The translations under genes were made by a program, and so were the position numbers. Under the pieces are notes generated by a model that was not told where the DNA came from, made no database searches, and was given only the letters and a program-made list of their open reading frames with translations. From Sulfurifustis variabilis (GTDB taxonomy: Bacteria; Pseudomonadota; Gammaproteobacteria; Acidiferrobacterales; Sulfurifustaceae), in contig NZ_AP014936.1 in the NCBI RefSeq assembly GCF_002355415.1, positions 3,509,501 through 3,573,500 of the forward strand: a DNA stretch of 64,000 bases. Reading direction: 5' to 3'. This document shows, in pieces, positions 1-64,000 of this stretch (positions are counted from its first letter, which is position 1; each line of letters begins with the position of its first letter).

Positions 1-1207
1 CGAAGAGACCGAGTGCGTGCATCGGCTGGCGCAGGTCGTGGCTCGCGGCCGCGAGGAAACGGGACTTGGCCTCATTGGCCCGGGCGAGCTGCTCCGTGCG
101 CTCCTCGACCTTGCGTTCGAGATGCGCGTAGGACTCGCGCAGCTGGTCCGCCATCCGGTTGAACTGGGTAGCGAGGTCCTCCAGCTCGTCGCCCGTGTGT
201 ACTTCGATGCGGTGATCGAGCCTGCCGGCGCCGATGCGGTCCGCGCCCGCCTGCAACGCCCTGATCGGTTCGACCATCCGCCGCGCCAGGACGAAGGATG
301 CCCCCGCCGCAAGAACGAGGCCGGCAAGCAGCAGCAAGGCGGTGCGGAGCATGGAGCCGTACAGCGGCGCGAGGGCCTCGGTCAGCGGCTGTTCCACGAG
401 CACCGCCCAGCCGAGGGACGGGATCGGCGCGTGCGCGACGAGGACCGGTTGCCCGCCCCGGTTCTCGGCGACGTGGAGGTCCGGCCGCTCGGTGACCGGA
501 TTCCCTGCGGACAGCGCCGCCCGCACCTGCCGCAAGGAGCCGAGGTCCGTCTTCTTGAGCACGAGACTGATGTCCGGATGCGAGATCAGGCGGCCTCCGG
601 GCCCGACGACATAGGCGTACCCGGTCCGTCCCGCGCGGATTCCGGAAACCACGTCCCACATGAACTTGAGGTTGACCTCGGCGACGGTCACGCCCGCGTC
701 GTCGACCATCGCGACCGTCATGTACGGCTCGGTCTCCTTTCGGAAGTAGACGGGCCCGAAGTAGGTTCGATCCCTTTCCGCCTCGCGAAATGCGGGGAGC
801 CGCGAGCGGTCCTTGCCGCTCTCGATCGAGTCCATCGCAAGTCGCGAGACGAGCAGCCGTTCCTGCCCGGAGGGATCGATCAGGGCGATTTCGGTGATGG
901 CCGGGGCCTGGCGCAGGAGCCGCAGGTAATCGAGACGCCGCTGCTCGAGCGGCGAGGGTCCGGTCACGACCCGAGGCAGGCTCGTCCAGCCCACCTGGCG
1001 CTCGATTTCCTTCACGTATTGCTCGATCTTGTAGGCGGCCGCGGCCGCCTTCTCGCGCTGTAGCGTGACCAGCGTGGCGACGTTGTCGCGGTGGGAGAAG
1101 TACATACCGCTGAGCCCGCTCGCGAGCAGCGCGAGGGTGACGAGCGCGACGAAGTAGACCGCGTACTTGCGGTGCAGCCGCCCGCCGAGACCGTGCCACG
1201 TCGCCAT
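1..1207 (-). CDS. Cache/HAMP sensor histidine kinase, C-terminus beyond window
   Basis: Membrane sensor kinase cut by the left window edge. Translating inward from the ATG at 1207 gives a short basic N-terminus, a transmembrane segment at about residues 14-34, a long periplasmic sensory region of dCache type, a second transmembrane segment (about 285-305), a HAMP linker, and at the edge the phospho-acceptor box FLAAASHDLRQPMHAL with the conserved His. The DLRQPMHAL form is typical of hybrid kinases, so receiver domains may follow outside the window (inference). It lies downstream of two orphan solute-binding protein genes on the same strand, which could supply its ligand, but a 203-base gap separates it from them. 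Confidence 0.85.
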   Translation of the reverse strand, partial: MATWHGLGGRLHRKYAVYFVALVTLALLASGLSGMYFSHRDNVATLVTLQREKAAAAAYKIEQYVKEIERQVGWTSLPRVVTGPSPLEQRRLDYLRLLRQAPAITEIALIDPSGQERLLVSRLAMDSIESGKDRSRLPAFREAERDRTYFGPVYFRKETEPYMTVAMVDDAGVTVAEVNLKFMWDVVSGIRAGRTGYAYVVGPGGRLISHPDISLVLKKTDLGSLRQVRAALSAGNPVTERPDLHVAENRGGQPVLVAHAPIPSLGWAVLVEQPLTEALAPLYGSMLRTALLLLAGLVLAAGASFVLARRMVEPIRALQAGADRIGAGRLDHRIEVHTGDELEDLATQFNRMADQLRESYAHLERKVEERTEQLARANEAKSRFLAAASHDLRQPMHALGLF

Positions 1208-1410
1208 GCGCGCTTTCGCCCCTGGCCGATTCCGCTCATCCTACCGCCTGGCGGGAGTTTTATTCACGCCCGCGGGTCGTCCGATGCGCTTCGTCGCAGC
1301 AGGAGTCCTGCACGCGGTGTTCAACCCGAGGCAAGCCGGGTTTCAGTCGGAGGCCGGACCGTCAGCTTGACGCGTTCGTATCGTGTTGCCGCCGGTGCAT
1401 CGAGCCATCC

Positions 1411-2412
1411 TCATTGGATCAGCTCGTCGGCTCGAAGGAGCAGGCCCTGCGGAATTGTCAGTCCGAGCTCGTCGGCGGCTCTGAGATTGATGACGAACTC
1501 CAGCGTCGCCGGCTGCTCGATGGGAAGCTCGGCCGGGTTCGCCCCTTTGAGGATCCTGTCGACATACATCGCCGTGCGATGATAAAGCGTCGCGTAGTCG
1601 ACCCCGTAGCTCATCAGCCCTCCCGCCTTCGGGAAGGGCTTGCGAAAGTGGACGACGGGCAGGTGATGCCGTTTCGACAGCTCGACCAGGCGCCGGGTCT
1701 CGGCGGCGACCTCACGCATCGGGGCGACGTACACACCATCCGCCTTGAACCGGCCCATCTCCTCGAAGGCCCGATCCAGGTCTTCGAGCGTCTTGAACTT
1801 GACGACCTTCGCGTCGAATCGGAGAGCCCCGGCGGCCGCCTCGGCGTCCCGAATGTAGGCGCTCGCCAGGTCTTCGGGAACACCGGCATGCACCAGCACG
1901 GCAAGACGCTTGAAGTTCGGCACTACGGTCTTGAGCAGCTCGAGCCGTTTGATGTTGAGCTCGGTGTTGTAGTAGCTCACGCCCGTCATGTTGCCCCCCG
2001 GCCGGGCCAGGCTCTGCGCGAAGCCCAGCTCCACCGGCTCCCCGCTGGCGATCATCACGATCGGTATGTCCTTGGTCGCACGCTGAACGGCACGCGTCGG
2101 CGCATGACCGAATGCCACGATGACGTCGGGTTTCGCGCGTACCAGCTCCGCGACCGCCGCGTCGAGCCCCTCGAACTTGCCCTCGGCATGCCGGCACTCG
2201 AACACCATGTTCTCCCCGTCCACGTAGCCGAGCTCGCGCAGGCCCCTGTGAAACGCGGGATTGCCGCACCCGCCTGGTTCGAACGCGATGAAACCGATGC
2301 GCGGCAACCTGCCGGCCGCCGCCGTCGGCGACGAAAGCATCGCCATCGCGGGGAAGAGCGCGGCGAGCGCGAGAGCGGACAGACCGTGCGCGATGTCGTA
2401 GCGCGTTGCCAT
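1411..2412 (-). CDS. ABC_sub_bind-family periplasmic binding protein (TrpX-like)
   Basis: Predicted periplasmic ligand-binding protein of 333 residues. A hydrophobic signal segment occupies residues 10-33, ending in a small-residue site near PTAAAG. The mature part begins with PRIGFIAFEPGG and carries the conserved pieces of this family: GYVDGENMVFECR, AKPDVIVAFG, PIVMIASGEPVELGF, LARPGGNMTGVS and the final ADELGLTIP. Family members bind aromatic amino acids or unknown ligands, usually with a permease and ATPase; neither is visible here. The gene is 50 bases downstream of another binding-protein gene and upstream of a cache sensor kinase, so a sensory role is possible (inference). The ligand cannot be read from the sequence. 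Confidence 0.85.
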   Translation of the reverse strand: MATRYDIAHGLSALALAALFPAMAMLSSPTAAAGRLPRIGFIAFEPGGCGNPAFHRGLRELGYVDGENMVFECRHAEGKFEGLDAAVAELVRAKPDVIVAFGHAPTRAVQRATKDIPIVMIASGEPVELGFAQSLARPGGNMTGVSYYNTELNIKRLELLKTVVPNFKRLAVLVHAGVPEDLASAYIRDAEAAAGALRFDAKVVKFKTLEDLDRAFEEMGRFKADGVYVAPMREVAAETRRLVELSKRHHLPVVHFRKPFPKAGGLMSYGVDYATLYHRTAMYVDRILKGANPAELPIEQPATLEFVINLRAADELGLTIPQGLLLRADELIQ

Positions 2413-2462
2413 GCGTATGTCCTCGTCGTGATTCCTGCTCGGGTCAAGGCTCCTCGGGCCGC

Positions 2463-3236
2463 CTACTCCCTGGCGCCCCGGAGTCCGGCGCGCGTCATCG
2501 CCGCCTGCACGCGGCCTTCGGCTTTCGCGCTCCGGATGAACGCGGTCAGATAGTCCAGGCCTGCTTCGCGACCCTTAGGAATGGCGATGGCGATGCGATC
2601 CAGATCGAGGTGTCCGGGAAGCACCCGGGAGCCGGGCAGCTTGTCGGACATCTGGTACAGGTTGGCCTTGTTCGCCGCGAACGCGTCGACCTTTCCCGCC
2701 TTCATCATCTCGACGCCGCCGGCCAGGCCGGCGCTGTTCATCACCGTCGCGCTCCGTAGCACGCGCTTCAGCACCGCGTTGATGGATCCCCCTTGCGGCG
2801 CGCCGACGCGCGTCCCCGGGCGGTCGATCTCCTCCATCTTCATGATGGATGAGCCGGCGGGAACCAGATAGCCGTGCTCCACGAACAGGAACGGCGCGGT
2901 GAAGGAGAGGATCTTTTCGCGCTCGGCGTCGACCGCCAGGAAAGCGACATCCCACTCCCCGGACTTCCCGGCGGCGATCAGCGCGCCGGGGGAGGCATAC
3001 ACCGCCGGCTCGAACCGGGCGCCAAGGCGCCGCGCGAGCTCCTTGCCGAGATCGTATCCCACTCCTTTCGTTTCCTCCGGCGTGGCGCCGGGGATCACGG
3101 AAGTGGGGCCGCCGCGGTACAGTCCCACGCGGAGCGCGCCGCTCGGTGCCAGCGTCTGTTTCGGCTCCGCGGCGTGCGATCCGGCACAGCCGATCAGCAC
3201 GGCGCCGAGCGTCATGAACAGCAGCGATCGCGCCAT
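2463..3236 (-). CDS. SBP_bac_3-type extracellular solute-binding lipoprotein
   Basis: Solute-binding protein of 257 residues resembling the amino-acid-binding family 3 fold: a GALRVGLYRGG opening strand, GVGYDLGKELARRLG, a WDVAFLAVDAEREK hinge and SFTAPFLFVEHGYLVPAG. I chose the ATG at 3236 because it is preceded by CTGGAGATAC and opens MARSLLFMTLGAVLIGC, a clean lipoprotein signal with lipobox LIGC. The frame stays open upstream to 3536, including an ATG at 3383 with a very strong GGGGGATTTC ribosome site, but the extra residues look non-coding. No permease or ATPase gene is adjacent. It probably forms an operon with the binding protein 50 bases downstream. Confidence 0.82.
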   Translation of the reverse strand: MARSLLFMTLGAVLIGCAGSHAAEPKQTLAPSGALRVGLYRGGPTSVIPGATPEETKGVGYDLGKELARRLGARFEPAVYASPGALIAAGKSGEWDVAFLAVDAEREKILSFTAPFLFVEHGYLVPAGSSIMKMEEIDRPGTRVGAPQGGSINAVLKRVLRSATVMNSAGLAGGVEMMKAGKVDAFAANKANLYQMSDKLPGSRVLPGHLDLDRIAIAIPKGREAGLDYLTAFIRSAKAEGRVQAAMTRAGLRGARE

Positions 3237-3688
3237 GTATCTCCAGCACCGCGACCCGCCATGGCTCTCGCCTGAGATGGCGCGCGAGCTTCTGGATCCC
3301 CGCGGCGCGTTGTAGGCAAAGACGGTGCGGACCGTGAAACCCGGCGCGGGAGCACCGGGCCACGTGGACGTCACGAATCCCATGAAATCCCCCTTTTGGT
3401 ATTTCCAGATGGAACGGGCAACGCAACCCGGCGTTCGACAACCGGCGAGGCGCAGCCTACGCCGATCGGGCGGGTGACCGGAATAAGACGTTGGATCTAG
3501 TACGGGCTGCCTAGAAAACCGCCGCGTCCGGGTCACGGCGGTCTCCTGCCTGCGCGCGATTCACTGCGCGAGGCGACGCCAAGACGGGCAGGCGCCGCCC
3601 CCATCGGACGGATTCCGGATGTCACGGTCTCTCGGGCAGGTGAGCCGAGCGGCTGTCGCTGCCGCCGCGGCGGCGCCCGAAACGCAGG
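3237..3688. other. Gene-free stretch upstream of the binding-protein genes
   Basis: About 450 bases between the lipoprotein gene and the end of the CPCC-protein gene. Overlapping open frames here are composition artefacts. The minus strand contains AAAAGGGGGATTTC directly before an ATG at 3383, in frame with the downstream lipoprotein; it may be a leader or a non-productive start. I see no convincing terminator or RNA gene. Confidence 0.4.
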
Positions 3689-4081
3689 CTAACTCGCCAG
3701 ACGCCGCCAGTACGTCGACCGCCAGTAGTAGAGCACCGTGGTATCCGCCAGAGGGTACGTGTCGCCGTAGTCCACGCCGGACTGCGGCTCCTCGACGTTG
3801 TCGTGAGCGGGATCGAGCGGGCGCCAGCCGGCCTCGCGGCGCTCGCCCTCGACGGGAACGCGGCCGAGACCCGCGTTCCGCCGCTCCGCAACCCCGAGAT
3901 CGGCGTAGTTGTGCTGGGCCTGTTCCAGCGAAACGTGGTTCGCGCTACCGGGGAGCCGCGGAAAACGCAGCTGCGCAAGGTCGTCCTCCCAGAGGCAGAT
4001 GGGACACACCGCGTTGCTGCCGGGCTGACGCTCGAACACGCGGTACCCGCAGCAGGGACAGGGATAGCGCTCGGGGATCAT
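3689..4081 (-). CDS. CPCC family cysteine-rich small protein
   Basis: A protein of 130 residues beginning MIPERYPCPCCGYRVF, with a second cysteine pair in AVCPICLWEDD about 20 residues later. This four-cysteine arrangement matches the bacterial CPCC family, a small putative zinc-ribbon family of unknown function often associated with polymorphic-toxin immunity neighbourhoods in other genomes; no toxin gene is visible here. The rest is acidic and aromatic, with several Trp and Tyr near the C-terminus (YYWRSTYWRR). It lies just after the terminator of the class II aldolase gene, so it probably has its own promoter. The family call is firm and the role is unknown. Confidence 0.75.
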   Translation of the reverse strand: MIPERYPCPCCGYRVFERQPGSNAVCPICLWEDDLAQLRFPRLPGSANHVSLEQAQHNYADLGVAERRNAGLGRVPVEGERREAGWRPLDPAHDNVEEPQSGVDYGDTYPLADTTVLYYWRSTYWRRLAS

Positions 4082-4108
4082 CGACGTCGAGTGTAACCAA
4101 TCCGGCAG

Positions 4109-4143
4109 CAAGAAAAAGCAAAGGGGCGGTTGCCCGCCCCTTT
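4109..4143 (-). terminator. Rho-independent terminator of the class II aldolase gene
   Basis: A perfect 9-bp inverted repeat, AAAGGGGCG at 4120-4128 and CGCCCCTTT at 4135-4143, with a 6-base loop. On the minus strand the stem is followed by GCTTTTTCTT, a U-rich tail. It lies about 60 bases past the end of the class II aldolase gene, between it and the CPCC gene, and fits a classical intrinsic terminator. Confidence 0.75.
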
Positions 4144-4162
4144 GATGACCCCTCGCCCCCAT

Positions 4163-4187
4163 CCCTTTCCCGCTGCGCGGGAGAGGG
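4163..4187. repeat. CCCTTTCCCG/CGGGAGAGGG hairpin repeat
   Basis: Inverted repeat CCCTTTCCCG (4163-4172) and CGGGAGAGGG (4178-4187), with one G-T wobble and a 5-base loop. A similar C/G-rich hairpin, CCTTCCCC/GGGGAAGG, lies at 23380-23400 between chpA and pilJ. Such elements are dispersed in many proteobacterial intergenic regions. Whether they share an origin here is inference. Confidence 0.5.
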
Positions 4188-4203
4188 AGAGCGGGTGAGA
4201 ACT

Positions 4204-5268
4204 TCAGTTCACCTTGGGGTCGAGCTCGCCCTTGTCGTAGCGCTTGGTCATCTCCTCGAGCGAGATCACCTTGATCTTGCTCGCCTTGCCGGCGCAACCG
4301 AAGGCCTCGTAACGCGCCTTGCAGATTTCCTTCATGCCCTTCGTGGCCGCCGTCAGCCACTTGCGCGGATCGAACTCCTTCTTGTTCTCCGCCAGGAACT
4401 TGCGGACCGCACCGGTGGAAGCCATGCGCAGATCGGTATCGATGTTCACCTTGCGCACGCCGTGCTTGATGCCCTGCACGATCTCCTCTACCGGCACGCC
4501 GTAGGTCTGGCCCATGTCGCCGCCGTAGGAGTTGATGATCTTGAGCCAGTCCTGCGGCACCGAGCTCGAGCCGTGCATCACGAGGTGGGTGTTCGGGATG
4601 CGCTTGTGGATCTGCTTGATGCGCTCGATGGCGAGGATGTCGCCCGTGGGCGGCCGCGTGAACTTGTAGGCCCCGTGGCTCGTGCCGATCGCGATGGCGA
4701 GCGCGTCGACCTTGGTCTTCTTCACGAAGTCGGCGGCCTGGTCGGGATCGGTGAGGAGCTGCGAGTGGTCGAGCTTGCCCTCGGCGCCGGAGCCGTCCTC
4801 CTCGCCCGCCATGCCGGTCTCGAGGCTGCCCAGGCAACCCAGCTCGCCCTCCACCGAGACGCCGCAGGCGTGCGCCATGTCGACGACCCGCTTCGTCACG
4901 TCGACGTTGTACTCGTAGGTCGCCGGCGTCTTCATGTCCTCCTTCAGCGAGCCGTCCATCATGACGGACGAGAAGCCGAGCTGGATGGAGCGCTGGCACA
5001 CCGCCGGGGAGGCGCCGTGGTCCTGATGCATCACGACCGGGATATGCGGCCATTCCTCGACTGCGGCCAGGATCAGGTGGCGCAGGAACGGCGCGCCCGC
5101 GTACTTGCGTGCCCCGGCCGAGGCCTGGACGATCACCGGGCTGTCGGTTTCGTGCGCGGCCTCCATGATGGCGCGCATCTGCTCGAGGTTGTTCACGTTG
5201 AACGCCGGGACTCCGTAGCCGTGCTCGGCGGCGTGGTCCAGGACTTGGCGCAAGGTCGCTAAAGCCAT
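4204..5268 (-). CDS. fba: Fructose-bisphosphate aldolase, class II (Calvin-cycle subtype)
   Basis: Zinc-dependent aldolase of 354 residues that interconverts fructose-1,6-bisphosphate with dihydroxyacetone phosphate and glyceraldehyde-3-phosphate; the same family also makes sedoheptulose-1,7-bisphosphate in Calvin-cycle bacteria. Visible signatures are [11 protein letters not shown] with metal-binding His, SSVMMDGSL, the acidic [22 protein letters not shown] and the phosphate-binding [12 protein letters not shown]. The ATG at 5268 has AGGAGA at correct spacing and opens [24 protein letters not shown]; the longer open frame upstream is not protein-like. It is the last gene of a tkt-gap-pgk-pyk-fba order interrupted by a divergent class I aldolase gene. 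An intrinsic terminator follows at 4109-4143. Confidence 0.96.
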
Positions 5269-5522
5269 GACTATTCTCCTACCTCTGTTAAGGCATTTTT
5301 TCGAAATCGGGTTCCGAGGCCCGGGGATGTACGTCGGCTTGTTATACTGATCCCTGCGCTGATTCGCCGCAGTGCGCGCGACGCGAGGCTCGAAAAGGCG
5401 GCGATAGCCTATCAACCTCCGTCCGCTTGTCAAGAAACGCGCCGCACGCCGCCGGGTTGCGCCCGGATCAGCGGTTTTCTCTTCCCGCAACGGATTGGGC
5501 ACGCGACAGGAGGGCCGAAGAG
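5269..5522. promoter_or_regulatory. Divergent promoter region of two aldolase genes
   Basis: A 254-base gap between divergently transcribed class II and class I aldolase genes. An AT-rich patch at 5341-5348 reads TATACT on the plus strand and TATAAC on the minus strand. Both are plausible -10 elements, but I find no good -35 match at 16-18 bases. The arrangement would let one site control both enzymes; that is inference. Confidence 0.35.
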
Positions 5523-6548
5523 ATGAACATCGCCGAACTGCAGGCAACCGCCCGGGCCATGGTGGCCCGGGGAAAGGGTCTGCTCGCCATGGACGAAAGC
5601 AGTCCGACCATCGCCAAGCGCTTCAAGAAGGTCGGCATCGAGGACACGGTCGACAACCGCCGTACCTACCGCGAGCTGCTCGTTTCGACCCCCGGTCTGG
5701 GCAGCTTCATCAGCGGCGCGATCCTGTACGACGAGACGATCCGGCAGTCGACGAGCGACGGGACCCCCTTCCCGAAGTACATGGCCGACCGCGGCATCAT
5801 CCCGGGGATCAAGGTCGACAAGGGCGCCAAGAACCTGGCCGGTTTCCCGGGAGAAAAGGTGACGGAGGGGCTCGATGCGCTGCGCGAGCGCCTTATCGAG
5901 TACAAGGGCATGGGCGCGCGCTTCGCCAAGTGGCGCGCGGTCATCACGATCGGGCCCGACATCCCGACCCCGACGTGCATCGACTCGAACGCGCACGCGC
6001 TCGCGCGCTACGCCGCCCTGTGCCAGGAAGCGAGCCTCGTCCCGATCGTGGAGCCGGAGGTGCTCATCGACGGCAGCCACACGCTCGAACGGTGCTACGA
6101 CGTGAGTCTGCAGACGCTGCGGGCCGTCTTTCGGGAACTCGCGGGACATCGCGTCGCCTTCGAAGGAATGGTCCTCAAGGCCAGCATGGTCATCTCCGGG
6201 CTCGAGGCGCCGAAGCGCGCCGGCGTCGAGGAGGTGGCTGACGCGACCCTGCGCTGCCTGCTCAACACGGTGCCGGCGACCGTCGCCGGCGTGGCGTTCC
6301 TCTCCGGCGGTCAGGGGAACGAGGAAGCGACCGCTCACCTCAACGCGATGAACGCCAGGCACAAGAACCTGCCCTGGCCGCTCACCTTCTCGTACTCGCG
6401 TGCCCTCCAGCAACCGGTCATGGAGCACTGGCGCGCCAACCCGGCGAATGCCGCCGCCGCCCAGAAGCTGCTTTACCACCGCGCCCGGATGAACGGTGCG
6501 GCCGCGACCGGCAGCTACAACGTGCAGATGGAGCGCGAAGCGGCGTGA
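5523..6548 (+). CDS. Fructose-bisphosphate aldolase, class I
   Basis: Schiff-base aldolase of 341 residues, metal-independent, catalysing the same reaction as the neighbouring class II enzyme. Class I features are [18 protein letters not shown] near the N-terminus, [23 protein letters not shown], the Schiff-base lysine region [32 protein letters not shown] and [12 protein letters not shown]. The ATG at 5523 follows an AGGAGGG ribosome site. The gene lies between pyk and class II fba on the opposite strand. A repeat hairpin lies just beyond its stop. Two non-homologous aldolases side by side suggest a later insertion or different regulation. Confidence 0.95.
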
Positions 6549-6565
6549 TAGCAGCCGTAATCCTT

Positions 6566-6647
6566 AATGTTGAATTTTGAATGTTGAATGGCGGTGTGCG
6601 CTTTGCGCGCTCATCAATTCAACATTCAGCATTAAGCATTCAACATT
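6566..6647. repeat. Imperfect AT-rich inverted repeat between convergent genes
   Basis: The left arm, from 6566 to 6590, contains AATGTTGAAT and TGAATGTTGAAT; the right arm, 6616-6647, contains their complements ATTCAACATTCA and ATTCAACATT. The loop has its own GCGC-TTT-GCGC stem. It fills the gap between the convergent class I aldolase and pyk genes and is strikingly AT-rich for this genome. It may act as a bidirectional terminator. Its tandem ATTCAACATT units resemble dispersed intergenic repeats. Confidence 0.7.
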
Positions 6648-6652
6648 CGGCG

Positions 6653-8104
6653 TCAGCCGCTTGCGCTCTCTTCGTGCAGGTCGACGACGCGGATGATCTT
6701 CATGGTGTTGGTGCCGCCCGGCTTCGACATCGGCTCGCCGATGGTGAAGATCACGAGGTCGTCGTCGCGCACGGCGCCGCGGCGCCGCAGTTCGTCGATC
6801 GCCTCCTTCATCACGACCGCGGGCTCGGTGCTGCTCTGCGAGAACGCCACCGGGTAGACGCCGCGGTAGAGCGTCACCTTGCGCCGCGTCGCCGTGTGCG
6901 GCGTCAGGGCATAGATCGGCACGCCGGAGCTGATCCGGGACAGCCACAGCGCCGTCGAGCCGGATTCGGTCAGCGCCGCGATCGCCTTCACGGGCAGGTG
7001 GTTCGCGACGTACATCACCGCCATGGCGATCGCCTCGTCGACGCGTTCGAACATGGCGTCGCGCCGGTGGCGCGACTGCAGCGCCTCCTCCTGACGTTCG
7101 GCGACGCGGCACACACGATCCATCGCGACGACCGCCGCCACCGGATGTCTGCCGCTCGCGGTCTCGGCCGAAAGCATGACGGCGTCGGTCCCGTCGAGCA
7201 CGGCGTTGGCGACGTCGGAGACCTCGGCGCGGGTCGGCACCGGGTTCTCGATCATCGACTCCATCATCTGCGTCGCGGTGATGACGACCTTGTTCATCCG
7301 GCGCGCGAGCTTGATGATACGCTTCTGGATCGGCGGCACGTCGGCATCGCCGATCTCCACGGCCAGGTCACCGCGGGCGATCATGACGACGTCGGATGCC
7401 CGGGTGATCTCCTCGATGGCCGTCACGGCCTCGGCGCGCTCGATCTTGGCGACGATCCCGCCGTGCCCACCGGCCGCGCGCAGCAGCTCGCGGGCCTCGT
7501 TGATGTCCGCGGCGCTGCGCGGGAACGAGACGGCGAGGTAGTCGGCGCCGATCGCGGCCGCCGTCCTGATGTCCTCCCGGTCCTTCTCCGTGAGCGCGCC
7601 GGCCGACAGGCCGCCGCCCTGGCGGTTGATGCCCTTGCTGTCCGAGAGCTCGCCGCCGACCACGACGCGGCAGACGATCTCGTTGCCCTCGACCTGGTCG
7701 ACCCAGAGCACGATGCGGCCGTCGTCGAGGAGCAGCGTCGCGCCGCGCTCGACGTCGTGCGGGAGGGCCTTGTAGGTCACGCCCACGCGTTCGACGCTGC
7801 CGGCGTCGAGCGGAAGGTCGGCGTCGAGGACGAAGCGCTCCCCCTCCTGCAGCGTGACCGCGCCTTCCCGGAACTTCCCGATGCGGATTTTCGGGCCCTG
7901 CAGATCGACGAGCACGCCGACGTGGCGCCCGTGGGCCTGCGCGCGCTCGCGCGCCGCCTCCGCGCGATGCGCGTGGACATGGGCCAGGCCGTGGGAGAAA
8001 TTGAGGCGCACGACGTCGACGCCGGCCTCGATCAGCTTGTCGAGGACCTTGGGGTCGTCGGTCGCCGGCCCGAGGGTGGCGACGATTTTCGTGCGTCGGA
8101 ACAT
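6653..8104 (-). CDS. pyk: Pyruvate kinase
   Basis: Cytosolic enzyme of 483 residues that transfers phosphate from phosphoenolpyruvate to ADP in the last step of glycolysis. The start MFRRTKIVATLGPATD at 8104 aligns with family N-termini; the open frame extends 19 residues further without support. Signatures are VVRLNFSHG, VDLQGPKIRIG, AVSFPRS, IVAKIERAEA, the magnesium-site MIARGDLAVEIG and the potassium/active-site block MIENPVPTRAEVSDVANAVL followed by DGTDAVMLSAETASG. The C-terminal domain is present with normal length. It lies 81 bases downstream of pgk in the same direction, probably in one operon with tkt, gap and pgk. Confidence 0.96.
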   Translation of the reverse strand: MFRRTKIVATLGPATDDPKVLDKLIEAGVDVVRLNFSHGLAHVHAHRAEAARERAQAHGRHVGVLVDLQGPKIRIGKFREGAVTLQEGERFVLDADLPLDAGSVERVGVTYKALPHDVERGATLLLDDGRIVLWVDQVEGNEIVCRVVVGGELSDSKGINRQGGGLSAGALTEKDREDIRTAAAIGADYLAVSFPRSAADINEARELLRAAGGHGGIVAKIERAEAVTAIEEITRASDVVMIARGDLAVEIGDADVPPIQKRIIKLARRMNKVVITATQMMESMIENPVPTRAEVSDVANAVLDGTDAVMLSAETASGRHPVAAVVAMDRVCRVAERQEEALQSRHRRDAMFERVDEAIAMAVMYVANHLPVKAIAALTESGSTALWLSRISSGVPIYALTPHTATRRKVTLYRGVYPVAFSQSSTEPAVVMKEAIDELRRRGAVRDDDLVIFTIGEPMSKPGGTNTMKIIRVVDLHEESASG

Positions 8105-8185
8105 GACGGGTCGCGAGGCGGGGATCGCCTCGGGCGAGTATAGTGGATCGGACCGCACCAAAGTTTCTTCCGCCGCCCGGCCGCC

Positions 8186-9367
8186 CTACTTTTTCGCCCG
8201 CTCTTCGAGCATCGCCACGGCCGGGAGCGTCTTGCCCTCGAGAAATTCGAGGAACGCGCCGCCCGCCGTGGAGATGTAGGAAACCTTGTCGTAGATGCCG
8301 TACTTCTGGATGGCGGCGATCGTGTCGCCCCCGCCCGCCAGCGTAAAGGCGCTTGTCGCGGCGATCGCCTCGGCGATCTTTTTCGTGCCCGCGCCGAACT
8401 GGTCGAACTCGAAGACGCCGACCGGTCCGTTCCATACGACGGTCCCGGCCTTCATGATGATATCGGCGAGCTCCTGCGCGCTCTTCGGGCCGATGTCGAA
8501 GATCATGTCGTCGTCGGCCACGCCGCCGGCGTCCTTGAGCGTGGCCGGTTCACCGGCGTCGAACTTCTTGCCGACCACGACGTCTACGGCGATCGGAATG
8601 CGCGCGCCGCGCCTGGTCATCTTCTCCATCAGCGCCCGCGCGGTCGGGACCAGGTCGGGTTCGGAGAGCGATTTGCCGATTCCCTTTCCGGCCGCGGCCA
8701 GGAAGGTGTTGGCGATGCCGCCGCCGACGACGAGCTGGTCGACCTTCTCCGACAGTGACTCGAGCACGGTGAGCTTGGTCGAGACCTTGGAGCCTCCGAC
8801 GATCGCCACCATGGGGCGCTTGGGATCGAGCAGCGCCTTGGTCAGGGCGTCGAGCTCCTCGGTCAGCAGGATGCCGGCGCAGGCGACCGGGGCGAACTTC
8901 GCCACGCCGTGCGTCGAGGCCTCCGCGCGGTGCGCCGTGCCGAACGCATCCATCACGAACACGTCGCAGAGCGCGGCGTACTTCTTCGCGGTCTCGTCGA
9001 CGTTCTTCTTCTCGCCCCTGTTGAAACGGACGTTCTCGAGCAGCACGAGCTCGCCGGGCGCGACGTCGAAGCCGCCGCCCACCCAGTCCTTCACGAGCCT
9101 GACCGGCCTGCCGAGCTTCTTCGCGAGGTCCTCGGCCACGGGCTTGAGCGAGTTCTCCTCGCTGTACTCGCCCTCGGTCGGGCGACCCAGATGGCTCATC
9201 ACCATCACCCTGGCGCCCTGCTTGAGGCAGTGCTGAAAGGTGGGCATGGAGGCGGTGATGCGGGCGTCGGACGTGACCTTGCCGTCCTTCACCGGCACGT
9301 TGAGATCGGCGCGGATCAGCACCCGCTTACCCTTGAGGTCGAGATCGGTCAGCTTGATGACGGACAT
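8186..9367 (-). CDS. pgk: Phosphoglycerate kinase
   Basis: A 393-residue enzyme interconverting 1,3-bisphosphoglycerate plus ADP with 3-phosphoglycerate plus ATP; in autotrophs it runs toward bisphosphoglycerate. The N-terminus [20 protein letters not shown] leads into the substrate motif [11 protein letters not shown]. Other marks are [35 protein letters not shown], the nucleotide-site [28 protein letters not shown] and [11 protein letters not shown]. Length and motif order are standard. It sits 87 bases after gap and 81 bases before pyk, all on the minus strand. Confidence 0.97.
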
Positions 9368-9454
9368 GTTTCGAAGCCTTGTCGATGTCTTGAACCGCCG
9401 CCGCCGGGAGCGCCGGGGAAACGTTCCCTGGCTTCCCGGCGGCGGGGTCGTTTC

Positions 9455-10465
9455 CTACTTCGCGCTCATCAGCGCGACGGTGGTGTCGAGCATCCGGTTC
9501 GAGAAGCCCCACTCGTTGTCGTACCAGGAGAGCACCTTCACCAGATTGCCGATGGTCTTGGTCTGGGTGGCATCGTAGGTCGAGGAGACCGTCGTGTGGT
9601 TGAAGTCGCTCGACACGAGCGGCTGGTCGTTGTAGGCGAGGATGCCCTTGAGCTCCCCCTCGGCGGCCGCCTTCATGATCTGGTTGACCTCGTCCTTGTT
9701 GGTCTCGCGTGCGGCGACGAAGGTCAGGTCCACCACCGACACGTTGATGGTCGGCACACGGATGGCGAAGCCGGAGAGCTTGCCGTTCAGCTCGGGGAGC
9801 ACGAGGCCCACCGCCTGCGCGGCGCCGGTCTTGGTCGGGATCATGTTGTGCGCCGCGGCGCGGGCGCGGTACAGGTCGCTGTGGTAGACGTCGGTCAGGA
9901 CCTGGTCGTTGGTGTAGGAATGCACCGTGGTCATCAGGCCCTGCACCAGGCCGATCTTCTCGTGCAGCGGCTTCACCAGCGGCGCGAGGCAGTTCGTGGT
10001 GCACGAGGCGTTGGAGATCACGGTCATCTCGGACTTGAGCGTCTTGTGGTTGACGCCGTAGACGATCGTCGCGTCGGCCTCGTTCTTGTCGGCCGGGGCG
10101 GAGATGATCACCTTCTTCGCGCCGGCGGCGAGGTGCGGCTGGCACTTGGTCTTCGTCCGGAAGATGCCGGTGCACTCGAGCACCACGTCCACGCCCATCT
10201 GGCCCCACGGGAGCTTCGACGGGTCGCGCTCGGAGCACACCCGGATCTTGTCGCCGTTCACGACCAGGTTGTCGCCCTCGACCTTGACCGTGCCCGGAAA
10301 CTTGCCGTGCACCGTGTCCAGACGCGTCAGGTGCGCGTTGGTTTCGGCATTGCCGAGATCGTTCACGGCGACGATCTGGATGTCCTTGCGGCCCGCCTCG
10401 TAAAGAGCGCGCAGCACGTTGCGGCCGATGCGGCCATAGCCGTTGATCGCGACTTTGATTGCCAT
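9455..10465 (-). CDS. gap: Glyceraldehyde-3-phosphate dehydrogenase, type I
   Basis: A 336-residue enzyme of glycolysis or the Calvin cycle that oxidises glyceraldehyde-3-phosphate with NAD(P) and phosphate. The Rossmann motif [11 protein letters not shown] follows the ATG. The catalytic cysteine lies in [13 protein letters not shown], followed by the [10 protein letters not shown] and [11 protein letters not shown] regions, [12 protein letters not shown] and the terminal [12 protein letters not shown]. Cofactor choice is not certain from sequence; the loop [14 protein letters not shown] lacks an obvious NADP-specific basic residue. The gene is between tkt and pgk in one probable operon. Confidence 0.97.
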
Positions 10466-10629
10466 TTCTCGTCTCCCGAAAGGTTAAGTTTCAAAAACCG
10501 CGAACCACCGCAGCGACCCGGGGAAACGCTCGATGTGCGAAACGCGGTGCGCGCCACGCGCGCCTCCTCGCGAATTCACATCGGTCGAGCGTTCGGTATT
10601 TCCTCGTCGCGTTCTGGCGGTTCAGATTC

Positions 10630-12663
10630 CTACAGAATCTCTTCGACCGTCTTGACGACGTTTTCCGCGGTGAAGCCGAACTGCTTCATCACGGCGCCGC
10701 CCGGGGCCGACTCGCCGAAGCGGTCGATGCCGACCACGCGGCCGTCAAGGCCCACGTACTTGCGCCAGTAGTCGGTCACGCCCGCCTCCACCGCCACGCG
10801 CTTGCGCAGCGTCGTCGGCAGCACCGAGTCCCGGTAGGCGGCGTCCTGCGCTTCGAACACCGAGGTGCACGGCATGGAGACGACGCGCACGTTCCTGCCC
10901 TTCGCGGCGAGCGCCTTCTGCGCCTCCATCGCGAGGCCGACCTCGGAGCCGGTCGCGATGATCACCGCCTCGGGTTTGCCGTTCGGCGCCTCGGACAGCA
11001 CGTACCCGCCGCGGGCGATGTTCGCGAGCGTCGCCGCGTCGCGGTTCTGGTGGGGCACGTTCTGGCGCGTGAGGATGAGGCTGGTCGGCCCGTCCTTGCG
11101 CTCGACCGCCGCCTTCCAGGCGACCGCGGTCTCGACCGCGTCGCACGGGCGCCACAGGGCCATGTTCGGGATGTAGCGCAGGCTCGCGACGTGCTCGACG
11201 GGCTGGTGCGTGGGCCCGTCCTCGCCGAGGCCGATCGAGTCGTGGCTGTACACCAGGATCGAACGGATTTTCATGAGCGCGGCCATGCGCACGGCGTTGC
11301 GCGCATAATCGGAGAACACGAGGAATGTGCCGCCGTAGGGAATGAACCCGCCGTGGAGGGCGAGGCCATTCATCATGGCGGTCATGCCGAACTCGCGCAC
11401 GCCGTAATAGATGTAGTTGCCGTTCGCGTCGTCGGGCGTGACGCCCTTGCAGCCCTTCCACAGGGTGAGGTTCGACTCGGCGAGGTCCGCCGAGCCGCCG
11501 AGCAGCTCGGGGAGCGCCGGACCGATGGCGTTGAGCGCGTTCTGCGAGGCCTTGCGCGTGGCGATGGTCTCGCCCTTGGCCGCCGTGGCGTCGACGTACT
11601 CCTTGACCTTCGTCCCCCAGTGGGCGGGCAGCTCGCCCTTCATCCGCCGCTCGAAGTCGAGGGCGAGCTCCGGGTACTGCTTCTTGTAGGCCCCGAACTT
11701 GTCGTTCCACGCCTTTTCCGCCGCGGCGCCCTTGGCGCGCGCCGTCCAGGCGTCGTAGATCTCCTGCGGCACGACGAAGGCGTCGTAGTTCCAGCCCAGC
11801 TGCTTTCGCGCCGCCGCCACCTCGTCCGCGCCGAGCGCGGCACCGTGGCATACCTCCTTGCCCTGCTTGTTCGGCGAGCCGAAGCCGATGATGGTCTTGC
11901 AGCAGATCAGGGTCGGGCGGTCGGTCACCGAGCGGGCGTGGACGATCGCGTTCTTCACCGCCTCGGCGCTGTGTCCGTCGACGTCGGGGATCACGTGCCA
12001 GCCGTAGGACTCGAAGCGCTTGACCGAGTCGTCCGTAAACCAGCCGACCACGTGTCCGTCGATCGAGATGCCGTTGTCGTCATAGAACGCGATGAGCTTG
12101 CCGAGCTTGAGGTGCCCGGCGAGCGAGCAGGCCTCGTGCGATATGCCCTCCATCATGCAGCCGTCGCCGAGGAACACGTAGGTGTAGTGATCGACGATGT
12201 CGAAGCCCGGGCGGTTGAAGTGCGCCGCGAGGATCTTCTCGGCGAGCGCCATCCCGACGGCGTTGGTGATTCCCTGACCCAGCGGACCGGTGGTCGTCTC
12301 GATGCCCGGCGCGTAGCCGTACTCCGGATGCCCCGGGGTCTTGGAGTGCCACTGGCGGAAGTTCTTGAGGTCCTCGATCGAGAGGTCGTAGCCCGTGAGG
12401 TGCAGCAGGCTGTAGAGCAGCATCGAGCCGTGTCCGTTCGAGAGCACGAAACGATCGCGGTCCGGCCATTTCGGGTTCGCCGGGTTGTGCTTCAGGAAAT
12501 CGTTCCAGAGCACCTCCGCGATATCCGCCATGCCCATGGGCGCGCCCGGGTGCCCGGAGTTGGCCTTCTGCACCGCGTCCATCGAGAGCGCGCGAATCGC
12601 GTTCGCGAGCTCGCGTCGCGTGAGTGTCTTCGTACCCGGCTGGGCTTTGGGGTGTGCGGTCAT
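10630..12663 (-). CDS. tkt: Transketolase
   Basis: Thiamine-diphosphate enzyme of 677 residues that moves two-carbon ketol units in the pentose-phosphate and Calvin cycles. I took the ATG at 12663, giving [20 protein letters not shown]; a longer open frame to 12882 is not protein-like. Marks are [19 protein letters not shown], the cofactor segment beginning [17 protein letters not shown], a following [10 protein letters not shown], the pyrimidine-domain [17 protein letters not shown], and the C-terminal [14 protein letters not shown]. It heads the tkt-gap-pgk-pyk series, separated from the upstream phosphatase gene by 286 bases that may hold a promoter. Confidence 0.97.
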
Positions 12664-12949
12664 GAATGAGGATCCTCTTTTCGCCAAAATCTGAGAACGC
12701 AGTGCCGGCCGCGGGCGCGGGGCTCGTAAAGCTGAAAAAGACCCTTGGCGAAGAACGGCATCGCCAAACGGGCGCAACCGGAAACTCCGTGATTGTTCTG
12801 TCTGCTCGGCGCCGCCTGCTCCCTCCAGACGACGATCCGGCAGGCTGCAAGACCGGAAAAATGGCGAAGTATTCTCGCTCACGCCCCGGTCCCCGGCAAT
12901 AGAGCGCGCCGCGGACGAACCTTATCCGGTCATAAACCCAGCTTGGCGG

Positions 12950-13819
12950 CTATCCGCCGTGCACGAGGCGTGCCGCCAGCCAGGTGCGCCATTGCGCGAA
13001 GATCTCCGGGTCGACCGCTGCGACCACCGAGCGTGGCGCCAGGGCGAAGGCGAAGACCTCCTCGTCGGCCAAGGTGGCGGCGCGTGCGCCCGCCTCCTTT
13101 AGAATTAGGCTACCCGCCGCGTAGTCCCACAGCTTCTGCCCGCCGTGCAGGTATATATGGAATCGCTCGGCCGCGAGCCAGCACCATTCGAGGCTGCATG
13201 CCCCGAAGTTGCGTTGCGACCCGTAAGGCGGGTGTGCGCCGAGCTCGCGGGCGAGCTCGCGGGGCAGCCGCTTGAAATCGACGACCGCGACGCATCGGCG
13301 CAGCTCCGGCGCGCGAGCCGTGGCGCGCAGCGGAGCGCCGTTGAGCCTGGCTCCCGCTTCGCGGCGCGCGGCGAAGCACTCATCGCGCAGGGGATCGTAG
13401 ACCAGACCGAGCGCGGGCCCGTCGGGCACGAGCAGGGCGAGCGAGACGCCGAAGAAAGGCAGTCCGGCGGCATAGTTCGTCGTGCCGTCGAGCGGATCGA
13501 GACACCAGAGGCCCGGCGCACCGTCCTGTATCAGGCGTTCGTGGTCGGCGCCCGACATCTCCTCGCCGAGGAACGCGTACTCGGGCCAACGCCGGGCCAG
13601 CTCCGCCTGCAACCGGTCCTGCATGGCGTGGTCAGCGGCCGTGACCACGCTGCCGTCGTGCTTGATGTGGCGCAACACGTCGGCGAAACGCGGGAGGAGC
13701 TCCTCGCGCGCGGCCGCGCGCACCAGCTCGCTCAGCTCGTCGAGGTCCGGCCAGGCGGGCGGATTGCCGGGCGAGCTCACGGCCGGTTGCCGCCGCTTCA
13801 GCCCGGCCCGCCTTTCCAC
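12950..13819 (-). CDS. Inositol-monophosphatase-family phosphatase
   Basis: Mg-dependent sugar-phosphatase family member (IMPase/FBPase superfamily). The metal-binding motifs are present: GSVVTAADHAMQ, GEEMSGADH, the signature LDPLDGTTNYAAGLPFFGVS and the C-terminal QKLWDYAAGSLILKEAG. The start is uncertain: the frame opens with a GTG at 13819, overlapping the upstream gene by 22 bases, while a second GTG at 13780 avoids the overlap; neither has a strong ribosome site. The substrate may be inositol phosphate, fructose or sedoheptulose bisphosphate, adenosine bisphosphate or histidinol phosphate. Its place directly upstream of tkt makes a Calvin/pentose bisphosphatase role worth testing (inference). 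Confidence 0.85.
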   Translation of the reverse strand: MERRAGLKRRQPAVSSPGNPPAWPDLDELSELVRAAAREELLPRFADVLRHIKHDGSVVTAADHAMQDRLQAELARRWPEYAFLGEEMSGADHERLIQDGAPGLWCLDPLDGTTNYAAGLPFFGVSLALLVPDGPALGLVYDPLRDECFAARREAGARLNGAPLRATARAPELRRCVAVVDFKRLPRELARELGAHPPYGSQRNFGACSLEWCWLAAERFHIYLHGGQKLWDYAAGSLILKEAGARAATLADEEVFAFALAPRSVVAAVDPEIFAQWRTWLAARLVHGG

Positions 13820-14358
13820 TTGATGGAGCAGCCCATGCTCGGGATCTGCTCGCGCGGTCCCTGTCCGGTTTTAGCGATTCCCTTCATCGCTTCGAACAGT
13901 TCGCGGCGCGCGTTCGGGACCGACTCCTTCCGCGACTCGTCGAGCCGGCCGCGGTACTGCAGCTCCAGATCCTTGTTGTAACCGAAGAAGTCGGGCGTGC
14001 ACACCGCGCCGTAGCGTTTCGCGACCTCCTGGCTCTCGTCGTAGAGGTACGGGAACGGCAGCCGAAGCTCCTGGGCCACCTTCTTCATGTTCTCGAACGA
14101 GTCCTCCGGGTAGTCGGTCGGGTCGTTCGCGCTGATCGCGACGGACCCGATTCCGTGCTCCTTCAGCTCGCGCGCGTCACGGATGATCCGGTCGCGGACC
14201 GCTTTCACGTAAGGGCAGTGGTTGCAGATGAACATCACGAGCAGCCCGTTCGGGCCGCGCACGTCCGCCAGCGTGTAGGTTTTTCCGTCCACGCCGGGCA
14301 ACCGGAAGTCGGGTGCCGGCCGACCGAAGTCACAGACCGGGGTTTCGGTGCGAGCCAT
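13798..14358 (-). CDS. AhpC/TSA-type thioredoxin-family protein (CNHCPY subgroup)
   Basis: A 186-residue thioredoxin-fold protein of the peroxiredoxin-like subgroup with the motif MFICNHCPYVKAVRDRI, giving a CxxC pair. The N-terminal strand APDFRLPGVDGKTYTLADV, the segment SVAISANDPTDYPEDSFENM and GAVCTPDFFGYNKDLELQYRGRLDE are characteristic. There is no signal peptide, so it is cytosolic. Members are presumed thiol reductases or peroxidases; none of the sequence here fixes a substrate. A short C-terminal tail ends GCSIKWKGG, which is conserved in this subgroup. The ATG at 14358 is unambiguous, and the 3' end overlaps or abuts the phosphatase gene. Confidence 0.85.
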   Translation of the reverse strand: MARTETPVCDFGRPAPDFRLPGVDGKTYTLADVRGPNGLLVMFICNHCPYVKAVRDRIIRDARELKEHGIGSVAISANDPTDYPEDSFENMKKVAQELRLPFPYLYDESQEVAKRYGAVCTPDFFGYNKDLELQYRGRLDESRKESVPNARRELFEAMKGIAKTGQGPREQIPSMGCSIKWKGGPG

Positions 14359-14446
14359 GCGTTTCTCCCATGCAAGCCGTTCGAAGAGGCCCGTATTATG
14401 CGGCCGGCCGAGGGCCCGGTCATCGGGCGGCGCTTACGGAAAGCCG

Positions 14447-14462
14447 TGGCATGGTCTATGCA
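14447..14462 (+). promoter_or_regulatory. Candidate sigma-54 (-24/-12) promoter
   Basis: TGGCATGGTCTATGCA matches the sigma-54 consensus TGGCACG-N4-TTGCA at all but two positions, with the invariant GG and GC exactly 10 bases apart. It ends about 60 bases upstream of the binding-protein ATG at 14525, in the correct orientation and at a sensible distance. Sigma-54 use would imply an enhancer-binding activator elsewhere. Confidence 0.5.
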
Positions 14463-14524
14463 TAAAGTACTGATATCCGGTTCTTTTGCATCCCGCGGAC
14501 GCCCGAAGGGGAGGAGGAGGCCTC

Positions 14525-15376
14525 ATGCTCCATCGCATCATCCCGAACCGCATCAGGCGAAAAACGGCCGCGCTGCTCGGCGCCGCCGCTTTCACGGCGA
14601 TTCTGGCCGCACCGATGCCCGACGTCCGTGCCGCCGAGGAGCCGTTCGTCCTTCTGATCCAACCCATCCTGAGCGAAGAGAAGACCCGGGAGGCCTATGG
14701 CCCGCTGTGCGCATACATAGAACGGCTCGCGGGGCGGCCATGCACGGTGCTGACGCAGCCGAACTTTCTCGCCTACTGGGACGTGATCCGGCGCAACAAC
14801 TACGATCTCGTTCTCGACGCCTCCCACTTCACCGACTATCGCGTCCAGAAGATGGGCTTTTCGATCCTCGCGAAGATCCCGGACAGCGTCAGCTACAGCC
14901 TCATCGTCCCCGACAGCCACCTCGTCTTCGATCCGACGGAGCTGGTCGCGCGGCGCATCGCGACCCTCGGGCCGCCGAGCATCGGCGCCGCCCGGCTCAG
15001 CGCCATGTTCCCCAATCCGTTGCGCCAACCCGTGATCATCGAGGTGGCCAGCGCGGAGGAAGGCATGGACCTGGTCGTGGCGAAGAAGGTCGAGGCGGCG
15101 ATCCTGCCCACCCCGCTGGTCAGCCAGCGCATGAGCCAGGCGGGCGGCATCGCCGTCGTGCTCACCACCGAGCCCATCCCGCACATCGCGCTCTCGGCAT
15201 CGCCGCGCGTTGCGCGCGAGATCCAGGAGCGCATACGCGACGGGCTTCTGAACGCCGCCGCGACGCCCGCCGGCCGTCGGATGCTGGAGGGCATCGGTTT
15301 CGAGAAGTTCGATCCGGCCACTCCCGCGCTGTACGCGAACCAGAGCAACATACTGAAGACGTACTGGGGTTATTAG
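14525..15376 (+). CDS. PhnD-like periplasmic binding protein
   Basis: Predicted periplasmic protein of 283 residues in the phosphate/phosphite/phosphonate-binding (PhnD, type 2 periplasmic) family. The ATG at 14525 follows a GGGAGGAGGAGG ribosome site; residues 1-36 form a signal peptide ending PDVRAAEE. The mature protein has family features: PILSEEKTREAYGPLCAYIE, a LVLDASHFTDYRVQKMG strand, and a late AAATPAGRRMLEGIGFEKF helix. No transporter genes flank it, so it may be a sensor or orphan receptor. The upstream sequence has a good sigma-54 promoter candidate. The ligand is unknown. Confidence 0.8.
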   Translation: MLHRIIPNRIRRKTAALLGAAAFTAILAAPMPDVRAAEEPFVLLIQPILSEEKTREAYGPLCAYIERLAGRPCTVLTQPNFLAYWDVIRRNNYDLVLDASHFTDYRVQKMGFSILAKIPDSVSYSLIVPDSHLVFDPTELVARRIATLGPPSIGAARLSAMFPNPLRQPVIIEVASAEEGMDLVVAKKVEAAILPTPLVSQRMSQAGGIAVVLTTEPIPHIALSASPRVAREIQERIRDGLLNAAATPAGRRMLEGIGFEKFDPATPALYANQSNILKTYWGY

Positions 15377-15394
15377 CCGCGTCTCGGCGATCCC

Positions 15395-15423
15395 GACCGG
15401 CGACCGGTCGTCCGTCGCCGGTC
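15395..15423. repeat. Perfect 10-bp inverted repeat before bioA
   Basis: GACCGGCGAC at 15395-15404 and GTCGCCGGTC at 15414-15423, with a 9-base loop, lie 18 bases after the PhnD-like stop and 22 bases before the bioA start. The stem is strong, but the following GCGTGGTACAG is not U-rich. An attenuator, factor-assisted terminator or operator are all possible; it does not look like the E. coli BirA operator. Confidence 0.55.
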
Positions 15424-15444
15424 GCGTGGTACAGTCCTTTTCCC

Positions 15445-16794
15445 ATGACCAACCGCGAATGGGCCGAACGCGATCTCCGCGTGCTGTGGCATCCGTGCAC
15501 GCAGATGCGCGACCACGAGGATTTCCCGCCGATACCCATCCGTCGGGGCGAGGGCGTATGGCTCGAGGACTACGACGGCCGGCGCTACCTCGACGCCATC
15601 AGCTCCTGGTGGGTGAACCTCTTCGGGCACGCGAACCCCCGCATCAATGCGGCGATCGCGGACCAGCTCGCGCGCCTCGAGCACGTGATCCTCGCCGGTT
15701 TCACCCACGAGCCCGTCGTTCGGCTGTCCGAGCGCCTCGTCGCGATCGCGCCGCGCGGCCTCGCCCACTGCTTCTATGCCTCGGACGGATCGAGCGCCGT
15801 CGAGATCGCGCTCAAGATGAGCTTCCACTACTGGCGAAACCGCGGCGAGCCTGCGCGCACGAAGTACGTTTCGCTGGCGAACAGCTACCATGGCGAGACG
15901 CTCGGCGCCCTCTCGGTCGGCGGTGTGGGCCTTTATCGCGATACCTACGAACCGCTGCTGCTCGAACCGATCGTCGTGCCTTCTCCCGACTGTTACCACC
16001 GGGAAGCGGGCGAGTCATGCGCCGAGTACAGCCGCCGTCAATTCGCGCACATGGAGCAGGCGCTGGCGCGCCACGCGCACGAGGCATGCGCCGTCATCGT
16101 CGAGCCGCTCGTGCAATGCGCCGGATCGATGCGCATGTACGACCCGGTCTATCTCGCGCTCCTGCGCGACGCCTGCGATCGCCATCGGATCCACCTGATC
16201 GCGGACGAGATCGCCGTCGGCTTCGGCCGCACCGGCACGATGTTCGCCTGCGAGCAGGCGGCGATCGCCCCGGACTTCCTGCTGCTCGGCAAGGGATTGA
16301 CCGGCGGGTACCTGCCGCTCTCCGTGTGCCTCACCACTGCCGAGATCTACGACGCCTTCTACGCCGAGTATGCGACGCTGCGGGCCTTCCTGCACTCGCA
16401 CAGCTACACCGGGAACGCGCTCGCCTGCGCGGCGGCGCTCGCCACGCTGGACATATTCGAAAGCGACGACGTGCTCGCGAAAAACCGCGTGCTCGCCGCA
16501 CGCCTGGGCGCGGCGGCCGAGGACCTGCGGGACCATGACCACGTGGCCGAGGTGCGCCAGACGGGGATGGTCGTCGCGATCGAGATGGCGAGGAACAGGC
16601 AAGCGCGGGAGCCGTATCCGTGGCGGGAGCGGCGCGGGCGCGCCGTCTATCGTCACGCACTCGAGCGCGGCGCCCTCCTGCGTCCGCTCGGCGACGTCGT
16701 CTACTTCATGCCACCGTACGTGATCGCCCTCGAGGAGATCGATCTCCTGGCGCGCATTGCCCGCGAAGGCATCGAGCTGGCAACACGGGAGTAG
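15445..16794 (+). CDS. bioA: Adenosylmethionine-8-amino-7-oxononanoate aminotransferase
   Basis: PLP enzyme of 449 residues that converts 7-keto-8-aminopelargonate to 7,8-diaminopelargonate in biotin synthesis, using S-adenosylmethionine as amino donor. Subfamily marks are LWHPCTQMRDHE near the N-terminus, ISSWWVNLFGHANPRI, CFYASDGSSAVEIALKMSFH, SYHGETLGALSVG, LIADEIAVGFGRTGTMFACE and the PLP lysine in LLGKGLTGGYLPLSV. The ATG at 15445 gives MTNREWAERDLRVLWHPCTQ, as in homologues. No other bio gene is adjacent, so it is an isolated biotin gene in this window. A strong inverted repeat lies in its leader. Confidence 0.95.
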   Translation: MTNREWAERDLRVLWHPCTQMRDHEDFPPIPIRRGEGVWLEDYDGRRYLDAISSWWVNLFGHANPRINAAIADQLARLEHVILAGFTHEPVVRLSERLVAIAPRGLAHCFYASDGSSAVEIALKMSFHYWRNRGEPARTKYVSLANSYHGETLGALSVGGVGLYRDTYEPLLLEPIVVPSPDCYHREAGESCAEYSRRQFAHMEQALARHAHEACAVIVEPLVQCAGSMRMYDPVYLALLRDACDRHRIHLIADEIAVGFGRTGTMFACEQAAIAPDFLLLGKGLTGGYLPLSVCLTTAEIYDAFYAEYATLRAFLHSHSYTGNALACAAALATLDIFESDDVLAKNRVLAARLGAAAEDLRDHDHVAEVRQTGMVVAIEMARNRQAREPYPWRERRGRAVYRHALERGALLRPLGDVVYFMPPYVIALEEIDLLARIAREGIELATRE

Positions 16795-16842
16795 CGGAGC
16801 CGGTGCGGCAACGCGTGACGGGCAGCGACCCGTCGCCGATCG

Positions 16843-17316
16843 TCAATGCGCCGCCTGCGGATAGAACAGCGCCTTGATGGCGTCGAGATCGGGGATCGCG
16901 AGCACACCGTTTTCGGTGCGCAGGCCCGCGGCGATGTAGTGCGTGTCCGGGAGCTCCGCGGGCCCTGCCGGCACGGCCGTCTCGGTATCGATCGCGCGGG
17001 GCCGCGGCTCGGTCGCCGACAGGAGGGCGAAAAACTCCCACGCCCGCCGCCCCGCCAGCGGATAGAAGACGACGAGCTTCGAGGACGCGGAGACCGCGCC
17101 TGCCGGACGGCCGAGCAGCGCCTCGAACGAGACCACCGGCACCGCGTGCGAACGCCAGCCGAAAACGCCGAGGACCCAGGAAGCGCCGCCGGGAACCGGG
17201 TCGAGCGCGATGTAGCTCGTCACCTCGGCGATGGCCGCGCTCGGCAGCAGCAGGGAGAAACCGCCGAGCGGGATCTCCAGGCTGTGAATGCGCTCGTGGA
17301 CGCGGATCGGCTTCAT
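16843..17316 (-). CDS. CheW-like protein, ChpC-type
   Basis: Adaptor-like protein of 157 residues with a single CheW fold: FSLLLPSAAIAEVTSYI, the central WVLGVFGWRSHAVPVVSFEAL and a final AIPDLDAIKALFYPQ. Genes of this kind follow chpA in type IV pilus chemosensory clusters (ChpC), where they are thought to link receptors to the ChpA kinase; its precise role there is minor or unknown. It is one base from the stop of the preceding minus-strand gene, so the two are surely co-transcribed after chpA. The ATG at 17316 is clear. Confidence 0.8.
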   Translation of the reverse strand: MKPIRVHERIHSLEIPLGGFSLLLPSAAIAEVTSYIALDPVPGGASWVLGVFGWRSHAVPVVSFEALLGRPAGAVSASSKLVVFYPLAGRRAWEFFALLSATEPRPRAIDTETAVPAGPAELPDTHYIAAGLRTENGVLAIPDLDAIKALFYPQAAH

Positions 17317-17317
17317 G

Positions 17318-17743
17318 TCACTCCCCCAGCCCCTGCAGGTAGGCGACGAGCGCGCGGGGGTCGAGCACGAGCGTTGCCCGCTGCCCTTCGACCCAGGCGC
17401 CGTTGTAGAGGTGCCCCACGGGCGTCGGCGCGGGGCCGAGGGGGGTAAACGGCTGCACGCTGGCTTCCGTGCGGCCGAGCATCTGGATCTCGTCCACGAC
17501 GAGCCCGACGCCGTCCAGGAATATCGCCCGTACCCAGTCGTCCCGCCGGACGGGCTGCAGCGCCTGGTCCAGGCAATAGGCGGGCAGCCGCCGGCCGCGG
17601 TGCGTGCGCCAGGCGGTGACCTTGCCGCGCCCCGCGTTCGGGGTCAGGGCGTCGCGCTGCTCGATGGCCGCGCTCGCGCCGCTGGGCAGCAGCGCGCCCG
17701 TTCCGTTGAACGTGATGCGGAGATACTGGTTGAGCTCGGCCAC
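17318..17743 (-). CDS. Diverged CheW-like protein downstream of chpA
   Basis: A 141-residue protein beginning at a GTG (MAELNQYLRITFNG). Several stretches follow the CheW pattern: LPAYCLDQALQPV resembles the central loop, VRAIFLDGVGLVVDEIQML the second subdomain, and a final RATLVLDPRALVAYLQGL. The N-terminal strands are weakly conserved and the family match is by pattern only. It lies between chpA (20 bases downstream of it) and the clearer CheW-like gene (one base upstream of that start). I infer a second coupling protein for the Chp system; it could also be a regulatory CheW homologue that no longer binds kinase. Confidence 0.65.
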   Translation of the reverse strand: MAELNQYLRITFNGTGALLPSGASAAIEQRDALTPNAGRGKVTAWRTHRGRRLPAYCLDQALQPVRRDDWVRAIFLDGVGLVVDEIQMLGRTEASVQPFTPLGPAPTPVGHLYNGAWVEGQRATLVLDPRALVAYLQGLGE

Positions 17744-17763
17744 GGATCGCGCCTACGTCGGGT

Positions 17764-20700
17764 TCACCGGCCGCGCCCGCGCGCGAGCAGGGTGTCGATG
17801 TTCCTGAACAGCTCGTCTTCCTGATACGGCTTGCTCATGTACTCGTCGACGCCGAGTTCGAAGGCCCGGTTTCGGTGCTTCGCCCCGGCGCGCGAGGTGA
17901 TCATGATGATCGGGACGTGCTTGAGCCGCGACTCGGCGCGGATGCGGCTCGTGAGCTCGTAGCCGTCCATGCGCGGCATCTCGATGTCGACGAGCATGAT
18001 GTCGGGAACCCTGTCGCGCAGCTGTTCGACCGCGTCGACGCCGTCCTTCGCCACCATGACGTCGAAGCCGCGCTTCTGCAGGTGCTTGCCCGTGACCTTG
18101 CGCACCGTGAGCGAGTCGTCCACGACCATCACCACCGGGCGCTCGCGCACTTCTTCCTCGACCTGCGGGCGCTCGGCGCGGTGCTCCACGTGCAGGGTGT
18201 CGTCCGAGTACCAGAGCCCGGGCACGTCGAGGATCAGCACCACGCGGCCGTCACCCAGGATGGTGGCGCCGGCGAGGCCCTTGATCTCCGTCAGCTGGGG
18301 ACCGAGCTGCTTGATCACGATTTCGCGCGTGCCGCCGAGCCCGTCCACCTGGATCGCCACCTCGCGGTTGGCCGCGCGCGCGAGCAGGATCGGCACCTTG
18401 CGGCCCGTGGGCTCCCCGGCCGGAATACCGAGGCGGGCGCCGAGGTTCATGAACGGATACACCTCGTCGTTGTGATTGAGCAGCGGGTTCTTGCCGACCG
18501 AAAGGCGATGCAGCTGATCGAGGGGATACTCGATGATGTTCACCACCGACGACAGCGGTACCGCGAACTGCTGGTCGCCGACGTAGACCATGAGCGCCTG
18601 CGCGATCGACAGCGTGAGCGGCAGGCGGATCGTGAAGGTGGTTCCCTGGCCCCGCTCGGTCTCGACCGACATGGAGCCGCCGAGCTGCTTCACCTCGTTG
18701 TGCACGACGTCCATGCCGACGCCGCGCCCCGAGACGTGCGTGATCTTCTCGGCCGTCGAAAAGCCGGAGATCAGGATGAACTGCAGGATCTCGTCGTCCG
18801 ACAGGCTCGCGTCGGCGGACATCAGGCCGCGCTCGATGGCCTTCGCGCGGATCCGGGCGGTGTCCATTCCGGCGCCGTCGTCCGAGAACCGGATGACGAC
18901 CTCACTGCCCTCCTGCGCGGTCGCAATCGTGATCGTTCCACCCGCGGGCTTGCCCTTGCGGACGCGCTCGCCCTCCGGCTCGATGCCGTGGTCGAGGCTG
19001 TTGCGGATCATGTGCTCGAACGGTCCGATCATGCGCTCGAGCACGGTACGGTCGATCTGCACGTCGCTGCCCGCGAAGACGAGCTCCGCGCGTTTGCCGA
19101 GCTCGCGCGCCGTCTGGCGCACGATGTGTCGCAGGCGGCCGGCCTGGGTCGAGAACTCGACCATGCGCGTGCGCATCAGGCCTTCCTGCAGCTCGGTGTT
19201 GATGCGCGCCTGCATCGCGAGCACGGTCTCGGCCTCGCCGACGAAGTTCCCCATGTTCATCTGGATCGTCGTCAGGTCGTGCAGGCTCTCGGTCAGCTGA
19301 CGCGAGAGCTGCTGCAGCCGCGAGAAACGGTCGAACTCGAGCGGGTCGAAGTCGGGCGCGCCCTCGTCCTGCTGCTCGAGCCGATACAGAATCTGCGACT
19401 CCGACTGGATCTCGAGCTCGCGCAGCTGCTCCCTGAAACGGGAGACGTTGCTCGAAAGCTCCGAAAGGTTGTCGCGGAAGCCGTAGATCTGCTGTTCCAT
19501 GCGGGCGCGGGCGATCGAGACCTCGCCCGCGTAGTTCACGAGATTGTTGAGCAGGTCGGTGTTGACGCGAATCTGGCCCCGGCGCTCGCGGCGGTCGGGC
19601 CAGGCATCCGGCGAGGCTTCCGCCTCGCGGCGGTCGATGTGCGCCTCCGTGTCCGGCTCGTCCGACGCGCGTTGGGCTTCGGGCACGAAGCCGGGGGCAC
19701 CCGACGGAGAACCGGCCGGCTCCGCACGGTCCCGGGGCGCCTCCGGCGGGGCGACGGGCGCGGTGACGGCGGCAGGCGGCCGGCCCGAGGCAAAGGCAGC
19801 GAGCCGGGCATCGAGCGAATCCGTCCCCACCGCCGGTTCGCCGCCCGCGATGCGATCGAGCATCGCGACGAGGACGTCGTGCGTCTCTTCGAGCAGGTCG
19901 AAGAGCTCGGCGCTCGCCGGCACCGCCCGGTTCTCCACGTGCTGGAGCAGCGTTTCGGTCGTGTGGCTCACCTGGCCCATGCTCATCACGCCGGCCATGC
20001 GCGCGCCGCCCTTCAGGGTGTGCAGCGCGCGCTTGAGATCGAGCACCACGCCCGTGTCTTCGGGAGCCGCGCGCCACGCGCGCAGCGCCTGCTCCACGGC
20101 GGCGAGAATGTCGGTCGCTTCCTCGCGGAAGATCTCGAAGAGCTCGGGATCGATCTGGTCGGCAACCGCCGCGCGCGCGCCCTCGGCCGACGGAGCGGCC
20201 GGCGTCGACCTCGGCCTCGACGGGGCGGGATGCCGCTCCTGCGGTGCCGCGGTGTCCGCCGCCGTGGCGACGGGATCGGGCGACGGGGCAGGCTCCGGGG
20301 GCGGTTCGTCCGCGCCCGACGGCGCGATCAGCTCGATCTCCTCGGCGTCGACCGGGATGGAGGAATCCGGCTCGCTCGGCCGCGGCCGCTCGAGCGCGAC
20401 GAACGCGTCGTGCTCGCGGCGGGCCGTCTGGGTGATTTCGGCAAAGCGGCCGGCGAGATGGTCCCCGGCGCCGCTGTCGTTCAGCGCGGCGACGAGCTCC
20501 GCCACGACGTCGGCGAAGCGGTCGAGCATGTCCAGGTGCGCGCCGGCGAGCGGAACCGATTCGGCGCTCATGACGTGGAACAGCTTCTCGGTCTCGGCGC
20601 ACGCCTCCGCCATCATGCGGATGCCGAGCGAACGGGCGTTGCCCTGCAGCGTGTGGATCGATCGGGTGAGCGCGGGCGATACGAGGCAGGCGCCCGCCTG

Positions 20701-23349
20701 GCGGCACGCCGCGGTTTCCTTGCGAATGGTCGCGAGGTGGCCGCGCGCCTCGTTCGTGAAAATCTCGAGCAGCGTTCCGTCGAGCTTCGGAAGGGCATCG
20801 GTCTGGCCCGCGTCCGGGGACTTCGCGGCCGCCGTTGCCTTCGCCTTCGCTGCGGGCGCGGGCGGCGTTCCGCCCACGAGCGCGTGCGCCTCGCCGCGCA
20901 GAGCCTCGATATCCACGGCAGGCGCCGGCCCGCCCTCGAGCTGGGCCACCATCTCGGGCAGCACCGCCTGGGCGCGCTCGAGCACATCGATGACGGCGGG
21001 CGACACCGTGATCTTCCCGTCGCGAAGGTGGTTGAGCATGTTCTCGATTGCCCACGCGAGCTCGGCCACCTCGGACGCGCCCACCATGCGACCGCTGCCC
21101 TTCAGCGTATGAAAACCCCGGCGCAGCTCGGCGAGCGCACCCTGGTTTCCGTGGTCCTGGCTCCAGCGCGCGTACTCCCGCGTGACGTTGCCGAGCACGT
21201 CGCGCGCATCCTCGATGAAGATCTGCATGATCTCATCGTCGAAATCGTCGTCTTCGCCGGCCGGCGGGGCGGTCTTCGCCGTCGCCGCGGCGGGCGCGGG
21301 CGCCACGTTGGCCGGCCGCTCGGTACGCCCGGCCGGCGCCTCGCGGCTCAGGGTCTCGAACGAAGCGAGCAGCGTGGCCCGCACCTCGTCGGACAGCTGG
21401 TCGGGATCTTCGGAGACGATGGCGATCAAGCGGCTCATCTCGGCCGCGATCCGCGCGGCCTTCTCGCCGTCGGCTCGGCTGCGGGAAAGGCCGGCGAGCG
21501 CGCCCTCCAGGGCCTTGCGACTGGCCGCCTCGCCGGGTCGATCGAGCCACTCCTTCAGGGCGGCGCGCGGGTCGGCCGGGGGCGGGGACGCGGCGGAGGC
21601 CGGTCGAGACCGGCCTTCGACCGCGGTGGCGATCTCGCCGAGCGCGCTCTCGATCAAACCGTCGATGTTGCGGCGCCCGGCGCGCAGGCCCTCGAGGTAG
21701 GCGCCGATACTGCCGATACACACGGCAAAGGCGTCGAGCAGCGCGGGATCCACCCGCATCTCGCCGCGCCGCATCGTTTCGACGTGCCCGCGCGTCACGC
21801 GCGCGAGCTCGACCGCCCGCTCCAGACCGAGAATCTGCAGCGCACCCTCGATCTGACCGAGCTGCCGCGGGATCTCGTCGAGCCGTTCGAGCTGCGTGGT
21901 GGCGGCCGCGAACGACTCCAGCGCCTCCTCGATGCGGCCGAGATTCACGCCCACTTCGTTGCCGACCACGCTGAGCAGCTGGTTGAACTCGGTTTCGGTG
22001 AGCTCGGCGTCGCTGACCTCGATGCCGTCCGACGAGGGCACGGCGTCGGGCGCATGCAGCGCACGCAACGCCTGCATGGCCTGGTCGATCTGCTTCCGCC
22101 AGTCCGCGGCCGATCGGTGCATGTCGCGCGCGCTGTTCTCCACGAGCAGGAGCGCCTGCGCCATCGGCATCGCGGCCCTTTCCGGCTCCTCGATCCGGCC
22201 GCCCGCGAGCGCCCGGCACGCAGCCGAGAGCTCCTCGAGCAGATCCTTGAGCAGGGGCACCCCGAGCATCTCGAGGGTGCCCGCCATCTTGTGCAGGAGG
22301 TCGAGGAGCGGCGCGAGCGCGGCTTCGTCGGTCCGGCGGGAATCGAAGGCCGCAGCGAGCCTGTCCTGCGCCTGCTCGATCTCCTTGCCGAGCACCTTCG
22401 CGACCGACTCGAGCACCTCCGGCGAGGGCAAGTCGAGTCGCTCGTCCTCCGCTGGCGCGAGCAGGGAGTCGAGCGCGAAGGCGCGCTTGAGCTGCTCGAC
22501 CTGCGGTCCGCCGGGGCCGGCCTGCGCGATCTCGTACAGCAGTGCGCGCACGAGCGCCTCGGACGTGCCCCGCAGCAGCGAGCGCTCGGCGCCGTCGACG
22601 ACCTTCTTCACCTGCTGATCGATGCGCGCCAGATGCTTCTTGCGCTCGGGCGTCACGGGCAGCGCGCCGTCGATCATGCCCTCGAGCAGGCCGCCTGCGA
22701 CCCAGAACAGCTGCTCGACGAGGCCCAGGTTCGCCTTCGCCTGCAGCTCCGCGATCACGCCGGCGATCGTGCGCAGCGGCTCCTTGCCGTCCGGTTCCCG
22801 AAGGAAATCGAGAAGCGCGGCCTGGTAGGTGGACCGAAGCTTCCTGGCCAGGGCCGCGTACTCCGCGTCCGACAGACGTTCCCGCGGCCCGCCCGGCGCC
22901 GGCGGCCGGACGGAGAGGTCAGGCTGGAACAGCTCGAACTCGGCGAGCGGCTCGGCCTTGCGCCGGGCCCGCATCTCGTTGATCAGCGGAAGGTGCTTGA
23001 GCGGGACATCGGCGTGCCCGAACTGCAGCCGCGCGAGGTAATCGGGAAGGATCAGGATACCGCGCGTGAGGACGTCGAGCACCTCGTTCGTGACTTCGAC
23101 CTTCTCGTCGAGCACGGCCTCCGCCAGGGCCTCGACCTCGCGCGCCATGAAGGCCGCGCCGTCGAGCTCGACCATCAGCAGGGTACCGACGACCTGGTGC
23201 AGGTGCGTGATGCAGAACCGCAGCCGCGTGCGGTCGGAGGGGTTTTCGACGAACTCCTCCAGCGCGAGCCGCGCCTGCTTCAGGCTCTCGTCGATCTCGT
23301 TCTTGACCCAGCCCAGGGTGCTCGGGTCGACTTTGCGGAACGTGCTCAC
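17764..23349 (-). CDS. chpA: Chemosensory hybrid histidine kinase ChpA of the type IV pilus system
   Basis: Giant CheA-like kinase of 1861 residues that controls type IV pilus twitching and surface sensing. Histidine-phosphotransfer-like modules are recognisable near residue 50 (THLHQVVG), 355 (LLHKMAGTLEMLG), 746 (FHTLKGSGRMVG), 900 (IHTLQGNARSLG) and 1111 (LHTLKGGARMAG). Then come the dimerisation segment, the ATPase domain (HMIRNSLDHG near 1451, FSDDGAGMD), a CheW domain from about 1585 (QQFAVPLSSVVNIIEYPL) and a C-terminal receiver with LVDIEMPRMDGYE near 1786 and the lysine in YMSKPYQEDE. It starts with GTG. Proline/alanine linkers separate modules. It lies downstream of pilJ, as in Pseudomonas, but pilK is absent. 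Confidence 0.95.
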   Translation of the reverse strand: MSTFRKVDPSTLGWVKNEIDESLKQARLALEEFVENPSDRTRLRFCITHLHQVVGTLLMVELDGAAFMAREVEALAEAVLDEKVEVTNEVLDVLTRGILILPDYLARLQFGHADVPLKHLPLINEMRARRKAEPLAEFELFQPDLSVRPPAPGGPRERLSDAEYAALARKLRSTYQAALLDFLREPDGKEPLRTIAGVIAELQAKANLGLVEQLFWVAGGLLEGMIDGALPVTPERKKHLARIDQQVKKVVDGAERSLLRGTSEALVRALLYEIAQAGPGGPQVEQLKRAFALDSLLAPAEDERLDLPSPEVLESVAKVLGKEIEQAQDRLAAAFDSRRTDEAALAPLLDLLHKMAGTLEMLGVPLLKDLLEELSAACRALAGGRIEEPERAAMPMAQALLLVENSARDMHRSAADWRKQIDQAMQALRALHAPDAVPSSDGIEVSDAELTETEFNQLLSVVGNEVGVNLGRIEEALESFAAATTQLERLDEIPRQLGQIEGALQILGLERAVELARVTRGHVETMRRGEMRVDPALLDAFAVCIGSIGAYLEGLRAGRRNIDGLIESALGEIATAVEGRSRPASAASPPPADPRAALKEWLDRPGEAASRKALEGALAGLSRSRADGEKAARIAAEMSRLIAIVSEDPDQLSDEVRATLLASFETLSREAPAGRTERPANVAPAPAAATAKTAPPAGEDDDFDDEIMQIFIEDARDVLGNVTREYARWSQDHGNQGALAELRRGFHTLKGSGRMVGASEVAELAWAIENMLNHLRDGKITVSPAVIDVLERAQAVLPEMVAQLEGGPAPAVDIEALRGEAHALVGGTPPAPAAKAKATAAAKSPDAGQTDALPKLDGTLLEIFTNEARGHLATIRKETAACRQAGACLVSPALTRSIHTLQGNARSLGIRMMAEACAETEKLFHVMSAESVPLAGAHLDMLDRFADVVAELVAALNDSGAGDHLAGRFAEITQTARREHDAFVALERPRPSEPDSSIPVDAEEIELIAPSGADEPPPEPAPSPDPVATAADTAAPQERHPAPSRPRSTPAAPSAEGARAAVADQIDPELFEIFREEATDILAAVEQALRAWRAAPEDTGVVLDLKRALHTLKGGARMAGVMSMGQVSHTTETLLQHVENRAVPASAELFDLLEETHDVLVAMLDRIAGGEPAVGTDSLDARLAAFASGRPPAAVTAPVAPPEAPRDRAEPAGSPSGAPGFVPEAQRASDEPDTEAHIDRREAEASPDAWPDRRERRGQIRVNTDLLNNLVNYAGEVSIARARMEQQIYGFRDNLSELSSNVSRFREQLRELEIQSESQILYRLEQQDEGAPDFDPLEFDRFSRLQQLSRQLTESLHDLTTIQMNMGNFVGEAETVLAMQARINTELQEGLMRTRMVEFSTQAGRLRHIVRQTARELGKRAELVFAGSDVQIDRTVLERMIGPFEHMIRNSLDHGIEPEGERVRKGKPAGGTITIATAQEGSEVVIRFSDDGAGMDTARIRAKAIERGLMSADASLSDDEILQFILISGFSTAEKITHVSGRGVGMDVVHNEVKQLGGSMSVETERGQGTTFTIRLPLTLSIAQALMVYVGDQQFAVPLSSVVNIIEYPLDQLHRLSVGKNPLLNHNDEVYPFMNLGARLGIPAGEPTGRKVPILLARAANREVAIQVDGLGGTREIVIKQLGPQLTEIKGLAGATILGDGRVVLILDVPGLWYSDDTLHVEHRAERPQVEEEVRERPVVMVVDDSLTVRKVTGKHLQKRGFDVMVAKDGVDAVEQLRDRVPDIMLVDIEMPRMDGYELTSRIRAESRLKHVPIIMITSRAGAKHRNRAFELGVDEYMSKPYQEDELFRNIDTLLARGRGR

Positions 23350-23379
23350 CGGATCAATCGAATTCTTGTTTCCGACTCC

Positions 23380-23400
23380 CCTTCCCCGTCAGGGGGAAGG
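23380..23400. repeat. CCTTCCCC/GGGGAAGG hairpin between pilJ and chpA
   Basis: A perfect 8-bp inverted repeat with a 5-base loop in the 164-base gap between pilJ and chpA. It could reduce read-through or stabilise the pilJ mRNA end; no U-tract follows on the minus strand. It resembles the hairpin at 4163-4187. Confidence 0.5.
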
Positions 23401-23513
23401 ATGGGTAGGTTCACCGGCGGCCTTCCGCCGTGGTCTCCGGCCGGCTGCGCCCCTTCGGGCCGGGGCGCGCCCGCGGCCCGATGCCCGCCCTCCGGCCGGC
23501 GGAGCGACCGGCC

Positions 23514-25628
23514 TCACGCCGGCAGCTTGAAGCCGGACACCGATGCCTGCAGCTCGCGGGCGAGATCCGACAGCTTGCCGATCGATTCCGCCGTCTGGCG
23601 ACTGCCCGCCGACGTCATCTGCGTCGTCTCCTGAATCTTCGCCATGCTGGTCGATACCGTCGTCGCCGTCTCGGACTGCCGGTAGGCGTCGCGCGCGATC
23701 GACACGATCAGGGTCGAGAGCTGCTCGGACACCGATTCGATCTCGCCGAGCGCCTGACCGGCGGCGTCGGCCAGGCGCGTCGTCTCGACCACGCCGTGGG
23801 TCGCCTGCTCCATCGACGCGACCGCCTCGTTCGTGTCCGCCTGAATCGTTTTCACGAGGTCGGCGATCTGCTTGGTCGCCTCGGCGGAACGTTCCGCGAG
23901 GCGCTGCACTTCGTCCGCCACCACCGCGAAGCCGCGGCCCGCCTCGCCGGCCATCGCCGCCTGGATCGCCGCGTTGAGCGAAAGGATGTTGGTCTGCTCG
24001 GCGATGTCGTTGATGAGCTCGACGATTTCACCGATCTGCTGCGAGCTCTCGCCCAGACGCTTGATGCGCTTCGCCGTCTCCTGGATCTGCTCGCGCATCT
24101 GGTCCATACCGTGAATCGTGTTCTGCACCGCTTCCGATCCGCGCTTCGCCGTCTGCACCGAGCCCTGCGCCACTTCGGCCGACTTCTCCGCGCTCTTCGA
24201 CATGTCCTCCATCGATCGGGCCATGGTCTTCACGCGCTCGGTCGTCTCGGTGATCTGCGCCGCCTGCTTGAGGGCCGCCTCGGTGAGCTCGGTCGCCGTC
24301 TGGCGGGAGTGCTCGGACGCCACCGCCACCTGCTGCGCCGCGCTCTTGATGCGGGCGACGAGGTTTCTCATCTCGCGCACCGCATAGTTGATCGAGTCCG
24401 CGATCGCGCCCGTGATCTGCTCGGTCACCTCCGGCTGAATCGTCAGGTCGCCGTCGGCGAGGTCGCCCATTTCGTCGAGCAGCTTGAGAATCGAATCCTG
24501 CGTGATGCGGTTCTGCTCGGCGCTCGCCTGCGCGCGCTGGCGGGCATCGGCGATCAGCCGGTAGCCCAGGAGCCCGAGGAAGAGGAGGGCCACCGCGCCG
24601 AGCACCACCGTCGCGATCTGCATGACCGCGCGGCCGGCGGCGAGGCCGGTGTAGGTATCGACCAGCTCGCGCGAGGTCTTGAGGAGCGGGTCGGACTGCT
24701 CGAACACCTGCTGGCTCGCGCGCTGGGACACGAACAGCTCGGCGGCGCTGCCGAGAATGCCTTCGACGTGCGCGCTCATTTCGGCGAAGATCTCGGAGGC
24801 CTCGTCGAGCTTCGGTTTGAGCGACGGCGGGACGACGCCGCGCAGGCGCGCCTCGGTGTCCTTGAAGAGCTTCGCGTCCTTCCCGAACTGGGCCGCCGCG
24901 ACCGCGGCCTCGTTGCCGCCCTGGGCGAAGAGGTTCACGTCCTTCGCGATACGCTGCGAGAGCATGCCCTGGCGGCCGGCGATGTAGAGGTGCTCCTGCT
25001 TCATGCCCGCCGCCGCGCCGAGCTCCACGATCTCGTCGGACACCGCGAGCAGCAGCGGCGCCATCTGGTTGATCGCGAGCACGTGATCGTGCATCGCGAA
25101 CAGCGACTTCTCCTGTCCCAGAATCTGGTCGACGTGGGCGCGCATGCCCTCGTTGGGCTTCGGCGACCACATCTTGATGACGGCGCTGAGCGCTCCGGTC
25201 GTCTCGGCGGGGCTTGCCGGGATGTTCTGCGCCGGGTTGCCGTTCTTGAGCGTGTTCACGATCTGGTCGAAGCGGTCGCGCGAGTCCTTGAGCGTCTTGA
25301 ACGCCACCGGCTGACCCAGCACGGCTTCCCGCGCGTCCTTCGCCAGGCGCTGCGAGAGCATGAGGAGCTGCGAGGACTGCTCGATGTACTTGGACTCGTC
25401 CTCGGCGCGCTGCGCGTTGATGAACATCAGCCACACGACGGCGATGATCGAAAGGACCAGCCCCGCGAGGAGGAACGGCAGTCCGCCCGCGAGGCCCTTG
25501 AAACCGCTCGCGAACGATGCGCGTTCAGGGGCGGCCGCGACGGCGGGGTCCGCCATCCGGTCGTCCGCCAGGTCGATCACGTCTTCCGACGGCTGGTCGA
25601 TCAGGTTGCCTTTTATTGCTCTTGCCAT
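23514..25628 (-). CDS. pilJ: Type IV pilus methyl-accepting chemotaxis protein PilJ
   Basis: Receptor of 704 residues feeding the Chp system. The ATG at 25628 begins [13 protein letters not shown] cytosolic N-terminus precedes one transmembrane helix (about 48-70, [19 protein letters not shown]); the periplasmic region is of PilJ type with repeated [13 protein letters not shown]-like helices; a second transmembrane helix is near 338-360. A HAMP-like linker and a long signalling coiled coil follow, with the hairpin tip in [20 protein letters not shown] and the conserved [18 protein letters not shown]. The ligand is probably pilin, by analogy with P. aeruginosa. It lies between pilI and chpA. 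Confidence 0.95.
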
Positions 25629-25650
25629 AATCCACCTCTTGTCGAATGTG

Positions 25651-26193
25651 CTAGGCCGCCACGTGCCTGAACGTCGCGCTCTCGGCGAGCGCCTGAATGT
25701 CGAACACACCCCAAAGCACGTTGTCGCGCAGGAATGCGCCGTTCACGTGCGTCATGACCGGGTCATCCACTCCGGACAGCTTTTGCCGCTCCGTGTCCTC
25801 GTCGAAGTGCCGCAGTCCCAGCACCTCGTTGACCAGCAGCCCCGCATGGAGACCGGGAACGTTGATCACCAGCAGCCGCGCCCGGTCGTCCTTGAAGACC
25901 GGCGGCTTGCCGAAGTATTCGGGCAGGTCGACGATCGTGATCAGGTTGCCGCGCACGTTCGCCACGCCCTTCACCCACCCCTTCGTGCCCGGAACCCATG
26001 TCATGTCGGGGCACGGCAGCACCTCGAGCACCTGGTCCAGCGGCGCGAGCAGCTGGATGTCCTCGAGCCGGAATCCGACCCCGGACCACAGTACCGCCGC
26101 CTGCACCTCCTGCGGCAGCCCGGGCCCACGCTCGATGCTTTCCCGCTGGATCTTGCGCAGGAGCGCGAGCGGATCCTGTCCGGAGCGAGACAC
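25651..26193 (-). CDS. pilI: Type IV pilus CheW-like adaptor PilI
   Basis: A 180-residue CheW-family coupling protein linking PilJ to ChpA. Features: a leading helical extension ([13 protein letters not shown]), [40 protein letters not shown] (the conserved GV-N-RG-I-V-DL pattern), [20 protein letters not shown] and a last FDIQALAES. It begins with a GTG at 26193 that directly follows the TAG stop of pilH, so translation is probably coupled. It lies 22 bases upstream of the pilJ start, within a pilG-pilH-pilI-pilJ-chpA run on the minus strand. Confidence 0.93.
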
Positions 26194-26556
26194 CTAGAGC
26201 GCCTTCAGTTTCTCGATGAGAAGCTTTTCGGTGATCGGCTTGACGAGATAATCCTTGGCGCCCTGTCGCAGGCCCCAGGCCTTGTCCGTCTCCTGCCCCT
26301 TGGTCGAGCAGATGATCACCGGAATGGACGAGGTCTCCGGGTCCTTCGTGATCGAGCGGGTCGCTTCGAATCCGCTCATCCCCGGCATGACGATGTCCAT
26401 GAGAATCAGGTCGGGCTTCTCCTTCTTGGCCTTGGCGATGCCTTCCTCGCCGTTCGCCGCGGTGGACACGGAGTAGCCGTGCTTCTTGAGCATCTCGCTC
26501 AGCAGGTGCGTATCGGTCGCGGAGTCGTCGACGACCAGGACGTTCTTGATTGCCAT
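26194..26556 (-). CDS. pilH: Type IV pilus response regulator PilH
   Basis: Single-domain receiver of 120 residues. The acidic pair is in VLVVDDSATD, the phospho-acceptor is Asp54 in LILMDIVMPGM, then come IICSTKGQETDKAW and the lysine in DYLVKPIT. In P. aeruginosa PilH is a phosphate sink or retraction-side regulator of the Chp system. This sequence keeps the stand-alone CheY architecture with no output domain. Its stop touches the pilI start. pilG lies 52 bases upstream. Confidence 0.95.
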   Translation of the reverse strand: MAIKNVLVVDDSATDTHLLSEMLKKHGYSVSTAANGEEGIAKAKKEKPDLILMDIVMPGMSGFEATRSITKDPETSSIPVIICSTKGQETDKAWGLRQGAKDYLVKPITEKLLIEKLKAL

Positions 26557-26608
26557 ATGCCTGCTCCCGTTGTGTGTTTGTGCCTCGGCCCCGACGCCTT
26601 CCGGGCGC

Positions 26609-26974
26609 TCAGTGCACGTACTTGTTGATCACGTCGATCAGCTCTTCCTGCGTGAAGGGCTTGTTGACGTGCTCCTCGGAGCCGGCAATGCGCCCCCGGG
26701 CCCGATCGAACAGCCCGTCCTTGCTCGACAGCATGATGACGGGCGTGTCGCGAAATCGCTTGTTGTTCTTGATCAGCTGGCAGGTCTGGTACCCGTCCAG
26801 CCTCGGCATCATGATGTCCACGAAAATGATGTCCGGCAGGTTGTCCGTGATCATCGACATGGCCTCGAACCCGTCCGACGCGGTGTACACCTCGTAGCCC
26901 GCTTTCTTGAGCAGGGCTTCCGCGGTCCGCCGGATCGTGTTGCTGTCGTCAATGATCATTACCTTGATACCCAC
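26609..26974 (-). CDS. pilG: Type IV pilus response regulator PilG
   Basis: A CheY-like receiver of 121 residues that heads the Chp gene series and in Pseudomonas promotes pilus extension and cAMP signalling. The start is a GTG at 26974 preceded by GGAGGG. Residues: the acidic pair in MIIDDSNTIRR, phosphorylated Asp53 in IIFVDIMMPRLDGYQ, PVIMLSSKDGLFD and the lysine in HVNKPFTQEE. There is no output domain. The upstream 366-base region is shared with the divergent gshA gene. Confidence 0.95.
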   Translation of the reverse strand: MGIKVMIIDDSNTIRRTAEALLKKAGYEVYTASDGFEAMSMITDNLPDIIFVDIMMPRLDGYQTCQLIKNNKRFRDTPVIMLSSKDGLFDRARGRIAGSEEHVNKPFTQEELIDVINKYVH

Positions 26975-27340
26975 GCGATCGCACCCTCCGAGCTTGAAGC
27001 GGCAACGGGACTACAGGGACGACGCGCGGGCCGTGACGCGTTCCGGCGCCCTGCGATGTAATTTCTGCAATGAGTCGCCTATCGTGATGAATCTGTTAGC
27101 ACACAGACCGCACTAAATCTATGCATCGGCCCAACGTGCGGTCTTTCTGAAAACTATAGACCATGCTCCATTTCGCGCTCCGGGCGCCCCTGGGACGACG
27201 TTCGAGCGCGCCCCGAAGCCGGGCCCCGGGCCGCGGCAGCCTACTGGGCTGCATGATCTATGCCAGCCCTCCTCGTCTGGCCCGCCTACCCCCGAACATA
27301 TATGCTTTCGCGTCCGCCACCCCGGTGTCGCTCCGATTCG
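26975..27340. other. Divergent pilG/gshA intergenic region
   Basis: 366 bases without a gene, holding the promoters of pilG (minus) and gshA (plus). It includes an AT-richer patch around 27085-27170 and the inverted repeat described at 27105-27144. An in-frame ATG at 27302 could extend gshA, but the residues added are not conserved-looking. I see no riboswitch or tRNA. Confidence 0.45.
27105..27144. repeat. Perfect 9-bp inverted repeat in the pilG/gshA promoter region
   Basis: AGACCGCAC (27105-27113) and GTGCGGTCT (27136-27144), separated by 22 bases. Arms two helical turns apart suggest a binding site for a dimeric regulator; a long-loop RNA hairpin is the alternative. The right arm is followed by TTCTGAAAACTATAG, which could include a -10-like TATAGA. 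Confidence 0.45.
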
Positions 27341-28648
27341 ATGGGCCACGCAGACAGGTTTGCCGTTCCGCACCTCACCACCGCCCTGACCGGACCTCTC
27401 CTCGAGATCGAGTCCCACCTCCTGGCCCGCCAGCCGGCGATCGAGCAGTGGTTCCGCGGCCAGTGGCAGCGGACGCCGGCCCCGTTCTATTGCTCGGTTG
27501 ACCTCCGAAACAGCGGCTTCAAGCTGGCCCCCGTCGACACCAACCTGTTTCCGGCCGGCTTCAACAACCTGAACCCGGACTTCCGGCCGCTCAGCGTGCA
27601 GGCGGTACAGGCCGAGGTGGAACGAATCTGTCCGGCGGCGCGCGCGGTTCTGCTCGTTCCGGAGAGCCACACCCGCAATGTCTTCTATTACGAGAGCCTG
27701 GCGGCGCTGGTCGAAATTCTGACGCTGGCCGGCCTGCAGGTGCGGCTCGGATCGCTGCTGCCGGGCCTGGACGCGCCCCGTCCGGTCGACGTCCCGTCCG
27801 GCCGTCACCTGCTCCTCGAACCGCTCCGGCGGGAGGGCGACAAGCTCGTCCTGCCGAATCTCGACCCCTGTTTCGTGCTCCTCAACAACGATCTGTCCGG
27901 GGGACGCCCGGAGATCCTGGAAGGGCTGGCGCAGCCGGTGGTCCCGCCGCTCGCCCTCGGGTGGAGCAACCGGCGCAAGTCGGCCCATTTCACGCACTAC
28001 CGGCGGATCGCCGCGGAGTTCGCCGAGATCATCGGAATCGATCCCTGGCTGATCGAACCCTTGTTCCGCAACTGCGGGGAGATCGACTTCCAGAAGCGGG
28101 CCGGCGAGGACTGCCTGATCGAGAACGTCGCCACCGTGCTCGAGGGCGTGCGGGCCAAGTACCGGCAGTACGGCATCGACCAGGAGCCGTTCGTGATCGT
28201 GAAGGCCGACGCCGGAACCTACGGCATGGCCATCATGACCGTGAAGCATCCCGACGAGGTTCGCGAGCTCAACCGCAAGGAGCGCAACAAGATGGCCCGC
28301 ATCAAGGAAGGCCAGCCGGTCACGCAGGTGCTGGTGCAGGAAGGGGTCTACACCCAGGAGACCTGGGGCGCCGAGAACGCCTACGCCGAGCCGGTGGTCT
28401 ACATGATCGGACACTTCGTGGTCGGCGGCTTCTACCGCGTGCATACCGAGCGCGGCGACAACGAGAACCTGAACGCCCCGGGCATGCATTTCCAGCCGCT
28501 CGCCTTCGCCGGCCCCTGCGCCTTTCCGGACCCGACCCAGGAGCCGGACGCCACGCCGAACCGCTTCTACGCCTACGGCGTCATCGCCCGCCTCGCCCTG
28601 CTCGCGGCGGCCCGAGAGCTGGACGAAGTCAAAGGCCCGCACCCATGA
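27341..28648 (+). CDS. gshA: Glutamate-cysteine ligase, proteobacterial GshA type
   Basis: First enzyme of glutathione synthesis: it joins glutamate and cysteine with ATP. The protein (435 residues from the ATG at 27341) belongs to the separate proteobacterial family with PF08886-like sequence rather than the E. coli type. Characteristic blocks are FYCSVDLRNSGFKLAPVDTN, LFPAGFNNLN, LLVPESHTRNVFYYES, FVLLNNDLSGG, the ATP-grasp-like FVIVKADAGTYGMAIMTV, EPVVYMIGHFVVGGFYRVHT and the final RLALLAAARELDEV. The gene overlaps gshB by four bases (ATGA), so the two steps of the pathway are translationally coupled. Confidence 0.93.
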   Translation: MGHADRFAVPHLTTALTGPLLEIESHLLARQPAIEQWFRGQWQRTPAPFYCSVDLRNSGFKLAPVDTNLFPAGFNNLNPDFRPLSVQAVQAEVERICPAARAVLLVPESHTRNVFYYESLAALVEILTLAGLQVRLGSLLPGLDAPRPVDVPSGRHLLLEPLRREGDKLVLPNLDPCFVLLNNDLSGGRPEILEGLAQPVVPPLALGWSNRRKSAHFTHYRRIAAEFAEIIGIDPWLIEPLFRNCGEIDFQKRAGEDCLIENVATVLEGVRAKYRQYGIDQEPFVIVKADAGTYGMAIMTVKHPDEVRELNRKERNKMARIKEGQPVTQVLVQEGVYTQETWGAENAYAEPVVYMIGHFVVGGFYRVHTERGDNENLNAPGMHFQPLAFAGPCAFPDPTQEPDATPNRFYAYGVIARLALLAAARELDEVKGPHP

Positions 28649-29619
28649 TCAGGCTGGGCGTCGTGATGGATCCGATCGGGGCCCTTCACTATGAAAAGGA
28701 CTCCACCCTCGCGATGCTCTGGGAGGCCCAGGCGCGCGGCTGGGAGCTGACGTACTTCGAGCAGGGCGACCTCTACCTGCAGGGACCCGAACCGCGGGGG
28801 CGGTCGCGGCGGCTGACGGTATATAAGGATAAGGCGCGGTGGTATGCGCTCGAAGAAGAGGCGGACATCCCGCTTTCGGCTCTCGATGTCCTCCTCATGC
28901 GCAAGGACCCGCCCTTCGACCTCGAATACCTGTACACCACGCACGTCCTCGAGCTGGCCGAGGCGCTCGGGGTTCTCGTCGTGAATCGGCCGCGCAGCCT
29001 GCGGGACGCCAACGAGAAGCTGTTCGCGCTGCGTTTTCCGCAGTGTATCCCGCCGACCCTGGTAACGCGGGAACCCGCCCGCCTAAGGGCGTTCGCCGCC
29101 GAGCACGGCGACATCGTGGTGAAGCCGCTGGATGTCATGGGCGGGGCATCGGTTTTTCGGGTCAGGCGCGACGATCCGAACGGCAACGTGATCTTCGCCA
29201 CGATGACCGGGAACGGCGCGCGCACGATCATGGCCCAGCGCTTCGTGCCGGAGATCGCCGAAGGGGACAAGCGCATCCTCCTCATCGACGGCGAGCCCGT
29301 ACCCTATGCGCTCGCCCGCATCCCGGCGCCGGGCGAATTCCGCGGCAACCTGGCGGCCGGCGGCACCGGCGTGGGCGCGCCCCTTTCCGAGCGCGACCGC
29401 TGGATCTGCGGGCAGGTGGCCCCGGCCCTCAAGGAGCGCGGCCTGCTCTTCGTCGGCCTCGACGTGATCGGCGATTACCTCACGGAGATCAACGTCACGA
29501 GTCCCACGTGCATCCGTGAGCTCGACAAGCTCTACGGGCTCAACATCGCGGCCGGCCTTCTCGACGCCGTTTCGGCCCGGGTGACCCACTCCCGTTCGCG
29601 CTCCGGTTCTCTAAAATAG
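28645..29619 (+). CDS. gshB: Glutathione synthetase
   Basis: ATP-grasp enzyme of 324 residues that adds glycine to gamma-glutamylcysteine. It starts at the overlapping ATG and reads MIRLGVVMDPIGALHYEKDS, as in the family. Other marks: DVLLMRKDPPFDLEYLYTTH, VVNRPRSLRDANEKLFAL, the ATP-binding DIVVKPLDVMGGASVFRV, AQRFVPEI, the glycine-rich FRGNLAAGGTGVGAPLSERD and INVTSPTCIREL. Length is normal. It is followed after 25 bases by the TonB-like gene, an order shared with Pseudomonas. Confidence 0.96.
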   Translation: MIRLGVVMDPIGALHYEKDSTLAMLWEAQARGWELTYFEQGDLYLQGPEPRGRSRRLTVYKDKARWYALEEEADIPLSALDVLLMRKDPPFDLEYLYTTHVLELAEALGVLVVNRPRSLRDANEKLFALRFPQCIPPTLVTREPARLRAFAAEHGDIVVKPLDVMGGASVFRVRRDDPNGNVIFATMTGNGARTIMAQRFVPEIAEGDKRILLIDGEPVPYALARIPAPGEFRGNLAAGGTGVGAPLSERDRWICGQVAPALKERGLLFVGLDVIGDYLTEINVTSPTCIRELDKLYGLNIAAGLLDAVSARVTHSRSRSGSLK

Positions 29620-29644
29620 GGCCAGGACCGGACTGCAGAGACCC

Positions 29645-30538
29645 GTGACGAGCATCACCGCCAGCGGATCCCACCTCTCGACGAGCGACCGGCTGGGCGT
29701 GGCGGCCTTCGGCTCGCTCATCCTGCACATGGTCGTGATCCTGGGCGTCACCTTCGCCCTGCCGAAGCTCCGGCCGCTCGAGGGGCTGGCGACGCTGGAG
29801 ATCACGCTGGTCCAGTCGAGCACCGAGCGGGCGCCCGACAATCCCGAGTTCCTGGCGCAGGCCAATCAGGACGGGGGCGGCGATTCCGACCGGCCGGAGA
29901 TCGCCCGCAACCCGCTGCCCGTCCGCGAAGTGAGCGACCGCTCGCGCGTGATCCCCACGGCGAGACCCAAACCGCAGCGCCGGGTCACGGCGAAGCAGGA
30001 ACGGCACGACCTGATGACGCAGCCCCGTGCGGAAGCCAGGATCGCCGCCCCCGAGCCGGAACCCGAGAAGAAGGAACCGCAGACGGCGCCGCCCGAAACC
30101 GGGCTGCTCGCGAGCGCGGACAGCCCGGAGCGCGCCCGCCTCAACGCCGAGATCAGCCGCTTCTGGGAGGAGTACCAGAAGCGGCCGAAGCGCAAGTTCC
30201 TGAACGCGCGCACCCAGGAGTACAAGTACGCGGCCTACATGGACGCGTGGCGCGCCAAGGTCGAACGCATCGGCAACCTCAACTATCCCGAGGAGGCGCG
30301 CCTGCGCCGGATCACCGGCAACCTGGTGCTCGACGTCGCGCTCAATCCCGACGGGAGCCTCCACAACGTCGCGATCCGCCGCTCGTCCGGGCACAAGCTG
30401 CTCGACGACGCCGCGATCCGCATCGTCGAGCTCGCCGCGCCGTTCGCGCCGTTCCCGCCGGACATCCGCGCGGAGGCCGACCTGCTGCACATCACGCGCA
30501 CCTGGAAGTTCAACGAAACGCTGCTCGCGTCGGATTGA
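29645..30538 (+). CDS. TonB-family energy transducer
   Basis: A 297-residue inner-membrane protein starting with GTG. One N-terminal transmembrane helix (about residues 17-39, AAFGSLILHMVVILGVTFAL) is followed by a long charged Pro/Glu/Lys-rich periplasmic spacer, then a helical segment (ISRFWEEYQKRPKRK) and a TonB C-terminal domain from about residue 215 (YPEEARLRRITGNLVLDVAL, GSLHNVAIRRSSGHKLLDDA, IVELAAPFAPFP). TonB proteins transmit proton-motive force to outer-membrane receptors, but no ExbB/ExbD or receptor is adjacent. Its position after gshB matches tonB3 of P. aeruginosa, implicated in twitching; that functional link is inference. Confidence 0.88.
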   Translation: MTSITASGSHLSTSDRLGVAAFGSLILHMVVILGVTFALPKLRPLEGLATLEITLVQSSTERAPDNPEFLAQANQDGGGDSDRPEIARNPLPVREVSDRSRVIPTARPKPQRRVTAKQERHDLMTQPRAEARIAAPEPEPEKKEPQTAPPETGLLASADSPERARLNAEISRFWEEYQKRPKRKFLNARTQEYKYAAYMDAWRAKVERIGNLNYPEEARLRRITGNLVLDVALNPDGSLHNVAIRRSSGHKLLDDAAIRIVELAAPFAPFPPDIRAEADLLHITRTWKFNETLLASD

Positions 30539-30619
30539 GCCGGGCGGGCAAGCCCACAGTGGAAGCACAGGTAGCGCCTTCAGCTTGAAGCGCCCTCCCC
30601 CCTGCCAGATACTATCCGC

Positions 30620-31183
30620 ATGCGCTCGGACGCCACGTTCACGAATCACTTCCTCATCGCGATGCCGAGCCTCGCCGACGTGAACTTCTACCGCACGGTC
30701 ACCCTGATCTGCGAGCACTCGAGCGACGGCGCGATGGGAATCGTCATCAACCGCGCCACCGACCTGCGCCTGCGCGACATCCTCGAGCAGCTCGAGCTCG
30801 AAGCGCTCGAGGAGTCCGTCGCCGATCAGCCGGTCTATCTCGGCGGACCGGTGCAGAACAACCGCGGCTTCGTGCTGCACGAACCGCTCGGCCGCTGGGA
30901 GTCGACCCTCCCCATCAGCGACACGCTCGGCGTCTCCACGTCGCGCGACATCCTCGCGGCGATCGCCGAGAACCGGGGCCCCGACCGTTACCTCATCGCC
31001 CTCGGGTACGCCGGCTGGGCCGCGGGGCAGCTCGAGCGGGAGATCAGCGAGAACTCCTGGCTCTCGGGCCCCGCCAACCGCGAGATCGTCTTCGACGTGC
31101 CCCTCGAGCGGCGCTGGGTGGCGGCCGCCGGGCTCGTGGGGGTCGACCTCTCCAATCTCTCCTCCGAGGCCGGCCACGCTTGA
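30620..31183 (+). CDS. yqgE: YqgE/AlgH family protein (UPF0301)
   Basis: A 187-residue protein of the conserved UPF0301 family: NHFLIAMPSLADVNFYRTVT, TLICEHSSDGAMGIVINR, PVYLGGPVQNNRGFVLH, TLPISDTLGVSTSRDIL and GYAGWAAGQLEREI followed by ENSWL are all diagnostic. The biochemical role is not settled; AlgH was first linked to alginate regulation in Pseudomonas. Its stop overlaps the start of ruvX by four bases, the usual yqgE-yqgF pairing. The ATG at 30620 gives the standard length. Confidence 0.95.
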   Translation: MRSDATFTNHFLIAMPSLADVNFYRTVTLICEHSSDGAMGIVINRATDLRLRDILEQLELEALEESVADQPVYLGGPVQNNRGFVLHEPLGRWESTLPISDTLGVSTSRDILAAIAENRGPDRYLIALGYAGWAAGQLEREISENSWLSGPANREIVFDVPLERRWVAAAGLVGVDLSNLSSEAGHA

Positions 31184-31605
31184 CGGCCGGGGTCTATCTC
31201 GGCTTCGACTTCGGCAAGAAAGACACGGGCGTGGCGGTCGGCAGCCGGCACACCCGGCTGGCGGAGCCGCTGGCCGTGCTCAGGTCGCAAGGCGCGGAAC
31301 CGGACTGGGCCGCCCTCGACCGCGTGGTGCGCGAGTGGCGTCCCGAAGGGCTGGTCGTCGGGCTGCCCCTCAACATGGACGGCAGCGAGAGCCCGATGAC
31401 GCGGGCGACCCGCGCGTTTGGTACCCGGCTTGCGGCCCGCTACAATCTGCCCGTGCACTGGGTCGACGAGCGGCTCTCCTCCCGCGTCGCGACCGACACG
31501 CTGCTCGAGGCCGGAGTCCCCTTGAAGCGCCACAAGAAACGGATCGACAAGATCGCCGCGCAGACGATACTCCAGGCGTTTTTGAACGAGACCCGGCAAC
31601 CGTGA
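31180..31605 (+). CDS. ruvX: Putative Holliday junction resolvase RuvX/YqgF
   Basis: RNase H-fold protein of 141 residues related to pre-16S rRNA processing nuclease and Holliday resolvases. It begins at a TTG overlapping the yqgE stop (TTGA). Family motifs: [16 protein letters not shown] with the first catalytic Asp, [34 protein letters not shown] with an acidic residue, and a terminal [15 protein letters not shown]-like helix. It overlaps pyrR by four bases. The canonical opening is GFDFG, where many homologues have a GIDxG form. Confidence 0.93.
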
Positions 31606-32102
31606 ACCCCGCTCTCGACATCGAGGCCGCCATCGAGCGCATGGCGCAGTCCCTGCACGGTCTGCTCAAGCGGCAGCCGGTCATGGTCGGCATCCACACC
31701 GGGGGCGTCTGGGTGGCCGGCCGGCTGCACAGGAAGCTCGGCCTCGCCGATCCGCTCGGGACCCTGGACATCTCCTTTTATCGCGACGACTTCACGCGCA
31801 TCGGCATGAACCCGCAGGTGAAGGCGTCGAACCTGCCGGTCGCGATCGACGACCGCCACGTGATCCTCGTCGACGACGTGCTGCACACGGGACGCACCAT
31901 CCGCGCGGCGCTGAACGAGATCTTCGACTACGGCCGACCGGCCTCGGTCACGCTCGCCGTGCTCATCGAGCGGCCCGGGCGCGAGCTGCCGATCGAGGCG
32001 CAGGTGGTGGGCGAACACGTCAAGCTCGCCGCCCGCCAGCACGCCAAGCTCGTCGGCGGCCCGGACAAGCTCGAGCTCACCATCCAGGAGACCGGCGGAT
32101 GA
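31602..32102 (+). CDS. pyrR: PyrR bifunctional regulator / uracil phosphoribosyltransferase
   Basis: A 166-residue phosphoribosyltransferase-fold protein, with a GTG start overlapping the ruvX stop. The PRPP-binding loop is [18 protein letters not shown]; upstream are [17 protein letters not shown] and [14 protein letters not shown], and downstream [17 protein letters not shown] and KLELTIQET. In Gram-positive bacteria PyrR controls pyr attenuation; in proteobacteria such as Pseudomonas it lies before pyrB, and its regulatory mode is different or unproven. I see no obvious anti-terminator in front of this overlapping operon. It overlaps pyrB by four bases. Confidence 0.93.
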
Positions 32103-33097
32103 CACAGGGCCTGCAGTTCGACAGTCAGGGGCGGTTGAAGCATTTCCTGACCATCGAAGGCCTTTCCCGTCGCACCATCCTCGAGATCCTCGATACCGCC
32201 GAATCCTTCATCTCGGTCGGCCAGCGCGAGATCAAGAAGGTGCCGCTGCTGCGCGGCAAGACGGTGGTCAACCTGTTCTTCGAGGCGAGCACGCGCACGC
32301 GTACGACGTTCGAGATCGCCGCGAAGCGGCTTTCGGCCGACGTCATCAACCTCGCCATCTCCACCTCGAGCACGAGCAAGGGCGAGACGCTGCTCGATAC
32401 CGTGCGCAACCTCGAGGCCATGCACACCGAGCTCTTCGTCGTGCGCCACAGCCTGGCCGGCGCCGCGCACCTGATCGCGAGCCACGTGCCGCCGCACGTG
32501 CACATCATCAACGCCGGCGACGGCGCCCACGCGCACCCCACGCAGGCGATGCTCGACGTCTTCACGATCCGCAGCCACAAGGGCGAATTCGAAAAGCTCA
32601 AGGTCGCGATCGTCGGCGACATCCTGCATTCGCGCGTCGCGCGTTCGCAGATCCAGGCGCTCAACGCGCTGGGCGCGGCCGAGGTGCGCGTGATCGCGCC
32701 GAAGACGCTGCTCCCGACCGCCGTCGAGCGCCTGCGGGTCGTGCCGTACAGCGACATGCGCCGCGGCCTCGAGGACGTGGACGTGATCATGATGCTGAGG
32801 CTCCAGCGCGAGCGCATGCGCGGCGCCCTGATCCCGAGCGAGCAGGAGTACTTCCGCGTCTACGGGCTCACGCCGGAGCGGCTGGCGCGGGCCAAGCCGG
32901 ATGCGATCGTGATGCACCCGGGACCGATGAACCGCGGCCTCGAGATCGACTCCGCGGTGGCCGACGGGTCGCAGTCCGTGATCCTGCCGCAGGTCACGAA
33001 CGGCATCGCCGTGCGCATGGCGATCATGGCCCTCATTCTCGGGCCGCCGGCGGAGGTCCGGCCGGCCGCGCGGCGCGGAACGAGGGCCACGGCATGA
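32099..33097 (+). CDS. pyrB: Aspartate carbamoyltransferase catalytic chain
   Basis: A 332-residue enzyme that condenses carbamoyl phosphate and aspartate, the first committed step of pyrimidine synthesis. Family motifs are [19 protein letters not shown] (carbamoyl-phosphate site), [59 protein letters not shown] and [14 protein letters not shown]. It begins at an ATG overlapping pyrR and overlaps the following dihydroorotase-like gene by four bases. Together these suggest a Pseudomonas-type class A aspartate transcarbamoylase made of PyrB plus an inactive dihydroorotase-like partner. Confidence 0.96.
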
Positions 33098-34377
33098 GCC
33101 TGCTCGTCCGCGGGGGACACCTGGTCGATCCGGCCAACCGGATCAACGGCAAGCGCGATCTCTACATCGACGGACGCGGCTTCGTCGCCGGCGTCGGGAG
33201 CGCGCCCGACGACTTCAAGCCGCGGCGGGTCATCGAGGCGGACGGCCTCGTCGTCTGCCCGGGGCTCGTCGACCTGCGCGCGCGGCTGCGCGAGCCCGGC
33301 CTCGAGTACAAGGCGACGCTCGAGAGCGAGCTGGCCGCGGCGGTCGCCGCCGGCATTACCACGCTCTGCTGCCCGCCCGATACGAACCCGGTGATCGACA
33401 CGCCGGCGATGGCGCAGATGATCCAGTCGCGCGCCTGGCGCTACGGGCTCGCGTTCATCCATCCCCTCGGCGCGCTGACGCGCGGCCTCCAGGGCCAGCA
33501 GCTCACCGACATGGAGTCCCTCGACGAGGCCGGCTGCGTGGCCTTCACCAACGCGCTCAAGCCCATCACCGACTCGCTCGTCATGCGCCGGGCCATGGAG
33601 TACGCGGCGAGCTTCGACCTGACGGTGTTCCTGCACTCGGAAGACCCGTGGCTGAAGGGCGTCGGTTGCTGCCACGAGGGCGAGGTCGGCATGCGCCTGG
33701 GGCTGCCGGGCATCCCCGAGGCCGCCGAGACGGCCGGCGTCGCGCGCGACCTCGCGCTCATCGACCAGACGCGCGTGCGCGCGCACTTCTGCGGGCTCTC
33801 GACCGCGCGCGCGGTGCAGATGCTCGGCGAGGCGCAGCGCCGCGGACTGCCGGTGACCGCGGACGTCACCGCGCACCACCTGCATCTCACCGAGCACGAC
33901 CTCGAGGGCTTCAACACGCAGGCGCACGTGCTGCCGCCGCTGCGCAGCCGTCGCGACCGCGACGCGCTCCGGCGCGCGCTCAAGGGCGGCGCGATCGGCG
34001 CGATCTGCTCGGACCACCAGCCGCACGAGCCCGACGCGAAGCTCGCGCCCTTCAGCGACTCCGAGCCCGGCATCTCGGCGCTCGAGACGCTGTTGCCGCT
34101 GACGCTCAAGCTCGTGGACGAAAAGCTGCTCGCGCTGCCGGAAGCCGTCGCGCTCGTCACGAGCAGGCCCGCGGACATTCTCGGCATCGATGCAGGACGA
34201 CTGAGCGTCGGGTCGACGGCGGATGTCTGCGTCTTCGATCCGAACGAGCGCTGGACGCTGACCGGGCAGGCGATCGTCTCGCGCGGCCACAACTCGCCTT
34301 TCCTCGGCCGCGAGTTGAAAGGCCGCGCGACGCACACGATCGTGGGCGGGAAAATCGTCTACGAACGGGAACGCTGA
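33094..34377 (+). CDS. Dihydroorotase-like protein lacking the HxH metal motif (PyrC'/PyrX type)
   Basis: A 427-residue amidohydrolase-fold protein of type I dihydroorotase ancestry. Active enzymes carry a DxHxHxRxPG motif; here residues 60-69 read [10 protein letters not shown], so both metal-binding histidines are arginines (R62, R64). The later positions are changed too ([18 protein letters not shown]), although the catalytic Asp region [10 protein letters not shown] is kept. Pseudomonas has such an inactive homologue beside pyrB, needed for assembly of the aspartate transcarbamoylase complex. I infer the same role, so an active dihydroorotase should be encoded elsewhere. The start overlaps pyrB (ATGA). 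Confidence 0.9.
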
Positions 34378-34438
34378 AGCGCCGGCGCCGGCGCGGTCGC
34401 CATCCCCGCCCGCCGGAACGACCCGCGTGCCGGGCGGC

Positions 34439-35239
34439 TCAGGTGTCCTTCCCGCCGAAGCGCCAGGCCAGGCCGAGCAACCAGGTCACATCGGTCTCCG
34501 GCTCGCTGACGCCCCGCTTGACGCCGAAATCGACATCGAAATCCTCGGAGACGGAGTAGATTCCGCCGAGTATCAGGAAGGACGAGTTGTCGTCGACGCC
34601 CCGTTCCGGCGCCGTCAGGGTTCCGAGATCCGCAACCAGCAGCCAGTCCTCCTTCACGGCATACGTCAAGGCAAGGGAGGTGTGGTGTAGCACGTTGCGC
34701 TCGTCGTGGACGTTGCGGTTACGCAGGTATCCGATATGAATGTGGTAGCCCCACGGATTGTTGTCGAACGACGTCACGAGGAAGAGGCTGTAGTTGAACT
34801 CACCCGCCCCGAGACCCTTGTCTTCGTCCCCGGTCGCGAACGTCACGCCGGGTTTGACGGCGACGCTCACATTTCCCTTCTCGAAGAATCGCCACTTGGC
34901 GTCCAGCCCGACGTCGCCCAGACCGCGGTCCGTCGTGCGCAGGCCGTTCTCCTGCACGACGTTGCGCGTATGGGGAACGGTGAGCAGCACGTCGAGATCG
35001 TCGCGCAGGCCGTAGGACAGCACCGCGGCCCGATCGAACGCGTCTTCGTGCAAGCCCCGCTCCTCCTCGTGTCCCAGCTCGGCGACCAGCTCGAGCTGGA
35101 AGCGTCCCTTTCCCTGCGTGCCGGTATCCTCGGTGATGAGCGGATGGGCGCCGAACGCGGGCAGCGGGAGGCCCGGCGCCAGGGCGGCGGCCAGGGCGAG
35201 CCGCACGGCGATCCGGGACCGGAACGACCGGAGCGTCAT
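34439..35239 (-). CDS. Outer-membrane transporter-like beta-barrel protein
   Basis: A 266-residue protein with a signal peptide from the ATG at 35239 (MTLRSFRSRIAVRLALAAAL through LPLPAFGAHP). The mature part has alternating strands with aromatic girdle residues typical of a small barrel: GKGRFQLELVAELGH, LSYGLRDDLDVLLTVPHTRN, GDVGLDAKWRFFEKG, VSVAVKPGVTFATGD, FNYSLFLVTSFD, GYHIHIGYLRN, and a final TWLLGLAWRFGGKDT. It resembles the MetA-pathway-of-phenol-degradation/transporter family of putative outer-membrane proteins. Substrate and function are unknown. A candidate promoter with an upstream dyad lies at 35317-35371. A longer in-frame start at 35335 exists but gives a poor signal peptide. 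Confidence 0.78.
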   Translation of the reverse strand: MTLRSFRSRIAVRLALAAALAPGLPLPAFGAHPLITEDTGTQGKGRFQLELVAELGHEEERGLHEDAFDRAAVLSYGLRDDLDVLLTVPHTRNVVQENGLRTTDRGLGDVGLDAKWRFFEKGNVSVAVKPGVTFATGDEDKGLGAGEFNYSLFLVTSFDNNPWGYHIHIGYLRNRNVHDERNVLHHTSLALTYAVKEDWLLVADLGTLTAPERGVDDNSSFLILGGIYSVSEDFDVDFGVKRGVSEPETDVTWLLGLAWRFGGKDT

Positions 35240-35674
35240 GACGGCGTCGGTTGCGAGCGCGCCGAGGGACATGGACATGCACACGACCGGTAGGGTTGCG
35301 GAAAGTCCGACGGTCCACTGTAAGGACCTGCCCACACCGATTCCAAGACTTTGCGGTTATCGAATCGATAAGGCCTGACTATGAGCGCGAACCCGGAAGC
35401 CGAACCGCCGGGAAGCGCGCCGCGGGACGGATCGGCAGAAATCGAATCTGCTCCGGTAACCGAAGGTTCTGTGGTTGCGATTCCGAGAAACGAATGCCCG
35501 AAAAATCCCGTGCACCCTGAGGCGCGGGTTTCGGGGTCGATATCGGGTTTGGGGTGCACGTCGGAGGCACGGGGACTGCTGAAGCGGGCGGCGGGTGCGG
35601 GTGGGAACCGCGGCCCGTGAGCGGGTGCGCTGCGCCAACAAGAAACCCACCGAACACGCCCCGGTCGCGCCCGA
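35240..35674. other. 435-base gene-poor region with candidate promoter
   Basis: It lies between the outer-membrane protein start and the end of the degenerate kinase gene. It contains the promoter and dyad described separately and a short plus-strand frame (35381-35620, 79 codons) with low-complexity product and no clear ribosome site, which I do not call as a gene. The remainder shows no terminator or RNA signature that I can support. Confidence 0.4.
35317..35371 (-). promoter_or_regulatory. Candidate promoter and TTATCG-AAT-CGATAA dyad
   Basis: On the minus strand TTGGAA (35341-35346) and TACAGT (35317-35322) are spaced 18 bases, each matching four of six sigma-70 positions. Ten bases upstream of the -35 is the perfect dyad TTATCGAATCGATAA (35357-35371), AT-rich in a GC-rich genome. 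The layout suits an activator or repressor site for the outer-membrane protein gene. The dyad also precedes nothing convincing on the plus strand. Confidence 0.4.
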
Positions 35675-37045
35675 TCAGGCCGGCCAGCTCACCTCGATGA
35701 TGCGCCCGCCGGGGACGCGACGATGGACCTGCATGCGGCCGCCGGACAGCGCCGCGCGCTCCTGGATCGTCGCCAGGTCCACGCGCTGCTCGGCGCTCTC
35801 GCCGGTCGCCCGCGACGGGCATGCGTAAGCGTCGTCCTCGATGCGCAGGCGAATCACGCCGGCGGTCTCCTCGAGCTCGAGGCGCACGTGGTGCGCGTCC
35901 CCCCGTCGAACAATGCCGGCCAGCGTTTCCTCCAGGATGCGGTAGATGATCACGCGCAGCGGCCCCGGCACCTGCGGCTCCGCCGGCCCCACGCGGCACT
36001 CGATGGTGATCTGCGGGTGGGCGCTCTGCAGTCGCCGGCAATACCATGTGATGGTGTTCACGATGCCCAGCTCGTCCAGGCTCGGAGGACGCAGCTCCAG
36101 GGCGAGCCCGCGCACCTCGTCGATCGCCTCTTGCAGGAACGGAACGAGATCGTTGACCGAGTCGGCGGCCTCCCTGGCGCCCTGGCGGCCGAGGCGCACG
36201 GCCGCTGTCTCCACCCGTGCCTTGACGCCCGTCAGCGTCTGGGCGACGCCCTCGTGCAGCCCGCCCGCTATCCGTCGGCGCTCGTTCTCGCCGGCGGTGA
36301 GCAGCTTGGCGGAGAGCAGCTCGAGCGTGTGCGTGCGCTCCCGGATGACGCCCTGTTGCTCCTCGATGGTCGCCTGCAGCCGCCGGAACACGAACACGAG
36401 CGCGCCGTAGAGCAGCAGCAGCACCAGAGCGGCTCCGCCGAGCACGAGGATCTCCGCGTGTTCCGCCTCGTTCACGAGCGAATTGACGTCGGAGTAGATC
36501 TCGAAGACGCCGAGGACCGGCGCGGTCGGGCTCGCGCGCACCGGCAGGTACGTCTGGACCAGATTGTCGTCCTCGGTCACCGCATCCAGGGCGTTGAAGC
36601 TGTCGCGGTAGATCAGCTTGCTCTTCACCTCCCCGCGCACCGCCGCCACGACTCCGACGTTATCGCGCTGGTCGCGCGCGATCTGGTCGGTGCGGGTCGA
36701 GTAGACGACCACGCCGCGGCGATTGTAGATCTTGATGCGCCGGATGGTCGTATCGCGCAATGCGCCCTGAATGGCCTGGTCGAGCCGCGCGCCCGGCGGG
36801 CGGTAGACGTAGTCGCGCGCGTCCACGTCGGCCACGGGACGGAGATAGTCGAGGAGGTGCGGCTGAATGGCGTTGAGCGCCGTCTGGGCGAGCGCGGCGT
36901 TGCTGCGCTCGCCGAGCTGCACGATGCCCCGGATGGCGACATGGCGGTACAGCAGCGCGAGCGCCGTGGCGGCCAGTACGATGATGACGAGGCTCGCGAT
37001 CGAAAAGTGACGCAGGATCGCGGAGCCGGGCGCTCGGCGCTCCAT
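35675..37045 (-). CDS. NarX-type sensor kinase with degenerate ATP-binding domain
   Basis: A membrane protein of 456 residues from the ATG at 37045. It has transmembrane helices at about 13-33 and 206-228 flanking a periplasmic sensory domain, then a HisKA_3 dimerisation helix ERRRIAGGLHEGVAQTLTG with the phospho-acceptor His near residue 261 (usual HDxxGQ is HEGVAQ). The ATPase region is damaged: the N-box reads EETLAGIVRR where active kinases have QEALNNVxKH, DDGxG has become DDAYA, and the G2 glycines are gone. It probably cannot bind ATP. It lies 23 bases after a NarL-type regulator gene and may act as a pseudokinase partner. Confidence 0.85.
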   Translation of the reverse strand: MERRAPGSAILRHFSIASLVIIVLAATALALLYRHVAIRGIVQLGERSNAALAQTALNAIQPHLLDYLRPVADVDARDYVYRPPGARLDQAIQGALRDTTIRRIKIYNRRGVVVYSTRTDQIARDQRDNVGVVAAVRGEVKSKLIYRDSFNALDAVTEDDNLVQTYLPVRASPTAPVLGVFEIYSDVNSLVNEAEHAEILVLGGAALVLLLLYGALVFVFRRLQATIEEQQGVIRERTHTLELLSAKLLTAGENERRRIAGGLHEGVAQTLTGVKARVETAAVRLGRQGAREAADSVNDLVPFLQEAIDEVRGLALELRPPSLDELGIVNTITWYCRRLQSAHPQITIECRVGPAEPQVPGPLRVIIYRILEETLAGIVRRGDAHHVRLELEETAGVIRLRIEDDAYACPSRATGESAEQRVDLATIQERAALSGGRMQVHRRVPGGRIIEVSWPA

Positions 37046-37068
37046 CCTCGCCTCCCTCTTCCCCCTCG

Positions 37069-37722
37069 TTACCGGGCAACCAGCCCGTTCTCGATCGCGA
37101 AGGTCGTCAGCGCGGAAACGTTGTGCAGGTCGAGCTTGCGCATGAGGTTGGCCCGGTGCTTCTCCACCGTCTTCGCGCTCACGCACAGGAACGTGGCGAT
37201 CTCCTTGTTGCGATAGCCCTCGGCGATGAGCTTGAGCACCTCGCGCTCCCGCACGCTCAGCACCTCGCTGCGCGACTGCACCTGGACCGCGCTCCCGTTC
37301 AGGTAGCGGTGCACGATGGTCTCGGAGACGGCCGGGGTGAGATAGAGCCGTCCGGCCGACGTGGCGCGGATCGCCGCCATGAGCTCGGCCTTGGAGGCGT
37401 CCTTGAGCACGTAGCCGTCTGCGCCCGCGTTGAGCGCGGCGCGGATGTACTCCTCGGTCTTGTGCACGGTGAGCGCGAGTATCTTCACCTCCGGATGACG
37501 CCGCTTGATCTCGCGTATGGCGGCGAGACCGTCCATCTTCGGCATCGAGAGGTCCATGAGAACGAGATCCGGACGCAGCGACCCGATGCTGCGCAGCGCG
37601 GAGAGGCCGTTGTCGACCTCGCCCACGACCTCGATACCGGCATCGAGCATCAGCAGCGCACGCAGGCCGTCGCGCAGGATCGTGTGATCCTCGGCCAGCA
37701 TGATGCGCAGCTTCTGCGTCAT
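37069..37722 (-). CDS. NarL/LuxR-family two-component response regulator
   Basis: A 217-residue transcription factor: a receiver domain (AEDHTILRDGL, phospho-acceptor Asp57 in LVLMDLSMPKMDG, LALTVHKTEEY, the lysine in GYVLKDASKAEL) and a C-terminal LuxR helix-turn-helix (LSVREREVLKLIAEGYRNKE, VSAKTVEKHRANLMRKLDL). It is encoded between two HisKA_3 kinases of the matching class; the intact kinase 144 bases upstream is the more likely phosphodonor, and the degenerate one 23 bases downstream may modulate it (inference). Target genes are not evident. Confidence 0.93.
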   Translation of the reverse strand: MTQKLRIMLAEDHTILRDGLRALLMLDAGIEVVGEVDNGLSALRSIGSLRPDLVLMDLSMPKMDGLAAIREIKRRHPEVKILALTVHKTEEYIRAALNAGADGYVLKDASKAELMAAIRATSAGRLYLTPAVSETIVHRYLNGSAVQVQSRSEVLSVREREVLKLIAEGYRNKEIATFLCVSAKTVEKHRANLMRKLDLHNVSALTTFAIENGLVAR

Positions 37723-37866
37723 TTATTTCTTCTTGGTTCTGGGAGGGATGCTTTTGGAATCGTTATTGGGCCCGATATTCGCACAGGCCGGGCGCCCGGA
37801 TAGTAGGGAAATACCCCATTCTCGAAGGCGTCCCGTCGGCGGAAGCCCGCCGAAACATCCCGGTTT

Positions 37867-39177
37867 TCAGGCCGCACCGCCGGCCCACGGCCAGACCGCC
37901 CTCAGCAACGTGCCCCGGTTTCCGTTGGAGGTGACGCTCAGGACGCCACCCGAGGACTCGACGCGTTCCTGCATGCTCGTGAGCCCCAGCCCGCGGGCGG
38001 TGCCCTCGCGGCACGCGGCGGGCGCCGGGTCCAGGCCGCAGCCGTCGTCGCGGACGGTGAACTCGATGCGTTCTCCCGCCTTCTTGAGATTCACCCAGAC
38101 GCGGCTCGCGCCGGCATGCTTGGCGACGTTGTTCAGCGCCTCCTGCAGGACCCGGTAGATCGCGGTCTTCAGGCCGACCGGAACCTGCTGCTCGGTGATC
38201 GCGATGTCCACGTCCAGCTCGATGTGCCGGTAGACGTCCCGAAACTCCCGGCAGAACCAGGCGATGGTCGGCAGAATGCCGAGGTCGTCGAGCGTGGAGG
38301 GACGCAGGTCCATCGCGATCCGGCGTACGTCCTCGACGACGGACTGGATCCGCTCCACCGCCGCCTGGAAGGAAGCGAGATCCGCGGAGTTCAGGCGCCC
38401 TTCGATCATCGCGATCCCGCTCTCGACGCGGAACTTGATGGCGCTCAGCGACTGGCCCACGCGGTCGTGCAGCTCGTAGGCGATGCGCTTCCGCTCCATC
38501 TCCTGGGCCGCGAGCAGCTGCGCGGACAGGAGCCTGAGCTCGCACTTCGAGCGCCGCAACGCGCGTTCGGTCTGCCGGCGTTCCGTGACGTCGGTGACGA
38601 TCACGCAGTAACCGCGCGACGGCTCGTCGTCCGTCGGCAACGGCAACAGCGACATGTGCGTATGGATGCGCCGCCCTTCCCTCCCCAGCCACTCGGCCTC
38701 GCAGCGGCCGCCCCGGGCGTAGCGGCCCTCCGCGAAACGAGAGCGCAGGTCGGCCGCGCAGGGCCGACTGAGGAGCTCGTACACGATCGTTCCCAACAGC
38801 TCGTCGCGCCGGTAACCGAGCATGCGGCAGAGCGCGCCGTTGACGTCCCGCAGCCGTCCTTCCTCGTCCTGCAGGGCGAAGCCATCGCTCATGTTTTCCG
38901 CGAGCAGTCGGTATTTGGCTTCGTCCGATCGAAGCGTTCGCTCCGGGCGCACGGGCGGAAGCCGCTCGAGGTCCCCTTCGCGCTGCTCGGGCCGCGGGAA
39001 AGGAACGGCCTCGCGGTCGTGCCGGTGCGCCTGCGGTTCCGTCCGGCCGGACGACAGGTCTTGCGGGAGCGGGACGGCGAGGGATGGAAAAGGTGGACCG
39101 ACGTGTTGCAGAGGCAGCGCGCCCGCCGGCGCGCCCGCCCGCTGGACGTCAGGAGGCAAGCCCAGTGGCTGTTTCAT
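37867..39177 (-). CDS. PAS-domain HisKA_3 histidine kinase
   Basis: A soluble sensor kinase of 436 residues from the ATG at 39177. After a charged, proline-rich leader of about 80 residues comes a PAS domain (YRLLAENMSDGFALQDEEGR, RMLGYRRDELLG, IVTDVTERRQTERALRRSK), then the dimerisation helix with RIAYELHDRVGQSLSAIKF (His near residue 236), LRPSTLDDLGILPTIAWF, an intact N-box QEALNNVAKHAGAS, DDGCGLDP, and GLGLTSMQERVESSGG. No transmembrane helix is seen, so it senses a cytosolic signal. It is upstream of the NarL-type regulator in the same direction, and both the phospho-site and ATP site look functional. Confidence 0.9.
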   Translation of the reverse strand: MKQPLGLPPDVQRAGAPAGALPLQHVGPPFPSLAVPLPQDLSSGRTEPQAHRHDREAVPFPRPEQREGDLERLPPVRPERTLRSDEAKYRLLAENMSDGFALQDEEGRLRDVNGALCRMLGYRRDELLGTIVYELLSRPCAADLRSRFAEGRYARGGRCEAEWLGREGRRIHTHMSLLPLPTDDEPSRGYCVIVTDVTERRQTERALRRSKCELRLLSAQLLAAQEMERKRIAYELHDRVGQSLSAIKFRVESGIAMIEGRLNSADLASFQAAVERIQSVVEDVRRIAMDLRPSTLDDLGILPTIAWFCREFRDVYRHIELDVDIAITEQQVPVGLKTAIYRVLQEALNNVAKHAGASRVWVNLKKAGERIEFTVRDDGCGLDPAPAACREGTARGLGLTSMQERVESSGGVLSVTSNGNRGTLLRAVWPWAGGAA

Positions 39178-39373
39178 TATTGTTGCGCTCCCCCTCGCTA
39201 CGCTCGTTATTGTTGTGCGACCCGAGCCTTCGCGTCGCTTCACTGGCGCCCCGGTACGACCGGCCGGAGCCCGCGCAACCCCGATCGCGCCGCTTAATAT
39301 GCTCCCCGATCGGGACCGAGGGGAAGTGGGTTTTCCCCTACGCCGGCGCCGGGCGGGCGGCGGGAGGGCCGGC

Positions 39374-39739
39374 TCAGCCGACGATGCCTTCCACCAGGCT
39401 GATGATCTGTGAGGGTGAGGTCGAGCTTTTCGGAAGGAAGTGGTTGGCGCCGTACTGCGTCGCCGCATCGCGGTATTCGGGGAGGTCGTGGTTGGTCACG
39501 ACGATGATGGTGACTGCCGGGTCCCGGCCGCGAAAGGTGCGGGCCAGGTCGAGCCCGTTCCCGTCCGCCAGCTGGATGTCGAGGAAGACGCAATGCGGCT
39601 TGAACAAGGTGAAGCGGGCGAGGCCTTCCCGGCAGCTCGTCGCCGTCGCGACGTCCATCGACGCAAAGCGGCCCCTCAGGAGCTGTGCGAGAAATCCGCA
39701 GAACTCCTCATTGTCGTCGATGATGAGGGCGCGCTGCAT
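39374..39739 (-). CDS. Single-domain response regulator
   Basis: A stand-alone receiver domain of 121 residues. Acidic residues are in ALIIDDNEEF, the phospho-acceptor Asp54 in CVFLDIQLADGNG, the Thr region in IIVVTNHDLPEY and the conserved lysine in HFLPKSST. No output domain follows. It probably relays or buffers phosphate for the neighbouring PAS kinase, which lies 196 bases downstream on the same strand. The ATG at 39739 is the natural start. Confidence 0.88.
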   Translation of the reverse strand: MQRALIIDDNEEFCGFLAQLLRGRFASMDVATATSCREGLARFTLFKPHCVFLDIQLADGNGLDLARTFRGRDPAVTIIVVTNHDLPEYRDAATQYGANHFLPKSSTSPSQIISLVEGIVG

Positions 39740-39845
39740 CCTGACTCCTATATACGTGAGCGCGCCTTCGCGCGTCAGCCCGCCCGACGGGTTCGTACGA
39801 CCGGCGGTCGCACCGCTTTGCGGCGAAACCGAAAACGGGCTCGTC

Positions 39846-40493
39846 TCAAGAATCGGGCAACCCCTTGATTTCCCGGTAGCGCGCCAGCACCGCCGGCACG
39901 TAGCGAAGCGTTTCCTTATACGGCGGGATCCGGTAGCCGCGATCGATCACGGCGCGCTCGCCCGCGTTGTACGCGGCAAGGCTCAGCGCGACGTCATTGT
40001 CGAACCGGGCGAGCAGATCGCGCAGGTAACGCGCGCCCGCGCGAACGTTCTCACCGGGATCGAAGGCGTCGGAGACGCCGTAACGCCGCGCGGTTTCGGG
40101 CATGAGCTGCATCAACCCGACGGCGCCCTTCGGCGACACGGCGCGCGGGTCGTAGGCCGATTCCGTCGCGATCACCGCGTGCAGGAGTGCGCTGTCCAGC
40201 GTGTACTCGCGGGCCGCTTGTTCCACCAGCGCGCGATAACGCTCCCCGCGCGCCGACAGCGCGACCGGGAAGGATCCGGTCCCGTGCGGCCACCGCGTGT
40301 GCGACGTCGGCGTGGCGGCGCGCGCGACCGCCCCCTGGGCACCGTCGCCGGCGGGGGGCGGAACGCCGCCGGTCGGGGCAGGCGGGAAAGCCGCGACGCT
40401 CTGGCGGGCCGCCGGGACGTCCTCCTCGACATCGAGCAGGAAGGCACACATCACTCCTCCGATCAGCGCCAGGGCGGCGGACACCGTCCTCAT
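39846..40493 (-). CDS. Lytic transglycosylase, SLT domain
   Basis: Cell-wall enzyme of 215 residues that cleaves peptidoglycan glycan strands. A short hydrophobic N-terminal signal or anchor (SAALALIGGVMCAFLLDV) leads into a Pro/Ala-rich linker and then the SLT domain: HAVIATESAYDPRAVS with the catalytic Glu, KGAVGLMQLMPETARRYGV, NVRAGARYLRDLLARF, LSLAAYNAGERAV and YKETLRYVPAVLARY. It is typical of MltC/Slt-like enzymes used for envelope remodelling or for passage of secretion and pilus machines; the neighbours do not decide which. Upstream is a GC-alternating sequence. Confidence 0.92.
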   Translation of the reverse strand: MRTVSAALALIGGVMCAFLLDVEEDVPAARQSVAAFPPAPTGGVPPPAGDGAQGAVARAATPTSHTRWPHGTGSFPVALSARGERYRALVEQAAREYTLDSALLHAVIATESAYDPRAVSPKGAVGLMQLMPETARRYGVSDAFDPGENVRAGARYLRDLLARFDNDVALSLAAYNAGERAVIDRGYRIPPYKETLRYVPAVLARYREIKGLPDS

Positions 40494-40721
40494 TGCCGTG
40501 GGTCATCCCGGTCTTTCCTGTTGTTTACGCCTGGCTCCATGAGGGGGACAGTGGGTGCGCACCGACTCGCGCGTACTGTGTTCACCCACCGGCAGGGTGA
40601 CGCCTGGGCGCGCGCGTGCGCGCACCGCGGTACGCGCGCAAGGCCGTCCGCGCGTGCGCGACAAGGAGGACCGATCGCGGTCGTGCGGGCGGACGCGGCG
40701 ACGGGCGGCGTCCGCCGCGCG

Positions 40722-41261
40722 TCAGGCCATCGTCTTCGGCCGGAGACGGAGCAGGACGAAGAGCCCCGAGGCGAGGAGGCACAGCGCCGACGGAATGGGC
40801 ACCGGCGTGAAGTTGAGCGTCCCCTTCAGCATGTCCATTTGCGTGAAGGAATCGAAGAGCACGAACTCGTCGCCGCCGGCGATCCACAGGTCGAGACCCG
40901 GCTCGGCATCCGTCCTGTAGAAATCGAGGCCGACCGCCGCGCCATCGTTGAAATAGGCGAGCGGAAAACCGGATCCGTACAGATCGTCGTCCGTTTCATA
41001 GAACGTGTACGGGCCGAAGTTGAGGGTCAGGCCGGACGGCGGGAGGTCGAGGGCGATCGCCTCGAAACCCGTTCCGGAGACGCCGTCGGCGACGAAGACG
41101 CCGTTGATGGGGCTACTTAGCGTAAGCGCACCGCCGTACGCCGTATCGATGAAATCGATCGAGCCGGTGATGTTGATGGCGATCGTCGCGCTCCATGCAT
41201 TGGCGGCGAGCACGAGCCACAGAACCAATCCGAAAATGTACTTGTCCAGGTACTTGCGCAT
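40722..41261 (-). CDS. Exported protein with VPLPA/PEP-CTERM-like sorting tail
   Basis: A secreted protein of 179 residues. The ATG at 41261 follows GGGGGAT at good spacing and gives a signal peptide (KYIFGLVLWLVLAANAWSAT). The body is beta-rich and acidic with no known enzyme motif. The C-terminus is tripartite, FTPVPIPSALCLLASGLFVL followed by LRLRPKTMA: a VPxPxA-like motif, a hydrophobic helix and basic residues, which matches exosortase sorting signals of the VPLPA/PEP-CTERM kind. No exosortase gene is in the window. Such proteins are linked to exopolysaccharide or surface assembly. A 16-bp palindrome lies 112 bases upstream. Confidence 0.72.
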   Translation of the reverse strand: MRKYLDKYIFGLVLWLVLAANAWSATIAINITGSIDFIDTAYGGALTLSSPINGVFVADGVSGTGFEAIALDLPPSGLTLNFGPYTFYETDDDLYGSGFPLAYFNDGAAVGLDFYRTDAEPGLDLWIAGGDEFVLFDSFTQMDMLKGTLNFTPVPIPSALCLLASGLFVLLRLRPKTMA

Positions 41262-41373
41262 CTTGATATCCCCCATTCCGGCCTGTCGACGAAACGCCGG
41301 TCAGACCGCTATGCAAGAGCAGGACGCCGCGAGGCAGGAGTCGTCGGAATGGGTAATCCGCATGGGAGCAACA

Positions 41374-41389
41374 CCTACCGCGCGGTAGG
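41374..41389. repeat. Perfect 16-bp palindrome CCTACCGCGCGGTAGG
   Basis: A perfect dyad in the 168-base gap between the subtilase-like gene and the sorting-tail protein gene, both on the minus strand. It could be an operator for the sorting-tail gene or part of a transcript-end hairpin. A related sequence, GTAGGG-GCG-CCCTAC, lies upstream of the giant secreted protein gene. Confidence 0.5.
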
Positions 41390-41429
41390 GATTCGCCCCA
41401 GAACCGCGCCCGACCCGACGAGCGCGCGA

Positions 41430-43529
41430 CTACGGGCCGCGCGTCGGCGCGGTCTCGGAACCTTCGAAGCCGCTCACCGTCACGCTGCCCGGGTCGCCCC
41501 CCACCCGGGTCCGCGTGAGGAAGAACAGACCCCGGCTCTGGTTCCATCGCATCCAGGTGTGGCCCTCGAGGACGAGGTACGCGCGGCGGCCGTGGGCACT
41601 GGTCGCCTCGACGAGAAGGGTGTCGGTTCCGCCGTCGTACCGCGCCGTCAGGATCTCGATGGTCAGGTCGTGGCCGTTGCAGTCCTGGTCCACGCCGTCG
41701 TGCTTGATCTCCTGCGCGCCCGGATGGATGGCGGCGTCGCCGTCGTTGCAGTCCACCGTCGAGGCGTAACCGTCGGCGTCCGCGTCGATGACGGCGGGGT
41801 CGTCCTCGAGCACGGTGAGCACGGCGCCCGCGGGACTTCCGAGCGTCGCCCCGCCCGTCGGCCTGCCGAGCGTCACGTTCAGCGTCTCGTCGCCCTCGTG
41901 GGCGCCGTCATCGAGGAGCGTGACGACGAAGCTTCGGGTCGTCTCGCCGTCGCCGAAGATCAGCGTGCCCGAGGCGGCGACGTAATCGGCTCCGGCGGTC
42001 GCGGTGCCGTCGGCGGTGGCGTAATCGACCGTCACCTCGCCCGCCGAGCCGCCGGCGCGCACCACGGTCACCGTGACGCTCCCGCCGCCCTCGCCGGCGC
42101 TGTACTCCGCGGCGCCGAAGCGCAGCTGCCCGGGCGCCGGCGAGCCGGCGTTCGACACGAGCCAGTCGTAGGCCGCCTTGAGGTCGAGCAGGCCCGCGCC
42201 GTAATCGTTGTCCGCCCCGGGAGCGCCGAGATCGACCGCGGTCTCCTCGACGGCGGACTCGAGCAGCGACACGGTCGCGGGAATGCCGCGCGCCGCCATC
42301 GCGCCTTTGAGCACGGCGAGGCCCCCGGTGACGTGGGCCGCCGAGAACGAGGTGCCGGTGACCTCGACATAGGAATCCGGAAAGAGGCCGCCCAGCGTGA
42401 GGTCGGCGGTGCGCACGCCCGCGCCGGGCGCGACGAGCCGCGGGTACGTGGCGCCGTCGCACGCCGAAGGGCCCCGTCCGCTGAAGCCGCCGACCGTCCA
42501 GGAGGCGTCCACCGCCCCCACGGCCGCGGCCCCGGGGTTGTTCGACGCGCTCACGCTCGTGGCCGGTCCGGGTCCGGTGTTTCCGGAAGCGAACACCACC
42601 GCGATCTCCGACGCGCGCAGGGCCGCGATGTCGTCCGCGAACTCGGTGTCGCAGACGTTCACCGTGTTCTGCAGGTACCACGAGTTGTTGACGATGTCGG
42701 CCGCGTCGTCCGATTCCGGATCGCCGTCGGGATCGAGCGCCCACTGCAGGCCAAGGTGGATCCTGCTGAGCTGCGACTGGCCGCCGTCGTCGAAGATCTT
42801 CGCCGCGATCCATCGGGCCCCGGGCGCCACGCCGATGACGCTCCCCCCGGCATCGCCGCCCACGATGAGCCCCATCGTGTGCGTGCCGTGGCCGCTCGCG
42901 TCGTACGGGGTCGCATGCTCGCCGTTGGGATCGAACCAGCCGTTCGTTCCGCCGCGCCACTTCGGGCCGATGTCCGGGTGGTCGAGATCGACGCCCGTGT
43001 CGAGCGCCGCGACCACGACGCCGGTGCCGTCGTGGCCGTGCTCCCAGAGCTCGGGGGCGCGGATGGCCTGGACGTTCCATTGCGGAGCCGACGAGCCGCC
43101 GGCGGCTCCCGCCGGCGCCGCCACGGCGGCGTCGAGCGTGATGCGTTCCACCCCCGGCAGGCGCGCCAGCCTTTCCACCGCCGCCGCGGGGAGCGTGGCG
43201 GCCACGCCGTTGATCGTCCAGAGTTGCCTCGGGCGGCCGGGCCCGTCGCGCAGCTCAGCGCGCAGCGAGCTCTCGCAGGCTTCGGCCCGGGTCCTGAGCG
43301 CGCGGATCAGCTTTTGCCGACGCACCTTCGTGTCCCGGTCCCGGAATTGCCGCGCGTCGACCTTGCCGCCACACCGGATGATCACGTCGACCGTCTCGCC
43401 GGGACCCAGCTTCCCGAGAGCGCCCACGAGCCCGGGGTCGAGCTTGCCCGCCTGCACGACCGGTGCGCACACGAGGCAGGCGAGACCGAGGACGAGAGCG
43501 CGAAGCGTGATCGTGCGGGGCTCCCGCAT
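41430..43529 (-). CDS. Secreted S8 subtilisin-like protease with Calx-beta and MopE-like motif
   Basis: A 699-residue exported serine protease. It has a signal peptide (residues 1-27, ending APVVQA), a propeptide-like region (VAATLPAAAVERLARLPGVE), then the triad: Asp in VVAALDTGVDLDHPD (about 176), His in DASGHGTHTMG (about 213) and Ser in EVTGTSFSAAHVTGG (about 393; GTSFSAA replaces the common GTSMAAP). A Calx-beta domain follows (about 470-577), then a calcium/copper-type motif DADADGYASTVDCNDGDAA ... PGAQEIKHDG ... DQDCNG resembling the MopE metal-binding repeat, and a beta-rich tail. The start overlaps the lipoprotein stop (TGATG), so it belongs to the same operon as the copper proteins. 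Confidence 0.9.
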   Translation of the reverse strand: MREPRTITLRALVLGLACLVCAPVVQAGKLDPGLVGALGKLGPGETVDVIIRCGGKVDARQFRDRDTKVRRQKLIRALRTRAEACESSLRAELRDGPGRPRQLWTINGVAATLPAAAVERLARLPGVERITLDAAVAAPAGAAGGSSAPQWNVQAIRAPELWEHGHDGTGVVVAALDTGVDLDHPDIGPKWRGGTNGWFDPNGEHATPYDASGHGTHTMGLIVGGDAGGSVIGVAPGARWIAAKIFDDGGQSQLSRIHLGLQWALDPDGDPESDDAADIVNNSWYLQNTVNVCDTEFADDIAALRASEIAVVFASGNTGPGPATSVSASNNPGAAAVGAVDASWTVGGFSGRGPSACDGATYPRLVAPGAGVRTADLTLGGLFPDSYVEVTGTSFSAAHVTGGLAVLKGAMAARGIPATVSLLESAVEETAVDLGAPGADNDYGAGLLDLKAAYDWLVSNAGSPAPGQLRFGAAEYSAGEGGGSVTVTVVRAGGSAGEVTVDYATADGTATAGADYVAASGTLIFGDGETTRSFVVTLLDDGAHEGDETLNVTLGRPTGGATLGSPAGAVLTVLEDDPAVIDADADGYASTVDCNDGDAAIHPGAQEIKHDGVDQDCNGHDLTIEILTARYDGGTDTLLVEATSAHGRRAYLVLEGHTWMRWNQSRGLFFLTRTRVGGDPGSVTVSGFEGSETAPTRGP

Positions 43530-44068
43530 CACTGGACGATCAGCCGCTCGGCCCGGAAACCGCCGAAGGCCACGGTGACGCGGTCGCCGGCACGCGCGTG
43601 CTTCCCGGGATTGGCGAATAGCGCCGTGTAGTTGCGCCCGCGCCGGATCTGCTCGGCGGTCGTCACCGAGGAGCGCAGCGAGCCGGCCTTTTCGGTGAAC
43701 GGCACGCCGAGCTTCGCGCCGGTGCGTTCGACGATCACGTAGGGCACCGGACTGAACCGGCGCTGCACGAGCGGCGCGGCCTTCCGCGGATCGAGCACCT
43801 TGTAGCGGAAGTCGAGCGCGTAGCCCCCCGCCGTCAGCCGGATGCCGAGGAGCTTGATGCCCCACGCCCTCTCGAGCGGCGTCAGCTCCCGCTCGAGCGC
43901 AAGCAGCTCGCGCGCCTCGCGCGCCGCGGCCTCCTCCCGCGCGGCCGCGAGACGTCGCTCCGTTTCCGGGAGCGCCGACGCGTCGGGCGTCGTCGTGTGG
44001 GCACAACCGCCCGCCGCGAGGGCCGCGAGGACGGCGAGGAAGGCTGCGCGCACCGATCTTTCAGTCAT
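43529..44068 (-). CDS. Lipoprotein of unknown function in the copper-oxidase operon
   Basis: A 179-residue lipoprotein with signal and lipobox AALAAGGCAH. A long alpha-helical, coiled-coil-prone stretch (LPETERRLAAAREEAAAREA) is followed by a compact beta domain (LTAGGYALDFRYKVLD, PVPYVIVERTGAKLGVP, RAGDRVTVAFGGFRAERLIV). I do not recognise the family. It lies 57 bases after the cupredoxin-PKD gene and overlaps the protease gene by one base. A periplasmic or outer-membrane tether for the operon's exported proteins is possible (inference). Confidence 0.75.
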   Translation of the reverse strand: MTERSVRAAFLAVLAALAAGGCAHTTTPDASALPETERRLAAAREEAAAREARELLALERELTPLERAWGIKLLGIRLTAGGYALDFRYKVLDPRKAAPLVQRRFSPVPYVIVERTGAKLGVPFTEKAGSLRSSVTTAEQIRRGRNYTALFANPGKHARAGDRVTVAFGGFRAERLIVQ

Positions 44069-44125
44069 GCGTCTGCTCCAGGACGTCGACGGGCATGTCG
44101 CGGGGCCCGAGGCCGACAGCGCCCG

Positions 44126-46615
44126 CTAGAGGCAACCCCTGCACACCACCGACCTGCCGAGGACGGCGCCGCCCGGCGTGCTGAGCACGTCGACGCTGAC
44201 CACGACACCGGCGAATCCCGGGGTCGGATGATTCGACTGGTCGAAGGTCCATGCGCCGTTCGCGCCGACCACCGCGGTACCGAGCAGCGTCCCGCCGGTG
44301 TCGGGCCCGAGAAAGACGCTCACGGTGGAGCCGATCGCCGAGCTCCTTCCTTCCACGCGCCAACGGCTGGATGTCGCCACGTACTCCGCCTTCGTCACGC
44401 GGATCTCGCGGGTCACGTTCGCGGTCGCGATGCCGCTCGCGTCGGTGCCGTCGAACGCCTGATAGGTGAAGGGGAAGGTCCCTACCTTTTCCATCGGCCC
44501 GTAGCTGAAGGAACCGTCGGGGTTGAGCACGAAGTTCCGGAGGTCCTCGTCCGCGGTGACGAGCTGCGCGGTGAGCGAATCGCCGTCGGCGTCCGTATCG
44601 TTCGCGAGCACGCCGGGCGCGGCCACCGCGTAGTTGCCGACGCCGCCGCTATCGTCCGGGTTGTAGGCGTCGTTGGCGGCCACCGGCGCGGTGTTGCCCG
44701 GACTGCCCGTCAGGGTCGCGTTCGTCGTGGCCGGGGCCGAGTCGGCGTAGCCGTCGTTGACCACGAGCGTCACGACGAAGCTCGTGCCGCTGCCCTGCAC
44801 GTAGGTGTGCGTCGGCGTCGGCCCGGTCCCGGTGTTACCGTCCCCGAAGTTCCAGCTGTACGTCAGGGGATCGCCGTCGGCGTCGCTCGACGCCGTCCCG
44901 TCGAAGGTGATCGTGGTGGAGTTCGAGGCATACGGCCCGCCCGCGTTCGCCACCGGCGCCGTGTTGTCGGTCACCGTCGCGCTCGTCGTCGCCGGGGCCG
45001 AATCCTGATGGCCGTCGTTCACCGTGAGTGTGACCGTGTAGACGCCGGCCGCCGCATACGCGTGGCTCGGGGCCGCGCCGGTGCCGGTGTTGCCGTCGCC
45101 GAAGTCCCACGCATGCGCGAGCGGCTGTCCCTCCGGATCGGACGAGGCCGCGCCGTCGAACGCGACCGCGAAGCCGGTTTTGCCCGTATACGGCCCGTTC
45201 GCGGCCGCGGTCGGCGCCTGGTTGACCGCCACGGTCGCCGTCGCGTTCGCCGGTGCGGAATCGACCGTGCCGTCGTTCACGGTCAGCGTGACGGTGTAGA
45301 CGCCCGGCGCCGCGTAGGCGTGGCTCGGCGTCGTGCCGGTGCCGGTCGCGCCGTCGCCGAAATCCCAGCTGTACCCCAGCGGGTCGCCGTCGGGATCGCT
45401 CGAGCCCGAGCCGTCGAACGCGATCGGCAGGCCGGCGATGCCGCCGTAGGGCCCGCCGGCGTTGGCGATCGGCGCCGTGTTCCCGCCGGCCGGCGCGACG
45501 GCGAGACAGGTCTGCATGCCGCCGTTCATCTCGGCGGCGTCGGTCAGGCTCAACCGGCGCTCGAGGATCGCGAAGTCGCCCGCGTAGCCCGGCGTGAAGA
45601 CGATGTCGCGCGTCGAGCCGGGCATGAGCAGAGTCTGGTACTGGCGCTGCGCGTGGCCGTAGACCCTGCCGCCCTCGGCGACGACGTCCACGTGCGATCC
45701 GATCATCAGGGGCGCGAGCTCGCGCAGGCCGGCGTTGTAGAGCCGCAGCAGCACGCGCTCGCCCTCGGTGCCGGCGGCGAAGCAGTCGCTGTTCGCGGGA
45801 TCGATAGAAAGATCGATCGGGAGGCCGTCGATGTCGTAGCCGTGGAGCAGGAAGTACTTCGGGCTGTAGTAACGCGTGCTCGTCGGCGCCGGCGGCGTGC
45901 CGTACGCGCCGGTCGCGACGGCTTCGTGCAGAACGGGGTCGACCTCGCTGTAGTAGAGATCGTGCGAGGCGGCGTAGGGCACGCCGGGATAGGCCTCCCC
46001 GGCGGCGGCGTCACGCACGGCCGCGCCGTACAGGCCCATCTGCACCTGCACCTGCGGATGCGTGCCGCTCTGGTAGGTGTACGTCCCGGCCTGGAACGGA
46101 TTGCCGCGAAAGTTGTTCCAGATGTAGACCTGGCGTCCGCCGTTGGCGGCCGCCTCGCGCCCGAAGGAACGCACGCGCGCGCTCGCGCTCGGGCGCGGGC
46201 CCGTGGTGCCGTCCAGCCAGGTCGGCCCGTTGTTGTTGAGCGCGGTGAACGGCATCTCCTGTCCGGGGATCACGATCGAGGTCGGAGCCGGCAGGCCGTT
46301 GCTCAGAAAGACGCGCAGCGCGTTGCCCGCCTCGGCCGGCGCCACCGTGAGCTTCGGCCCGGGCACGGTCGGCGAGGGCAGCGCCGTGATGCACGCGAGC
46401 CGCGCGGCGAGCCCCGTCGTCGCATAGCAGGCGCCGCCCGGGTCCTCGACGTATCCCCACATCGGCACGGTCGTGCCGTCCGGCATCGTCATGTCGAACG
46501 GCTTGGCGGCGAGGTAGTAGTCCACCGCCGCCGCGGGTCCGGCGGCGAGACCCAATGCGCCGAACAGCAGCAGGCCGGGGAGCCGGAATGTTCTCGTCTG
46601 TTGTCCAGTAGGCAT
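44126..46615 (-). CDS. Cupredoxin-like protein with three PKD domains and a cadherin-like tail
   Basis: A secreted protein of 829 residues with a signal peptide ending AAGPAAAVDYY. Residues 60-365 are two multicopper-oxidase-like cupredoxin folds, but the copper ligands are missing: the site aligned with WHCHVEATEH of the third paralogue reads TYQSGTHPQVQVQMG. Three PKD repeats start near 381, 467 and 550 (NxAPxANAGGPY ... WDFGDG ... HAYAxxGVYTVTLTVNDG pattern), followed by a cadherin-like/Ig-like region near 640 (AANDAYNPDD, APGVLANDTDADGDSL) and a beta-rich terminal module ending VVCRGCL. It is probably structural or binding rather than catalytic. It is 18 bases downstream of a second cupredoxin gene in one operon. 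Confidence 0.88.
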   Translation of the reverse strand: MPTGQQTRTFRLPGLLLFGALGLAAGPAAAVDYYLAAKPFDMTMPDGTTVPMWGYVEDPGGACYATTGLAARLACITALPSPTVPGPKLTVAPAEAGNALRVFLSNGLPAPTSIVIPGQEMPFTALNNNGPTWLDGTTGPRPSASARVRSFGREAAANGGRQVYIWNNFRGNPFQAGTYTYQSGTHPQVQVQMGLYGAAVRDAAAGEAYPGVPYAASHDLYYSEVDPVLHEAVATGAYGTPPAPTSTRYYSPKYFLLHGYDIDGLPIDLSIDPANSDCFAAGTEGERVLLRLYNAGLRELAPLMIGSHVDVVAEGGRVYGHAQRQYQTLLMPGSTRDIVFTPGYAGDFAILERRLSLTDAAEMNGGMQTCLAVAPAGGNTAPIANAGGPYGGIAGLPIAFDGSGSSDPDGDPLGYSWDFGDGATGTGTTPSHAYAAPGVYTVTLTVNDGTVDSAPANATATVAVNQAPTAAANGPYTGKTGFAVAFDGAASSDPEGQPLAHAWDFGDGNTGTGAAPSHAYAAAGVYTVTLTVNDGHQDSAPATTSATVTDNTAPVANAGGPYASNSTTITFDGTASSDADGDPLTYSWNFGDGNTGTGPTPTHTYVQGSGTSFVVTLVVNDGYADSAPATTNATLTGSPGNTAPVAANDAYNPDDSGGVGNYAVAAPGVLANDTDADGDSLTAQLVTADEDLRNFVLNPDGSFSYGPMEKVGTFPFTYQAFDGTDASGIATANVTREIRVTKAEYVATSSRWRVEGRSSAIGSTVSVFLGPDTGGTLLGTAVVGANGAWTFDQSNHPTPGFAGVVVSVDVLSTPGGAVLGRSVVCRGCL

Positions 46616-46633
46616 GATTCGTTCCTCCCCAGC

Positions 46634-47983
46634 TCAGGGAATCGGCGTGCCCGGCGGCTCGATGATGACGAAGGTGAGCATCCCGCCCGGGAAGATGTCG
46701 AAATTGGTGAGCTCTTTTTCGTTGTGCGAGTGCCACATGAAGAAGAGGCCGCCGTTCAGGTTCAAACCGCCCTCGCCCGGCGGCAGTTGCCCGAAGTGGC
46801 CGAGGAACGGGCTGCCGCTGTACCAGCCGCCGAAGCTCACGTCCTGCAGCCCGGGGAGCACGACCTTGCTGTCCAGCCGCACGCCGTGATAGGCGCAGTC
46901 CTCCCCGGTCGCCGGATCGATGTTGTCCGGACCCGCGCCGGTGCAGGCGTGCGCGAAGCCGGCCTCGTTCGGATCGCCGTAGATGTCCCAGCCGAGGCCC
47001 TTGCTCGTCCAGCGGAAGATCGCGTCGATCGTCCCGCCCGGCGTGGGCGTGATGGTGAAGTCCGCGACGCCGAGATCCGGTCCCGCTCCCGGCGCGCTCT
47101 CGAGCATGCGGCCGTCGCGCGCGACGATCAGCGAGTGCGCGCCGTGCGGATGGAACGCGTGCTGGTTGCGCCCGAGGTTGACGAGGCGGAGCAGCACCTT
47201 CTCGCCCGGGCGCGTGCGCGCCAGCGCGCCGTAGGGCTGGTTGGGGTGCCAGCCGACGTTGTCCGGCGACAGCGTGTCGACGCCGTTGCGGCCGTTGATG
47301 AACCAGAAGACCGGAAACGCGGTCGTGTTGTCGATGAGCTCCGGAAAACCGAAGTCCACGAGATCGTGGATGAAGGGATCCATCTCCGAGAGCAGGAAGA
47401 GGTACTCGTGGTCGTAGGCGGTGCCGGCGTGCCCGTACGCGGTGCGCTTCGCCGGGTCGCTCTGGTCGAAGCCGGCCGGCCGCACGATGATCGCCCCGTA
47501 GAGCCCCATCTCCACCTGCAGCTCGGTGTTCGTGCCGCTGTGGTAGACGTACGTCCCGGGCTGCGCCGCGGTGAACGCGTAGCTCACGGTGTTCGATCCA
47601 CCGCACGGCGCCGTGTCCTCGGGCGAGCATGCCTCGCGCGTGAGCAGCCCGGGCGCGCCGCCGCTCGCCGTCACCTGGCCCTGGCCGGGGAACACGATCG
47701 AGACGCGCTGCGCGAGCTGGTTGGTGAGGTTCACCGTGACGGTGTCGCCCTGGTTGACGATCAGCGTCGGGCCCGGGAGCTGCACCGCGTTCGTGCCGTT
47801 GCCGTACGCCCAGATCAGGATGCTGTCGCCGTCGGGCGTCGACAGGCTCGCCGATCCGGTCGTGAGGTCGAACGTGGGCCCCGTGATGCCCGGGACGACC
47901 GCGTTGGCCTGGGCCGCGGCGGCGGCGAGCGCCAGCGCGAGACCCGCAACGAGGCGCTTCGCAATAGTCGTCTGCCTGTTCAT
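46634..47983 (-). CDS. Multicopper-oxidase-family protein, HSHN variant
   Basis: An exported two-cupredoxin-domain protein of 449 residues (signal peptide ending AAAAAQANAV). Copper-site positions are partly kept. Domain 1 has TYVYHSGTNTELQVEMG with one His. Domain 2 has NQHAFHPHGAHSLIV near residue 275, equivalent to the HPHLHG motif, and the C-terminal FMWHSHNEKELTNFDIFPGG near 415, where the type 1 Cys of HCH is Ser. Such HSHN forms occur in a known bacterial subgroup of unclear activity. Typical MCOs oxidise metals, phenols or nitrite-like substrates. It lies 30 bases downstream of the canonical-looking paralogue. Confidence 0.88.
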   Translation of the reverse strand: MNRQTTIAKRLVAGLALALAAAAAQANAVVPGITGPTFDLTTGSASLSTPDGDSILIWAYGNGTNAVQLPGPTLIVNQGDTVTVNLTNQLAQRVSIVFPGQGQVTASGGAPGLLTREACSPEDTAPCGGSNTVSYAFTAAQPGTYVYHSGTNTELQVEMGLYGAIIVRPAGFDQSDPAKRTAYGHAGTAYDHEYLFLLSEMDPFIHDLVDFGFPELIDNTTAFPVFWFINGRNGVDTLSPDNVGWHPNQPYGALARTRPGEKVLLRLVNLGRNQHAFHPHGAHSLIVARDGRMLESAPGAGPDLGVADFTITPTPGGTIDAIFRWTSKGLGWDIYGDPNEAGFAHACTGAGPDNIDPATGEDCAYHGVRLDSKVVLPGLQDVSFGGWYSGSPFLGHFGQLPPGEGGLNLNGGLFFMWHSHNEKELTNFDIFPGGMLTFVIIEPPGTPIP

Positions 47984-48013
47984 GTCCGTTCTCCTGTCGG
48001 CTGGCGCATCGCC

Positions 48014-49336
48014 TCAGTTGACGACGATCTCCGTCATGTAACCGCCGTGGTCTTCCTCGTTGTTGCTGAGAAAGTTGAGGTTGGTGGCGTAGAGGAAGTA
48101 CGTCCCCGGCGCGACGCCGGTGGTGTCGAGGATCACGTCGGTCGACTCGCCGCCGCCGAGGTTCACGACGTTCGTGTCGTAGTACACGTTCTGGCCGACC
48201 GTCTGGCCGGGGCCGCGCAGCAGGCGCGCGCCGCGTCCCACCACCCTCATCGGGATGCCGAGCACCGTGACCGTGTAGTGCTGCACGACGCCGAGGTTCG
48301 AGAGGCGCAGCAGGATGCGCTGGCCCTGGCTGGCGGTGATGAGCGCGCTCACCGGCTGCGGCGAGGCCTGCGCGTTGTTGTCCGCGCCCTGCGGGTGATC
48401 GGCGGGGCACGGCGGCAGATCGGGATCGGCGTTCGGCGTGAGGCAGTCGTGCAGCGCGCCGGCGATCGTCGTGTGCGGATAGCCGCGGCCGTTGATCGTC
48501 GGGTACGTGTCGATCATGTCGGCGAAGGGCAGCGGCTGCGTGTCGCGGCTCGCGTCGTGGAACACGTGGTCGAAGGCCTGCAGCTGGATCGCGTACTCGA
48601 CGTCGAAGGCGGTCGAGCCGTCGCCGTCGTTGTAGACGTAGCCGAGCGGCGCGCCCGCCGGTCCGCCTTCCTTGAGCGCGACCGGGCAGGTCCCGCCCGG
48701 GCAACCGGTCGCGTTCTGCTTCGGGTCGACGTAGAGATTGCCGAGCATGCCCATCTGCATGTGCTCGGTGGCCTCCACGTGGCAGTGCCACATGTACGTG
48801 CCGGGCTCGACGTTGTTGTAGAAGTACGTGATGCTCGCCTGCTGGTTGATCGCGACGGCGGACTCGGGCAGGCCGTCGAAGATCGCCGAGGCGTTCGGGA
48901 AACCGTGGTAGTGCACCGTGTGCGGATCGAAGAGGTCCGGCCGCTGGTGCGTGCCGACGTTGGTGAGCGTGACGTAGAGCTCGTCCTCCTCGCGCGCGCG
49001 CAGCGTGGGTGCCGGCGAGTTGGCGCGGAAGACGCCCGTGTCGAGCACGTCGGCCTGCGGGATGCCCGAGACGTTCGAGAAGCTGAAGATGTAGAGCTCG
49101 CGGCCGTCGCCCATCGTGACCCAGCCGTCTCCGCCCGTGAGGTGCACGCACTTGACCTGGTCGAGGTCGACGTCGTCGGCATCGAGCGTGTTGCCGAAGA
49201 GATCCTTTGCCGGAATGCCGTCGCCGTCCTGATCCTCCGGGCACTGCACGAACACCGCGGCGCCCGCGAGCCCGGGCAGCGCGAGGAGCGCCGCGAGGAC
49301 AGCGGCCGGTACGAGTCTGGGTCGGGTGCTTGTCAT
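48014..49336 (-). CDS. Multicopper oxidase-type protein with intact type 1 copper motif in domain 1
   Basis: An exported 440-residue cupredoxin protein with a signal peptide ending GLAGAAV. A calcium-binding-like EDQDGDGIPAKDL is near the N-terminus. Domain 1 has DPHTVHYHGFPNAS (about residue 142) and GTYMWHCHVEATEHMQMGML (about 178-197), supplying His-Cys-His, a further His and Met for a type 1 copper site. Domain 2 (RLSNLGVVQHYTVTVLGIPM, TNLNFLSNNEEDHGGYM) lacks HCH. The arrangement resembles two-domain MCO/nitrite-reductase-like proteins with type 1 copper in domain 1. It is the likely redox-active member of the three paralogues; the substrate is unknown. It lies 68 bases after the giant gene. 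Confidence 0.9.
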   Translation of the reverse strand: MTSTRPRLVPAAVLAALLALPGLAGAAVFVQCPEDQDGDGIPAKDLFGNTLDADDVDLDQVKCVHLTGGDGWVTMGDGRELYIFSFSNVSGIPQADVLDTGVFRANSPAPTLRAREEDELYVTLTNVGTHQRPDLFDPHTVHYHGFPNASAIFDGLPESAVAINQQASITYFYNNVEPGTYMWHCHVEATEHMQMGMLGNLYVDPKQNATGCPGGTCPVALKEGGPAGAPLGYVYNDGDGSTAFDVEYAIQLQAFDHVFHDASRDTQPLPFADMIDTYPTINGRGYPHTTIAGALHDCLTPNADPDLPPCPADHPQGADNNAQASPQPVSALITASQGQRILLRLSNLGVVQHYTVTVLGIPMRVVGRGARLLRGPGQTVGQNVYYDTNVVNLGGGESTDVILDTTGVAPGTYFLYATNLNFLSNNEEDHGGYMTEIVVN

Positions 49337-49404
49337 GGTCTCAGTCTCCGTTTCGCCCGAGGGCGACGCGGCGGAAGGCCTCCCGCCCTCCCGCCGCGTC
49401 GCCG

Positions 49405-52400
49405 CTACGGCTGGTACTCGTCCGCGCCGGTGTCCGGCGCCGCGATCGTGTCGCCGTTTCCGTCCACCGGCCGCGCCTGGCCGTCCACGTCCGTGCCCAG
49501 CAGACCGCCGGTGGCCGAACCGCTGGGCGGCGCGTCCACGGCGGGCGACGTCATGCCGATGTGGTAGTCGCCCGTCACCCCGAGCGGCGTGTAGTAGACC
49601 TGCACGAAGTTGCCGCCCTCGTCCGCGGCGGCGGCCGTCGTGAGCGCGTTGAAATACGGCGCCACGAACTGCGGATCGGCGAACTGGTTGTTGGTGCCCG
49701 CGTAGTTGCAGGCCGCCGGATCGGACCCGGGCGCCGCTTCCGTCAGGATCGACTGGACGGGCGCGAGGCAGGCGCCCGCGACGCCGACGACCCCGAGGTC
49801 CCAGTACGCGCCGCCCGGGTTCGGGAGCAGGTCGGGCGCGGTGTCGTCGTCCCAGTGGAACGAGCGGTTCTGCCAGAAGATGTTTCGCCGCAGCGCGAGC
49901 GGCTGCGACCAGGCCGGGCTGCCGGCGGGCAGCACCGCGTTGAGGCCGAGGCTGTTCGCGCGCGACAGCAGGCCGGCGACGGTCGGCGTGGTCGGATCGC
50001 CGAGGCCCCCTTCGAACGCGAACGTGGAGGTCGCGGTGCTGTCGTTGCGCGCGAGGGTGTTGTGGATGATCTGCACCCGCACCGCGTCCTGCAGCGCGAT
50101 GCCGGCGCCGCCGAGCCCCGAGACGTTGTTGACGATCAGGTTGTTGAACACACGCACCAGGTGCCAGCTGGCGTTGTTGCCGGGGCTCGCGGCGACGTCG
50201 TCGCCGTTCACGTTGCGCAGCGCGATGGCGCCGCCGTCGGCGGCCCCGCCGAGGTTGCCCTGGAGCAGGTTGCGGTCGATCGTGACGTTGCCGCTGCCGA
50301 GCGTGAGGCCGGAGGCGCCCTGGCCGAACACGTCGGGCTCGCCCGCGACCTCGATGCCGCCGCCCCCGCCGCCGATGCCGAGCCCCGCGCCGGGCTGATC
50401 GCCCTGGAATACTTCGTTGAACACGATCGCGTTGCCCGCGATCGTGCCGTTGTCGCTCAGACCGCGATGGGCGATGGCGCCGCCGCCGCTGCGGGCGAAG
50501 TTGCCGCACAGGCTGTTGTCGTCGATGCGGTAACCGTTCGCGCCCTGGTAGATCGCGATCCCGCCGCCGGTCTTGTAACTGCCGTTCTCCCGGATCTGGT
50601 TGTGGCGGATGTCGACCTGCGGGTTCGGGCTGTCGGCGACCGCGACGCCGCCGCGCGCGAAGGCCACGACGGTCGGGTTGCCGAGGCGGATGCCGCCGCC
50701 GAGATTCCCGGCATTGCTCTGCAGGATGTTGTTGCTGACGAGCAGCCGGTTGGCGTAGGCGTTGGCGTAGATCGCCCCGCCGAGATCCGCGAGCGTGATC
50801 TTGAAGCCGTCGATGCGCGCCCGCAGCTCGAGGTCCTCGCGGTCGCCCGAGTAGCCGAAGCGGTTGGGCCCGGTCGCCGGCGGCGCGACGAAGATGCCGG
50901 GCGCCTCGCCGTCCTTCAGGAAGAACTCCGGCGCCACGCCCACCTGCTCGGGCAGGAGACCGATCACGCTGTCGGCTCGATCGCCGTCGCCGTTCGGATC
51001 GGAGAGCTGGCCGATCTTCTGCCGCCACAGCACGAGCGGGTTGGCGAACGCCGGGCCGGCGCTGAAGTGGCTCGCCCAGATCAGCGTGCTGTTGGCGCCC
51101 GCGCCCTGGAGCTTCACGCGCTTCCAGACGACGGGCAGCTCGCGGTAGACGCCCGGATCGACCAAGATCAGATCGCCGGCGCTCGCCGCGTCGATCGCCG
51201 ACTGGATCGTCGGGTAGACCTGGGTCGGGCCGACGCGCAGCACCGCGTAAGGCAACCCGCCGGGCGGCTCGACCGTGACCGTCACGCCCACCTCGGTCGC
51301 GTTGCCGTTGTCGCCGCGCGTGACCGAGAGCTGGCCGGTCTCGAGCCCCACGGGCAGGGGGTTCGGAACGTTGACCACGATCTGGCTCGCGCTCCAGGAG
51401 GCGATCGCGGCCGGGTCGAAGCAGTAGCTGCCGATGCAGACCGAGCCCTTGACCGGACCGAAACCGACCTCGCGCGTGATCATCTCCGGCTCGGTGGGCG
51501 GGTCGTCGGGGAGCCCGTCGTCGTTGGCGTCGCCCGGATAGTCCGGATTGAAGATCCGCAGACTGCGCATCGAGCGGATGCGCAGCGTGTCGCCGGCGCG
51601 CACGAAGGCGGGGGCGTTGCCCGCGGTCAGGTTCATCACGTCGCGGATCACCGGCTCGCCCGCGGGCACCTCGCAGCTCAAGGTCTGCTGCAGGGCGCCG
51701 ACGAACGCCGCCTGGCGGATCACCGGCGTGTCGAGATAGGTCGTGCGCCCCGGCTCGAAGTTGAACGTGTAGCAGGTGGTGCTGTACTGCGTGCGGAAGC
51801 GCGGATCGACGACGAACGTGCCCGGGTTCGCGGGATCCTCGATCGGGCCCGGATGGTTCAGGCAGAAGTGGTGCATCTTCGGACCGACGCCGCTCGGCGT
51901 CGGCAGATTGATGGCGTAGGTCGACGGCGCGAGCCAGTTGTAGGCGCCCCACTCGTCGCCGTAGGTGCGGATGATCTCGCGGCCGCTGTAGTCGACCACC
52001 GAGATGGACATCCACGGCGGTGAAAACTTTTCGGTGAAGCTCGGCTTGCCGGGCGCGATCTCGTTCGCGAAATCGTCGGTGATGAGCCCGACGGCGCGCG
52101 CCGCCTTCGGCACGTCGGTGAACAGGAAGAAGTCCGTCGCCGCGTTCTGGCCGGAGCCGAGGTCGACCTTCTTGCGATCGCACAGGGGCCGCGTGTCGCC
52201 GGCGAAGGGCGCCGCGTTGTCCGGGCTGTCCGGATCGACGCCGGGCAACGGATTGCCGCCGGCGTCGGTCAGGAAGCTGAAGAGCGGCGGCACCTCGCGC
52301 GGCTCGCCCACGCACTTGGCCGGCAGGATCGCCGGGATCGGCGTCGGGCCGAAGTCGACGTTGCGGTCCTCCTCCTTGACGAGCTTGTAGCCGGGCGGCG

Positions 52401-54933
52401 GGATCGTCTCGACGACGTACGTGCCCGGCACCAGCAGCGGGTCCTCGGGGCCGAAGGCGTAGCCGCCGTCGAACACGCCGGGGCGCACCTGGTTCCAGGT
52501 GCGCAGTCCCTCGGCGCACTGCGCGATCGGCACGTCGGCGCCGTGAATCTCGAGCGGATCGACGTCGCCGCGGCAGCCCTCCGGCAGGCTGTCGTCCCAG
52601 CTGTCGGTGTGCGCCACGCGGATGGCGTCGCCCAAATCGAACGCGCCGTCGCCGTCGCGGTCGATGTCTTCCGGCCCTTTCGCGCCGCCCTCGGACCAGC
52701 CGATCGGGTGGTTGTCGACGTCGGCGTAGACCGGCGTGTACGGGAAGGTCGCGCCGGCGTCCGGATTGCCCGCGGCGTCGACCGGGTCGGGAATGCCGTC
52801 GCCCACCTCGCCCGCCGTCGCCTCCGGACAGGCGGGAGAGACGGCCGGGCCGCCGTTCGAGTTGCACACCACGTCGCGGTAGAGGTTCACCTGCACGCGC
52901 GGGATGCCGGGCTCCCACTCCTCGCCGGCGGCGAAGCGCGGGTCGTCCTCGGCGCGCGTGGTCGCGTAGAACACGACGCCGGAGATGCCGCCGTTGTTGT
53001 TGTACACGCCGTCGCCCGTGGCGGCGTCGGTACATTCGGCAGGCACCTGCGCGCCGGTCACGCAGCGGTCGGTGTCGCCCGGTCCCGGGAAGTCGTCGTA
53101 GGGGGCGACGTTGCGGTCGGCCGTGTCGTACGGCGCCTTGCCCCACTGGAAGCGCGTGTTCTGCCCCGCGAAGATCTGGAACGCCTGCGTCAGCACGACG
53201 CCCGGCTCGACGCGCAGGTCGGGATCGGTGCTCACGTTCGCCGGGTCGCTGCCGTCGGTGGCCTGCTGCTGCGGATTGCGTTTCCCCTCGCCGAACTCGT
53301 CGTCGGTGGTCGGGCCGCCTTCGTCGACCACGAGCTCGAGGCCCGTGGCCTGCAGGCGCGCGAAATCCACCTCGGCCACCTGCCAGTGGAAGAAGGGAAA
53401 GATCGCCTGGAACGGCACGAACCCTTCGGTGTCGGTGGGGAACGCCTTGTAGATCGTGCCGTCGCGGAAGCGCAGGTTGACGTTCTGCTCGGGAATGCCC
53501 GGCTCGTCGGGGTCGCGCACCGCGTTCTTGTTCAGATCGGCGTAGACGTTGTGCTCGTGCACGCCGAACCACATGGGCGTCGCGACGTTGCCGAGATCGA
53601 GCGAGCCGCCGGTGGTCTCCTCGACGATGACCGTGTTGAACGAGATGATGTGCAGCAGCGAGATGTCCCACACCACGAGCTGATAGGTTCCGGGCGGGAC
53701 GTTCGGGATCGTGAAGTTCCCGGTTTCGTTCTCGCACAGCCCGGCCCACACCGCTTCCGGGAACCCCGCCTCCATCCGGTTCAGGCCGACGAGGCACCGC
53801 TCGCCGACGGCCTCGGCCTCGGGCGGAGGACCGTCGAAGAAGGTGATGGCGGGCGGGCGCGAGAGATGGCCCTTTCGAACCTGGCCCGTGACCGTCGTCA
53901 CCGGCCCGCCCGGCGGCGCGACGGTCGCCAGCCGGTCGAACTCCTTCGTGAAGCCGTAGAACACGTGCCAGAACGGCGGGCCGAACTCCACCAGGAACGG
54001 CGGCTCGTTCGGGCGCACCCAGGCGTCGATGGTCTTCGTGCCCTCGATGGTGGTGGTCTGGTGCCACTTCACCGGGTTGCCGCCGGCGTCCGTGGTCGGC
54101 GGCTCGATCTCGACGCCGTACTTGTTCGGGGCGAGGTACCTGATCGTGACCTCGCCGTTGGCCGGCGTGATGAAGTCGCCCGCGCCCGGCGCCAGCACGA
54201 CCGGCTCGCAGGTCTCCGGGTCGAACACGAACGGCTCGCCCGGATCGTGCGCGCCGTTGCCGTTGATGTCCGTGAACTGATAGGTCGTCCCGAGCGTGTT
54301 GCCGAAGGCGTCCTGCACGATGTCGCCCCCGACGTCCATGAGCGTGACGGTGAAGCCCTCCATGGTCTCGAGGTACGGGTGCGTCGAGCTCGCGGGATCG
54401 ATCTCGGCGACGTCCGGCGCGTTGTTGAGCGGCAGGATGTCGTGGAAGACCTTGACGGTGATCTGCGCGGTTTCGATCGGGTTGCGGCGCACGTGCACCG
54501 TCGCCGTCTTGTTCGGCTCGGTGGTGATGTCGACCGCCGTGCCGCCCATGTCGAACGTGCCGCTGCACGAGGAACGGTCGCCGAAGGGCAGCACCGAGAC
54601 GAAATAGCGCCCCGGCGCGAGCGGCACCGGGCCGCCGGGCAGTTCGACCGTGTCGATCGTGGCGGAACTGCCGGTGGATTCGCCTGCCGCCACGACGCGC
54701 GCATGACTGCGGTGGATACTGATCGACAGCGAGTTGTTGTTGACGTCGGCGTCGACCGGCTTGTGGACGCCGGGCTCGGGCGGGTGGGTGTTGTCCTCCT
54801 CGAGCAGCCACTTGAAGCCGGTCACCGGGTTCCCGTTCTCGTCGACCACGTTGACGGTGAAGGCCTCGGCGGCGCCCGTGACCGCGCCGGTGCACAGCGC
54901 CACGGCAACCGCTAGCAGCTTGCTCGCTTTCAT
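49405..54933 (-). CDS. Giant secreted beta-rich protein with SdrD-like and right-handed beta-helix regions
   Basis: A protein of 1842 residues beginning MKASKLLAVAVALCTGAVTG, a signal peptide ending AAEAF; GGGAG-like ribosome sequence precedes the ATG at 54933. Regions in order: carboxypeptidase-regulatory/fibronectin-like beta repeats; calcium-binding loops of SdrD-B type (DINGNGAHDPGEP near 226, ADLNKNAVRDPDEPGIP near 458); further acidic DxDGDG loops; an IPT/TIG-like segment near 1158-1221; and from about 1240 a pectate-lyase-like beta-helix (YPTIQSAIDAASAGDLILVD, then many NNxI..N rungs), ending APDTGADEYQP. No catalytic motif is recognised. It is first in an operon with three copper-oxidase-like genes and may be their surface scaffold (inference). 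Confidence 0.9.
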   Translation of the reverse strand: MKASKLLAVAVALCTGAVTGAAEAFTVNVVDENGNPVTGFKWLLEEDNTHPPEPGVHKPVDADVNNNSLSISIHRSHARVVAAGESTGSSATIDTVELPGGPVPLAPGRYFVSVLPFGDRSSCSGTFDMGGTAVDITTEPNKTATVHVRRNPIETAQITVKVFHDILPLNNAPDVAEIDPASSTHPYLETMEGFTVTLMDVGGDIVQDAFGNTLGTTYQFTDINGNGAHDPGEPFVFDPETCEPVVLAPGAGDFITPANGEVTIRYLAPNKYGVEIEPPTTDAGGNPVKWHQTTTIEGTKTIDAWVRPNEPPFLVEFGPPFWHVFYGFTKEFDRLATVAPPGGPVTTVTGQVRKGHLSRPPAITFFDGPPPEAEAVGERCLVGLNRMEAGFPEAVWAGLCENETGNFTIPNVPPGTYQLVVWDISLLHIISFNTVIVEETTGGSLDLGNVATPMWFGVHEHNVYADLNKNAVRDPDEPGIPEQNVNLRFRDGTIYKAFPTDTEGFVPFQAIFPFFHWQVAEVDFARLQATGLELVVDEGGPTTDDEFGEGKRNPQQQATDGSDPANVSTDPDLRVEPGVVLTQAFQIFAGQNTRFQWGKAPYDTADRNVAPYDDFPGPGDTDRCVTGAQVPAECTDAATGDGVYNNNGGISGVVFYATTRAEDDPRFAAGEEWEPGIPRVQVNLYRDVVCNSNGGPAVSPACPEATAGEVGDGIPDPVDAAGNPDAGATFPYTPVYADVDNHPIGWSEGGAKGPEDIDRDGDGAFDLGDAIRVAHTDSWDDSLPEGCRGDVDPLEIHGADVPIAQCAEGLRTWNQVRPGVFDGGYAFGPEDPLLVPGTYVVETIPPPGYKLVKEEDRNVDFGPTPIPAILPAKCVGEPREVPPLFSFLTDAGGNPLPGVDPDSPDNAAPFAGDTRPLCDRKKVDLGSGQNAATDFFLFTDVPKAARAVGLITDDFANEIAPGKPSFTEKFSPPWMSISVVDYSGREIIRTYGDEWGAYNWLAPSTYAINLPTPSGVGPKMHHFCLNHPGPIEDPANPGTFVVDPRFRTQYSTTCYTFNFEPGRTTYLDTPVIRQAAFVGALQQTLSCEVPAGEPVIRDVMNLTAGNAPAFVRAGDTLRIRSMRSLRIFNPDYPGDANDDGLPDDPPTEPEMITREVGFGPVKGSVCIGSYCFDPAAIASWSASQIVVNVPNPLPVGLETGQLSVTRGDNGNATEVGVTVTVEPPGGLPYAVLRVGPTQVYPTIQSAIDAASAGDLILVDPGVYRELPVVWKRVKLQGAGANSTLIWASHFSAGPAFANPLVLWRQKIGQLSDPNGDGDRADSVIGLLPEQVGVAPEFFLKDGEAPGIFVAPPATGPNRFGYSGDREDLELRARIDGFKITLADLGGAIYANAYANRLLVSNNILQSNAGNLGGGIRLGNPTVVAFARGGVAVADSPNPQVDIRHNQIRENGSYKTGGGIAIYQGANGYRIDDNSLCGNFARSGGGAIAHRGLSDNGTIAGNAIVFNEVFQGDQPGAGLGIGGGGGGIEVAGEPDVFGQGASGLTLGSGNVTIDRNLLQGNLGGAADGGAIALRNVNGDDVAASPGNNASWHLVRVFNNLIVNNVSGLGGAGIALQDAVRVQIIHNTLARNDSTATSTFAFEGGLGDPTTPTVAGLLSRANSLGLNAVLPAGSPAWSQPLALRRNIFWQNRSFHWDDDTAPDLLPNPGGAYWDLGVVGVAGACLAPVQSILTEAAPGSDPAACNYAGTNNQFADPQFVAPYFNALTTAAAADEGGNFVQVYYTPLGVTGDYHIGMTSPAVDAPPSGSATGGLLGTDVDGQARPVDGNGDTIAAPDTGADEYQP

Positions 54934-55118
54934 GGCTTTTGCTCCCGTCATTGGAATCGCGTGGCGCGGGCCGGTCGGCCGCGCGCGGAGACGCTCCACG
55001 CGCGTGCCGTGGCGCCCGTTCGCCGGGCCCGAAGGTCCGTGCCTCCCGATCGCACACTGCTGCGGAGGCTAGCGGTGCGGCAGAAAGAAAACGGGTGAGT
55101 GAAGACGGTATTTCAGGG

Positions 55119-55133
55119 GTAGGGGCGCCCTAC
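55119..55133. promoter_or_regulatory. Dyad GTAGGG-GCG-CCCTAC in the divergent giant-gene/sco region
   Basis: A perfect inverted repeat, GTAGGG and CCCTAC with a 3-base spacer, in the 288-base gap between the divergent giant-protein and first sco genes. Its location fits an operator shared by both transcripts. It shares CCTAC/GTAGG half-sites with the palindrome at 41374-41389. Confidence 0.45.
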
Positions 55134-55221
55134 TCGGGAGGGGGCGGAGGCAGTATCACCCGACGCAGCCGGGCGAACCCGCGCGTTGGCGCACGGCGAG
55201 CGTGGCGTGTACAACGCGCAC

Positions 55222-55827
55222 ATGCCGTGCGTGAAGAGAGACGTGCGCCTGCGCGCGCCCTGCCTGTCGGCGATGTGGCTCGCCGTGCTGCTGGTCGGCG
55301 CGGCGTCCCCCGTCCCTGCGCTCGCCGACCCGCGGGGCGCGAGCCGCTTCGGCGGCGACTTTACGCTCACCGACCACCACGGTCGGACGTTCTCGCTCGC
55401 GGACGCCCGCGGCAAGGTCGTGCTGCTTCACTTCGGCTTCACGTCCTGCGCCGACAGCTGCCCGACGACGATGGTGAAAGTGGCCGCCGCCCTGCGCGAG
55501 CTCGGCGCGCTCGCCGGGCACGTGCAGCCGCTGCTGGTCACGCTGGATGCGAAGCGGGACACGCCCGCCGTGCTCCGGCGTTACGTCGCCCACTTTCATC
55601 CCGCCTACCTCGGCCTGACGGGCACCCAGGAGGCGGTCGAGGCCGTGGCCGGGCTCTACCGCACGCCGGTCCACGTGCACCCGCCGGACGCAAACGGCTC
55701 CTACGCGGTCGACCACGGGTCCGGTCTCTTTCTCATCGACACCGAGGGCCGTTTGGCGCGGACGGTTTTCTTCGACTCCCCGCCCGAGCGGATCGCCCAT
55801 CACGTGAGACTGCTGCTGACCCGCTAG
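55222..55827 (+). CDS. Sco1/SenC/PrrC-family copper chaperone
   Basis: A 201-residue exported thioredoxin-fold protein. It has a signal or anchor segment at residues 15-35 (AMWLAVLLVGAASPVPALA) and the copper-binding CxxxC in FGFTSCADSCP (Cys76, Cys80) with the partner His in VDHGSGLFLID. Other family blocks are TDHHGRTFSLADARGKVVLL and VTLDAKRDTPAVLRRYV. Sco proteins deliver copper to the CuA site of cytochrome oxidase or act as thiol reductases; here the partner may be the divergent copper-oxidase operon. The upstream TTG at 55186 is an unlikely start. Confidence 0.92.
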   Translation: MPCVKRDVRLRAPCLSAMWLAVLLVGAASPVPALADPRGASRFGGDFTLTDHHGRTFSLADARGKVVLLHFGFTSCADSCPTTMVKVAAALRELGALAGHVQPLLVTLDAKRDTPAVLRRYVAHFHPAYLGLTGTQEAVEAVAGLYRTPVHVHPPDANGSYAVDHGSGLFLIDTEGRLARTVFFDSPPERIAHHVRLLLTR

Positions 55828-55979
55828 CCGCCTCCTCGCCCGCTTCCTCGCGAATACCGTGTCGCCCTGCGAGAAATGGGGCATGGACCTACCCTGCCCC
55901 CGGCGACGGGCCGCTACGATGAACCTCGGCGGATCACGAGCCGGCCGGCGAACGAAGGGCCGGAGGAAGGGGGCGGTCG

Positions 55980-56642
55980 ATGACGACGACGGGAGGACGC
56001 GCGGGCACGCGCGCAGGGCGGCACGCGGTCGCGGGCGCGCTTCTCGCGGCCACGCCGTTCCTCTGCGCCGCGGCGGGCGAACCGGTTTCCGGCGATGCGC
56101 ACGCGCATCACGCCCATCTTCGGCACGACGCGCAGGCGCAGCGGGCGGGCAGCTATACCCGATCGGTGCACTTCTATCGGGTCCCCGACGTCACGCTCGT
56201 CGACATGGCCGGTTCCCGCGTCGCGCTGGCCTCGGCGCTCGACGCCGGGACACCCGTCTTCCTGAACTTCATCTTCACGAGCTGCGCGACGATCTGTCCC
56301 GTCATGAGCGCGACGTTCGGGCAGGTGCAGGAGCAGCTCGGCCCCGAGGGGGAGCAGGTCCGGATGATCTCCATTTCCATCGATCCCGAGCACGACACGC
56401 CGGAGCGGCTGCGCGCCTACGCGACCCGGCACCGCGCCGGCTCCCGATGGCGGTTCCTGACCGGCGAGGCCGCGGACATCGTCGCCGTGCAGAAGGCCTT
56501 CGACGCGTATCGCGGCGGCAAGATGGGTCACGAGCCGTTCACCTTCCTGCGCGCCTCGGCCGGCGGGCCCTGGGTCCGGCTCGACGGTCTCGGCAGCGCG
56601 ACGGACCTCGTCGCCGAGTACCGGCGTCTCGTCGCGCGGTGA
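55980..56642 (+). CDS. Second Sco1/SenC-family copper chaperone with His-rich N-terminus
   Basis: A 220-residue Sco-family protein, 152 bases after the first. Its signal peptide (AVAGALLAATPFLCAAAGEP) is followed by a histidine-rich stretch, GDAHAHHAHLRHD, that could hold copper. The CxxxC is in IFTSCATICPVMS (Cys102, Cys106), the Sco His is probably in GKMGHEPFTFLR, and SISIDPEHDTPERLRAY is a family block. The ATG at 55980 has GGAGGAAGGGG in front. It differs from the first copy in sequence and His content, so the two probably serve different targets. It lies 13 bases before the cytochrome gene. Confidence 0.93.
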   Translation: MTTTGGRAGTRAGRHAVAGALLAATPFLCAAAGEPVSGDAHAHHAHLRHDAQAQRAGSYTRSVHFYRVPDVTLVDMAGSRVALASALDAGTPVFLNFIFTSCATICPVMSATFGQVQEQLGPEGEQVRMISISIDPEHDTPERLRAYATRHRAGSRWRFLTGEAADIVAVQKAFDAYRGGKMGHEPFTFLRASAGGPWVRLDGLGSATDLVAEYRRLVAR

Positions 56643-56655
56643 CGGCGCCACGCCG

Positions 56656-58296
56656 ATGTCCCGGCTCGCCGCCAGACAACCGGGCCTCGTCGCCGCTCTC
56701 GCGGCGGCGGGCGCGATCGCGGCCGGCTGCGTCATGGCGACGCGCGCGCACGGCGGCGAGCCGAACGCCCTCGGCGAACGCCTGTACCGCCAGGGCATTC
56801 TCGCCTCCGGCGAACCGGTGCGCGCCAGGCTGATCGGCGACGTACCGGCGCAGGGCGCGCAGCTCGTGTGCGCCGGCTGCCACGGGCGCAGCGGCCTCGG
56901 CTCGGGCGAGGGCCGGATCTTCATGCCGCCGGTCACAGGGACCATTCTCTACCGCCCGCGCGAGATCCGGCGCAAGCAGCTCTACGACGCGCGCACCCTG
57001 CGGCCGGCCTACACGGACGCGACGCTCGCGCGCGCGATCCGCGACGGCGTGGATCCCGCCGGCCGCCCGCTCGATCCCATGATGCCGCGCTACGCGTTGA
57101 GCGACGCCGATCTCGCCTCGCTCATCGCCTACCTCAAGACGCTTTCGTCGGCGCCGTCTCCCGGCGTCACGGAGTCGCACATCCGCTTCGCCACGGTGAT
57201 CGCCGGAGAGGTAGCCGGCCGCGCGCGCAAGTCGGTGCTGGACGTGCTCGAAGCCTTCGTCGAATCGAAGAACGCCGACACCCGCCGCGAGACCACGCTC
57301 GCGCGCCGGAGCCCGTTCCACAAGGCGGCGCACTACGAGGCCTACCGCAAGTGGGCGCTGGACGTGTGGGAGCTCGAAGGTCCGCCCGATGCCTGGCCCG
57401 CCCAGCTCGAGGCGCACTACGCGCGCGAACCGGTGTTCGCGGTGATCGGCGGCGTCGGCGCCGGCTCCTGGGCGCCCGTACACGCCTTCTGCGAGCGCAA
57501 CGAGGTGCCCTGCCTGCTCCCGAACACGGACCTGCCCGTCCTCGCGGAGCGCGACTTCTACACGCTGTACTTCACGCGCGGCATGGCGCTCGAGGCGGAG
57601 GTCCTCGCCCGGCACCTGGACGACCGGCGGCCCGCGGCCCCGATCGTGCAGGTCTATCGTGCCGAACCGCGCGGCGCGGCCGCGGCCGCCGCCCTGCGAA
57701 GCGCGCTCGCCTCCCGCGGCGCGCGCGCGCTCCGCGACGAGGTGATCGAGCCGGGCGAACCCGCGGGCCCGGCCCTCGGGCGGGCGCTGGCGAACGGGAC
57801 GGGTCCGGCGCTCGTGCTGTGGCTCGACGACCGCGACCTGCCTCCCCTCGACCGCCTCGCCGGCGCCGAACGCGTCTACCTCTCGAGCACGCTCGCCGGC
57901 GGGCTGCCGCGCGAGATCCCCCGGGACCTCGACGGCAGGGTCTACGCGGTTCATCCCTACCATCTGCCGGAGGAAGCGGCGTCCCGTCTCCGGGCCATGG
58001 CCTCCTGGCTGCGCGGCAGGCGCGTGGCGGTCGGCGACGAGCGCCTGCAGGCGAACACGCTCTTCACGGCCAACCTCGTCGCGCAGGCGCTGAAGCACGT
58101 CCGCAGCAACTTCCACCGCGACTACTTCGTGCAACGCATCGAGCACATCTTCGACGGCATGGTGACGCCGGCCGCCTATCCGAAGGCGAGCCTCGGCCCG
58201 AACCAGCGCTACGCGTCGAAGGGCGCGTACCTCGTGCGCGCCGTGCGGAACGCGAACGGCGAGGTCGACGCCGAGAGCGAGTGGGTGGTGCCTTGA
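56656..58296 (+). CDS. Cytochrome c fused to a periplasmic-binding-protein-like domain
   Basis: A 546-residue exported protein; the N-terminus LVAALAAAGAIAAGC could be a signal peptide or lipoprotein signal. Residues 40-158 form a class I cytochrome c domain with heme motif CAGCH (72-76) and probable axial Met in LDPMMPRYALSDADLASLIA (142/143). From about 172 to the end is a type 1 periplasmic-binding-protein fold (VTESHIRFATVIAGE, EPVFAVIGGVGAGSWAP, EVPCLLPNTDLPV, RVYLSSTLAGGLP, ANTLFTANLVAQALKHV). The fusion suggests redox-coupled ligand sensing or electron transfer. It is co-oriented with two sco genes and convergent with gspD. Confidence 0.88.
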   Translation: MSRLAARQPGLVAALAAAGAIAAGCVMATRAHGGEPNALGERLYRQGILASGEPVRARLIGDVPAQGAQLVCAGCHGRSGLGSGEGRIFMPPVTGTILYRPREIRRKQLYDARTLRPAYTDATLARAIRDGVDPAGRPLDPMMPRYALSDADLASLIAYLKTLSSAPSPGVTESHIRFATVIAGEVAGRARKSVLDVLEAFVESKNADTRRETTLARRSPFHKAAHYEAYRKWALDVWELEGPPDAWPAQLEAHYAREPVFAVIGGVGAGSWAPVHAFCERNEVPCLLPNTDLPVLAERDFYTLYFTRGMALEAEVLARHLDDRRPAAPIVQVYRAEPRGAAAAAALRSALASRGARALRDEVIEPGEPAGPALGRALANGTGPALVLWLDDRDLPPLDRLAGAERVYLSSTLAGGLPREIPRDLDGRVYAVHPYHLPEEAASRLRAMASWLRGRRVAVGDERLQANTLFTANLVAQALKHVRSNFHRDYFVQRIEHIFDGMVTPAAYPKASLGPNQRYASKGAYLVRAVRNANGEVDAESEWVVP

Positions 58297-58357
58297 GCGC
58301 GCGATCGTGCGGCGGGCGCCACCCGCGCCCGTCGACGCGGCGTCCGACGGTCCGCCG

Positions 58358-60574
58358 TCACGGCCCTTTCTTGTCCGACTTGCCGAGCCAGTCCGGGAAC
58401 GCGAGATTCTTCATGCGCTCGCGGATCTCGTCCGTCACCGCGCGCGCCTCGCCCTGATCCTTGATCGCCGTCGGCGTGATGACGACGATCAGCTCCGAGC
58501 GTTCGGCGACGTCGTCCTGCGACGCGAAGAGCCACCCGAGCAGCGGGATCCGGCGCAGCCCGGGGACGCCCGACTGCGCCCGCGACTTCCGGTCGCGGAT
58601 CAGGCCGCCGAGGATGATCGTCTCGCCGCTCGAGACGGCCACGGTCGTATTGATGCGGCGCTGGTTGATCGTCGGCGAGTCGATGCCGGAGGAGGTCGTC
58701 ACCTGGACGTCGTTGAACTCCTGGCGGATGTCCATGACCACCATGCCGCTGGCGTTGACCCGCGGCGTGACCTCGAGCAGCACGCCGGTATCGCGGTACT
58801 CGATGGTGCTCGCGATGATCGGCGTATCCCCGGTGGTCGCGATGCTCGCCGCCTCCGACGTGCGGATCGGCACCTGGTCCCCGACCCGGATCGTCGCCTT
58901 GTGGTTGTCGAGCACCATCATCGACGGCGACGACACGACCTTGAGCTTGGATTCGCTCGCGAGGGTGTTGAGCACCCCGCGCACGGCGTTGGCGGAGTCG
59001 ATCAGGGTATAGGAGAAACCCGGCGCGAGCGCGGCGAGGCCGGGATCCCCGAGATCGAGTATCGCGCTCGTGCGCTTGTCGCCGTGCTGTCCCCGCAGGA
59101 ACCACTCCACGCCGAGGCTCAGCGCGTCGGTCAGCTCGACGTCCACGATGGTGGCCTCGACGAGCACCTGTAGCGGCCAGGTATCGAGCTTGCGGATGGC
59201 CTGCTCGACCTTCGCGTAATCGGCCGCCGTCGCCCTCACGAGCAGCGCGTTGTTGGCTTCGTCGGCGATGATGGAGATGGCGCCGACCTCGAGGTCCCCC
59301 TCGGACGGGCGGCGGCGCGCGGGCGTGTCCTCGGTGCGCTTCGCCACGATGCGCTTCGCCGGCTCCGCGGCCGAAGCGGGCGGCGCGGCGGCCGGGAGGT
59401 CGGCGCCGGGACCGCGCATCGCGGCCGCGAGCTCGCTCTGGATCACCGCCGGCCTGGCGCCCGGGGCGAGCCGCGGCAGGCCCGTCGCGTCCGCGCCGGC
59501 CGGCGCGGTGCCGAAGAGCTGCCCGAGGAGCTCGGCGAGGTGCGCCGCGCGGCCGTTCTGCACGTAGTACACGTGCAGCCCCGTCGCCGCCGCTTCCTCC
59601 ACGCGGTCGAGGCGCTCGATCCACACCTGCGCGTCCTGCAGGTACTTCTGCTGCGGCGTGATGACGAGCAGCGCGTTCAGCCGGTCGATGGGGATGAACC
59701 GGATCATCCCGGCCGCGCCCTCCGGGCCGTCGCCGAAGATCTCGTTGAGCTCGCCCGCGAGCGTTCCGGCGTCCACCGCGCCCAGCCGGAAGAGCCCGAC
59801 CGACATGCCCTCCAGCTGATCGACGTCGAAGATCTCGATGGTCCTGAGCATCTGCCCGAGCTCGGCCTGCGTGCCGGCGAGGATCATGAGATTGCGGTGG
59901 CCGTCGAGCTGCACGACCGCGCTCGCGGCCTGCAGCGGCTTCAGGATCTTTTCCATTTCCCGCGCGGCAATGTAGCGCAGCGGCACGACCAGCACCTGGT
60001 AGCCCTTCTCGCCGAGCAGCCGCACGTTCGGGCTCGCCGCGCCCGCGAGGGCGGCGGCCTGCGGGACGATCTTGTAGAACCCTTCCGCCTGCACGAGCAC
60101 GGCGCCCTGCGTGCGCAGCAGCGCCTCGAGCGTCGGGATGAGCGCGTCGCGCGCGACCGGCTTGCTCGTCTGCAGCGTCACCTGGCCCTTCACCTTCTCG
60201 TCGATCGTGTAGTTGAGCCCGAGGATATCGCCGAGGATCGCCTTCACCACTTCCTGCAGGTCCGTGCCCTTGAAGTTCAGCGTGTACTCGCCGGGCCCGG
60301 AGACGCCGGCCGGCGCCGGCGGCGCCTCGTCGGCGATGAACCGTCCCGTGCCCGTGTACAGCTCGGCCCGCGTCACCGGCGCGGACGCCGCACCCGCCGG
60401 CGGGCGCGGCGGTGTCGCCGCCTGCGCGGGACCCGCCGGCGCATCGACCTCCTGCGCGGCGGCGCTGCCTTTCGCGGGCACGGCGGGCTGCGGCGGCGCA
60501 GTCGCGCATCCGTTCACCGCGAGGAGTGCGGCGGTCGCCCACGACACCGGCCTGAGCTTCGTCGTCGTTGTCAT
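58358..60574 (-). CDS. gspD: Type II secretion system secretin GspD
   Basis: Outer-membrane channel of the type II secretion system, 738 residues from the ATG at 60574. It is a lipoprotein (AALLAVNGCATAPP). After a Pro/Ala linker, the N0 domain begins near 87 (YTLNFKGTDLQEVVKAILGD), followed by N1-N3 domains (YQVLVVPLRYIAAREMEKIL, RFIPIDRLNALLVITPQQKY, ISIIADEANNALLVRAT) and the secretin core (LKVVSSPSMMVLDNHKATIR, VGDQVPIRTSE, ITPRV-like strand EVTPRVNASGMV, SSGETIILGGLIRDRKS, GWLFASQDDVAERSELIVVI). It is last in the gspJ-K-L-M-N-D order. The gene is convergent with the cytochrome fusion. Confidence 0.95.
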   Translation of the reverse strand: MTTTTKLRPVSWATAALLAVNGCATAPPQPAVPAKGSAAAQEVDAPAGPAQAATPPRPPAGAASAPVTRAELYTGTGRFIADEAPPAPAGVSGPGEYTLNFKGTDLQEVVKAILGDILGLNYTIDEKVKGQVTLQTSKPVARDALIPTLEALLRTQGAVLVQAEGFYKIVPQAAALAGAASPNVRLLGEKGYQVLVVPLRYIAAREMEKILKPLQAASAVVQLDGHRNLMILAGTQAELGQMLRTIEIFDVDQLEGMSVGLFRLGAVDAGTLAGELNEIFGDGPEGAAGMIRFIPIDRLNALLVITPQQKYLQDAQVWIERLDRVEEAAATGLHVYYVQNGRAAHLAELLGQLFGTAPAGADATGLPRLAPGARPAVIQSELAAAMRGPGADLPAAAPPASAAEPAKRIVAKRTEDTPARRRPSEGDLEVGAISIIADEANNALLVRATAADYAKVEQAIRKLDTWPLQVLVEATIVDVELTDALSLGVEWFLRGQHGDKRTSAILDLGDPGLAALAPGFSYTLIDSANAVRGVLNTLASESKLKVVSSPSMMVLDNHKATIRVGDQVPIRTSEAASIATTGDTPIIASTIEYRDTGVLLEVTPRVNASGMVVMDIRQEFNDVQVTTSSGIDSPTINQRRINTTVAVSSGETIILGGLIRDRKSRAQSGVPGLRRIPLLGWLFASQDDVAERSELIVVITPTAIKDQGEARAVTDEIRERMKNLAFPDWLGKSDKKGP

Positions 60575-60621
60575 CGTCTTGTCGTCGTTATTGTGCGTTT
60601 CCGCTCCCTCGAGCCCGCCGT

Positions 60622-61227
60622 TCAGCGCCGCCTTCGAGGGCCCCTGCGCCGGGGCTCGCCGGACGTCTTCGCCTGCTCCTTCGCCGCCGCCTGCGCCCCC
60701 GCGACGTGAGCGGCATCGGCGAGGGCCGGCGCCCGATCCTTCTTCTCGTACAACGCCAGCCGCTGGCGCGCGCCGCCGCGCCGGAAGACCACTCCGTCGG
60801 GATGGATCTCGTCGAGCAGCCACTCGCCGACCCTCGTGCCCCGCGCCAGGCGCACCGTCCGGGCCGGACTCTGGTCCTGAAAGATCGCGAACCGCGCGTC
60901 CGGCGCGATGACGACGCCGGTCAGCGTCAGCTGGCGCAGGTCGGCGGCGACCGCCGGCGTCGCGCTCTCTTCGATCGGCGGCGGACGGCGCGAGGCGTCG
61001 AACAGCGGGCGCTCCACGATCGCCGCGTAATGCTGCAAGGGCGCGAGCGCGGCGAGCTCGGCGGGCAACGCCACCGGTGCCGGGCCCGGCGCCCCGGCGA
61101 CACCCGCTTCGGCCTGGGCGATGCCCGGCTCGGGAGAGATTTCGAGCGTGATCACCGCGAGCAGGCAGGCGCACAGCCCCGCGAGTCCGAGCCGCAGCGC
61201 GCCGACGCGTGCGAGCCGCGGGCTCAT
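60622..61227 (-). CDS. Type II secretion GspC/GspN-like inner-membrane protein
   Basis: A 201-residue bitopic protein: a short basic N-terminus, one transmembrane segment (LRLGLAGLCACLLAVITLEI), a linker, and a homology-region domain as in GspC/GspN and PilP (PLFDASRRPPPIEE, LRQLTLTGVVIAPDARFAIF, TVRLARGTRVGEWLLDEIHP, GVVFRRGGARQRLALYEKK). This domain usually docks on the secretin N0 domain. The Lys/Arg-rich C-terminus is low-complexity. It overlaps gspM by four bases and is 47 bases before gspD, as expected for the GspN position of shorter type II operons. GspC versus GspN naming is uncertain. Confidence 0.82.
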   Translation of the reverse strand: MSPRLARVGALRLGLAGLCACLLAVITLEISPEPGIAQAEAGVAGAPGPAPVALPAELAALAPLQHYAAIVERPLFDASRRPPPIEESATPAVAADLRQLTLTGVVIAPDARFAIFQDQSPARTVRLARGTRVGEWLLDEIHPDGVVFRRGGARQRLALYEKKDRAPALADAAHVAGAQAAAKEQAKTSGEPRRRGPRRRR

Positions 61228-61805
61228 GCGGTCGGCCCCCGCGCGTAACCGGAGACGTCGAAGCTGATCGACAGCTCCTGCCCCGTCGTCCCGGGACCCG
61301 GCGCCCGCCGGGCCGCCGCCGGCTCGATCACGACGTTGTCGAGCACGAGGATCGGCCGGGACGACTCCAGCGCGTGCAGCACCTGCCGGAGGGATTCGAT
61401 GCCGCCCCGCATGCGCACCTTGACCGTCACCTCGGCGAAGCCGTCGCCCGGCTGGCCGTTCGCCGCCTGCGTGCTGAGCAGCTCGCCCCGGGCGCGTTCC
61501 ACCGCGCGCTTCACGATCCCCTGCACCTCGGCGGAGGCGAGCGCGGGCTTGCGCTCGGCCAGGGCGTAGCGCTTCGCGAGGTCGCGCCGCGTCAGCTGGT
61601 CGAGCGCCCGCTGGTTGGCCGCGCGCGTCGCGGCGAGCGCGCGGTACTGCCCGAGCCGGTGCGTGAGATCGGCGATCCGCTCGTCGTAGTGGCGGTACAG
61701 GCCGATCACGGGGGCGACGGCCGCGAGATAGCCGAGCGCCGCGGCGAGCGCGAGCAGCGCCAGCGCGGCGGCGCGGCTCTGCGCGGGTGTCAGGCGTTCG
61801 ATCAC
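61224..61805 (-). CDS. gspM: Type II secretion system protein GspM (subtype II)
   Basis: A 193-residue inner-membrane component of the assembly platform. It begins at a GTG overlapping the gspL stop (GTGA), with an N-terminal transmembrane helix (ALALLALAAALGYLAAVAPV) followed by a coiled coil (YRHYDERIADLTHRLGQYRA) and a ferredoxin-like C-terminal domain (AEVTVKVRMRGGIESLRQVL, HALESSRPILVLDNVVIEPA). The pattern matches the GspM_II family that partners GspL. Its stop overlaps the next gene by four bases. Confidence 0.88.
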   Translation of the reverse strand: MIERLTPAQSRAAALALLALAAALGYLAAVAPVIGLYRHYDERIADLTHRLGQYRALAATRAANQRALDQLTRRDLAKRYALAERKPALASAEVQGIVKRAVERARGELLSTQAANGQPGDGFAEVTVKVRMRGGIESLRQVLHALESSRPILVLDNVVIEPAAARRAPGPGTTGQELSISFDVSGYARGPTA

Positions 61806-62914
61806 GGTTGCCCCGACGGCACGGCGGTGGCGGACAGCACGAAGCGCTCCTGCTCGTTCCGGACGTCGCGCGTGACGCTCGCGTCGAAGCTCGCGTCCCG
61901 GAGCAACGCGGAGTGCTCGATCAGGGTGGCGAGACCGGAGGCATCGGCCGACTCGCCGCGCAGACGCACGCGTCCGTTGCTGAGCTCCAGACGGTTCAAC
62001 CAGGTGCTGTCGGGCAGCAGGCGCGTGACCTCGTCGAGGACCTCGATCACGCTCGGCCGCGCGCGGCGCCTGCCGACGAGCGACTGCTCCTCCGCCACCC
62101 GCCGTTCCAGCTCCTTGCGCACCTCGCCCGCCGTCTGCGCCTCCTGCCGGGCCGCCGCCACTTCCCGCTCGAGCCTGGCCGCCGCGTTCAGCTTCTGCAC
62201 GAACGGCAGCGCGACGGCGGTCGAGAGCAGGAACACGGCGAGGGTCGCGAGCGCCCGGTCCGGCCAGCCCTGTGCCCTCGCCCGCCGGGCTCTGCCCTCG
62301 ATCGGAAGCAGGTTCATTCCGTCGCCGCCGACCGGGTCGTCGCCGACGTGCAGCGCCTTCGGCTCGAGCCCCTCCTGACGCAAGGCCGCAAGCAGCGGAT
62401 CGACTTCCTTGCGCGTCACCAGCGCGAGCGCGGTGCGCAATTGGCGTCCGGCCGGGTCGCGGCCGAGGACCGCGAAGTCGTAGTACACCTGCTCCGCCCT
62501 GAACGGCGTGTGGCGATCCATCTCGAACGCCAGCACCTCGCGCAGGTTCTTCTCGGCGGCGAGCGGCAGCGTCAGCGTGCGACGGAGCACCCGCGTCGGC
62601 GGAACGTGCACGACGACGTCGTGCACGGGCGCGCCGCAGGCCGTCCTGATCGCCTCGCCGGCCGCGCCGGGGTCCACGGGCATCGCCAGCTCGGCGATCC
62701 GGCGGTCCCCCGCGGGCTCGGTCAGCGTGAAGACCGCGGTCGCCCCGTCGAACTCGACGCGCAGCACTCTCCCGCGGCCGCGCAGGCGCTCGCGCAGCCG
62801 GCGCGGCAGCAGCGCGAGGAGCTCCTTCGCCCACCACGCGAGGAACGCATCGAGCCGTGCGCGGAGGGAAGCGCACGCCGCTCTCGCCGCCCGATGGAGC
62901 CCTTTCAGCTCCAT
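61802..62914 (-). CDS. gspL: Type II secretion system protein GspL with PilN-like C-terminus
   Basis: A 370-residue inner-membrane protein from the ATG at 62914. The cytosolic part is an actin-like fold (VLRVEFDGATAVFTL, VVVHVPPTRVLRRTLTLPLA, LREVLAFEMDRHTPFRAEQV), followed by one transmembrane helix (about 233-253, LATLAVFLLSTAVALPFVQK), a coiled coil rich in Glu/Arg (LEREVAAARQEAQTAGEVRK) and a PilN/ferredoxin-like periplasmic domain (VTRLLPDSTWLNRLELSNGR). GspL links the ATPase GspE to the platform. It overlaps gspK by ten bases and gspM by four. Confidence 0.9.
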   Translation of the reverse strand: MELKGLHRAARAACASLRARLDAFLAWWAKELLALLPRRLRERLRGRGRVLRVEFDGATAVFTLTEPAGDRRIAELAMPVDPGAAGEAIRTACGAPVHDVVVHVPPTRVLRRTLTLPLAAEKNLREVLAFEMDRHTPFRAEQVYYDFAVLGRDPAGRQLRTALALVTRKEVDPLLAALRQEGLEPKALHVGDDPVGGDGMNLLPIEGRARRARAQGWPDRALATLAVFLLSTAVALPFVQKLNAAARLEREVAAARQEAQTAGEVRKELERRVAEEQSLVGRRRARPSVIEVLDEVTRLLPDSTWLNRLELSNGRVRLRGESADASGLATLIEHSALLRDASFDASVTRDVRNEQERFVLSATAVPSGQP

Positions 62915-63840
62915 GCCGCTTCTCCCTCGCGCGGTACCGTTGCCGGGAAGAGCTCGTCGCCGTCCGCGCGCCACTGGAGGATCGTGAACGCCGCCCCACG
63001 ATCCCGATGACGGACGGCGACGATCGCCGTAACGTGGGCCGTCACGCCGTTCGGCGCGCGCGCCTGGGCGTGAATCGCGCAGGTCGCGTTTCGCAGACGC
63101 GCCGCTGCCCGTCGGTCGCTTGCGGCGTCGTCGCCGCCCGCCGGCAAGGGCGGCCGCGCCGCGCCGACCGATTCGTCGGCGGCCGCGAGCGCGAGCCGCA
63201 CGAGCGGCGACGCGAGCCGGGGGTCGACGTCGGGCCGGCGCGCGTGGACGGTCAGGGCCGGTTTCAGCCTGCGGTAGAGCGCCGGCGACATGCCGAGCAC
63301 GAGCTGGAGCTCCTCGACGCTGTCGAAGTGCGCGTCCTTCGCGCCGTAGGCCATCCCGGCCGCCAGGTATTCCCGGTCCTCCGCGCCGTCCGGGCGCGTC
63401 AGGTCGTCCGCGTCGCGCCAGTCGAGAATCGCGGCCACCACCCGGCGACGCTCGCCCTCCGCCGACCCGACCGCCTGCAGCAGCCCGTCGAGCAGGCGGG
63501 CGCGCGCGAGGTTGAGATCCAGCTTGCCGGCCTCGTCCTCGATAACGACCCGTACGGTGCTGTGGCCGATCTCCCGCTCCGGGACGGCACCGTGCGCCGG
63601 TTCGCCCTCGCGCGCGAGCAGGGACAGGATGGCGAGGTGCAGCGCGCCTTCGGCCGCATGCCGCGCCTGGGCCTGCGCGAGCAGGTTCCCGGCCAGCCTG
63701 GCTTCGCCGCGCACGGTCGCGGATACCGCGCCCGCGACGATGGCGAGGAGCGCGACCACCCACAACACGGCGATCAACGCGATCCCGCGATGGTGGCCGC
63801 CGGCCGGCGGACCTTTCCGTTTTGCGGTTGCGACGCTCAC
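62905..63840 (-). CDS. gspK: Type II secretion minor pseudopilin GspK
   Basis: A 311-residue pseudopilin at the tip of the type II pseudopilus. From the GTG at 63840 the leader ends HHRG, followed by IALIAVLWVVALLAIVAGAV; as usual for GspK there is no Glu at position 5. The soluble domain shows the family pattern LDLNLARARLLDGLLQAVG, VVAAILDWRDADDLTRPDGA, REYLAAGMAYGAKDAHFDSV, EELQLVLGMSPALYRRLKP and VHARRPDVDPRLAS. The start overlaps the gspJ stop (GTGA). Confidence 0.92.
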   Translation of the reverse strand: MSVATAKRKGPPAGGHHRGIALIAVLWVVALLAIVAGAVSATVRGEARLAGNLLAQAQARHAAEGALHLAILSLLAREGEPAHGAVPEREIGHSTVRVVIEDEAGKLDLNLARARLLDGLLQAVGSAEGERRRVVAAILDWRDADDLTRPDGAEDREYLAAGMAYGAKDAHFDSVEELQLVLGMSPALYRRLKPALTVHARRPDVDPRLASPLVRLALAAADESVGAARPPLPAGGDDAASDRRAAARLRNATCAIHAQARAPNGVTAHVTAIVAVRHRDRGAAFTILQWRADGDELFPATVPREGEAAWS

Positions 63841-64000
63841 GGCGGCACGCTCGCCTTGGGCGCCATCGTCAGCTCCTCCCGCACGTCCGCTCCCGCGCGC
63901 TCGAACCGCAGCCGCAACCGCACGAGGCGCGGCAGCTCGTCCTCGCGATCCCATCGCGAAACCCACTGCGGCGGCGGCCGATCGGGCTCCGCGCGACCGA
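63837..64000 (-). CDS. gspJ: Type II secretion minor pseudopilin GspJ, C-terminal part
   Basis: Partial gene cut by the right edge. The last 53 codons read RPPPQWVSRWDREDELPRLV then RLRLRFERAG, matching the conserved end of GspJ, where a Trp-x(4-8)-LPRxVxL strand precedes the stop. The TGA overlaps the gspK start. Its position before gspK in a J-K-L-M order supports the call. The rest of the gsp operon is presumably beyond the window. Confidence 0.8.
   Translation of the reverse strand, partial: GRAEPDRPPPQWVSRWDREDELPRLVRLRLRFERAGADVREELTMAPKASVPP

Follow-up and report, generated by a model that had tools for sequence, protein, structure and literature searches.

A conserved cupredoxin gene cluster with one set of multicopper oxidase ligands divided between two proteins, and its possible assembly as a surface-held heteromeric oxidase

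The window analysed here, a stretch of DNA of 64,000 nt taken at its full length, contains nine genes of interest, all of which were found where a preliminary description had placed them (Table 1). The genes of the minus-strand operon follow one another at the described distances of 68, 30, 18 and 57 bases, in order from the giant gene to the lipoprotein and S8 protease, and by arithmetic the last gap is −1 base, as described, if the protease begins at its next ATG, or −4 with a GTG start. Nearly all products had been said to carry export signals, and a simple hydropathy window detects a hydrophobic N-terminal stretch in all nine. The cytochrome fusion is the sole match of its kind in the host genome.

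Table 1. Genes at the locus, with positions in the window
Feature	Position	Strand	Description
Giant, 1848 aa	49405-54951	-	Exported scaffold; N-terminal part resembles SdrD_B/carboxypeptidase-regulatory domains, C-terminal part may be a right-handed beta-helix
MCO1	48014-49336	-	Cupredoxin protein of two domains; domain 1 has all type-1 ligands plus one half of the trinuclear ones, domain 2 has lost its ligands
MCO2	46634-47983	-	Cupredoxin protein of two domains; domain 2 has the second half of the trinuclear ligands, domain 1 has lost its ligands
MCO3	44126-46615	-	Cupredoxin paralogue without copper ligand sets, then PKD (three copies), Big_9 and a C-terminal module; probably acts as anchor subunit
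Lipoprotein	43529-44068	-	Small, conserved; AAGGC lipobox by eye; no match in searches of Pfam and NCBIfam
S8 subtilase	41430-43532	-	Exported; Calx-beta domain and MopE-type metal-binding motif
Sco1	~55222-55827	+	SCO1/SenC copper chaperone
Sco2	55980-56642	+	SCO1/SenC copper chaperone
Cytochrome fusion	56656-58296	+	MofC-like cytochrome c fused to a periplasmic-binding-protein-like part; one CxxCH motif
GspD, GspM, GspK	58358-63999	-	Type II secretion genes; possible export route

Pfam recognizes Cu-oxidase families in both MCO1 and MCO2, and PKD and Big_9 in MCO3 together with a Cu-oxidase trace below threshold, while the protease matches S8, Calx-beta and Cu-binding_MopE. Both Sco proteins exceed the curated SCO1/SenC cut-off of 22.8 bits, with 133.7 and 80.2 bits. 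Within the cytochrome fusion Cytochrom_C lies above its cut-off (34.2 vs 21.3 bits) and Peripla_BP_6 below (21.4 vs 31.7 bits), and matches in a profile search were limited to two cytochrome subunits of sugar dehydrogenases. For the giant, SdrD_B is above its cut-off, the right-handed beta-helix match is sub-threshold (23.2 vs 25.9 bits), a NosD trace reaches 28.4 against 300 bits, and the profile of the C-terminal part matched no solved structure at E 0.01. A comparison of protein tails, from which the MCO1-MCO2 pair and ORFs reaching a locus end were set aside, gave no similarity between the tails of the window MCO3 and the window S8 protease.

Conservation of the gene set across genomes had been set beforehand as a test of whether these genes form a unit, and the order giant-MCO1-MCO2-MCO3-lipoprotein-S8 does recur across four phyla, which rules out a chance arrangement. 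MCO2 directly follows MCO1 in 29/29 loci with room for it, and MCO3 comes next in 27/27, a count that includes locus L060, where a weak MCO3 hit lies at the contig end and was kept out of the MCO3 alignment. Homologues of the giant are present in 27 of 31 loci, those of the lipoprotein in 18 and those of the S8 protease in 14; at locus L058 the 6.3 kb upstream of MCO1 contain no giant. The proposed membership of the Sco proteins and the cytochrome fusion fares less evenly. Both accompany the cluster in several lineages, and the 8 plasmid records that contain full-length MCO2 contain the fusion as well (8 of 2982 MCO2-matching plasmid records are covered over at least 80%; the remainder, mostly Klebsiella with other genera, were treated as generic multicopper oxidase matches), but Sco2 and fusion homologues are found in only 8/31 and 7/31 loci, respectively, some loci ending early. 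A sample of the class (n = 273) gave 6 strong matches and 3 weak ones; survey genomes and named records may partly overlap. The idea that the cluster is tied specifically to type II secretion was dropped, as a secretin match was found in just 2 other loci of 33. Among the hosts are Desulfobulbaceae and Geothermobacter, in which one would not expect an O2-reducing oxidase, and a megaplasmid of Cupriavidus metallidurans also carries the cluster.

The central observation concerns the copper ligands. Domain 1 of MCO1 keeps H-H-H, H-C-H and H in 34/34 aligned sequences and M in 33/33, so that the type-1 ligands (His, Cys, His, Met) all lie in this domain, whereas in domain 2 the first motif has lost its two HxH positions (0/33) and the final HxH is missing too (0/32). 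MCO2 is the complement, with H-H-H in 31/31 and H-S-H in 29/29 in domain 2 and HxxHxH in 0/32 in domain 1. MCO3 has neither the HxxHxH of domain 1 (0/29) nor the final HxH of domain 2 (0/27). Of the three histidines in domain 2, the leading one is retained in 19/27 MCO3 sequences, and 12/31 MCO2 sequences retain the leading histidine at the HCH position of domain 1, so ligand loss in these two proteins is incomplete. All of these counts set aside the unsplit loci L084-L087; those for MCO2 also set aside L078 and L083, which end inside MCO1, and those for MCO3 these two along with L066 and L072, which end inside MCO2. The preliminary description had spoken of three multicopper-oxidase-like proteins, and three cupredoxin paralogues there are; judged from these motifs, they would be better stated as one ligand set shared out over two proteins, accompanied by a ligand-free paralogue, than as three multicopper oxidases. 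The reading as three independent oxidases was dropped on the strength of the ligand pattern. The complementary loss itself did not feature in that description.

The retained motifs of MCO1 and MCO2 align with domain 1 and domain 2, respectively, of the same solved enzyme, 3g5w, which, like 2zwn, we take to be a type C two-domain multicopper oxidase. Enzymes of this class, as defined in PMC13151041, resemble MCO1 and MCO2 in possessing two cupredoxin domains with the type-1 ligands in domain 1. They normally carry both trinuclear halves in one chain and form homotrimers, while in the window the halves lie on different chains, neither MCO1 nor MCO2 containing both. Among the open-licence publications listed in searches for a heteromeric or divided multicopper oxidase, none describes one, judged by titles and the beginnings of abstracts, and it is this active-site logic of complementary ligand halves that appears to be new.

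Relatives of the cluster show the division in other forms. Shorter two-gene pairs display the same split, with the HCH motif in exactly one partner in 15/15 pairs (the repeated regions L013/L090, L016/L091 and L026/L093 each counted once), and one locus from the same search, L019, has a single MCO-like ORF that lacks the motif and for which no partner was found. Tubeworm endosymbionts possess unsplit relatives with both halves in one chain. In the phylogenetic tree MCO2, MCO3 and the domain-2-keeping partners fall on one side of a branch with support 99/96, and MCO3 stands beside MCO2 with support 100/99. In 5/5 loci with the order MCO1-MCO2-MCO3-giant, MCO3 and the giant are one ORF, which bears out the earlier view that the copper proteins belong with the giant and makes MCO3 probably the anchor. 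Examples of this layout, here termed layout B, come from Cupriavidus and Paraburkholderia; the Paraburkholderia locus encodes MCO1, MCO2, MCO3-giant, a small protein and the cytochrome fusion.

AlphaFold was given two joined sequences, the read-through trimer of locus L070 (27 alignment rows) and a join of MCO1 and MCO2 from the window (29 rows). Both fold as two-domain multicopper oxidases at middling confidence, with pLDDT 70 and pTM 0.62 for the trimer and pLDDT 73 and pTM 0.63 for the pair, the HSH stretch of MCO2 falling below pLDDT 50 in each. Both models superpose on 2zwn and 3g5w (Z 28, 265-274 residues, 2.0-2.8 Å), over ranges that are defined by their end residues and whose ends may fall in the neighbouring chain of the join. 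Ceruloplasmin, factor VIII and MnxG ranked high in Foldseek, yet none superposes on the model, ceruloplasmin matching in sequence order at a TM of ~0.2 and an rmsd of ~34 Å. The trimer model aligns with the three-domain laccase 2xu9 over 382 residues at 2.9 Å, and as the first and last model residues, the part of the range that is known, lie in MCO2 and MCO3, this alignment may reflect an inter-subunit contact.

The preliminary description knew of no named system with this exact set, a statement that needs qualifying, since Sideroxydans lithotrophicus ES-1 has a published cluster, Slit_1812-1818, that combines three cupredoxin proteins with SCO1 and a MofC-like protein (PMC5566968, PMC12016527). 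By text description rather than by sequence, that cluster is like the window in having two cupredoxins with MCO motifs, a larger one without motifs, SCO1/SenC and a cytochrome; the window differs in that the giant is a separate, first gene and a lipoprotein-S8 pair follows MCO3. The consulted portions of both papers do not mention complementary active-site halves; PMC12016527 names similar clusters in Paraburkholderia and records Slit_1816-1818 as all higher on magnetite. The OmpB/MofA clusters of Geobacter and Leptothrix, as outlined in PMC5566968, likewise combine an extracellular multicopper oxidase with MofC-like cytochrome neighbours and, in some cases, SCO1/SenC, but have one MCO gene only. 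Six-domain enzymes such as ceruloplasmin and MnxG offer another comparison: six cupredoxin domains serve a single trinuclear site, which is the outcome of the ring proposed below, although they are single chains where the window has three separate genes, and, as noted, they fail to superpose on the AlphaFold model.

The trinuclear site of two-domain multicopper oxidases is coordinated by residues from two protomers (PMC13151041). Because these enzymes are trimers with the site between neighbouring subunits, the most fitting reading of MCO1-MCO2-MCO3 is a heterotrimer in which one site works, and we consider it probable that the products of the cluster form a single multicopper oxidase, exported and held at the surface, in which two-domain subunits assemble into a heteromer, most likely an MCO1-MCO2-MCO3 ring that MCO3 tethers to the giant. 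If copper occupancy follows the ligands, MCO1 domain 1 would supply the type-1 copper together with four of the trinuclear-cluster histidines and MCO2 domain 2 the other four, leaving the remaining two ring interfaces dead. Copper-free MCO3 would fasten the ring to the giant, through a covalent link at layout B loci, or might alternatively hold it at the surface through lineage-specific C-terminal modules. The Sco proteins would load copper, the S8 protease and lipoprotein could act in maturation or attachment, and the MofC-like cytochrome would trade electrons with the periplasm. The substrate is most likely an extracellular reduced metal or mineral, with Fe(II) first, and electrons from extracellular Fe(II) or a mineral are our best guess.

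How such a ring might have arisen is a more evenly balanced matter: a homotrimeric oxidase may have undergone duplication, after which the paralogues lost complementary parts of the active site. The result would be an obligate heterotrimer in which one of three interfaces is catalytic and the ligand-free subunit has turned into a scaffold tether. If so, both the two-gene pairs and the unsplit single chain would represent earlier stages of this path, and the ring-splitting ratchet could thus be replayed in the laboratory with the enzyme active site as readout; the cluster would also illustrate cleanly how ring-forming paralogues can share out an active site, its putative intermediates being still extant. 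Treating the cupredoxins as halves of one enzyme would account for their occurrence in threes, predicts that each is inactive by itself and indicates which residues and pairs to test. Defined systems for copper-based extracellular electron transfer are few, and for the related cluster in the proteome of a magnetite-oxidising bacterium the accessible text gives no mechanism.

Other readings of the same genes deserve weighing. The superfamily has many inactive cupredoxin domains, and the degenerate domains might be ordinary paralogue decay, MCO1 and MCO2 acting alone and in unrelated ways; this is very improbable, as the retained halves are invariant and complementary in the examined loci, the two genes are adjacent in 29/29 and the two-gene pairs repeat the split. 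More plausible, though still unlikely, is that MCO1 is a mere blue-copper electron carrier with MCO2 and MCO3 structural, so that electrons would pass from a mineral through the MCO1 type-1 copper to the cytochrome with no trinuclear site or O2 chemistry. The type-1 set of MCO1 is complete, the cytochrome fusion adjoins in several lineages, and several hosts come from groups known to be anaerobic. Such a conduit leaves unexplained the invariant trinuclear-type histidines of MCO1 domain 1 and MCO2 domain 2, which are more than a type-1 carrier would need.

Slightly less likely again is copper detoxification by an exported cuprous oxidase or a copper-binding surface layer. The Sco proteins and the MopE motif would fit such a function, as would the megaplasmid of C. 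metallidurans, and at some loci the surroundings point the same way: at L084 genes that by eye resemble a CusA-type pump come after the unsplit form, and both L069 and L081 have three-domain multicopper oxidases close to the operon, with a weak CopB-like match at L081. However, copper exporters or sensors number 0/10 among the neighbour ORFs scanned by Pfam, and the Sideroxydans relatives respond to solid iron (PMC12016527).

All nine genes named in the preliminary description were found in the window, on the strands and with the gaps it gave: a minus-strand operon encoding the giant (a large exported scaffold protein), the two-domain cupredoxin proteins MCO1, MCO2 and MCO3, a lipoprotein and the subtilase S8, and the divergent genes for Sco1, Sco2 and a cytochrome fusion. 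Pfam largely bore out its domain assignments, except for the beta-helix and periplasmic-binding calls (below Pfam cut-offs) and the Cu-oxidase call for MCO3, of which there is a sub-threshold trace only. The host genome is a single contig of 3.96 Mb, with Cu-oxidase_3 matches at 13 places and one match to the cytochrome fusion.

The gene set is a real conserved system. Across the 31 homologous loci used to count gene order (L054-L083 and L096), MCO1 leads directly to MCO2 in all 29 where the sequence continues, MCO3 comes next after MCO2 in 27 of 27, with a weak match in L060, and the giant is present in 27 of 31. Of the same 31 loci, 18 have the lipoprotein, 14 have S8, 8 have Sco2 and 7 have the cytochrome fusion. 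Sco and cytochrome genes are absent from L064, L065, L067, L069, L070 and L081, although 8.5-10 kb of sequence flanks MCO1 on either side, S8 is absent from the Phycisphaerae loci L065 and L067 despite room, while present in another planctomycete (L077), and no giant lies within 6.3 kb upstream in L058; these absences argue against one fixed set. The conserved gene unit itself is almost certainly genuine.

Its distribution is sparse. The window MCO2 is matched in 32 of 59 related genomes. These matches cover part of the protein, at no more than 42% identity, and are mostly shorter two-gene pairs or three-domain-like MCOs; the operon is therefore not a family trait. Strong MCO1 matches (44-60% identity) occur in 6 of 273 other genomes of the class sample, with weak ones in 3 more, and a match in 1 of 397 other genomes of the phylum sample. 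Named genomes contributed 25 loci when scanned, including Thiohalomonas, Thiorhodococcus, Chromatiaceae, Desulfobulbaceae, Desulfobacteraceae, Geothermobacter, Phycisphaerae and four divergent tubeworm-endosymbiont loci; the phyla assigned by the tree tool were Pseudomonadota, Thermodesulfobacteriota, Planctomycetota and Myxococcota.

The surprising part of this system, and one that is directly testable, is a single active site that is probably divided between MCO1 and MCO2. In the aligned sets, domain 1 of MCO1 keeps HxxHxH and HCHx5H in 34/34 rows and the methionine in 33/33, and its domain 2 has lost both HxH positions of the first motif (0/33 each; leading histidine 4/33) and the final HxH (0/32). 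MCO2 is the reverse: domain 1 has neither HxxHxH (0/32) nor the cysteine and second histidine of HCH (0/31 each; first histidine 12/31), and domain 2 retains HxxHxH (31/31) and HSHxExE (29/29). MCO3 has lost both, with HxxHxH and the HCH cysteine and second histidine at 0/29 in domain 1 (first histidine in 6), and in domain 2 a leading histidine in 19/27, the next two in 0/27 and 1/27, and the final HxH in 0/27. The two domains of one solved enzyme, 3g5w, align with the retained MCO1 and MCO2 halves respectively. A two-domain MCO fold is seen in both AlphaFold models (best Z 28, against 2zwn and 3g5w), at middling confidence and with the MCO2 HSH stretch unresolved. As described in PMC13151041 and PMC6650940, a two-domain MCO forms a trimer whose trinuclear cluster sits where domains of adjacent protomers meet, and type C is defined by type-1 copper in the N-terminal domain. 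Since the site spans protomers, the retained halves, MCO1 domain 1 and MCO2 domain 2, would make up a complete type-1 and eight-histidine set, with each ligand assigned by analogy. We infer a ring assembly of MCO1, MCO2 and MCO3, in which three two-domain chains would form one live and two dead interfaces.

Related proteins occur both whole and divided. The INTERMEDIATE forms of the endosymbiont loci L084-L087 carry HTIHLHG and HCHVEASEHITMGM in domain 1 and WHIHGAHF in domain 2 of one chain, with a final HSHND in L084-L086 (the L087 ORF is missing its end); in L087 the cytochrome fusion and Sco2 lie about 6-7 kb away. Two-gene pairs in the window's genome (L088, L089) are split as MCO1/MCO2; the 18-19.5 kb examined around them contains no match to the giant. 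In 15/15 pairs exactly one partner has HCH...H..M, and the other has HxH(G/A) in 14/15 and, by the pattern used, a final HxH in 13/15; the same search returned L019 and L035, each a single MCO-like ORF without the motifs. In an unrooted tree of 56 rows, with ligand columns kept in, a branch sets each of MCO1, MCO2, MCO3 and the two pair partners apart from the other rows, MCO3 stands beside MCO2 (100/99), and MCO2, MCO3 and the domain-2-keeping partners share one side (99/96), a topology that fits one division, which would have been followed by a duplication giving MCO3.

Two layouts were found, one with the giant first, as in the window, and one running MCO1-MCO2 and then MCO3 and giant as one ORF (L059, L061, L062, L097, L098). 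The stop-to-stop frame of that ORF spans 2481-2744 codons, and in L059 and L062 the locus ends before the frame closes. MCO2 is matched at >=80% of its length in 8 of 72,556 plasmid records (Cupriavidus 2, Paraburkholderia 6), and all 8 carry the cytochrome fusion at >=80% of length about 12 kb from MCO2. Two of these loci were read: in Cupriavidus metallidurans CH34 (L097) the lipoprotein homologue, cytochrome fusion and Sco2 follow downstream on the same strand, and in Paraburkholderia (L098) they also follow, but with other genes interspersed. We infer that Slit_1812-1818 of Sideroxydans lithotrophicus ES-1 is the same system, judged from its published description: PMC5566968 and PMC12016527 give the composition of these two loci, with a larger third protein bearing adhesin- and polysaccharide-lyase-like domains, and the latter paper reports that the three cupredoxins were higher during growth with magnetite than with Fe(II)-citrate.

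In L054, L056, L063 (only 22 residues), L073, L075 and L076, a stretch near the C-terminus of MCO3 recurs in the giant or S8 of the same locus. Among 154 same-locus pairs 7 match, one of which (L061) is the fusion itself; among 4756 cross-locus pairs 18 match, and several of these link cupredoxin proteins or near relatives. The tails of the window's own MCO3 and S8 show no likeness. In L069, L070 and L081, a short FPWxxFxP-type tag resembling a C-terminal sorting signal closes both MCO3 and S8, and a beta-propeller (SBBP) protein has it as well in L069 and L070. Together with the five single-ORF loci, these stretches and tags make it reasonably likely that MCO3 is an anchor, a subunit that uses the same surface route or scaffold as the neighbouring proteins.

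Most likely the system is an oxidase that works outside the cell on a metal or mineral, or an electron-transfer enzyme; Sco proteins would load its copper and a MofC-like cytochrome would also serve it. Iron or a mineral is a tentative candidate for the substrate, by analogy with the Sideroxydans proteome and published OmpB/MofA neighbourhoods, all of it evidence from outside this genome. Given the lifestyle of Desulfobulbaceae and Geothermobacter, its presence in these hosts would also be compatible with a role in O2 defence or with work in the metal-reducing direction, as reported for OmpB (PMC5566968).

Coordinates of features in the window, its genome and homologous loci
Locus	Position	Feature
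Window	35723-37216	long ORF (candidate gene), 497 aa
Window	37867-39468	PAS-HisKA_3 histidine kinase, near operon
Window	39084-41120	long ORF (candidate gene), 678 aa
G000:C1 (L088, L089)	1181572-1183516; 3293821-3295447	two-gene pairs
L069	12592-13623; 14362-16035; 16237-17778	FPWxxFxP-tagged ORFs, Desulfobulbaceae-type
L070	12593-13609; 14221-15639; 15815-17395	FPWxxFxP-tagged ORFs, Desulfobulbaceae-type
L081	12499-13569	FPWxxFxP-tagged ORF, Desulfobulbaceae-type
L081		FPWxxFxP-tagged S8, Desulfobulbaceae-type
L069	18096-20462	three-domain-type multicopper oxidase, near operon
L081	16295-18733	three-domain-type multicopper oxidase, near operon
L084	9824-17501	tubeworm-endosymbiont unsplit MCO, then TolC- and CusA-type-looking efflux genes (by eye)
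L092	352-7434	two-gene split pair beside 1530-aa protein, subtilase-like with many PKD repeats (by eye)
L098	6326-7990	two similar LolA-like-looking Paraburkholderia proteins, lying between the lipoprotein homologue and the cytochrome fusion (by eye)

One of the two three-domain-type oxidases has a weak CopB-like C-terminal match, and the two long ORFs of the window have no Pfam match at E 0.001. The kinase has matching relatives in 6 of the 33 other loci (L054, L057, L071, L078, L080, L098), and its co-location suggests a two-component regulator linked to the operon, though such kinases are common.
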